64,000 nt of DNA. Source: Clavelina lepadiformis. Lineage: Eukaryota; Chordata; Ascidiacea; Aplousobranchia; Clavelinidae. Positions 1-64,000 of the stretch are shown piece by piece (within the stretch, counting starts at the first letter, position 1; each line of letters begins with the position of its first letter). Under the pieces are notes generated by a model, which saw nothing but the letters and a program-made list of their open reading frames with translations, was not told the origin of the DNA and did not search any database. The DNA lies in the NCBI RefSeq assembly GCF_947623445.1, contig NC_135243.1, forward strand, positions 4,156,501 to 4,220,500. Direction: 5' to 3'. Both the position numbers and the translations under genes were made by a program.

Positions 1-3000
1 GAGATCTTGTCCCGTTGTTGCAAGATTTTGAACAAATCGACCACGGACTCCACACGCTCCAGGTTATCAAACCTTCATAGTTTTCAAACCTTCTTTATAG
101 TTGTTACTGGGTGTATTTATTTACTAAGTGGTTGTCAATATTACCCCTTACATTGACTTAATTATTAGAAATAATTATTTATGTAGTAACTGAATAACTC
201 AAAGTAGTTTTTGGGTCTCTTAATCTGAATTTAACCACAGTTTCCTTCCACGAAAATAACTAATCAGTCTATAAATGAAAACGTTAAATATGGAACGCAT
301 ATTTGCATTGTCATAAAACGTAGCAAAGTTCAAGTACAAATGCAAGAAAGAGCATTATTCTATCATCATCACACAATTTCATACCTGATGACCCGAAGTT
401 TCTGATTGGATGATAACATTTAATCCCGTTGCTTGTCGCCGAATTGTTTCGGAAGAAGCAACAATCAAAACGCTGACATTGTTCACTAGAAAACAACGCG
501 CTGGACTGTTAAGTGACTGAGTCTGATAGCTTGACTGCCACTTACGTACAATACTTATCACTTGAAAGAAAATAACAACGATAATTGAAAAAAATTGAAA
601 GTATCCCGTACTAGTAAAGATTTCCGTGACCTCTAGGGGCATCTAACAATGGTCTTTACCTGGTAACTGCGGTTTGGTCTCCACCGCAAGGTTCAGGACC
701 CCAGTTACTCTGCCTTCTCAGGCAAGTCGAATAGATTGTCTTTGTACCGGCTATCCGGTATCCTTCAGGGCCGTCAACGCCTACAAATTTCATTGAAGAA
801 TTTATTTCACAAATGAATTAACTGTAATTTGAACAGACTGTTAACATATTCCTGGTAACTGTTATTGTAGTGAAAATTTTAAACAATAATATAAATTCGG
901 AATAAGATGCCTTTCCTTAGGTTACTGTCATTTAGTCTATATGTTACTTTTGTCTCACAATAAAAGTTTGCTGTATTTGAAACTAAATACAAAAACAAAC
1001 ACACACAGATATAATTCGCAAACTCACCGAAAACATCAGCCAACGTTGGTGGACACGCTTTGGCGTAATTACAAATTCTCCTCTGATACCGGTAGCCGGT
1101 ACAACGGAGCCGGGATATGGACGCCGTGCATTGTCTGTGACGTATCTGTTCACCAAGTTTTCCGCATGAGTGGCTACAGTGTCCCCATGACGACCATGGC
1201 AACCAGGAACCTTCCAGGTAACTTGCTGAAGTCAAGGGTTAAGGTTACTAATGACTATCAATTAATATTTCAACCGTTTGTTTAGGTTTGTTTGTAAATT
1301 TTGTATCTATTCTAATCTCTAATCTTCTTCTCAGTTTCATATAGTGATATAAAAGGTCTCAAACAAATAGATTAAATGTTATTGTTCAATATAGCAACAA
1401 CTTTTTCTTTATAACCAAGAGGCAGTGGGCAATGTTCTTATAAGCGCATACAGTCATTATGCATCATTTTTGGCATAAAAAATCATTTAGATTGCACATA
1501 GTTGTTTAAAGTTCTCGACATTTTCGATTTAAACATCGACCTTTATATCAGAATATAGGAAAAAATAATACGGTTGTAATTGGTAATTGGTGTAACTTGT
1601 CATCAACATATAGGCTACTGATATCAATTCGAAAAACGTTACGTTCATTTACAGTACAGCGACGTTAGATTTGTGAAATTTTCTTCTGCAAATGTGTAGT
1701 AGGACTATTGAAAAAATGATTTTACGAACAGGATGTACGGCTCACAACGACCACGTCACATAAGAGAGATAAGTTTAGAGTTAATTGAACGTTATTTATC
1801 AGTTTCCCAACAATTAACATACAGGCAGGCGTTTAACGCTATTTGTTTTACGAAGAATTACAAGAATTTCCCAGTTTTAAAATATCGCAAACTATATAAA
1901 TTACGTGTTTAAGAAGCTTAATAATAAACACATTTTTTTATCAAAATTAATGGCTGAAAATTGAGTAAGAATAACCAAAATTTAGAAGATTTACCTATTG
2001 TGATATCACAATGGGCTGAGTGCAATATAATTACCTTGAAGAGGCAAGCTACAAAAATAACAAAAAAACCTGGGTTGCATTCCTTTCTGTAATAATGCCT
2101 TCCTCTGACGTAATCAGTGGTGAGCTTAAATTCACACGTATTGGGACAGGTCTTTCTCCATGTCATTGCTTCCCTGGTGAAGTAAAGTTCCTCAGAAGAA
2201 GCTAGGATGTAAGATCTCCTTCTGATCGGAAGAACGACTCCCTACGATTTGACGAAATGCAATTAAAATTTATTTCTAGCGGAGGATTATACCGCTGCGG
2301 AGAGAGGTAACTTTACTTTTGGTTGGTTCTGTGTCGATTTTTTTTACCGGCTTTTGTTGTTTATTCATACTCGTACGTTATGTCAATCATATATCTATTA
2401 CAAAAAATAGGCTAATTGATACTGGGTAAATGGTAGCATCAAATCGCACTTTTCAAACTTTTCAAGGTTTTTTCAAACTCAACTATTTTCAGAGTAACTT
2501 CCAAAGACTGGTTGCTGACAGGTAATATGCAAGTGTTTATCGATTGAATAACAAAAGCGATTATAACGTACGAGCGATCAATCTCTTTTTCGTGGTTGGC
2601 TGTTAGTCGCGATAGAAAACACGTAATAGACGGTAAAAAGGAACAAACAAACAAATAGTTAATCTGCACGTGCAATGACATAATAGTAGTGACGCTGGCG
2701 ACAGTCCTAGGAAATGTCTTATAAAAACAAAGTTGTCGCAAATTGACCGATGTTTATTTGGTGCATTATTGAGTTCGGGATCTCAGGTTAAGAGTTTATT
2801 AAACAACTTAAAAGATGACTATAACCGGCGTTAAATAGATTGGTGGGAATTTATGCAGGTTTTTAAAACAATGGGCTATCATTAACATATTTTGAAAACA
2901 ACCTTCGTATGACACGGTTAGTGTGCGTAACTATACCACGAAAAAACCTGATACGACTAAAAGACATTTAAATTTTTCCAATACTTTGATTTGTACTTAC

Positions 3001-4171
3001 GCCTATAATAAACTAATAAACTAATTCCTTTTAATAAACTAAGCAATACAACTAATATGTTGACATAAACAAGGCTAATTGGCTGCCAAAAAAATAATTT
3101 GCTTGATTCTTTAACAACTTAATCAGGTTAAAAGCTTTGTTTATTTATTTTAGTAACCCACGTAAAACTCACATTCAATCAAACTTTATCATTTTACTAG
3201 AAGTTGTCTATCCACTTGAATTACTGAATACTAAAGATAAATTTTGTATACAGTCAATCAAATGTAGCTTTAAATTTAACGCTAACTTCAAGTGGATAGA
3301 AAGTTCTGAGAAACAGCACTAATACAACAGAACTGAACAGGCATAACGCTATATGAATTCGGTAACGGATTAACCAAGTACGGGGGAAGTGAAAATTTTC
3401 TTTGTTAAGTAATCGTTTTAAATTTAAACTGTTTTGAAAAACTAACAAACACCAGTTTAACTCGTGTCTACTTGCAAAAGTTTTTAAAAAACTGCCCAAA
3501 GATTTTAAGTTGCTTAATAAATAAAGAAATTACCCCTGTAGAATAAACAAGTTTCTCAACTCAAATTAACATGTGATTTACTAGCTCGGGGCCCCTAAAA
3601 GCGGGAGGCATGATGCAGCTACCACATTTGACCGGTCTTGATATACGTATATATATATTTCATTAACCATGACGTCATTACATTCGTCATAGTTTAAAAG
3701 TGACATTATACTCGTATGTTTCCTCACCGTGCATTCTTCTCCTATAAGGTTGCAGGCGTCTTTTGCGCTGGACAGGTCAGCAAAGTATATTGTGACGTTT
3801 TCATGTGTTATGAACTGTGGGATCACTGACGAGATATATCGCTTGTATGTGCAAAGACCTGCAAATATTTGAACACATACCAAGGTAGCATATAAGCATC
3901 TTTTGAGCTATTTACGAAGCATTACGAATGAAACCGTCATGGCCGCATGTTTTGTGATAAACTATCTAAAATCATGCAGATAAATGCATGAGTTAATTAC
4001 TGAATATATAGCGATTTGATTATGGTAACTAGGTTACACTCCGTGGTGAACTGCGACAAGGTTTAGACTAAATACTTTTGCTGTTTACAATTAAAACTTA
4101 CCCGAAGAAGCTTTAACAATTTGAACCGAAAGATTCAGAAATAAAAAAATATAAATCCAAATTAATTCCAT
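1..4171 (-). CDS. Secreted thrombospondin type-1 repeat protein, 5' part (3' end beyond window)
   Basis: Exons joined by hand: 4102-4171, 3668-3858, 2070-2241, 1028-1225, 660-780, 385-505, then a further repeat opening at about 1-75. Intron phases agree (1,0,1,1,2) through the first six. The first exon starts at ATG 4171 and encodes a hydrophobic signal peptide (MELIWIYIFLFLNLSVQIV). Next comes a Cys-containing segment of about 63 residues that I do not recognise, with an N-glycosylation site (NVT). A degenerate TSP1-like module follows (TWRKTCPNTC), then a canonical TSP1 repeat on a phase 1-1 exon (WLPWSSWGHCSHSCG) and a Cys-rich extension. At the left edge a new repeat begins (WSVWSPWSICSKSC). 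TSP1 repeats act in extracellular matrix and cell-surface binding; the specific role here is unknown. The 2070 and 3668 donors (gttttt, gttaat) are weak. Exon 385-505 is the least certain and its link to the edge repeat is unresolved. Confidence 0.62.
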
Positions 4172-4979
4172 TCTTGTCCAGTCAAAGTGCTTGATCAAGC
4201 TTACCTTATGATAACTCATATCAACTTATATTAAACGTAACTGGGTGGCGGGTTCTAGAACAGCAGCAACAGGTACCTTATTAAGCTCGAACAGATCATC
4301 TCAGAATAAGACAAGCTGCGATTAAACACAATTGGCCTAGCAAGACCCTCACTCAAATGAGTGTTAGACGCGAAATCTAGGCGAGAGATTGCTGTCAAAT
4401 GGATTTAGTTCTGGGTGATTCTTCACGTCTGTAAATTGCCAAAAGAAAACGCCTATAGTTACGTCATAAATTACTAAACGTGTTTGGTTTTTTTTTAGCA
4501 ATGACTTTTTATGACGTAATAATACATTTACGATCGGCGTAACACGCGACATTTGTCTGTGATGTTTATTTAGAAAATAAACAAATAAGGAGTAGGATAA
4601 ATAAAGATTTATCGAAAACGTTTGAATCTTTCAAACTTTGTTTTGACAGCAATTAAGTATGGCTTTGGCGTTGAAATTCTTCATGATGGTCCCAGCTTGT
4701 TTTCAGACCAAACTTTCCGAGCAAAAAATAACTGACACCGAAACGCCGACCCCCTGCAAAATTACCCCGGGTTGTTCGTATAATGAAGCGTGCCAAATCG
4801 CATTGGAAATTTTCCACGCGATTCAATCTCAGAAAAATATAAAGAAATAGTTCTTCAACGCTTCATAATCGTCAAAAATTGGGTTGCTTAAAGCAAAAAT
4901 GTAGCCTATCATATCATTGTCGTTTGCCGACTGTTCGTCATCGCAGACAGGGCGATTGAAAAGTATTTATGTACAAAGG
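4172..4979. other. Intergenic, upstream of the TSP1 gene
   Basis: No recognised gene. A 63-codon plus-strand ORF at 4659-4850 has three cysteines and is preceded by an acceptor-like tract (gttttgacag), but it matches no family I know and is probably chance or an unrecognised short exon. The stretch should also hold the promoter of the minus-strand TSP1 gene. Confidence 0.4.
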
Positions 4980-5541
4980 TTAACCCTATCCTAACCAGGC
5001 TCGCGAGTTTACAAAAAAACTAGGTGTGGCCGACCCCGCACACGCATTTTCAATCGTTAATTACAAGAAAACTATACGTCGTAAACTGATCGGATTTTGA
5101 CAGGTTAGTAGAAAAATCATCTGGCTTCCTGTATACATCATAATTGTAAAACTAAAGAAAGTGAATTTTGTGTAAATTAAGTATTTCTAAAAGTGACACA
5201 TTTCTAGAAATTCTTCTTGTTACGCCGCGTCCCCGCTGTGCGGAAAACCAGCTGACCGCGAGAAGAGAACGAAAGAGAATAGTTAGTCGAGTTATTGGTG
5301 CGTAAATGAGTAATACGCTTCAATGCGAAGAGCAGAGCAAAGCAGAGGAAAATTATGAAAATATCGCAATATCTTAAAAATTACAAAATCCAACTTTATC
5401 AAACAAACATGGACAGATAGCTGAACATTTTTTAGGAAAAGTCACCAAATTTCAAGTTTCTACAGCAAACAATGCAACTGTACGCCACGTTTTGCTATGA
5501 CAGTGTGCGGGAGAAGCCAAGCCTAGTTAGAATAGGGTTAA
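4980..5541. mobile_element. piggyBac-type MITE flanked by TTAA
   Basis: TTAA occurs at 4980-4983 and 5538-5541. Just inside are imperfect terminal inverted repeats: CCCTATCCTAACCAGGC on the left and CCCTATTCTAACTAGGC on the right in reverse complement, two mismatches in 17. A TTAA target duplication next to a CCCT-type terminus is the hallmark of the piggyBac superfamily. The roughly 554 bp body has no transposase ORF, so the copy is non-autonomous. Confidence 0.7.
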
Positions 5542-8500
5542 TTATGACGAATACTAGTGCGAAGAGTGATTTCAAATTCTTACTATAAGTACTATACTTA
5601 CGAATACTTTTTTAAATCTGACAGAGAAGGTGTCAATTACGTTCGCGAAATGTTCGGAGACAATTGACCGGCTGATGTACACTCAGTAATGGAAACTTCT
5701 TATTGAAATTTTTATAAACCAAATAACTAACTGCTTTTAAATGTGGTTGTCAAGCAGTGTGGTATGATCTATTCCAGTTGTCAATATGCATTAGCCTGTG
5801 ACTTCGGATTAAAAGATTTTGAAACCAAACTTCTTCACATAGAGCTACACATTTCTCATTTAGGCTAACCAAGCGACAATGCTAAAAACATTTCTAAATA
5901 CATTTAGGACTATAACCGTCGCAAATGGTAAATAAATATTTTGGAAAAAATATGCAATGATGAACAAATTTCATTACGTAAAACACATTAGGCTACGCGA
6001 AATTTAGGAATAAAAGTTAGTTAGTAGGCCTACTGTTAGGCTTTTCTATGAGAGGGCTGAGAAATGTTGATCCAGTAGCGTCTGGTAACAGCTTCTATTG
6101 TCCTGCAAGATTTTCTTTCCTGTATTTTAATCTTACCTTGTATCCAGGATTTTATAGATGTGGCTTTCAGTCTAATCAAGAAACTTTCACCAAATTAATA
6201 ATTGAAATAAATGACTTGCCTTTAGAGAAATTAACCAAACATTCATTCCTATCGGCTCACAGAAACAAATATATTAAATGCTTGATACAATAGTTAAAAA
6301 ATAAATTGCTTTTGTCCGGCGACAAAGTTGTACAGCTCAAGTGTCGGAAAGTTCTTGTTTGATCTTTTTTATATTCGCTCAAAACGAAGGAAAAAATGTC
6401 CGGTTCTCATGGACATCCTATAATAAAAAGTTTAATTATGGAGGATGGAAGTCCCACAAACCACCAAAAGGATTTTGATATTACGTAAATCGCTTTATCA
6501 GTGTCGACTTCAAATAAAACTCATCGAACAATAAAAATAAGATTATAGTTTCAATCACAACGACTTAATATTTAATAATTTGTAGTAATATTAATCTCAA
6601 AGAAAATATAACCGGCGCTAAATGCCTTAGGCGGCGATATAATTACTTCGACGCAGACCACATTAACACATTTGATGTGTTAATTCTATGGAATATATTA
6701 AAGAATATCTTTCTTCTGATAATCTACTAATTCATTCTTCACGATTTTACTTCTGGCTTCGAATACCACAAGATAGGACTGATTAATGCTGAAATCACGG
6801 TATGTAGTGATTGCTATTTCCAAATTGACATTTAACTGTCGCTGTTAAGAAATTCCTAAACATTGTTAATTAAAACGTTTACTGCTGTTTAACTTGTGAA
6901 CAATGAACAGCTCCATGAGACATTATATAGCCTAGCCAGCATCACGTGAAGTTTAGGAAAGAAAAATGGGTACGGTACAGTTTTCATGAGCAAGTAACTT
7001 AACAAATAAACCTGTCCAACATAATAATATAACATAACACGCAAATAAAGGCATACTTTAAATTGTAATAATTCAATACATTGCACGAGATAGGATAAAA
7101 TAGTCCGACTAATAATAAATAATATCAAGAAAATAACCTAAAACGACAGGAGATTCGAATTAACTGAAACGAAAACTGAGTTAAAACAGAAACATCTGCC
7201 ATGGAAGAGCATTATTTTGTGTCCTGAAGAACGTGATTGAAAAAAATGCCAGGTTGCAAGTAGAATTACAACAACAGTTCAAGTGACAGCATGAACCTTC
7301 AGCGGTTATAAGGAGGAGTCACCAAAGCAGTTAAAAGTCAAACCCTAGTTGAAAAGATTTGGAATGTCAGAGCAGGGTTGTATACGATGTCAACAACAAT
7401 ATGGTTGTTTTGCAAAATTGTTCTATCAAACAAGTATATTTCATATACTTGACACGAAAACAACTTTGAATTTCATTCGAAAACAGATAAATCGCAAAAG
7501 AATAGGTGTAGCCTACAATGATGTCTAGGCAAGTTTAACAAAAGAGTACGCAAAGCAAATCCCTAAAAAATCCAATAATACCCTGAATTTATTAAGTAGC
7601 TGTTGAATAACGGTAGGTAATCCCATGACGTCATAGGATACATGTAAAAACAAATTTGTTAACACAATGGGCGAGTACAATGGCCCTAATTGACTTGCTA
7701 TAGTGCACATTACATCTGAAACAAGAATACTTCATGTTTGAAATGTTGTAAAAATTGAAGGCAACAATGAAGCTATGAGTCTTGTAATTGATCAACAGTC
7801 TATTAGATCTGTAATGTCGTACAAGGAGGAACTTGATAAGAAAGTAACTGATTTAAATAAAGTCACAGTCTCAACACATAAAACTAAGACACATCAGGCA
7901 TATTTCGCTATTGTGTTCCCATTTTCATACAAACTGGCCAGCTTCCGTGTTCCATTGCTGGTCTTAAAATGATGTTCACGGGTCATCTACGGAATCTAGG
8001 GGAACAATTAACCTTAAACAAATGCACAGAAACTGATTTACGAAGACTTTTTCTGTTAAAAATCAGTGAAGAATTTTTGAATGATTGCAATGTAGAATCA
8101 GTCAAGAAAATGACAGTCAGCATCCAGACAAAAACGTAAGGGTTTCATGACACAACGTCACACAGTTAGAACACAATAACAATCAAGAGGTCCATGCAAT
8201 ATCGTGGCCAGGTAAGATTAATGTTTTGCATAAAGGATGATTCAATTTTGCCATTGAAGCAGGCAGCAAGCAATGTTTAAAAGCAGGTTGATTGATCTCT
8301 GTAGCTATGGTATTAACACTGGGAACAGTTCATGTGTCTTCATATAAACAATGTAAAAGATTGTGAAACAATGCAAACGTCGTAATGGTAACTTCATTAT
8401 CAAAAACGTACAAGACAGGATAAATACGAGAATTAATACTCTCACATGTTCGTCCACCGTATATTATCTTCGAAAAAACTTTAAGCTATCAAATAAAAAC

Positions 8501-10083
8501 TATTTCTTTTTAACGTTATTTTTATTATATTTTTCGGGAAAAAAGGACCATATTTGGAGAGGATGCACCCAAATGCTGAAAGCGGCCCAGAAACTGTCAC
8601 CATAATGTTGTGCATATTACCTCAAAAAATAGACATAACAAAAAGTGTAGCCAATGATCAAAGAACATAGCAATGAAGAACATAATTACATCAAAAAAAG
8701 AACTGTTTCACCAAAAATACTTTGCAAGCGTGGCTTGTGCAAATCAAAGAGATAAAAGTATTTTTGCTTCGTTGAACAATTACGAGCATGAACGATTACT
8801 TTGAAGAAAATTCTCCTACTGAAGAGCGCCACCCGGCGGGAGTAGTTAAATTATATCGAACCGTTGTTTTTCGTCGTTGATGATACGTAAGTGCATGTTC
8901 TGTGAATTCTATAAATCAACAAGCAATGTAAATGCAAAAAATGCAAATACACGATCACATACTGAGCATGCACTGTGAAGAATTGATAACACAGAACAAG
9001 CTTTGAACCAGCCTAAGCATCTTCCCAATTAGAACTACAAACGTTCAATTATGCTAAAATATGCTAGACAGCCATTTATTGTACGATATCACTACAATGT
9101 AGAAGCATTTTTAAGGTAACGTTTAATCTTGCAAAAACAAACATAAGATAAAATAAAAATCAACAACCAATGAGATGTAAACCGACATTGGCCACATCAA
9201 GTCCCTACATCACATGCAATGAGTGATTTATGCAAAGTTAAGAAGAGAAAACACAATCACAGTCATGAAAGTCATGCTGAAGTATGTGAGCAGAGTGTCA
9301 CTCTAAAATCACTAATAAACATGAGCAAATCATTAACCAGCCACATGCTCAACAGTTAGTCTCAACACAATATGCAATCTTCATGCATTTTATTAATGAT
9401 TCAATAGCAACTAGCAGTAGCTTTGAAACATGGATTGCCAATGGTAGTATTTCATAATTATGGACGTACCAAATTGAAAACGCTTCGGATTCATGAGATT
9501 ACATGTAAAAGATTTTGGTATTTTCGCAAATCGAAATCGACTTTCACTAATTTCGCTTAATCGACGTGGGAACAAAGAAGGGTAACTTTGTTTTTCGAAT
9601 AAAAAAACTCGATTCGTTTTTGCCTTTTTTGAAATTATAAGAAATGAACCGATTCACTGTATTTGTGGTCGATCATCATCATCATCATGCTTGATAGAGG
9701 ATTTGACCCGAATCTGTTACCACGATTCAGTTTTTGTGGGAGCAACAAACATGGTTGATATTTATGCAAAATATTTGTATTCAATTCGGCACATCCCTAA
9801 TTCCCAAAGTAGTAATAATAACACAACAGTGTTCCAAGTCTGAAATTTACATTGAATTTCAGTCTGCAAACGGAGAGGTGATATTTAAACCTCCTTGAAA
9901 CAGCAACAGCTGATGCCAGTAGTAAAATTTAAACACCAAGAAATATTTCAGCTCTACTAGGAGTGCATAACTTTTGTATTATAAAGAGGATTTCGACGGA
10001 CTTTCGATAAGCAATTGGTTGTTAAAATAGTCAAAAGGTTAGTGAAACAGATGAAAAGGAGTTAAGTCTTGTTTGACTTAGTG
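5542..10083. other. Intergenic and ADAP 3' flank, no gene recognised
   Basis: AT-rich, with only short unconvincing ORFs (for example plus-strand 6048-6293 and 7775-7972). It should include the ADAP 3' UTR at its right end. Visible structure is limited to a perfect 10-bp-arm palindrome near 6661-6683, an (ATC)n run near 9672-9688, and a degraded inverted-repeat element at 9471-9800 listed separately. Confidence 0.5.
9471..9800. mobile_element. Degraded inverted-repeat element, possibly hAT-like
   Basis: The left end reads tggacgtaccaaattgaaaac. The right end in reverse complement reads tagggatgtgccgaattgaa, matching as GGAYGTRCCRAATTGAA. The right terminus resembles the GGGATGTGCC ends of some hAT MITEs. 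No clear 8-bp target duplication is visible, so class and exact ends are uncertain. Confidence 0.3.
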
Positions 10084-18628
<8,545 letters not shown>

Positions 18629-20570
18629 ATTAACCTTTCAGCAAAACTTCAAAGTTATAAGTCCATTGTATGTTTGCAGATATCCAGCAAATAAATACAC
18701 AAGAAATGCTGATTGTTTTTATCTTTAAATACAACTGATTCAGTGATCCGTGCTTAAGTTAGTTTTTTATAGATTTATCTACAAAAAACATATATGGTAT
18801 GCTAAAAACATATATGGTATGCTGTATACATATTCTACAAATAAATCTTGCAATTATTGCCCATACAGATTGCTATAATCCAGACAGATACAGCACACAC
18901 AATCAATTCTGTATGTACACCATTTTCGCAAAATGAAAAAACAGTAAGTGAAGGTACTGAACCTGATAAGTTTCATGCAAACATTTACCAAGCCCATTGT
19001 CAACATCTAAGGCTATATGTATAAACAAACAACAAGTATTTATTTATGTATTTGTGGTGTTTTCTAAACACCAGACACTGACTTACCGAAACCCTGGGCT
19101 TCAATCACACCGAGTTGGTCCGACTGTTACACAGTTTTAGTTGGTTTGTAAATATTTTATATCGTATTGCCCAGGCAGTACAGCATTTTTTCGGTGGGAA
19201 ATTGTGCGTGCAAACACGCAGGCAAAATGTTGATGAATCTCGTATATGCAAGTGACAAACTTTCCGCAATGGCGGTACAGCAGCGCAGTTTAATAAAACA
19301 ATTTTGTCATAATCATAAAAGTTTCTAGGCCTTGACAGAAAACTTATATATTTGGCTTGGTTTCAAATAGGCAGATAGGCATCCCTATCAATCGAATTTT
19401 ATACGAAATAAGTAAATGTTGAAATGACTTGACTAACTTTTCAGCATTTACTTATTTATTATTGCATTCTGTGCAATGCGTACGTCGAAGCTCAGTTTCA
19501 GGTTGTGGAAGTGCCAAGGCAGGCAGGACCAAAGGTGTATGTGTCAAACTACTAGCGCATGCACCAAATGTGGAGTGCCACTTTATTAAATGTGACATGC
19601 CAAGGTTTCACTGCTGTACAGTGCACATCTTTATAGGCCCGACTGCAGAGTACGGCAAGAGCACACCAGAGATTTTTTTTCCGAAACAGCATTGCACACC
19701 AGGGCGAAGCGTGCCTCATAAAATTAAGTAACATCACAGTTGATACATCAACTGTAATAGCACTGTGTGCATGGGTGTGTGATCAGTGTATTTATGACTA
19801 ACATCTGAATTTTGTAAACCTGTTAAATGAGCTTGTCTTGTGTTTAATGAGTTAACGGTGGCAGTTTTCTAATATCTGTAATAAAAATTGCTGAGTATTA
19901 GTGTTTCCTAATGCAGTAACGGCTACGCCTACCGCCCTACCGGTGTGACCGATACTTTAATTTTGATAAAAAAAGGAAAAATATGCCACTAGCACACGTT
20001 AGACGACAATGACCTTGGCTAGCCATGCTCGGAAATGTGCAAAAGAATAGGAAAAATCTACAGCGTTCAAAATAACTCAGTAACTTGGCTAGGCTATACA
20101 GCTATACCCTAAGCTCGTCTTTGATTTGTTGATACTGCCAGCATCTTGGTTGAAATTTTTAATGCGGTCCTAGCAGCGATTTGAGTTTAACATCTCTGGT
20201 TTAGAGCCTGTCAGTTTATCAACCAACGAATTGATGTTACCGGTATATTCAAATAACTTTGAACTTAACCTATGTGCCAGCAAACATATGACATAGGCTA
20301 GTTAACCAGGTACGATCGTTTCCCTATGCCCCGAAGTAGGCAATCTCCCTTTTGCTTCATGAATGGGAGAAAAAAGCGCACCAGCATCAAGCTACCAGAA
20401 ACTCTCTGGCAGACAATATCTGTTAACTTTATTTAATCATTGGGTTAAATCATCGACTTAAAGGCCTGAATAGAAAGAAATAGATGTAATAAATAGAATT
20501 TTGATTAAACATTGCTATTGTCTATTAAAACACTTTTACTGTTTCTTTTCGCAAAGCCTTCTAATTTCAG
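18629..20570. other. ADAP upstream region, no gene recognised
   Basis: Lies between the ADAP start codon and the plus-strand lectin fragment. It includes a 20-bp perfect tandem duplication at 18784-18823 and otherwise AT-rich sequence with no domain-bearing ORF. A 100-codon plus-strand ORF at 19429-19731 has no recognisable motif. The ADAP promoter is expected here. Confidence 0.45.
18784..18823. repeat. 20-bp tandem duplication
   Basis: Two perfect consecutive copies of aaaaacatatatggtatgct upstream of ADAP. Confidence 0.85.
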
Positions 20571-20803
20571 GACCATCGTCATGGCATTGTTTGATAGAAC
20601 AAATCCTGTTTGGATCGGGGTGAATATTGACGAAGAAGGGCGATGGGTTTGGGTTGATGGTCAATCTTTGCATCCTGGACAACGCGATAACTTTTTGGAA
20701 GACGAACGATGTGGGGTCGCCAGCTTATAAAATAAACAATCGTAGATGCACAAACCGTCATCGTGCATTGTGTGAGAAAACTGTTCAACAATCTTGTATT
20801 TAA
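20571..20803 (+). pseudogene. C-type lectin terminal exon with a frameshift
   Basis: After an acceptor (ttctaatttcag, ending 20570) the frame encodes the core of a C-type lectin domain: PVWIGVNIDEEGRWVWVDG, then QSLHPGQRDNF and ERCGVA. It meets TAA at 20728-20730. The missing end of the domain resumes one frame over as KINNRRCTNRHRALCEK and stops at 20801-20803, so a one-base shift separates the WIG core from the closing Cys. It resembles the last exon of the lectin gene at 57540-60575 (WIGL, WIDGQSL, LCEK), but the QPD-type sugar-binding loop is shortened. I found no upstream lectin exons on this strand. A solitary decayed exon fits best; a sequencing error or a polymorphic allele remains possible. 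Confidence 0.72.
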
Positions 20804-21876
20804 ACCCCAAGAATCAGACTGATGAAGGCAATAAAGCATTCATTGAAGTATATTGCACTCTAGTTTTTAGTCTCCATGTGTGTATATGTTAAATGCAACG
20901 TCATGGGACAGTGACACCAGCAGGTCTTACTTTCAGCAAAAAAATCTCCGGAATGAAGTTGGTTTGCGGAAAATGGGCTTAACTTAATTCCGGTAACACT
21001 GTCTGCTGGTATCATGCCTTGAATGACAATGCAATACACCGTATGTTACTAGGAGGCTGGGGATGTAATGAAGAAAAGCTTTATCAGTAAGGAACATGTC
21101 GCTTAATCATGCCGCTTTCTTAAGCCTTTGCATTCGTTATACGATTAGAACATGTTGGCCAGGGAATAACCATATGCTTGCTTTCCAAAAATTGATTGAA
21201 AGTCGCGGCCTAACTGACTCCCAGATCACTGAAATGCGGCCTTAGACTAAGAAAGGTTTCTCAACCCATTACGTATTGATACCCAGGTTAACCTATTCCG
21301 ACTTTGTCCAGCCTACACCCTAAAAATTCTGAAATTCTATACCTTTTAAGTTTTGGTGAGCGATAAAACACATACTTTTAATAACTGGTGAATATTAACG
21401 TTAAGGCATCATGGTACCGTTATTCTTGCATGCGGATAAGCGTTAGACACGACACAGCTGGTAGTAAATAGTACATAAAAATTCAGTAAGAAAAGTTGAC
21501 AGCACCTGAAGAATATGATTATGCCCCGCATTGAAATACTGCAGCGATTACAAAAGTGCTTAAAAAGCGATTGCAACAATTACACAATATATGAAAATTA
21601 AACTGTCCTGTACTAAGACATTCACAATATACGAAGGCGTCTAAATTAATTTTGCATGATTAATGCGATTAAGTTACACTTAGGGCTTCAACCAGTAGCT
21701 AGAAATTTCATGTTTCCTGAAAAAATTAATATATCATTTAAAGAAAACCATAATCTTTTCTTTAAAAAAAACGGTACTGTACATACTAATTTAATATTTG
21801 AAGCAAGTCCGTGAATATTCATTACAAGTGGTACTAGGAACAACCAACTCACAGAAGACAACATGGCAGTGTTGTA
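20804..21876. other. Region between lectin fragment and MET 3' end
   Basis: No gene recognised. It should contain the 3' UTR of the minus-strand MET gene at the right end. A weak foldback joins 'accagcag' near 20919 to 'ctgctggt' near 21003. The sequence is otherwise AT-rich and unremarkable. Confidence 0.4.
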
Positions 21877-30812
<8,936 letters not shown>

Positions 30813-31821
30813 GGCCTACTACACTTTCACATATTGGTTACATAAATTATAAATTTACAGTCAGCAAGTGGTCTTAAGCAGAGAAAAACAAACATCGATT
30901 ATATGATTCAAAAGCAAGACTGCAGAGTAACAATTATTGCAAAAGAACTTATAAACACTTGAATATTAAGTTTGTAAAGATTTAATATTACGCAACAGCA
31001 ATTTTAATGCAGTTTGCATCTACTCATGCAGTTTTCGATGATAAGGATATATGTGCAGAGGTCCAAATATTCAACAACGGTTTTATGGTATGTTATAGTA
31101 TCCTTTCAGTGAGATCCTACGTATTAGTTAAATCCAAGGCTTCTTTAGGCTGACTAAAATAAATCTTTTTCCACAAGTTCCTAGTTCATAGGATCTACAT
31201 ATGCTCGTTTAGAATCGCAAGTTTTGCTGATAAAGTGTGTTCTCAACTTTCCTCTCAGTTTATCAAATCGGACTTCTATTTTCTAGTTGTTCGAACAACA
31301 CAAAGTGGTGGCTTAATCATAGTTCCGAAAACGTCGAATAAAGAAAATCGACATGTTTGAGATTAAGTATTCCTGGAATCAATAAAGCTTGTGGAATCAT
31401 TGAATCGATTTCATTCATCCAGATTTTCAAAATTAATTACAATAACTTCTACTTAATTGCTTTATGACGAAGCTTTTCGTCACTGAATGACAAAAAATAC
31501 TAATTACAATAAAATCGGAAAAAACTTTCTATTTTAAACAAAGAGATAAACAAAATCTAAAAATAAAATTGCAAGAAAATTTTTGGGATCGTGAGTTATG
31601 ACTCATACGTAGAACGAATGCAAGCGCCAAAGCGATATGAAAATATTTACAACACAAGTAATCTGCAAACCTTAGTACTTAAATTTGTTTTCTTTTACCG
31701 AAAAGTGCCGGATTGTGTTTGATGGCAGTCATGGTGTGAAAACCATAATACAAAAAAATATAAAATTTCGGATTCTGATAATTTCCCAGTAAAAATGAGT
31801 CAATAATGAATTAATCGTTAG
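30813..31821. other. MET upstream region up to the array boundary
   Basis: AT-rich, no gene recognised. It separates the MET start codon (30812) from the first base homologous to the tandem array (31822), and should contain the MET promoter and 5' UTR. Confidence 0.45.
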
Positions 31822-32467
31822 CAATATAAGATAGGTTGTATTTGGGCCGCAAGTGTCTGCCGTTTCTGTCAAAACGTTTTCCAACAAGATAATGTCAATG
31901 AATCGACTATTTTGAAACTTCCCCCAAACCAAATGGAGATATCGAGATTGTTCGACAGCAAGTGGCATGTGATAAGAACGCGTTGGTTATTTATTATCTA
32001 CGGTTGACCACACAAAAATAATGGAGAGCACGAATGTATGACGGATGTTTTGAAAACCAGTCTAAGACGGTGCAAAAACAATCAACACAGCTCTAAAATG
32101 TTTGTCAAATAAATACTAGTTGGGTCAAATAGTCAAATAATAGCTTTCGCAATATAGTGGTTCTTTATAATTTCATATCAAATGTCACTTAATTCTTCAT
32201 TACGATCAACACTTGGTTGCGTTTATTACGTTGCCTTGTAACTTGTTGATTGTGTACAAGTCGACTCGATGCTCCACAGAAATAACAAACTTTCTCATTT
32301 AATCCTATGCTGTCCAGTTGACAATGTCAAGAACCTTGCAATGGTGGAAGCTTAAAACCAGGCTTTGAGTTTCCTAATTTTCCAATCAAACGCAGTATTA
32401 CAAAGTACAGGTAATAAAGAAATAATTCAAATAGACAAATAAACCACGGTCAACAGAAAAGGTTCTT

Positions 32468-32473
32468 TTTATT
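32468..32473 (-). terminator. Predicted poly(A) signal of array gene 1
   Basis: TTTATT on the plus strand is AATAAA on the minus strand, about 160 bp past the stop codon. The same hexamer and surroundings are conserved at 42708-42713 (unit 3) and 49902-49907 (unit 4), which supports a real 3' end. Confidence 0.55.
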
Positions 32474-32634
32474 TTCACTTTGAACAAAACAATTTAACGA
32501 ATTTAATTATAATACGAGGTTAAAAACGTGCTAAAAATATTTCGTGGAGACATATAATACACAATTTTTTAATTAAAAGGCAAGAATTTGTTAATCTTCA
32601 ATAAATATTTTTCAGAGGCAATTACAAGCATCCT

Positions 32635-35600
32635 TTAGTTTTTGCTTTCATCACCAGGTGGCGGACGTTTATAACAACACTCTTCGTGATTCTGAAGCCT
32701 GCAGGATTGGAAAAATCCCATCTGGCAATACGAGCATTTGTAAGGTAATTCCTCGTTGTGCAATGCGGAACAATGCGCCCGGTAATTCTTTTTAGTTCTG
32801 AAAGTAGACGGACAATCCTCGCATATGTAAGGTCTTTTTCCGGTGTGTATGAGTTCGTGTTGCTCTAAATCTCTCTCACATTTGAATTTCTTATCACAAA
32901 CCTTGCATTTGTGACGACATGCGAACGGATATGCTTGCATGTGACGCGTTAACCTCTTTAACCTTCGAAACCTTAATGGACACCCGTAACATTGGTAAAG
33001 CAGATCTCTGTGAAGTCTGTCGATGTGTTTATTTAAATACCTCTGTGTAGCAAACTTTTGAGGGCATTGTACACATGCGTATTTTTTCTCGACAACGTGG
33101 ATGTCTTTGTGTGCTGTTAGGTAGGATTTTTTCCTGAATCTTTTGTCGCAAATTTCACAAACATAGGGTCTCTCACCGTAGTGGGTTGCCATGTGATTGC
33201 CAAAAATCTCTGCATTGTTTGTAGAATAATCGCAATATTCGCACTGATGTTGTTTCGTGACAGTTTTCTCCACATGTTGATCCTTTTCATGTTGGTTTAA
33301 AGCCTCTGTGTTGGCGGAAACCTCTTCAAATTTGTCACAAGCTCTATCTTCGGTAGATGCTGAAAAAACAAAGTTTATATCCGTATATTTGAGTAAGATA
33401 ATAATATGATATTAGTATTGATTTTAAATGCGAATTTTAAATACAATTAAACCCTAATTGGCAGAAATCAACTTGTGCATATCCCATTACTCATCCATCA
33501 TGTCCCCAGCTGACTGCTTATCTTTCGAACCCGACTCGAGTGGTCTAATTGGAAGAAACGGTAACTTCCAAAAAGCTATGTTTGGTAATACCTCACATGC
33601 ACAATCGGTTGTTTTGTATTAACTTTAAATGCGACATGTATAAAATTGTATGGTAATGCTAAGTCAGTTTAATCACCTTAAACACATAAAATACACATCA
33701 TAAACTTACCCAAATCTTTGCCTTCAGCTTCCAGTTGTCTGTCTGTCTGTCCGATCGGTCTATCTGGTCTATCTGGTCTTTCCTGGGTCTCTTCTGACCT
33801 TTCAAGTTGATCAACAGATATTTGTTCATATCGAGCCAAGATTTCTGTTCCACTTGAAATCTTTTTCACAGCGAGATAATATAATTTACCCAGATGTTGA
33901 AAAGCCTCCGCATTTTGTTCGTCCAGAATTCTGAAAACGAGTTGGTTTTTACAGATTGGATTAACTTGGCAATCCAGTTTGTAATAAATAACATCAAAAA
34001 ACGAAGCAGATTTTGCTAAACTCTGAAAACATTTATCATCACAAACCATATCGTAACTTATATAATTAATCAAAAGTTGTTATTAAAATTTTCATGCAGA
34101 TTATTGTATGGCACGTAAAAAATGTAATTAAATTTCCAAAACTAATAAGTATACTTGTAGCCTACTTGACTGTTAAACCATTTCAGAATTGACTACAGTT
34201 AATACAAAAAATTTTTATTTCAATTTAGAAACAAATTGTTTGACATTTATTTGACTAACTACAATAGATTACCTGCCGCAAGGTAAAACTAAGACCAAAA
34301 AAGAGAAGACTTGCTAAAGAAAGTTTGGAAAAGCCAATAAATTTCTTTTTTAAACAAGGAACAAAGTATAAACAAAAAACTATACCTTGCACAATTGATG
34401 TATTTAAGCCAGTTACTTCTGGTTTTATTTGAACCATCGAGATAATGTGAGACTCTTCCGTTTTTAAAAATCTGCAACAACAATGGTGAGCTTTGTTCTG
34501 TATTAATTATATTATTATTGTAACCAGTACAATATTGCAGTTTTGAACTCGAATTGATTGAATCTTTACGTTCCGTTCACGAGCATTTATTAGCAGATCT
34601 TAAACTTTCTGATCGCGTGTTTAACGAGAAATAAAAGATTGATTTTTTCATGTTATGATTTTCTCAAACCGTTTCGGGTGATTAAGCAATACACTGCTAA
34701 AGACGTAGTTGCGGTGCAGTCTTTATCTATTTTTTACTTTTTTATTTGTGTATTCAATATTTACTATATACATCGTCATCTACGGAGGCGATGTTTTTCT
34801 ATGGTCACAGTAAAACAAGTTGAGTCATGGTAAATGATAAAAAATCCTATATTACCTCATAGCTGGATTTGAATGCCTACCAAAGGTTTATTACTCTATA
34901 GCGACACTTTACAAATAGGTTAAAGGCAAACTATACTTACACCAAAAAGCTTACAAAAGGCGGAATTTCTCCATAGAAAAGATTGGTAACAGCTTTTAAA
35001 TAAAGTAATCGTTGTGTAAAATATGAGATGTTAATGAGTTAACGAAGTAAAACTAGTTTAGCAATTTTGCAACAGCAGGGATACAAATGAAATAATACCA
35101 ATAGATATTAGCAATGGATTCCAAATCAAACAATAGAAACAGAAACAGTAAAGTGTAAGTAAAACTTATTTACAGGCGTTTTATTCATAAACACACAGTA
35201 CGTGTTTTTCAGTAGTTTGCAATCGAATATTTTCTTTTTACTTGCAATAGTACAACAAATAAAATAGAAGCAAAAAGGAGAAATTAAATAGATAAGTTAA
35301 CACTCACTTCTCGTACGAATCCATGTATTCTTGCCGAAGCCAATTTTTCGCTTTCATTTTGCAGAATCTTGACACCTTCAAATGGTCCAAAAACTGATTG
35401 TTCGGCAAAATCTTTTTCAGCCCAGGCCCCAAGTCTGTCAGATGAGATACCGGATGCTTTGATTGTTATGCCGGGTGGACATGTGCGTTGGTCACGGTCT
35501 AACGTGTTCTGTGATAACATTAATAACAATCTAATAAGTTATAACATATCATAACAGGAAAACAATTAAAACGGGTTAAGTGCTAACACAAGTGATCTAT

Positions 35601-36180
35601 TTTAAGGATATAGTCTACCATTCATCATTCTTGTGCTGTGACGGATGGCACAAAATTAAGCTCAAAATTTTTATCTTAAACTTGTTGATTAAAACAAAGC
35701 CAATGGATTACGAAATCTAATGCACCATCTGCCACTTTTCTTGGTTTTTGACAGCTTAAATTAGGAAACCTGACTTAATGGTTGTAGGATTAACCTTAGT
35801 CCAAAACAAGCTGATTTTTATCATTCTTAAAAATCTCTAAGTATAAGTTCCTGGTTTGTCAGATAGTTTAAGTAAATCTAACAAAGAAACATAAACAAAA
35901 CTTTAATTAGGAATTGCGCAAAATATGAAGTCTATTATTGGCAGTATTGGCACCTTCATAAAATAAAATATTTCGAACTGTCATGTTTTATAACTTCAAT
36001 ATTTTTAGCTTTCAATGCATTTTCGCTTATTTACTCCTAATCGGTTAATTGTTAAATTCAAAGTAAATAATTATCATTTATAACAGAATAAGATAAGTAT
36101 TAGGAGTAATTGAACCAAACAGGACTCACCCATCTAATGAGAGTATTCCTCACAAAGACTTTCTTCATTGTTTTGCTCAT
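32635..36180 (-). CDS. PR/SET-domain zinc-finger protein, array copy 1
   Basis: Five exons: 36130-36180, 35308-35508, 34386-34471, 33710-33930, 32635-33359. All have GT-AG borders and consistent phases (0,0,2,1), 1284 nt, 427 aa. Exons 2-4 rebuild a PR/SET domain: KASGISSDRLGAWAEKDF, FGPFEG, RSNWLKYINCAR joined across the splice to ILDEQNAEAFQH, GKLYY, and ISSGTEILARY. This is the PRDM9/PRDM-family fingerprint; such domains methylate histone H3 lysines or act as inactive relatives. A short acidic/TDRQ linker follows, then seven C2H2-type fingers on the last exon. Finger 4 reads HMQAYP, so its second zinc-ligand His is Tyr. Finger 7 ends with Cys in place of the last His. No KRAB or SSXRD domain is present, so it is not a full PRDM9 orthologue. 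Exon 4 is 9 nt longer than in the other copies (RPDRPD). Confidence 0.88.
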
Positions 36181-36971
36181 ATTCATAAGTTTGTATTTGT
36201 CGTGGTATACAAATACTAGAAACGGTCATTGGTTATTTTATAAATCAACAGAAATTATCTACAGAAAAGCATCAAACTTTTAAGTAACTCGGAAATCATA
36301 AACTGCCGAAAACGTAAATCATGTGAATTTCACAAATTTTTCTTTTTTTTTCTGGCAACGTGTGGTTAATCGTTTGAAAAGCAAGGCACGTAGTTTAAGG
36401 TGAGGAGTGTGTTTGGCTAATTACTTAGTTTGTTTTTTACAGTAATAAAATTACCAAAAATGAGTTAATCGAAATTGCCCAATGGAACTTGATAAAATCT
36501 TGCACAAGAATTAAGCATGCCTAAAAATAATGCATTAATTAGTATTGTTAGTTATTAGTTAGTAATTACCCTAAAACTAGTATATTTTGGAATATAACTT
36601 AAATAAGATATTTCCAGCTCTCGTTATATTGGCCCAAAATCAAAAGTATAGTTTTAGACCAGAAATATACATTTCACACTTTTTCATGCAAATTTTTGTC
36701 TACACATTCTGCAAACAATCTGGATTTTGAAAATCGCCAAAAACTCCCTAATAGGCAGAAATCAACTTATGCATATCCCATTACTCATCCATCATGTCCC
36801 CAGCTAACTGCTTATCTTTCGAACCCGACTCGAATGGTCTAATTGGAAAAAACGGTAACTTCCAAAGAGCTATGTTTGGTAATACCGCACATGCACAATC
36901 GGTTGTTTTGTATTAATTTTAAATGCGACATGTATAAAATTGTATGGTAATGCTAAGTCAGTTTCATCACT

Positions 36972-39431
36972 TTAAACACATAAAATACACATCATAAACT
37001 TACCCATTTCTTTGCATGCAGCTTCCAGTTGTCTGTCTGTCTGTCCGATCTGTATATCTGGTCTTTCCTGGGTCTCTTCTGACCTTTCAAGTTGTTCAGC
37101 ACATTGTCGATCATATCGAGCCAAGATTTCTGTTCCACTTGAAATCTTTTTCACAGCGAGATAATATAATTTACCCAGATGTTGAAAAGCTTCCACATTT
37201 TGTTCGTCAAGAATTCTAAAAACGAGTTGGTTTTTACAGATTGGATTAACTTGGCAATCCAGTTTGTAATAAATAACATCAAAAATGCAAGCTGATTTTG
37301 CTTAACTCTGAAAACATTTATCATCACAAACCATATCGTATATAATGAATCAAAAGTTGTTAATAAAATTTTAATGCAGATTATTGTATGGAACGTAAAA
37401 AATGTAATTAAAATTCCAAAACTAATAAGTATACTTGTAGCCTACTTGACTGTTAAACCATTTCAGAATTGACTAATACAAGAATTTTCATTTTAATTTA
37501 GAAACAAATCGTTTGACATTTATTTGACCAACTACAATAGATTACCTGCTGCAAGGTAAAACTAAGACCAAAAAAAGAAGACTTACTAAAGAAAGTTTGG
37601 AAAAGCCAATAAATTTTTTTTTTTTAAACAAGGAACAAAGTATAAACAAAAAACCATACCTTGCACAATTGATGTATTTAAGCCAGTTACTTCTGGTTTT
37701 ATTTGCACCATCGAGATAATGTGAGACTCTTCCGTTTTTAAAAATCTGCAACAACAATGGTGAGCTTTGTTCTATATTAATTATTATTGTAACCAGTAGG
37801 CTACAATATCGAAGTTCTGAACTCGGAGTGATTGAATCTTTACGTTCCGTTCACGAGCGTTTATTAGCAGATCTTAAACTTTCTGATCGCGTGTATAACG
37901 AGAAATAAAAGATTGATTTTTTCATGTTATGATTTTCTCAAACCGTTTCGGGTGATTAAGCATTACACCGCTACAGACGTAGTTGCGGTTCAGTCTTTAT
38001 CTATTTTTTACTTTTTTATTTGTGTATTCAATATTTTCTATTTACATCGTCATCTACAGAGGCGATTTTTTTCTATAGTCACTGTAAAACAAGTTAGAGC
38101 TATGATAAATGATAAAAGTCCTATGTTACTCCATAGCTGGATTTGAATGCCTACCAAAGGCTTCTTACTCTATAGCGACACTTTACAAATAGGTTAAATG
38201 CAAACTATACTTACACCAAAAAGCTTACAAAAGGCGGAATTTCACCATAGAAAAGATTTGTAACAGCTTTTAAGTAAAGAAATCTTTGTGTGAGATATGA
38301 GATGTTAATGAGTTAACGAAGTAAAATTAGTTTAGCAATTTTGCAACAGCAGGGATACAAATGAAATAATACCAATAGATATTAGCAATGGATTCCAAAT
38401 CAAACAATAGAAACACAAACAATATAGTTAAAGTAAAACTTATCTACAGGCGTTTTATCCATAAACACAGTGTACGTGTTTTTCAGTAGTTTGCAATCGA
38501 ATATTTTCTTTTAACATGCAATAGTACAACAAATAAAATAGAAGCAAAAAGGAGAAATTAAATAGATTAGTTAACACTCACTTCTCGTACGAATCCATGT
38601 ATTCTTGCCGAAGCCAATTTTTCGCTTTCATTTTGCAGAATCTTGACACCTTCAAATGGGCCAAAAACTGATTGTTCGGCAAAATCTTTTTCAGCCCAGG
38701 CCCCAAGTTTGTCAAATGATATACCGGATGCTTTGATTGTTATGCCGGGTGGACATGTGCGTCGGTCACGGTCTAACGTGTTCTGTGATGACATAAATAA
38801 CAATCTAATAATAATAACATATCATAACAGGAAAACAATAAAAACGGGGTAAGTGCTAAAACAAGTGATCTAATGTAAGGATATAGTCTACCGTTCATCA
38901 TTCTTGTGCTGTGACGGACGGCACAAAATTAAGCTCAAAATTTTTATCTCAAACTTGTTGATTAAAACAAAGCCAATGGATTACGAAATCTAATACACCA
39001 TCTGCCACTTTTCTTGGTTTTTGACAGATTAAATTAGGAAACCTGATTGAATAGTGGTAAGATTACACTTAGTCCAAAACAAGCTGATTTTTATCATTTC
39101 TAAAAATCTTTATGTATTTTAAGTAAATCTAACAAAGAAACATAAACAAAACTTTGATTAGGAATTGCGCAAAATATGAAATCTATTATTGGCAGTATTG
39201 GCACCTTCATAAAATAAAATATTTCGAACTGTCATCTTTTATAACTTCAATATTTTTAGCTTCCAATGCATTTTCGTTTTTTTACTCCTAATCGGTTAAT
39301 TGTTAAATTCAGAGTACATAATTATCATTTATAACAGAATAAGACAAGTATTAGGAGTAATTGAATGAAACAGGACTCACCCATCTTATGAGAGTATTTT
39401 TCACAAAGACTTTCGTCACTGTTTGGCTCAT
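36972..39431 (-). CDS. PR/SET-domain gene lacking its zinc-finger exon, array copy 2
   Basis: Exons 39381-39431, 38582-38782, 37660-37745 and 37004-37215 are all open, with intact splice sites and phases (0,0,2,1). They encode the complete PR domain (KASGISFDKLGAWAEKDF, FGPFEG, RSNWLKYINCAR + ILDEQNVEAFQH, GTEILARY). No zinc-finger exon lies before copy 1. Reading through the last donor gives KFMMCILCV and a stop at 36972, a PR-only protein of about 193 aa. The last exon ends in phase 1, and the only downstream exon entered in phase 1 is the copy-1 zinc-finger exon (33359). An in-frame chimeric transcript is therefore possible. The absence of disabling mutations argues against an old pseudogene. 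Whether it is transcribed is unknown. Confidence 0.68.
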
Positions 39432-40100
39432 ATTCATAAGTTTGTATTTGTCGTGGTATACAAATACTAGAAACGGTCATTGGTTATTTTATAATTCAAC
39501 AGAAATTATCTACAGAAAAGCATCAAGTTTTAAGTAACTCGTAAATCTTAATTGTAAAAGCAGATTTTGCATATATCGGATAACAGTATATACTGTTAGA
39601 GAATATCCTCTTTTTATATGTAAATTATTTTTGGCTACAACTAATCGAAATTTCAGATCCGATTTAAAATACTACATGTACTTGTGGCTAAAGCATTAAT
39701 ACAGGCTTTAAATCAACACAACAGCTAACGTACATGTTTGACTGACTAGAATATATAGCTTAAAATCAACTGTGAGCGTTATAAAGTTAGTGAGCTTGTA
39801 CCCTGCGTAGAAATCCTACGTATTTAAAGAATTTACCATTTAACAGACGAATTAGTAAACCAGCTGTGTTTCTGTTCAAGTTTAAACTTCGTGAGTATTG
39901 AAGAGAAATTTGTTGATGTGAGCAACAAACCCAACATGTAAGCTCAAGCATTTAACTAACTACAGTTACCGGTTACCTGGTCTGCAACAAACCTTGTCTA
40001 ACTAGAAGCTTGCGTCTTTCTTTGAGGAACCTGCTTGCTGATTACTTTGTTTGTTTTCTTTTTCTGCATTTGTGTTTTTGTTTTCTTTATTTACTTAATT

Positions 40101-40244
40101 ATGACGTTGCAAGGGCTTGCAGAAGGTGGCGCCTTGCTTAATTGCTTTGCCGAAAACGTAAATCATGTGAATTTCACAAATTTTGCTTTTGTTTTCTGGC
40201 AGCGCGTGGTTAATCGTTTGAAAAGCAAGGCACGTAGTTTAAAG
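40101..40244 (+). other. Candidate divergent exon upstream of array copy 2
   Basis: An open frame from ATG 40101 (MTLQGLAEGG...) runs to a GT near 40245. Its middle, NCFAENVNHVNFTNFAFVF, is identical to the unit-3 equivalent at 47056-47198. The segment lies upstream of PR-gene exon 1 and points the other way. Unit 4 (54244-54385) has a one-base deletion in it and unit 1 keeps only the 3' half (from about 36311). It could be the first exon of a divergent transcript or simply duplicated non-coding DNA. Confidence 0.3.
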
Positions 40245-40327
40245 GTGAGGTGTGTGTTTGGCTAATTACTTAGTTTGTTCTTTTCAGCAATAAAATTACC
40301 AAAAATGCAGTCTACCATGCAATGCTA

Positions 40328-40655
40328 CCATCAGTCTCAAGTCAAAAATAAGGACGACTAGAAAATGAAAGACGAATACCACCTTAGAAAGTGTACAACA
40401 GGAGAAAGCAACCAATGTTCCTAAAAAAAAAAAAAAAAAAAAAACAAGACACTATCTGCATGTTCATAATTTTGGTATCTCTTTGGTACAAAATAGAATC
40501 GTAAAGGTGACAAAATGCCCAAAATACGAACCTCTACCCTAAAAATAAGATGAAAATAAGGACATTTCTTAGAAAAAAGGACAAAAATATTTTCTAAGAC
40601 ACGGACCTTCAAAATAAGGACAAATCTTAGAAATAAGGACGGTATGGCAACCCTG
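40328..40655. mobile_element. Truncated hAT MITE in array unit 2
   Basis: Same family as 47453-47788 and nearly identical to it, including a run of about 20 A. The right terminus GGTATGGCAACCCTG and the following GGTATAAG flank (40656-40663) are intact. The left terminus and left flank were removed by the deletion ending near 40328. Confidence 0.75.
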
Positions 40656-42404
40656 GGTATAAGCCTATATTTTGGACCAGAAATATGCATTTCACACATT
40701 TTCATGCTAATTTTTGTCTACACATTCTGCAAACAACCTGGATCTTTGAAAATCGCCAAAAACTAAGATAATTTCCAGGCTAATAAACAAAACCAACCAA
40801 ATTGCTCTATGATTGGTTCACGTAAACTTTGAAAGCTCTACGTAATAGTCTAACAAAATGAGAGAAATCATATTGTTTCAACCAAGCATCTTCTAAGGTA
40901 ACTTTTAAAATCCAGATCAAAAAAACAAATACAAAACTGTACGGCAGTTCTCAATAGAACCCATGTCATAATCAACATGCTTTTGGGTTATTGTCATGTA
41001 GTTCAGTCTCCTGTTATTTTTACAAAAGTACGTGTTGAAAATTATCAATGTACTTGACACATTTCTTTAATGTTGAGCGAAGCTTAATCGGCCCGTGCTG
41101 TGATTCACATATTGTGCAATTCCTACGCTTGAATCTTCATAAGTTTCATATAATCGTTAATAACTCTTCACAAAAATCTTAATATCACCTTTAATGGTTT
41201 TGTTTGCTGTGACTTGTGACTTTGTGCTGTGTCTTCCTTTGACTTTACAGTTCGAATTGTCACCTCTTAACGCTACAAAATAAGTCAGAATCATTATTAG
41301 AGAGTCACATTTATCGACTCTTCACAGGCGCAACTTGCCTAAACCTGACCTGTAAGTTTGGAAAACCTTTTGCAGTTTTAGTATCAATATTGTTGTTATT
41401 AGTGGATCTGAGCCTTGAAGCTTGGAATCATATTATTCCATGTCTCATCTGACCATGCATGGCCTAGGTATTAGGCAGAAGATTCCAAGATAAGTGACCT
41501 ACGACTCGTCTTGTTGAAATGAAGTTACAAAACCATCTGTCACATCGAGCAAAAGAATTTTTGTTTGTTTTATATGGAACATGTTACACATTAATTCATG
41601 CATACACACGTATTTTGTTATGGTAAGTAACGAATCAGCCAGCTTAAAACACAATTCCACTATTTTATTAATGGGCAAATGCGACTTTGTTGATAAAAAA
41701 AATATGGTAAACATTCGATTACACACGAAAACTTAACCACGATCCACAAAATATTGAAACTTACATTTAAAATCACTTTCTATCAAACCATTCCAAAACA
41801 AGTAATTGTAACAAGATTTAATGTAATTGTGATAAAAACTGTTGCTGGCCACTCACTAAATCCATCTGTTGAATACAAAAATTTCTGTTAATAATAACAG
41901 TAACAATATAAGATAGGTTGTATTTCAGCCGCAAGTGTCTGCCGTTTCTGTCAAAACGTTTTCCAACGAGACATAATGTCGAACAATGAATCGATTAATT
42001 TGAAACTTCCCCCAAAGCAAACGGAGAGATCGACATTGTTCGACTGCAAGTGGCATGTGATAAGAACACGTTGGTTATTTGTTATCTACCGTTGACCACA
42101 CAAAAATAATGGAGAGCACGAATGTATGACGGATGTTTTGAAAACCAGTCTAAGACGGTGCAAAAACAATCAACACAGCTCTAAAATGTTTGTCAAATAA
42201 ATACTAGTTGGGTTTGTTTTCGTAATAGAGTGTTTGGTGTTCTTTATCATTTCATATCATATGTCATTTCTTCATTGCGCTCAACACTTAGCGTTTATCA
42301 CGTTGAATTGTAACTTGTTGATTGTGTACAAGTCGACTCGATGCTCCACAGAAACAGCAACCCTTCCATTTAATCCTATGTTGTCCGGTAGACGATGTCA
42401 TGAA

Positions 42405-42534
42405 CAATGTTCCCTTTAGTTTTTCACGAGTCTTGAGCAAACACGCTAACCGGTCCCTTGGACTACTTGTGCGCGGAGATCGTGTCAGCAGTGCGCATTT
42501 GCGCACGCGCGCAGTTTAGAGGGAACAGTGCATG
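42405..42534. mobile_element. hAT-like MITE with 8-bp duplication, internally deleted copy (unit 3)
   Basis: The terminus CAATGTTCCCTTTAG at the left pairs with CTGTTCCCTCTAAA from the right. GTCATGAA is duplicated at 42397-42404 and 42535-42542. Unit 1 has the uninterrupted site (about 32325-32335, gtcaagaac). The GC-rich core gtgcgcatttgcgcacgcgc is itself palindromic. This copy is 130 bp; its sister in unit 4 is 188 bp. Confidence 0.78.
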
Positions 42535-42707
42535 GTCATGAATATTGCAATGATGGAAGCTCGCAAGCTGGGCCAGTCAGCACACAAAGGTGGTGAAGGC
42601 TTCTGTTTACATAATTTTCCCATCAAACGCAGTTTTAGCAATAAGAAGCAGCAATAAAGAAACAATTTACATAGACACGCAACTACAGTCATAAAAAAAA
42701 GTTTCTT

Positions 42708-42713
42708 TTTATT
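42708..42713 (-). terminator. Predicted poly(A) signal of array gene 3
   Basis: AATAAA on the minus strand about 160 bp past the stop codon, conserved in units 1 and 4. Confidence 0.55.
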
Positions 42714-42873
42714 TTCACTTTGAACAAAACAATTTAACGAATTTAATTATAATACGAGGTTAAAAACGTGTTAAAGTATTTCTCGTGGAGACATATAATA
42801 CACAATTTTTTCATTAAAAGGAAAGAATGTTAATCTTCAAATAAATTTTTTAAAACGCAATTACAAAATTCCT

Positions 42874-45800
42874 TTAGTTTTTGCTTTCATCACCAGGTGG
42901 CCGACGTTTACCACAATACTTTTCGTGTATCTGAAGCCTGGCAGTTTGGAAAAACCCCCTTTGGCAATTCGGGCATTTGTGAGGTAATGTCTCGTTGTGC
43001 AATGCAGAGCAATGCACTCGATAATTGCCTTTAGTTTTAAAAGCAGCTGAACAATCCTCGCATATGTAAGGTCTTTCGCCGGTGTGTATGCGTTCGTGTT
43101 GCTCTAAATCTCTCTCACATTTGAATTTCTTATCGCAAGCCTTGCACTTGTGACGACATGCGCTCGGATGTGCTTGCATATGACGCGTAAAATCATTAAA
43201 GTTTTGAAACCTTGACCGACAAACCAAACATTGGTAAAACAGGAGATTTCTGTGAAGTCTCTCAACATGTTTTTTTAGATAAATCCGTGTAGCAAACTTT
43301 TTAGAGCATTGTTCACATGTGTATTTTTTCTCGCTGACGTGGATTTTCTCATGTGTGGTAAGTTTGCTTTTTATGGGGAATCTCTTGTCACAAGTTTCAC
43401 AAACATAAGGCGTCTCACCAGTATGAATCGTCATGTGATTGCGAAGAACTCCTGCATTGTTTGTAGAATAATCGCAATATTCGCACTGATGTTGTGTCGT
43501 AACAATTTTGTCCACATGTTGATCCTTTTCATGTCTGTTCAAAGCCTCTATATTGGCAGAAACCTCTTCAAATTCGTCACAAGCTCTATCTTCGGTAGAT
43601 GCTGAAAATGCAAAGGTTATATCCGTATACATGATTAAGATAATAATATGTTAGCATTGATTTTTAAATGCGAATTTTAAATACAATTAAACCCTAAATA
43701 ACTGAAGTCAACTTCTGCATACGTAATTATTAATTACTCATCCATCATGTCCCCAGCTAACTGCTTATCTTTCGAACCCGAATCGAGTGGTCTAATTGGA
43801 AGAAACGGTAACTTCCAAAGAGCTATGTTTGGTAATACCGCACATGCACAATCGGTTGTTTTGTACTAACTTTAAATTAGACATATATAAAATTGTATGA
43901 TTATATTTCAAAAGTTTCCGTAACCACCAAATACGTTGTTTACTGAAGTTAATTAGCTCTCGTTAATGTTTACCAGGGAAAAATTTCATCTTAGTAATGC
44001 TAAGTCAGTTGCATCACCTTAAATACATTAAAAACACATCATAAACTTACCCATTTTTTTGCATTCAGCTTCCAGCTGTCTATCCCTCGGTCCGGTCTGT
44101 CGGTCTTGTCTTTCCTGGGTCTCTTCTGACCTTTCAAGTTGTTCAGCGTATTGTTTTTCATATCGAGCCAAGATTTCTGTTCCACATGAAATCTTCTTCA
44201 CAGCGAGATAATATAATTTATCCCGATGTTGAAAAGCCTCCGCATTTTGTTCGTCGAGATTTCTGAAAACGAGTTGGTTTTTACAGATTGGATTAACTTG
44301 GCAATCCAGTTTGTAATAAATAACATCAAGCAAGGAAGCAGATTTTGCAAACTCTGAAAATACTTATTATCACAAACCATATCGTATATAGTCAAAAGTT
44401 GTTATTATAATATTAATGCAGATTATTGTAGGCCTATTGCACGTAAAAAATGTAATTAAATTTCCAAAACTAACAAATATTATTGTAGCCTACTTGACTG
44501 TTAAACCACTTCAGAATTGACAAAAAACAAGACTTTTTATTTTTATCTCGAAACAAATTGTTAAACATTTATTTGACCAACCACAATAGATTAACTGTTG
44601 CAAGGTAAAAGAAATACAAAATAAAGACTTACTAAAGGAAGCTTGGAAATACAAAGTATAAACAAAAAACCATACCTTGCACAATTGATGTATCTAAGCC
44701 AGTTACTTCTGATTGTATATGAACCATCAACGTAATGTGAGACTTTTCCATTTTTAAAAATCTGCAACAATCAATAATAAGCTTTGTTCTGTATTAATTG
44801 TTGTTGTAACCAGTTCAATATTGCAGTTTTGAACTCGAATTGATTGAATCTTTACGTTCCGTGTAAGAGCGTATATTGGCAGATCTATTACTTTCTAATC
44901 ACGTGTTTAACGAGAAATAAACGGATTGATTTTTTTCATGTTATGATTTTCTCAAACCTTTTCGGATTATTAAGCATTAAACCGCTAAAGACGTAGTGGA
45001 GGTTCACTCTCTCATCTGTATATTCAATACTTACTATATACCTCGTCATCTACAGAGGCGATGTTTTTCTATAGTCACAGTAAAACAAGTTGAGTTATGA
45101 TGAATGATAAAAATCCTATGTTACTCCATAGCTGGAATTAAATGGCTACCAAAGGCTTCTTACTCTATAGCGACACTTTACAAATAGGTTTAATACAAAC
45201 CACTTTCACCAAAAAGCTCACAAAAGGGCGGAATTTCTCCATAGAAAAGATTTGTAACAGCTTTTAAATAAAGTAATCTTTGTGTGAAATATGAGATGTT
45301 AATGAGTTAACGAAGTAAAATTGGTTTAGCAACTTTGCAACAGCAGGGATACAAATGAAATGATACCAATGGAAATTACCAATGGATACCATAGGAACAA
45401 TAGAAACACAAGGATTTAGCGTAAGTAAAACTTATCTATAGGATTTTTAGCCATAAACACACTGTACGTGTTTTTCTGTAGTTTGCAATTGGTCAATTCC
45501 TTCTTGCATGCAATAGTATAACAATAATTAAAATAAAACACAAAGAAGGGACTAGAGAAACTACATAGATAAGTTAACACTCACTTCTCGTACGAATCCA
45601 TGTTTTACTGCCGAAGACATTGCATAAATGAAAGCCTCGCTTTCATTTTGCATAATCTTGACACCTTCAAATGGGCCAAAAACTGATTGTTCGGCAAAAT
45701 CTTTTTCAGCCCAGGCCCCAAGTTTGTCAGATGAGATACCGGATGCTTTGATTGTTATGCCGGGTGGACATGTGCGTCGGTCACGGCCTAACGTGTTCTG

Positions 45801-46384
45801 CGATGACATAAGCATTCCAATAACAAAACGTCATATCATAGTATAGGAAAACTATAAAAACGAGTGCTAACACAAGTGATCTATTTTAAAGATATAGTCT
45901 ACCATTCATCATTCTTGTGCTGCGACGGACGGCACAAAATTATGCTTTAATTTTTATTTTAAATTCGCAGATTGAAACATTAACTTTTCAGCCAATGGAT
46001 TATGAAATCTAATATCTGCCTCATTTCTTGCTTTATGACAGTTTAAATTAGGAAATCTGATTGAATTGATTGTCTGATACTTTATATATGTTCAACAAAG
46101 AAACGTAACAGAACTTTAATTAGGAATTGCGAAAATTATGAAGTCTAGTATGGGCACCTTTACAAAATAAAATATTTCAAACTTTCATGTTTTATAATTT
46201 CAATATTGTTAGCTTCGAATGCATTTTCGCTTATTTACTCCTAATTGGTTAATGGATATTTTGAAAGTACATAGTAATCATTTATACCAGAGTAAGACAA
46301 GTATTAGGAAAAATTGAATCAAACAAAACTCACCCATCTTGTGAGAGTATTCTTCACAAAGACTTTCTTCATTTTTTGGCTCAT
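42874..46384 (-). CDS. PR/SET-domain zinc-finger protein, array copy 3
   Basis: Exons 46334-46384, 45585-45797, 44676-44761, 44051-44262, 42874-43601 total 1290 nt, 429 aa, all in frame. The PR domain reads KASGISSDKLGAWAEKDF, FGPFEG, RSNWLRYINCARNLDEQN and ISCGTEILARY. Exon 2 is 12 nt longer than in copies 1 and 2 (SEAFIYAMSSAVKH), so copies 3 and 4 form one subfamily. Seven fingers follow; the fourth keeps its zinc ligands (HMQAHP), unlike copy 1. Finger 5 ends in the consensus linker HTGERP. The last finger is C2HC-like (HEKYC). Probably a nuclear DNA-binding protein. Methyltransferase activity is inferred from family membership only. Confidence 0.9.
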
Positions 46385-47055
46385 ATTCATAAGTTTGTAT
46401 TTGTCGTGGTATACAAATACTAGAAATGGTCATTGGTTATTTTATAAATCAACAGAAATTATCTACAGAAAAGCATCAAGTTTTTAAGTAACTCGTAAAT
46501 CTTAATTGTAAAAGCAGATTTTGCATATATCGGATAACAGTACTTATACTGTTAGAGAATATCCTCTTTTTATATGTAAATTATTTTTGGCTACAAATAA
46601 TCGAAATTTCAGATCCGATTTAAAATACTACATGTACTTGCGGCTCACACAATAATTAAAGTTTTTAGATCAGCACAACAGCTAACGTACATGCTTGACT
46701 GACTAGAATATATAGCTTAAAATCAACTGTGAGCGTTATAAAGTTAGTGAGCTTATACCCTGCGTAGAAATTCTACGTATTTAAAGAATTTACCATTTAA
46801 CAGACGAATTAGTAAACCAGCTGTGTTTCTGTTCAAGTTTAAACGTCGTGAGTATTGAAGAGAAATTTGTTGATGTGCGCAACAAGACAACAGATAAACT
46901 GAAGCATTTAACTAACTATAGTTACCGGTTACCTGGTCTGCAACAAACCTTGTCTGACTAGAAACTTGCGTCTTTCTTTGAGGAACCTGCTTGCTGATTA
47001 CTTGGTTGTTTTCTTTTTCTGCATTTGTGTTTTTTTTTTCTTTATTTACTTAATT

Positions 47056-47198
47056 ATGACGTCGCAAGTGCTTGCAGAAGGTGGCGCCTTGCTTAATTGC
47101 TTTGCCGAAAACGTAAATCATGTGAATTTCACAAATTTTGCTTTTGTTTTCTGGCAGCGCGTGGTTAATCGTTTGAAAAGCAAGGCACGTAGTTTAAG
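47056..47198 (+). other. Candidate divergent exon upstream of array copy 3
   Basis: Open from ATG 47056 (MTSQVLAEGGALLNCF) to a GT donor at 47199 (AAG|gtgagg). It is about 670 bp upstream of the PR-gene start codon and on the opposite strand. Most residues match the unit-2 equivalent; the final splice phase differs by one base. No known domain. Confidence 0.3.
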
Positions 47199-47452
47199 GT
47201 GAGGTGTGTGTTTGGCTAATTACTTAGTTTGTTCTTTTCAGCAATAAAATTACCAAAAATGCAATTAATCGAAATTGCCCAATGGAACTTGATAAAATTT
47301 TGCACAAGAATTAAGCATGCCTAAAATTAGTATATTAATTAGTATTGTTAGTTATTAGTTAGTAATTAGCTTACAACTAGTATATTTTGGAATATAACTT
47401 AAATAAGATATTTCTCGCTCCAGTTATATTGGCCCAAAATCAAAGGTATAAG

Positions 47453-47788
47453 CAGGGTTGCCATCAGTCTCAAGTCAAAAATAAGGACGACTAGAAAATG
47501 AAAAACGAATACCACCTTAAAAAGTGTACAACAGGAGAAAGCAACCAATGTTCCTAAAAAAAAAAAAAAAAAAAAAACAAGACACTATCTGCATGTTCAT
47601 AATTTTGGTATCTCTTTGGTACAAAATAGAATCGTAAAGGTGACAAAATGCCCAAAATACGAACCTCTGCTCTAAAAATAAGACGAAAATAAGAACATTT
47701 CTTAGAAAAAAGGACAAAAATATTTTCTAAGACACGGACCTTCAAAATAAGGACAAATCTTAGAAATAAGGACGGTATGGCAACCCTG
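47453..47788. mobile_element. hAT MITE with 8-bp duplication and empty sister sites (unit 3)
   Basis: Termini CAGGGTTGCCAT and ATGGCAACCCTG are flanked by GGTATAAG at 47445-47452 and 47789-47796. Unit 4 has the uninserted site near 54630-54640 (gaaggtataggcctac), and unit 1 has it near 36648 (aaaagtatagtttt). The element is 336 bp, contains a run of about 20 A, and has several 'aataaggac' repeats. It has no coding capacity. Confidence 0.9.
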
Positions 47789-49540
47789 GGTATAAGCCTA
47801 TATTTTGGACCAGAAATATGCATTTCACACATTTTCATGCTAATTTTTGTCTACACATTCTGCAAACAACCTGGATCTTTGAAAATCGCCCAAAACTAAG
47901 ATAATTTCCAGGCTAATAAACAAAACCAACCAAATTGCTCTATGATTGGTTCACGTAAACTTTGAAAGCTCTACGTAATAGTCTAACAAAATGAGAGAAA
48001 TCATATTGTTTCAACCAAGCATCTTCTAAGGTAACTTTTAAAATCCAGATCAAAAAAACAAATACAAAACTGTACGGCAGTTCTCAATAGAACCCATGTC
48101 ATAATCAACATGCTTTTGGGTTATTGTCATGTAGTTCAGTCTCCTGTTATTTTTACAAAAGTACGTGTTGAAAATTATCAATGTACTTGACACATTTCTT
48201 TAATGTTGAGCGAAGCTTAATCGGCCCGTGCTGTGATTCACATATTGTGCAATTCCTACGCTTGAATCTTCATAAGTTTCATATAATCGTTAATAACTCT
48301 TCACAAAAATCTTAATATCACCTTTAATGGTTTTGTTTGCTGTGACTTGTGACTTTGTGCTGTGACTTCGTTTGACTTTACAGTTCGAATTGTCACCTCT
48401 TAACGCTACAAAATAAGTCAGAATCATTATTAGAGAGTCACATTTATCGACTCTTCACAAGCGCAACTTGCCTAAACCTGACCTGTAAGTTTGGAAAACC
48501 TTTTGCAGTTTTAGTATCAATATTGTTGTTATTAGTGGATCTGAGCCTTGAAGCTTGGAATCATATTATTTCATGTCTCATCTGACCATGCATGGCCTAG
48601 GTATTAGGCAGAAGATTCCAAGATAAGTGACCTACGACTCGTCTTGTTGAAATGAAGTTACAAAACCATCTGTCACATCGAGCAAAAGAATTTTTGTTTG
48701 TTTTATATGGAACATGTTACACATTAATTCATGCATACACACGTATTTTGTTATGGTAAGTAACGAATCAGCCAGCTTAAAACACAATTCCACTATTTTA
48801 TTAATGGGCAAATGCGACTTTGTTGATAAAAAAAATATGGTAAACATTCGATTACACACGAAAACTTAACCACGATCCACAAAATATTAAAACTTACATT
48901 TAATTTCACTTTCTATCAAACCATTCCAAAACAAGTAATTGTAACAAGATTTAATGTAATTGTGATAAAAACTGTTGCTGGCCACTCACTAAACCCATCT
49001 GTTGAATACAAAAATTTATGTTAATAATAACAGTAACAATATAAGATAGGTTGTATTTCGGCCGCAAGTGTCTGCCGATTCTGTCAAAACGTTTTCCAAC
49101 GAGACATAATGTCGAACAATGAATCGATTAATTTGAAACTTCCACCAAACCAAATGGAGATATCGAGATTGTTCGACTGCAGGTGGCATGTGATAAGAAC
49201 ACGTTGGTTATTTGTTATCTACCGTTGACCACACAAAAATAATGGAGAGCACGACTGTATGACGGATGTTTTGAAAACCAGTCTAAGACGGTGCAAAAAC
49301 AATCAACACAGCTCTAAAATGTTTGTCAAATAAATACTAGTTGGGTTTCTTTTCGTAATAGAGTGGTTGGTGTTCTTTATCATTTCATATCATATGTCAT
49401 TTCTTCATTGCGCTCATCACTTAGTTGCGTTTATCACGTTGAATTGTAACTTGTTGATTGTGTACAAGTCGACACGATGCTCCACAGAAACAGCAACCCT
49501 TCCATTTAATCCTATGTTGTCCGGTAGACGATGTCATGAA

Positions 49541-49728
49541 CAATGTTCCCTTTAGTTTTTCACGAGTCTTGAGCAAACACGCTACCCGGTCCCTTGGACT
49601 ACCGTGAGCAACATCAGACATCCGCACTGTGGACATGCCAGCATCGCATCGATTTTTTTCTTGTGCGCGGAGATCGTGTCAGCAGTGCGCATTTGCGCAC
49701 GCGCACAGTTTAGGGGAAACTGTGCATG
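49541..49728. mobile_element. hAT-like MITE with 8-bp duplication, longer copy (unit 4)
   Basis: Same insertion as 42405-42534, with GTCATGAA at 49533-49540 and 49729-49736. It keeps roughly 60 internal bases (ccgtgagcaacatcagacat onward) that are missing from the unit-3 copy. Confidence 0.78.
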
Positions 49729-49901
49729 GTCATGAATATTGCAATGATGGAAGCTCGCAAGCTGGGCCAGTCAGCACACAAAGGTGGTGAAGGCTTCTGT
49801 TTACATAATTTTCCCATCAAACGCAGTTTTAGCAATAAGAAGCAGCAATAAAGAAACAATTTACATAGACACGCAACTACAGTCATAAAAAAAAGTTTCT
49901 T

Positions 49902-49907
49902 TTTATT
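49902..49907 (-). terminator. Predicted poly(A) signal of array gene 4
   Basis: AATAAA on the minus strand about 160 bp past the stop codon, conserved in units 1 and 3. Confidence 0.55.
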
Positions 49908-50067
49908 TTCACTTTGAACAAAACAATTTAACGAATTTAATTATAATACGAGGTTAAAAACGTGTTAAAGTATTTCTCGTGGAGACATATAATACACAAT
50001 TTTTTCATTAAAAGGAAAGAATGTTAATCTTCAAATAAATTTTTTAAAACGCAATTACAAAATTCCT

Positions 50068-53000
50068 TTAGTTTTTGCTTTCATCACCAGGTGGCCGACG
50101 TTTACCACAATACTTTTCGTGTATCTGAAGCCTGGCAATTTGGAAAAACCCCCTTTGGCAATTCGGGCATTTGTGAGGTAATGTCTCGTTGTGCAATGCA
50201 GAGCAATGCACTCGATAATCGCCTTTAGTTTTAAAAGCAGCTGAACAATCCTCGCATATGTAAGGTCTTTCTCCGGTGTGTATGCGTTCGTGTTGCTCTA
50301 AATCTCTCTCACATTTGAATTTCTTATCACAAATCTTGCACTTGTGACGACATGCGCCCGGATGTGCTTGCATATGACGCGTAAAATCATTAAAGTTTTG
50401 AAACCTTGACCGACAAACCAAACACTGGTAAAGGAGCAGATTTCTGTGAAGTCTCTCAACATGTTTTTTTAGATAACTCTGTGTAGCAAACTTTTTAGAG
50501 CATTGTACACATGCGTATTTTTTCTCGCTGACGTGGATTTTCTCATGTGTGGTAAGTTTGCTTTTTATGGGGAATCGCTTGTCACAAGTTTCACAAACAT
50601 AAGGCGTCTCACCAGTATGAATCGTCATGTGATTGCGAAGAACTCCTGCATTGTTTGTAGAATAATCGCAATATTCGCACTGATGTTGTGTCGTAACAAT
50701 TTTGTCCACATGTTGATCCTTTTCATGTCTGTTCAAAGCCTCTATGTTGGCAGAAACCTCTTCAAATTCGTCACAAGCTTGATCTTCGGTAGATGCTGAA
50801 AAAACAAAGGTTATATCCGTATACATGATTAAGATAATAATATGTTAGCATTGATTTTTAAATGCGAATTTTAAATACAATTAAACCCTAAATAACTGAA
50901 GTCAACTTCTGCATACGTAATTAGTAATTACTCATCCATGTCGCCAGCTAACTGCTTATCTTTTGAACCCGACTCGAGTGGTCTAATTGGAAGAAACGGT
51001 AACTTCCAAAAAGCTATGTTTGGTAATACCGCACATGCACAATCGGTTGTTTTGTACTAACTTTAAATTAGACATATATAAAATCGTATGATTATATTTC
51101 AAAAGTTTCCGTAACCACCAAATACGTTGTTTACTGAAGTTAATTAGCTCTCGTTAATGTTTACCAGGGAAAAATTTCATCTTAGTGATGCTAAGTCAGT
51201 TGCATCACCTTAAATACATTAAAAACACATCATAAACTTACCCATTTTTTTGCATTCAGCTTCCAGCTGTCTATCCCTCGGTCCGATCTGTCGGTCTTGT
51301 CTTTCCTGGGTCTCTTCTGACCTTTCAAGTTGTTCAGCGTATTGTTTTTCATATCGAGCCAAGATTTCTGTTCCACATGAAATCTTCTTCACAGCGAGAT
51401 AATATAATTTATCCCGATGTTGAAAAGCCTCCGCATTTTGTTCGTCGAGATTTCTAAAAACGAGTTGATTTTTACAGATTGGATTAACTTGGCAATCCAG
51501 TTTGTAATAAATAACATCAAGCAAGCAAGCAGATTTTGCTTAACTCTGAAAACATTTATTATCACAAACCATATCGTATATAGTCAAAAGTTGTTATTAT
51601 AATATTAGTGCAGATTATTGTAGGCCTATGGCACGTAAAAAATGTAATTAAAATTCCAAAACTAACAAATATTATTGTAGCCTACTTGACTGTTAAACCA
51701 CTTCAGAATTGACAAAAAACAAGACTTTTTATTTTTATCTCGAAACAAATCGTTAAACATTTATTTGACCAACCACAATAGATTAACTGTTGCAAGGTAA
51801 AAGAAATACAAAATAAAGACTTACTAAAGGAAGCTTGGAAATACAAAGTATAAACAAAAAACCATACCTTGCACAATTGATGTATCTAAGCCAGTTACTT
51901 CTGTTTGTATATGAACCATCAACGTAATGTGAGACTTTTCCATTTTTAAAAATCTGCAACAATCAATAATAAGCTTTGTTCTGTATTAATTGTTGTTGTA
52001 ACCAGTTCAATATTGCAGTTTTGAACTCGAATTGGCTGAATCTTTACGTTCCGTGTACGAGCGTATATTGGCAGATCTATAACTTTCTAATCGTGTGTTT
52101 AACGAGAAATAAACGGATTGATTTTTTTCATGTTATGATTTTCTCAAACCTTTTCGGATTATTAAGCATTAAACCGCTAAAGACGTAGTGGAGGTTCACT
52201 CTCTTATCTGTGTATCGAATATTTACGATATACATCGTCATCTACAGAGGCGATGTTTTTCTATAGTCACAGTAAAACAAGTTGAGTTATGATAAATGAT
52301 AAAAAATCCTATGTTACTCCATAGCTGGAATTAAATGGCTACCAAAGGCTTCTTACTTTATAGCGACACTTTACAAATAGATTTAATACAAACCACTTTC
52401 ACCAAAAAGCTCACAAAAGGGCGGAATTTCTCCATAGAAAAGATTTGTAACAGCTTTTAAATAAAGTAATCTTTGTGTGAAATATGAGATGTTAATGAGT
52501 TAACGAAGTAAAATTGGTTTAGTAACTTTGCAACGGCAGGGATACAAATGAAATGATACCAATGGATACCATAGGAACAATAGAAACACAAGGATTTAGC
52601 GTAAGTAAAACTTATCTATAGGATTTTTAGCCATAAACACACTGTACGTGTTTTTCTGTAGTTTGCAATTGGTCAATTTCTTCTTGCATGCAATAGTATA
52701 ACAATAATTAAAATAGAACACAAAGAAGGGACTAGAGAAACTACATAGATTAGTTAACACTCACTTCTCGTACGAATCCATGTTTTACTTCCGAAGACAT
52801 TGCATGAATGAAAGCCTCGCTTTCATTTTGCAGAATCTTTGCACCTTCAAATGGGCCAAAAACGGATTGTTCGGCAAAATCTTTTTCAGCCCAGGCCCCA
52901 AGTTTGTCAGATGAGATACCGGATGCTTTGATTGTTATGCCGGGTGGACATGTGCGTCGGTCACGGTCTAACGTGTTCTGCGATGACATAAGCATTCCAA

Positions 53001-53562
53001 TAACAAAACGTCATATCATAGTAGGAAAACTATAAAAACGAGTGCTAACACAAGTGATCTATTTTAAGGATATAGTCTACCATTCATCATTCTTGTGCTG
53101 CGACGGACGGCACAAAATTATGCTTAAATTTTTATTTTAAATTCGCAGATTGAAACATTAACTTTTCAGCCAATGGATTATGAAATCTAATATCTGCCTC
53201 ATTTCTTGCTTTATGACAGTTTAAATTAGGAAATCTGATTGAATTGATTGTCTGATACTTCATATATGTTCAACAAAGAAACGTAAAAGAACTTTAATTA
53301 GGAATTGCGTAAATTATGAAGTCTAGTATGGGCACCTTTACAAAATAAAACATTTCAAACTTTCATGTTTTACAATTTCAATATTGTTAGCTTCGAATGC
53401 ATTTTCGCTTATTTACTCCTAATCGGTTAATTGTTAAATTCAAAGTAAAGAATTATCATTTATATCAGAGTAAGACAAGTATTAGGAAAAATTGAATCAA
53501 ACAAAACTCACCCATCTTGTGAGAGTATTCTTCACAAAGACTTTCTTCATTTTTTGGCTCAT
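50068..53562 (-). CDS. PR/SET-domain zinc-finger protein, array copy 4
   Basis: Exons 53512-53562, 52765-52977, 51868-51953, 51242-51453, 50068-50795 total 1290 nt, 429 aa, in frame throughout. Architecture as in copy 3: a complete PR/SET domain across exons 2-4, then seven zinc fingers on the last exon. Within the 252 codons of the last-exon ORF the two proteins differ at 11 residues. Among these are helix position 2 of finger 3 (ATQSYL versus ATRIYL) and position 3 of finger 6 (KTKGDY versus KTKGNY), both DNA-contact positions by the standard finger model. Finger 3 of this copy (YACVQC, ATQ) is closer to copy 1 than to copy 3, suggesting exchange between copies. Confidence 0.9.
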
Positions 53563-54243
53563 ATTCATAAGTTTGTATTTGTCGTGGTCTGCAAATACTA
53601 AAAGTGGTCAATGGTCATTGGTCATTCTATAAATCAACAGAAATTATCTGTAGAAAAAGCATCAAGTTTTTAAGTAACTCGTAAATCTTAACTGTAAAAG
53701 CAGATTTTGCATATATCGGATATAAGTATATACTGTTAGAGAATATCCTCTTTTTATATGTAAATTATTTTTGGCTACAACTAATCGAAATTTCAGATCC
53801 GATTTAAAATACTACATGTACTTGTGGCTCACACAATAATTAAAGTTTTTAGATTAGCACAACAGCTAACGTACATGCTTGACTGACTAGAACATATAGC
53901 TTAAAATCAACTGTGAACGTTATAAAGTTAGTGAGCTTGTACCCTGCGTAGTAATTCTACGTATTTAAAGAATTTACCAGTTAACAGACGAATTAGTAAA
54001 CCAGCTGTGTTTCTGTTCAAGTTTAAACGTCGTGGGTATTGAAGAGAAATTTGTTGATGTGAGCAACAAGCCAACAGATAAACTCAAGCATTTAACTAAC
54101 TATAGTTACCGGTTACCTGGTCTGCAACAAACCTTGTCTGACTAGAAACTTGCGTCTTTCTTTGAGGAACCTGCTTGCTGATTACTTTGGTTGTTTTCTA
54201 TTTCTGCATTTGTGTTTTTTTTTCTTTCTTTATTTACTTAATT

Positions 54244-54385
54244 ATGACGTCGCAAGTGCTTGCAGAAGGTGGCGCTTGCTTAATTGCTTTGCCGAAAACG
54301 TAAATCATGTGAATTACACAAATTTTGCTTTTGTTTTCTGGCAGCGCGTGGTTAATCGTTTGAAAAGCAAGGCACGTAGTTTAAG
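54244..54385 (+). pseudogene. Frameshifted divergent exon candidate, unit 4
   Basis: Matches the open segment at 47056-47198, but a one-base deletion (ggcgcttgc in place of ggcgccttgc) breaks the ATG-initiated frame after about ten codons. If the unit-2 and unit-3 versions are real exons, this one is dead. Confidence 0.3.
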
Positions 54386-55463
54386 GTGAGGAGTGTGTTT
54401 GGCTAATTACTTAGTTTGTTCTTTTCAGCAATAAAATTACCAAAAATGCAATTAATCGAAATTGCCCAATGGAACTTGATAAAATTTTGCACAAGAATTA
54501 AGCATGCCTAAAACCAGTATATTAATTAGTATTGTTAGTTATTAGTTAGTAATTAGCCTAAAACTAGTATATTTTGGAATATAACTTAAATAAGATATTT
54601 CTAGCTCCCGTTATATTGGCCCAAAATCGAAGGTATAGGCCTACATTTTGGACCAGAAATATGCATTTCACACATTTTCATGCTAATTTTTGTCTACACA
54701 TTCTGCAAACAATCTGGATCTTTGAAAATCGCCCAAAACTAAGATAATTTCCAGGCTAATAAACAAAACCAACCAAATTGCTCTATGATTGGTTCACGTA
54801 AACTTTGAAAGCTCTACGTAATAGTCTAACAAAATGAGAGAAATCATATTGTTTCAACCAAGCATCTTCTAAGGTAACTTTTAAAATCCAGATCAAAAAA
54901 ACAAATACAAAACTGTACCGCAGTTCTCAATAGAACTCATGTCATAATCAACATGCTTTTGGGTTATTGTCATGTAGTTCAGACTCCTGTTATTTTTATA
55001 AAAGTACGTGTTGAAAATTATCAATGTACTTGACATATTTCTTTATTGTTGAGCAAAGCTTATTCGGCCCGTGCAGTGATTCACATATTGTGCAATTCCT
55101 ACGCTTGAATCTTCATAAATTTCATATAATCGTTAATAACTCTTCACAAAAATCTTAATATCACCTTTAATGTTTTTTTTGCTGTGACTTGTGACTTTGT
55201 GTTGTGTCTTCCTTTGACTTTATATTTCAAATTGTCACCTCTTAACGCTACAAAATAAGTCAGAATCATCATTTGAGAGTCAAATTTATCGACTCTTCAC
55301 AGGCGCAACTTGCCTAAGCCTGACCTGCAAGTTTGGATATCAATATTGTTGTTATTAGTGGATCTGAGCCTTGAAGCTTGGAATCATATTATTTCATGTC
55401 TCGTCTGACCATGAATGGCCTAGGTATTAGGCAGAAGATTTCAAGAAAAATGACCTACCATTC

Positions 55464-56216
55464 GGGTTCCATGACATATGACCGCGGGAAAATGACCGCG
55501 AACAAACTCACCGGGGACAACTGAACGTGACGTAAATTGACCGCGAACAAGCTGACCGTGATGTAAATTGACCGCGAACAAACTAACCGGGAACAGACTT
55601 ACTGGAATGAAAAATGACCGGGAGGTAAATTGACCGTGCAAGAGCTGAATTATTGTGTTTAAGTTGATCTCCAACTCTTTTTGCAATTTACAATTATTAG
55701 TATAACCATAACCAAGACTTAAAACTAGGGGAGTCCTGACGTACAGCTTCAATCTGACAATTTACTTAACTAAAGTGTCCATTGTTATTGCAATGAGTCC
55801 ATTGTTACTACATGAGATAGGCTACAACGCATTGTTTCATAATCTCATCAAACAACTCGTCTAGACCGGGAAAATGCATGTAACAATAGGAAATCTATGA
55901 ATAAAGGTGAAAAACCCGTAGGGTCACCCTACACCCTACAAGGGGCCAAAAAACTCTACGAGTGGCAACCTTGACTGCAATACACATACTAAATTGGATA
56001 GTGACTAGATAGCGACTAGATAGTGAATTAGAATTTTGACCTTTTCACGGCCAATTCGGCCGGTTAATTTGATCGCCGGCCAATTTATCGACGGTTAATT
56101 TCATCGCCGGCCAATTTACGTCACGGTTAATTTCATCGCCGGTCAATTTGTTGCCAGTCAGTTGTCCACTATCAGTTGTCGCCGGTGAATTTGTTCACGG
56201 TCACTTCACGTGATCC
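55464..56216. mobile_element. Mutator-like (long inverted repeat) insertion in unit 4
   Basis: It interrupts a sequence that is continuous in units 2 and 3 (gacctacgactcgtc near 41498 and 48630). The flanks are ctaccattc (55455-55463) and ctacgattc (56217-56225), a 9-bp duplication with one mismatch. Both ends are long imperfect inverted arrays of short modules such as 'aattgaccgcgaacaa' and its complement 'ttcatcgccggccaattt'. A 9-bp duplication with long terminal inverted repeats fits Mutator-like elements. No transposase is present in the 753 bp. Confidence 0.68.
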
Positions 56217-56632
56217 CTACGATTCGTCTGGTTGAAATGAAGTTACAAAACCATATGTTACATTGAGCAAAATAATTTTTGTTTGTTTTATATGGAACAT
56301 GTTACACATTAATTCATGCATACACACGTATTTTGTTATGGTATGTAACGAATCAACCAGCCGAAAACACAATTCCACTATTTTATTAATAGGCGAATAC
56401 GACTTTGTTGATAAAAAAAAATATGGTAAACATTCGATTACACACGAAAACTTAACCACGATCCACAAAATATTAAACCTTACATTTAATTTCACTTTCT
56501 ACCAAACCATTTGAATACAAAATTACAAAGAAGGCAGACTTAATGTAATTATGATAAAAACATGTTGCTGACCAATCACTAAAATTCCATCTGTTGAATA
56601 CAAAAATATCTGTTAATAATAACAGTAACAAA

Positions 56633-57539
56633 TTAAAAATATTCAATACAAAATTGAACGCTTAAAACGTCTTACGACTTGTAAGTGTTTGCTTGTGGCT
56701 ATAACTTTGATTAAGATTATTTGACGTGATTCCATGTGATGACGAACTTCCGATTCCCAATTAAGAAATTTAAAATAAATAAGCGATCAAATCCCATCAA
56801 CCGGATTATAACAAGCTCGCTCCGGACATTCAGAATTTTATTTGGTGAAAATAATCCACTGTAAAACCTCTGAAAAGCCGCGTTACGGTTAGCTGTAATA
56901 ACAAAACAAACGCTTCACATACTTACAACAAGCACAACCGTTTATGGTAACACAGCAATAATAACAAAAATATTAACATTTTCATCTCAATCAGTAGCTG
57001 TGATAAATCGTTTAACAAGTTCTATTTGTTTCAAAGGAGTGGCATCGCATGACTCGACAAATGTAAGTTACAACCACAGGATTCGAAAACTTTATGAATG
57101 ATTTGAAACAATGTACATGGTTTGCTAGGCTAAATTACAAAATATTCTCGAAATAACTGAAATAATTTACGTGGTTCGGAAAATTTTCATGATTTACCAA
57201 ACGTTCATAATTTGTTGTGAAGTAGAAGTTCAAAAATGCCTTTGCGTCATGGTATTGCTTCTGTGTTGATGGGAAAAGAAGAGAGTAACAGAGAGGTTTT
57301 GTGACGATACGTTAGGGCAGCGGAGTATGAAAAGTCATTGTTAATGTTTGTTGATAAGTTCAGTTTCTGTCAAATGCTTTACCATCAGGAGCAGGCGTAG
57401 TCTTGTTTGCGATAAAAAAGATGGACAAATTTTATGTAGCAAAATTATTGATAATTGTATTGGACGCTGTACAACCTCATAATTATACGTTGAAGTCTGA
57501 CACATGTCATACAATTGATATATTCATAGTTGTATTGTT
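56633..57539. other. Array right flank and lectin 3' flank
   Basis: No gene recognised. It runs from the right edge of the tandem array to the lectin stop codon and probably includes the lectin 3' UTR. Confidence 0.4.
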
Positions 57540-60500
57540 TCAATCACAAATGCGTCGAGTGGGCTTCTCACACAAAGCCCAACATTGTTGGCTACATGGT
57601 CGATCGTTTGCATTACTTGCAGGGAACTTCCAGTTGATTTCAACACAATCTTCATTTCCAACGTCATCAGGTTGTCTTGGATGCCAACTTGCCTCGTCAT
57701 TAAGCAGAGATTGTCCATCGATCCAAACGAATTGTCCTTCTACACTTTTATCGTTTAGTCCAATCCAGGCAGGATAAAACGAAGAAAATACTTCATTGGC
57801 AATATCTCTTAAAATAAATGTCAGAATACATGAAAATTATTTTCGATTTTCTGTACTTAGTATTGAAGGTAACATCAACTTATTGCGTTTGGTGAAAATA
57901 CTTTTTTGGAAAATACCAAAAAAGGTAGTAATAACATTTTAAGATTGGTGTAACATCTTACGTTGCAATACTCGATAGTCTATCGCTCACTGTTATTGTT
58001 TTGAATAAGTACAAAACAAGCCATATGATAGAGTTTACTTATACTTTCTGACTGCAAGGTTTCTCATTCCCACGACAGCCAAATCTCCTCCCATATCTTG
58101 ACATAAAACTCTGCTCTCCTGCCAAGTTTGAACCGTATCCACCACTTTGTATTGATATCCGTTATTTGGCGTATACCATCCATCCTCAGCACCTATGTAT
58201 GTGTCAAAAATAGTAAGAAGTTCTTTATGCCAAAATCAATTTTATTTACTGCAAGCTGGATATGACCAGGAAAGTATTACATGAAATTTTCTGCACGCAG
58301 ACAAATATTAATTTAAGCGTTTTAGATCCTGTAAACACATGTTTGCAATGAAAAATAATATTTAAACTTTTGCAATTAATGACGTACTAACCTTGACATA
58401 TTGTACGTAGTTTCATTTCGAGTTTGCTGTAATTTAGCTTTATTATATCTTGCTTGTGATTAATTTCTGACAAATCAAATTTCTTCTGTTATTGTTACGT
58501 ATAGGCTTGTATACAGATTATTGCTAATAACTCGTAAATGAAAATGCTGCTAAATTATACCACATAAGTGTATATAATTAAGTGAAAATATGCGCCTTTC
58601 AATATGATTTGAACAAACCATACAAAAATTTAATCATGCATCATAGCAGAAAGTCAAGAAGAAAAAAAAATATTCCTTTTATAATACTTTGAATACTTTA
58701 TAATACTTTATAACCACGAATATAAATACTTTTATATTTAAACTTTTACTGTTCGATTACTTGTGAATGAAATATAGTTACCAACATACAGTATTCTTCT
58801 ATTAATACCTGAAATTTTGTTTAGTGCTTCGTTGTATTTCTGTTCCAGACGATCTATGATGTCAAATATGATATTACTTGGAAAAGTTTAATTTCAAAGG
58901 GTTTGTTTTTTAGTTGTTTGACGCTGCTATTTTAACAAACCTGTTGTATTCATTGATGTTTCTGCTGCATGAATATCCTAAAGATTTGAAGCAAAAAAAA
59001 TTCTGAATCCTTGTAACTCTTCGTAAATATTTTTCCATATATGGAAAACTATAACTAAACGAATTGACTACTTTAAGAAAATTACCTTTGTCGACAAAAC
59101 AATTCCTAAACAAACGCAAGCAATGACAAAAGCTGCTGAAGAAAGAAAGGCGATGATGACTGACTTGTAGCTGAAGGATCGATCTAAAATGTGTACAAGT
59201 TCACTTAAACTCTAAACTAATCTATCTATGTTCTATCAAACAAAATTTGGTTACCTTTTGCTGGTTGCTCTTGCGGTACTTCCACGTCATGGTAATGCAC
59301 ATAGTCTATACCGGTACGAAATATTTTTATTTATGTGAGGAAATATTTTAGTGTAAAGTTAAATTTACTAGAATTTTGCTTGGTTTTTGTAATACTGTAT
59401 ATTTTATTTTCGTGCTCACATGCAGTATTGAAACAACCACTTTACCTGTTGTGTTTGTGTTATTTCTGAAGGAATCTTTTATATACACGTACGTATTCTC
59501 CTTTTTTTCAAACGTTTTTTGTGATTGGGAAACGTCTAAAGAAATGACAAAAACAGTTAAATTATTGTAAATGTTCGACAAAATTAAGTCCACAATGATA
59601 TTTCAGTGAACAGTTTTTATCAAATTGGATTACCACAAAGTAAACCAATGTTGAGCTACTTTCTTATTAAGGATTAGAATAGAAAAAAAAAACGATTTGT
59701 GGCTTATATCATGCGGTCACTTGATGTTGATTTCAAATCTTGCATTTGATTTTGTGCAGCAAATCAGTTTTTGGTTTTATGGAAAAGTGTTTTGGAGTAA
59801 GCATTTTTTTGGGGATCTCAGAACTTAAAACAGCTAGATTTATTGTTCTAGATTTTACTGTTGTTAAAGTGTTTATTGAATGTGAGAAGGCGTTAGTTGA
59901 ATTTATTGACGCTCGACATGAGAAGGTTTTGTCATATTTGATTATTGTATAATAAATATCATGATTATGTAAATTATTGCATATATATATTTTATTGTCT
60001 AGAAATTTATTTATCTATTGAATAGAGTTAGAAGTATGTATGTATGTATGTATATAATATATGAATTGTTAGTATGTATATAATTTAGTATAGTTCCGAA
60101 TTTTATTTATTGTCCAGGAAATGAATCTTTATTGTAACAATTTTTGCGCTCAGCACGAATATCATTAAACACCCAAAGGTATGTCAAAATGTTTTAAAAA
60201 TAGTTTTGCAAAAATGACGGTGAAGTTTTAGCATGATGAGGTATTTCGTAATGATATTTCAATCGAATTGTGACGTCTGAATGCATTTTATCAATACAAA
60301 CGTTTAATAAGAAATTTTGAATAATTCACAAACGTAAAACGCGAGCATAAGTTTAAAAGCATTTCTGAAACCAACGACGCAAAGTAAAAGCAATTCAGAT
60401 ATTAATATAAAAAGTACTTTCAGAAGCATGCAAGGTTATGTAAGATTAAGCCTTGAAGTTGACGAGTGTAAATGCAAGCAATAAATCGTTTTACCAATTC

Positions 60501-60575
60501 CCAAGCTCGATAATATTTCAAGCGATTTTTACCTTCTGCGTTTCTTTTCTTTTTCACGTCTTGATTTACTTCCAT
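57540..60575 (-). CDS. Type II membrane C-type lectin
   Basis: Seven exons: 60533-60575, 59255-59305, 59086-59183, 58941-58977, 58809-58853, 58045-58192, 57540-57807. They total 690 nt, 229 aa, with phases consistent. A short basic cytoplasmic start (VNQDVKKKRN) leads to one TM helix (about 39-60, IIAFLSSAAFVIACVCLGIV), with no cleavable signal, so the C-terminus is outside. A short stalk (DRLEQKYNEALNKIS, possibly coiled coil) precedes a C-type lectin domain at about 92-229. The domain has WIGL (155-158), QPD at 186-188, EDCVEI (193-198) and a closing LCEK. QPD in the sugar-binding loop usually signals galactose-type specificity. The WND calcium motif is not conserved, so binding may be altered. 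The ligand is unknown; recognition or immune roles are typical of the family. Confidence 0.88.
60034..60053. repeat. (GTAT)n microsatellite
   Basis: Five consecutive GTAT units within lectin intron 1. Confidence 0.8.
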
Positions 60576-63500
60576 GTGTTCTTGCTAGAAGTTATTCCAC
60601 TTTCAAATTAATATGAAAAGATACGAATTAACCTGTAAATACTGTAAAATACCACACACTTGTAAGTATACGTGAACCATTAACAGCAGTTTTTCAGTAG
60701 TATTACTTAAAATAAAACAATGATTACTTTTAGAACATGATTTTGGATAAAGGACGAAATTTAATTTTAAACTAGCAGACAGTAGTTACAGTTTCAGCGC
60801 AAAAAAATATTTATGTGACTGATACCATAACAGTCTCAGTGTAAATTACTAAAATTAGTCCGGAGACTCCTTCTTAAACATCCTTCTCAGTTAGTATTGG
60901 TTTCAATTTAGCATTTTTGAAATATTCAATCTTGCAATTCCAAGTTTATTACGGAATTGTAGGTGTGAAAATCTTTCCTTCTTTATAACATTGTTTTACA
61001 ACGTCATGTCACCACGTCAATCGACATCTTATGTTGGCGACCTGGTTATTACTATTTTATTTTTGACCAATTGCGTTTAACCTACGTAAAAGGCTCGATT
61101 GGGCATTATTTGGAGTTTCTGAGATTTTTTGCCATCATCATTTGGTTTCAGCTGTTACTTTTTTCATTCTTCAGATAAATAGCTGCAAACCTATCAACGC
61201 TGCCGTTACATATGGAACCATATGTAACGTTTTTTCTGATTATATGTCTGGTTACTACTTTTCTGGTTATTTCATTAAATGAAGTTTTTCATTCGAACTT
61301 GCTGTAGCTCTTTCTTACTCGCCCAGAAGCTGTAATAAGCAAAGAGAGGAAATAGAAATCTTCCCTAGTTGTGTTTATGGCTTTCAGTTTCTGCTACGAG
61401 CACCCTATAGCTTGGATAGTTAGTGCTATGAGAATGCGTTTGTAAGATTCACTAGAATCGACAGTTCTTTTACAGCACACCACACAGTCCCTGTGAAAAA
61501 GGGTGCCACCAATACCACCAGAAACGGAAAATAACCTTTGGAAAGATCTCCGGTTGATGTTTACTTACAACCTACAGCTGATTCAACCACTGATTCAGCT
61601 CATGTTACATAAAGCCTACCTCTGTTTATAAGTTATGTGACTAAGAAGATTTATATGACACAGCGCTGTGGTAGGGACGTGACCTATCGGTGATCTCACT
61701 TATTATATCGAGCTTCGCAGTGTCATTAAACGATGATTCTTTTCGTATGTGCACGCTTTCATGTTGGATTTAGTTCAATTATTTTGTGATCTCAATATCT
61801 CCGAGGCAATAAATTCACACAGACTAATCTATTTTTATGTTTTCATTAATATAAACGTAACGTAAACGTATTAACGTTTACTGTTTAGTAAACACAAGTT
61901 TAGTAAACACACACTAATAACTTTGAAAATTACCTTGAACTTTTAATTGTTAGTTTTGCTACCGGATATTACGCAATGTTTCATCTTCATAGTGTCCTAG
62001 CTTCGTAGGCTATATTTTTGTGTATTACTGGCACTAAACAGCAATCACAACAAATTTTATTGCTGTTAGCATCAAGTACCAATATAGTTACTATTTTAGC
62101 AAAATCAACTCACACACCGTCGCTGTGTTATACCATGTTTTATAGAAGTTAACTAAAGCTATAAACGTTATTTTATGATAAAATGCGTTTGCTTAAAAGC
62201 AGTAATTGTAGTTAGCCTTACCAAAAAAAGGAAAAATACTTTTAACGTCACGTTATGGTCTCAAATTAGCCAGGATGGCGTGGAATGAATTGCGAATCAT
62301 AACACCCGTTATATACACCCGTGTGTTTGTTAGTTATAGCGATTGCTTTGTGCTGTGTAATACGTAACTGTGGTTTGTGTTTCATAACTTTTACGTAATG
62401 CAGTCTCGTATTGTTCCTTCGCTGGCCCGGAAAGCAATGATTTTATTTCTTGCACGTTGGTCGTGTGAAGACTGTAAGACATTTAGCATTGTAATGCACT
62501 TAGATGCCTCACACACGGTACAAAGAAATGTTGTTTCTATATTTGGTGAATGGTGAAAATTAAATTGCAAGTAGGATTGCTATGTAACAACAAGGTGTTA
62601 CGGCGAGATTGGTTGATTCTGATATACTGTAACTTATAATAAAAAGAAACTAGCCGACAAAAGCGTTTTAATCAAAAACATTCAATAAAATCTGAAAAAA
62701 GTTATAACAGATGGGTACGTAACAATGTGGTTTTGTGATGTTATACCACCAAAAAAACACTTTACCAAAAAAAATCGTCAGCTGAACTTGCTTGTAACAT
62801 CTTCCTGTAAAAGCGCCAGCTGTTGGAAATCCGAATTTGATCAGATGGGAGCAGTTGATATAATGCGTTTATGACTTTATGACTGGAAACCAGCAAATGG
62901 AGTATTCGTTCATTCGCTGACCTCTAGCAAAGGAGCTGCGTCATCAGGGCATCTTGCCTTGAGTTACTGCATGCTTGATTGGACATCAGCGTGTGCTATA
63001 GATAGCGATAGATAGTGAAATGACGTGTGGATTGCATTTTTTCGGGGGTTTTATCTTGTGCTTTTTCCCTGTTTTTGCTTTATGCCAGTTTTGGGATTGT
63101 CATTTTCACAGTGCCATATTTACCTGTGCCTTTTATATTTATGTTATTGGAACAGTGCCATTATTGTTGTTTGCTCCTATAGGCCTACAGTAAGTATTTT
63201 GGTAGTAGGCCTATTGCTGCATCGCACAGTTTCAACAATTTGAAACTCTACAACGATCATTGCAAGAACAGATAATTGTTAACCAGTATTAATACAAAGT
63301 TTACTTGAATGCTGCAAACGCCAAAAAGACACTTAATTTTCTTAACATCTTCATGTTTACATAGCCCACTGTTCAAAACATAGAAAATAAAAATTTGAAG
63401 TATCATAATACGTATTGTCGGGTTTGAATATCACTTGAACTATTATTTCGACAGACATCTTATTGAAGATGATCTTTTAAGATTTTTATTAAGAAACTTA

Positions 63501-64000
63501 ACACGAAAACAACCAAAACTAACTCGAAAAATTTGAAAAAAGATACCCAACTGTGTCAATCAACGTCTTTAAAAACATCAATACAGTACACCGAAAAAAA
63601 CTAAACATGCCATATGATTAAAAGATGCGCTGGCTAATTAAAAACTGCAAAGATCATTTGAAAAACATGGACAAAGAGAAATTGCTGTTGCGTCCAATAA
63701 AACAATCACTTTAACTATTGCAGTAAGTGTTTAAACAAAACACCTGCAAATCATGTAAGCCTTTTAATCATCCCGTTTAATGTAAATAATTTGATCCAGA
63801 GGTGGGTACGAGGGGTAACAGATTTAATCTTCATATATTTTGCTTCCTGTTTTCCATAAAAAGTTAGCTGAGATTTAAGTGGAAATGTACATCCTTTCAA
63901 ATGGACAGATATAGAGAATGATAGACAATTTTCTTTGAACCTCTCATGTTGAATATAACTAAATCGCTTGCAGTTTGAAAGTCCTCATTTATTAATGAAC
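60576..64000. other. Lectin upstream region, no gene recognised
   Basis: AT-rich intergenic sequence. The lectin promoter is expected near 60576. The only notable structure is the perfect palindrome at 61204-61229. A 72-codon plus-strand ORF at 63025-63243 is hydrophobic and Cys-rich but lacks any recognisable motif or splice context. Confidence 0.45.
61204..61229. promoter_or_regulatory. Perfect 26-bp palindrome with paired E-boxes
   Basis: CGTTACATATGG and its exact reverse complement are separated by AA. Each arm contains CATATG, an E-box hexamer. It lies about 630 bp upstream of the lectin start codon. A dimer-binding site is possible but not demonstrated. Confidence 0.35.

Follow-up and report, generated by a model that had tools for sequence, protein, structure and literature searches.

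PRDM9 in mammals marks the sites where chromosomes recombine, and the presence of adjacent genes with a PRDM9-type PR/SET domain in an ascidian raises the question of whether such genes descend from PRDM9 and whether they could share in this task. The genes lie on chromosome 4 of Clavelina lepadiformis (HiFi assembly), in a stretch of 64,000 bp (the window), where self-BLAST delimited a tandem array from 31819 to 56631 that is composed of four PR/SET units plus a remnant of another copy at its right-hand end, all on the minus strand. Units 3 (40328..47450) and 4 (47461..54637) measure about 7.1 kb, a length that the initial annotation had given to all four, and are 97-98% identical; unit 1 (31819..36301) is 4.5 kb long and unit 2 (36304..40309, start approximate) about 4.0 kb. 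The limits of the array are as sharp as had been described, with the same sequence at its start and end: the left edge at 31819 pairs with 41901/49034, and the right edge at 56631 with 41906/49039. An origin by unequal crossing-over, also proposed initially, was borne out. The remnant (54632..56631) terminates at the sequence where unit 1 starts and is split by an insert (55459..56215), which has short direct repeats as well as inverted, though imperfect, repeats close to its ends and looks like a non-autonomous DNA transposon.

That one locus was duplicated falsely during assembly, an artefact named at the outset as a possible refutation, is exceedingly improbable. No evidence was found in its favor, and the long-read assembly, which has 117x HiFi coverage and a QV of 67.4 (PMC10884593) and contains no N in the array stretch, shows the array and not a single collapsed locus. 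The artefact is further opposed by intron divergence of 2.5-12% between units, and by a protein from a second assembly whose gene model splices unit 2 into unit 1, in identical order. On long-read depth and quality, and on this agreement between assemblies, the artefact was rejected.

Gene models assign to units 1, 3 and 4 the five exons that had been attributed to all four; unit 2 possesses exons A to D, and its zinc-finger exon is missing. Unit 1 is a complete truncated-PRDM9 gene (CDS of 1290 nt, one terminal stop), composed of exon A from its ATG, with an in-phase acceptor just upstream (36130..36186), exons B, C and D encoding the first part of the PR/SET domain (35308..35508), its middle (34386..34471), and its end plus a linker (33710..33930), and a zinc-finger exon supported by the finger pattern (32635..33359). 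The corresponding exons, A again being counted from its ATG, are located at 39381..39437, 38582..38782, 37660..37745 and 37004..37215 in unit 2; at 46334..46390, 45585..45797, 44676..44761, 44051..44262 and 42874..43601 in unit 3 (CDS of 1296 nt); and at 53512..53568, 52765..52977, 51868..51953, 51242..51453 and 50068..50795 in unit 4 (CDS of 1296 nt). Introns are GT-AG and the reconstructed frames are free of premature stops in units 1, 3 and 4; the unit 3 model protein is identical to P0002, the product of NCBI LOC143452095, and unit 1 differs from its second-assembly counterpart at 5 of 429 residues. Seven fingers, as annotated for three of the units, are reached only by counting the last one, which is of the C2HC type; the strict C2H2 pattern yields six in units 3 and 4 and five in unit 1, where one finger lacks its last histidine. 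Chance as a source of the domain matches is excluded by their Pfam E-values in a window protein (PRDM2_PR, 4e-30; zf-C2H2, 2e-19), and from self-BLAST, reading frames and Pfam together the tandem array of PR/SET zinc-finger genes is real.

A cluster spanning 250 kb, with the array at its left end, holds 14 PR loci and at least seven finger-only exons. The PR family was found only on C4, where all 40 matches at E 0.01 fall between 4190316 and 4438208. Sixty-five kb to the right of the array starts G5, a full-length gene with KRAB-like, SSXRD-like, knuckle, PR/SET and finger parts. Since six-frame genome searches with KRAB (PF01352) and SSXRD (PF09514) returned nothing in control genomes either, so that their silence in Clavelina carries no evidential weight, these parts were assessed by comparing two profiles (hhalign): the N-terminal part of the G5 protein P0003 aligned with the KRAB and acidic motif of vertebrate PRDM9 at 96.6% (E 6e-10), and the alignment including the SSXRD-like and knuckle part reached E 6e-30. 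With a cutoff of E 0.1, Pfam reported neither KRAB nor SSXRD for P0003. All three catalytic tyrosines (Y276/Y341/Y357; named in PMC5519329) are retained in G5, as they are in Phallusia. An exon-wise, and hence weak, search recognized no gene with both CW and PWWP (ZCWPW1); it gave three CW and nine PWWP matches, with no CW match on a chromosome that carries a PWWP match.

Several comparisons place the PR domain of the window genes nearest to PRDM9, in line with the class first assigned to it. In a PDB search, PRDM9 scored 73.8 bits with a window copy, followed by PRDM14 as the next family with 61.1 (112.9 versus 81.3 for the G5 domain), and the top Foldseek match of the unit 3 model was PRDM9 6nm4 (E 3.4e-16). 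The phylogeny that had been called for was built with 37 PR domains, among them 14 Clavelina rows (13 cluster loci and P0003) and Phallusia; these 14 rows fall into a single group with the PRDM9-like protein of Phallusia (support 99/97). The local lineage expansion described initially was confirmed. The initial annotation had regarded the genes as a separate lineage and not as PRDM9, a view that we consider very improbable. It could appeal to window copies that lack both KRAB and SSXRD, to the long stem (0.77) of the G1-G4 group (support 100/100), and to the tree itself, whose deep forks are weak and whose other PRDM families are PRDM14 and PRDM4 only; against it stand the 99/97 grouping with G5 and Phallusia and G5, in which the PR domain is split between exons B, C and D in the same way. 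Because their PR domains group with this full-length neighbor, the window genes are considered truncated in-paralogues of tunicate PRDM9; that they are so, that they act as beta-like regulators if at all, and that G5 is the likely working PRDM9 is the reading we hold to be probable.

The lack of KRAB and SSXRD was correctly recognized from the start: these domains and the zinc knuckle were not found at the window loci, where P0003 and P0004 match from the PR exon on only (E<1), and only 19 residues precede exon B in the window gene model. All four copies carry Y276F and W356R, with Y341 and Y357 retained. Like vertebrate PRDM9 (Meisetz), the window copies combine a PRDM9-type PR/SET domain with a finger exon downstream of it; unlike it, they lack the N-terminal domains, carry Y276F, and have fingers that are not near-identical repeats, the last being true of G5 as well. 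In the excerpted text of PMC5519329, rapid finger evolution is tied to the presence of KRAB and SSXRD, and swordtails, whose PRDM9 copy lacks both and has two catalytic residues changed, behave like knockouts. The window copies resemble this teleost PRDM9-beta in the absence of KRAB/SSXRD (units 1, 3 and 4) and in a substituted catalytic tyrosine. A slowly evolving finger array may be a further likeness: unit 1 shows no sign of fast turnover between assemblies, but contact w between unit 1 and units 3/4 is 2.8-2.9. They differ from it in the residue affected (Y276F, versus Y341F and Y357P in swordtails) and in grouping with tunicate PRDM9, in a tree that had no beta row; their truncation was probably independent of that in teleosts. 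The four units would thus have arisen from tunicate PRDM9, been copied by unequal crossing-over, and may bind DNA via a fairly stable finger array as regulators, if anything, in the manner of PRDM9-beta, with no predicted part in placing meiotic breaks.

The fingers of G5 behave differently from those of the window. With P0003 taken as a G5 allele from an independent assembly, although it could be a paralogue, 15 of 28 contact residues differ, compared with 4 of 14 at positions +1/+5 and 5 of 150 other, framework residues (p=3e-9); between unit 1 and P0001 of the second assembly, the only such comparison for the window, none of 20 contact residues differ. Tunicates reportedly showed no PRDM9-type turnover in a 2009 report; G5, in contrast, shows it at its contact residues in this comparison of two assemblies. 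In its KRAB-like, SSXRD-like and knuckle parts, its three tyrosines and this turnover, G5 resembles vertebrate PRDM9 and is likely a working PRDM9. It would act by binding DNA and would choose recombination sites by methylating histone H3 at K4/K36, and the turnover of its contact residues fits the Red Queen model. Against this reading, and alongside the absence of a recognized ZCWPW1, homogenization of fingers within the G5 array was not seen (mean finger-to-finger DNA identity 0.44, maximum 0.59; mean in unit 3, 0.41), and contacts show a diversity of only 0.26 within the array. Among the finger-only exons downstream of G5, two share its orientation and have splice acceptors that match in phase. 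In a donor test, three finger-only exons carried in register 12 of the 20 helix differences of P0003, versus 6.3 out of register (none of 5000 derangements scored as high), and for the G5 residues 10 of 20 versus 6.0 (p 0.026); the test is no proof of gene conversion, since common ancestry explains the matches equally well. We tentatively propose a working tunicate PRDM9 whose specificity turns over within the species, G5 fingers keeping their own frameworks and gaining diversity by in-register exchange with the downstream finger-only exons of the cluster and not from a finger minisatellite; on this view, the birth-and-death process at work there would also have left the window array behind as a retired branch. 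Import of the unit 1 fingers was also considered, silent divergence from unit 3 being 0.44 in the finger exon versus 0.12 in introns, and was rejected on sliding windows that show single noncoding stretches equally diverged.

Other accounts of the window copies were weighed on the same data. They might be decaying, functionless duplicates that stay open only through youth, as the high PR-domain w (1.68 for units 1-2, 0.94 for units 3-4, 0.53-0.78 in the remaining four pairs), the missing finger exon of unit 2, and Y276F and W356R in every copy would suggest. However, full frames and splice sites persist in units 1, 3 and 4, the near identity of unit 1 between assemblies speaks against decay, and the finger framework of the window copies is constrained, w being 0.31-0.36 in all three pairs; decay is therefore judged improbable. 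A role shared among several PRDM9-like copies, which would place recombination with different fingers, is less probable still. Two of three catalytic tyrosines are kept, and contact w of 2.8-2.9 for unit 1 versus units 3/4 (20 codons) implies that the window fingers diverged after duplication, but the missing N-terminal domains, the knockout-like swordtails, a non-significant contact enrichment in window pairs (p 0.06, 0.18, 0.33) and the unchanged contacts of unit 1 argue against it, and a recombination-placing role of the window genes is unlikely. The family could also form a repressor cluster directed against mobile elements, like tetrapod KRAB finger genes: it displays clustered birth and death, 8 of the 12 non-independent pairs that were compared show contact-site enrichment at p<0.001, and very large finger-gene clusters exist elsewhere in the Clavelina genome. 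This account is at odds with the stable unit 1 fingers and seems to us about as doubtful as decay.

Truncated in-paralogues beside a full-length gene, our preferred reading, have a parallel in salmonids, where extracts of PMC11703093 describe full-length PRDM9-alpha together with several truncated paralogues, 6 to 14 copies per genome, and report PRDM9-directed recombination, as in some mammals. An expansion of PR-domain genes, initially called unusual, is thus local here, but PRDM9 copies multiply elsewhere too; those of salmonids arose partly via whole-genome duplications, unlike the Clavelina cluster, which is confined to 250 kb. The PRDM9-like protein of Phallusia mammillata (P0004), with a PR domain 69% identical to that of G5 and the same layout as P0003, is the counterpart of G5 and not of the truncated window copies. 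Searches confined to open-licence literature listed no earlier work devoted to PRDM9 in Clavelina or to tunicate PR gene arrays. If a full-length ascidian PRDM9 does turn over at its contact sites, the Red Queen system would extend to the sister group of vertebrates. Clavelina would offer a compact long-read genome for studying this turnover, and the truncated neighbors of G5, as natural variants without single parts, would help show which parts of PRDM9 matter.

Exon A of the window genes may preserve a trace of the knuckle exon. The resemblance is weak, and against G5, G9 or G14 from 48 to 259 of 300 shuffles scored as high as the DNA alignment; against G8 only 0, 0, 3 and 2 of 300 did so for the four units. 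The shared splice position and TLxxW end are suggestive of homology between the two exons.

Self-BLAST of the window resolves the array of PR/SET zinc-finger genes (31819-56631) into four units plus a remnant. Units 3 and 4, each 7.1 kb long, share 97-98% identity, and the shorter units 1 and 2 measure 4.5 kb and about 4.0 kb. The left and right array ends match one and the same point within the units, which is the pattern left by unequal crossing-over. Complete frames with five exons and GT-AG introns are present in units 1 (1290 nt), 3 and 4 (1296 nt each), the unit 3 protein being identical to P0002 (NCBI LOC143452095), and unit 2 comprises only exons A to D, the first four. Exon A has an in-phase splice acceptor upstream of its ATG, at which the second assembly's gene model P0001 splices unit 2 to unit 1 (window 36130-39437), giving a predicted 624-residue protein with two PR domains that is a model prediction and not a transcript; according to this model, that assembly keeps the same order of units 2 and 1. 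An insert at 55459-56215, which carries short direct repeats and, close to its ends, imperfect inverted repeats, is probably a non-autonomous DNA transposon. To the left of the array, one uninterrupted open frame of 745 residues encodes Sema and TIG domains and is plexin-like (28581-30815); to the right of the array lies an exon with a C-type lectin domain (57540-57836, reverse strand). The kaClaLepa1.1 genome note (PMC10884593) reports 117x HiFi plus Hi-C and a QV of 67.4.

Chromosome 4 (C4) was read from 4156501 to 4440500, an interval free of N, and has 14 PR loci there. Besides the four window units these are G5 (4287101), whose first exon lies 65 kb from the array end, and nine others on both strands at 4375-4439 kb (labelled G7 to G15, with G6 skipped). 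All three PR exons are present in 13 of the 14, G13 being broken. All 40 genome-wide matches of the G5 PR domain at E 0.01 fall within C4 4190316-4438208, an interval that also contains 24 of the 25 genomic matches to PF21549. The remaining one, at C2:19020900-19021058, has one stop in the matched frame and is possibly another Prdm gene. The cluster further contains at least seven finger-only exons, four with internal stops (three, plus one at 4372852). Two of them, C4:4296355 and 4303883, follow G5 on its own strand and have acceptors whose phase fits G5 exon D; they might serve as alternative final exons or as exchange donors, and 4303883 has an internal stop. At E 1e-30, C2H2 finger matches were obtained for 142 of the 150 candidates scored, from 1107; large clusters of C2H2 finger genes occur on C1, C3 (0.9-2.1 Mb) and C7 (18.4-18.6 Mb).

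G5 is the full-length gene of the cluster, its exons matching P0003, a protein of the second assembly, at C4:4278255-4289512. In two-profile comparisons, hhalign matched the N-terminal part of P0003 to the vertebrate PRDM9 KRAB and acidic motif at 96.6% with E 6e-10, and the whole N-terminus, including the SSXRD-like and knuckle part, reached E 6e-30; the Pfam KRAB and SSXRD models did not match P0003 up to E 0.1. The PRDM9-like protein P0004 of Phallusia mammillata has the same layout and weakly matches the PRDM4 knuckle model (E 0.03). The knuckle exon is kept at G8, G9, G11 and G14, and a match search with P0003 and P0004 found none at the window units.

PRDM9 ranks first in PDB both by sequence and by fold comparison, the latter with a model of mean pLDDT 75 whose PR part is mostly above 80, except two ten-residue blocks near 60. 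A tree of 37 PR domains, in which PRDM14 and PRDM4 were the sole other families and a number of deep forks have weak support, unites the 14 Clavelina rows with Phallusia (99/97); inside this group the window units group together on a long stem (100/100). The catalytic tyrosines Y276, Y341 and Y357 are named in PMC5519329, and the number W356 was counted from them; the alignment also lists G278 and C321. G5 keeps all three; all four window units carry Y276F, G8, G9, G11, G12 and G14 carry Y341F, and G7, G10 and G15 have all three replaced. Among the window units, the dN/dS-type ratio was 0.53-1.68 for the PR domain (six pairs), 0.31-0.36 for the finger framework (three pairs) and 2.8-2.9 for the 20 contact codons of unit 1 versus units 3 and 4, the latter two differing at contacts by two amino-acid changes and no silent ones. 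These codon comparisons fit a PR domain under relaxed or altered selection and a finger fold that has been retained.

Between G5 and P0003, differences fall at 15 of 28 DNA-contact residues (finger positions -1, 2, 3 and 6), 4 of 14 residues at +1/+5 and, among the remaining finger residues, 5 of 150 (p=3e-9), and beyond the fingers at no more than 10 of 410, some at exon edges. Unit 1 versus P0001, the internal control, showed no contact enrichment (0/20 contacts, 0/10 at +1/+5, 1/132 others; 5 of 429 residues over the entire protein). Enrichment reached p<0.001 in 8 of the 12 compared pairs, which are non-independent, and was not significant in the three within-window pairs (p 0.06, 0.18 and 0.33). 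For G5 and finger-only exon 4296355, dN and dS were 0.50 and 0.16 at contacts and 0.05 and 0.11 in the framework, with 0.12 for the 3' flank. Unlike in mammalian PRDM9, DNA identity between fingers of one array is only 41-44%, and the G5 array shows an internal contact diversity (0.26) no different from that of the window units (0.25 and 0.27); both observations count against the turnover reading.

What the sequences themselves establish is the relations among the copies, their truncation, the catalytic change and the turnover of contacts between two assemblies. G5 may choose recombination sites, and the window copies would not, by analogy with teleost PRDM9-beta and the truncated salmonid copies as described in PMC5519329 and PMC11703093. 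An exon-wise search for CW and PWWP domains, itself weak, recognised no ZCWPW1 in the genome, which weakens the proposed role of G5 without refuting it. Both proteins retrieved with the window gene are from Clavelina lepadiformis, and we infer that P0001 and P0003 derive from one contig of another Clavelina assembly. In Oliver et al. 2009, tunicate PRDM9 fingers, including those of Ciona, are described as lacking concerted evolution and positive selection; allowing that the genes compared may differ, our data would agree on concerted evolution and, for G5, disagree on positive selection.
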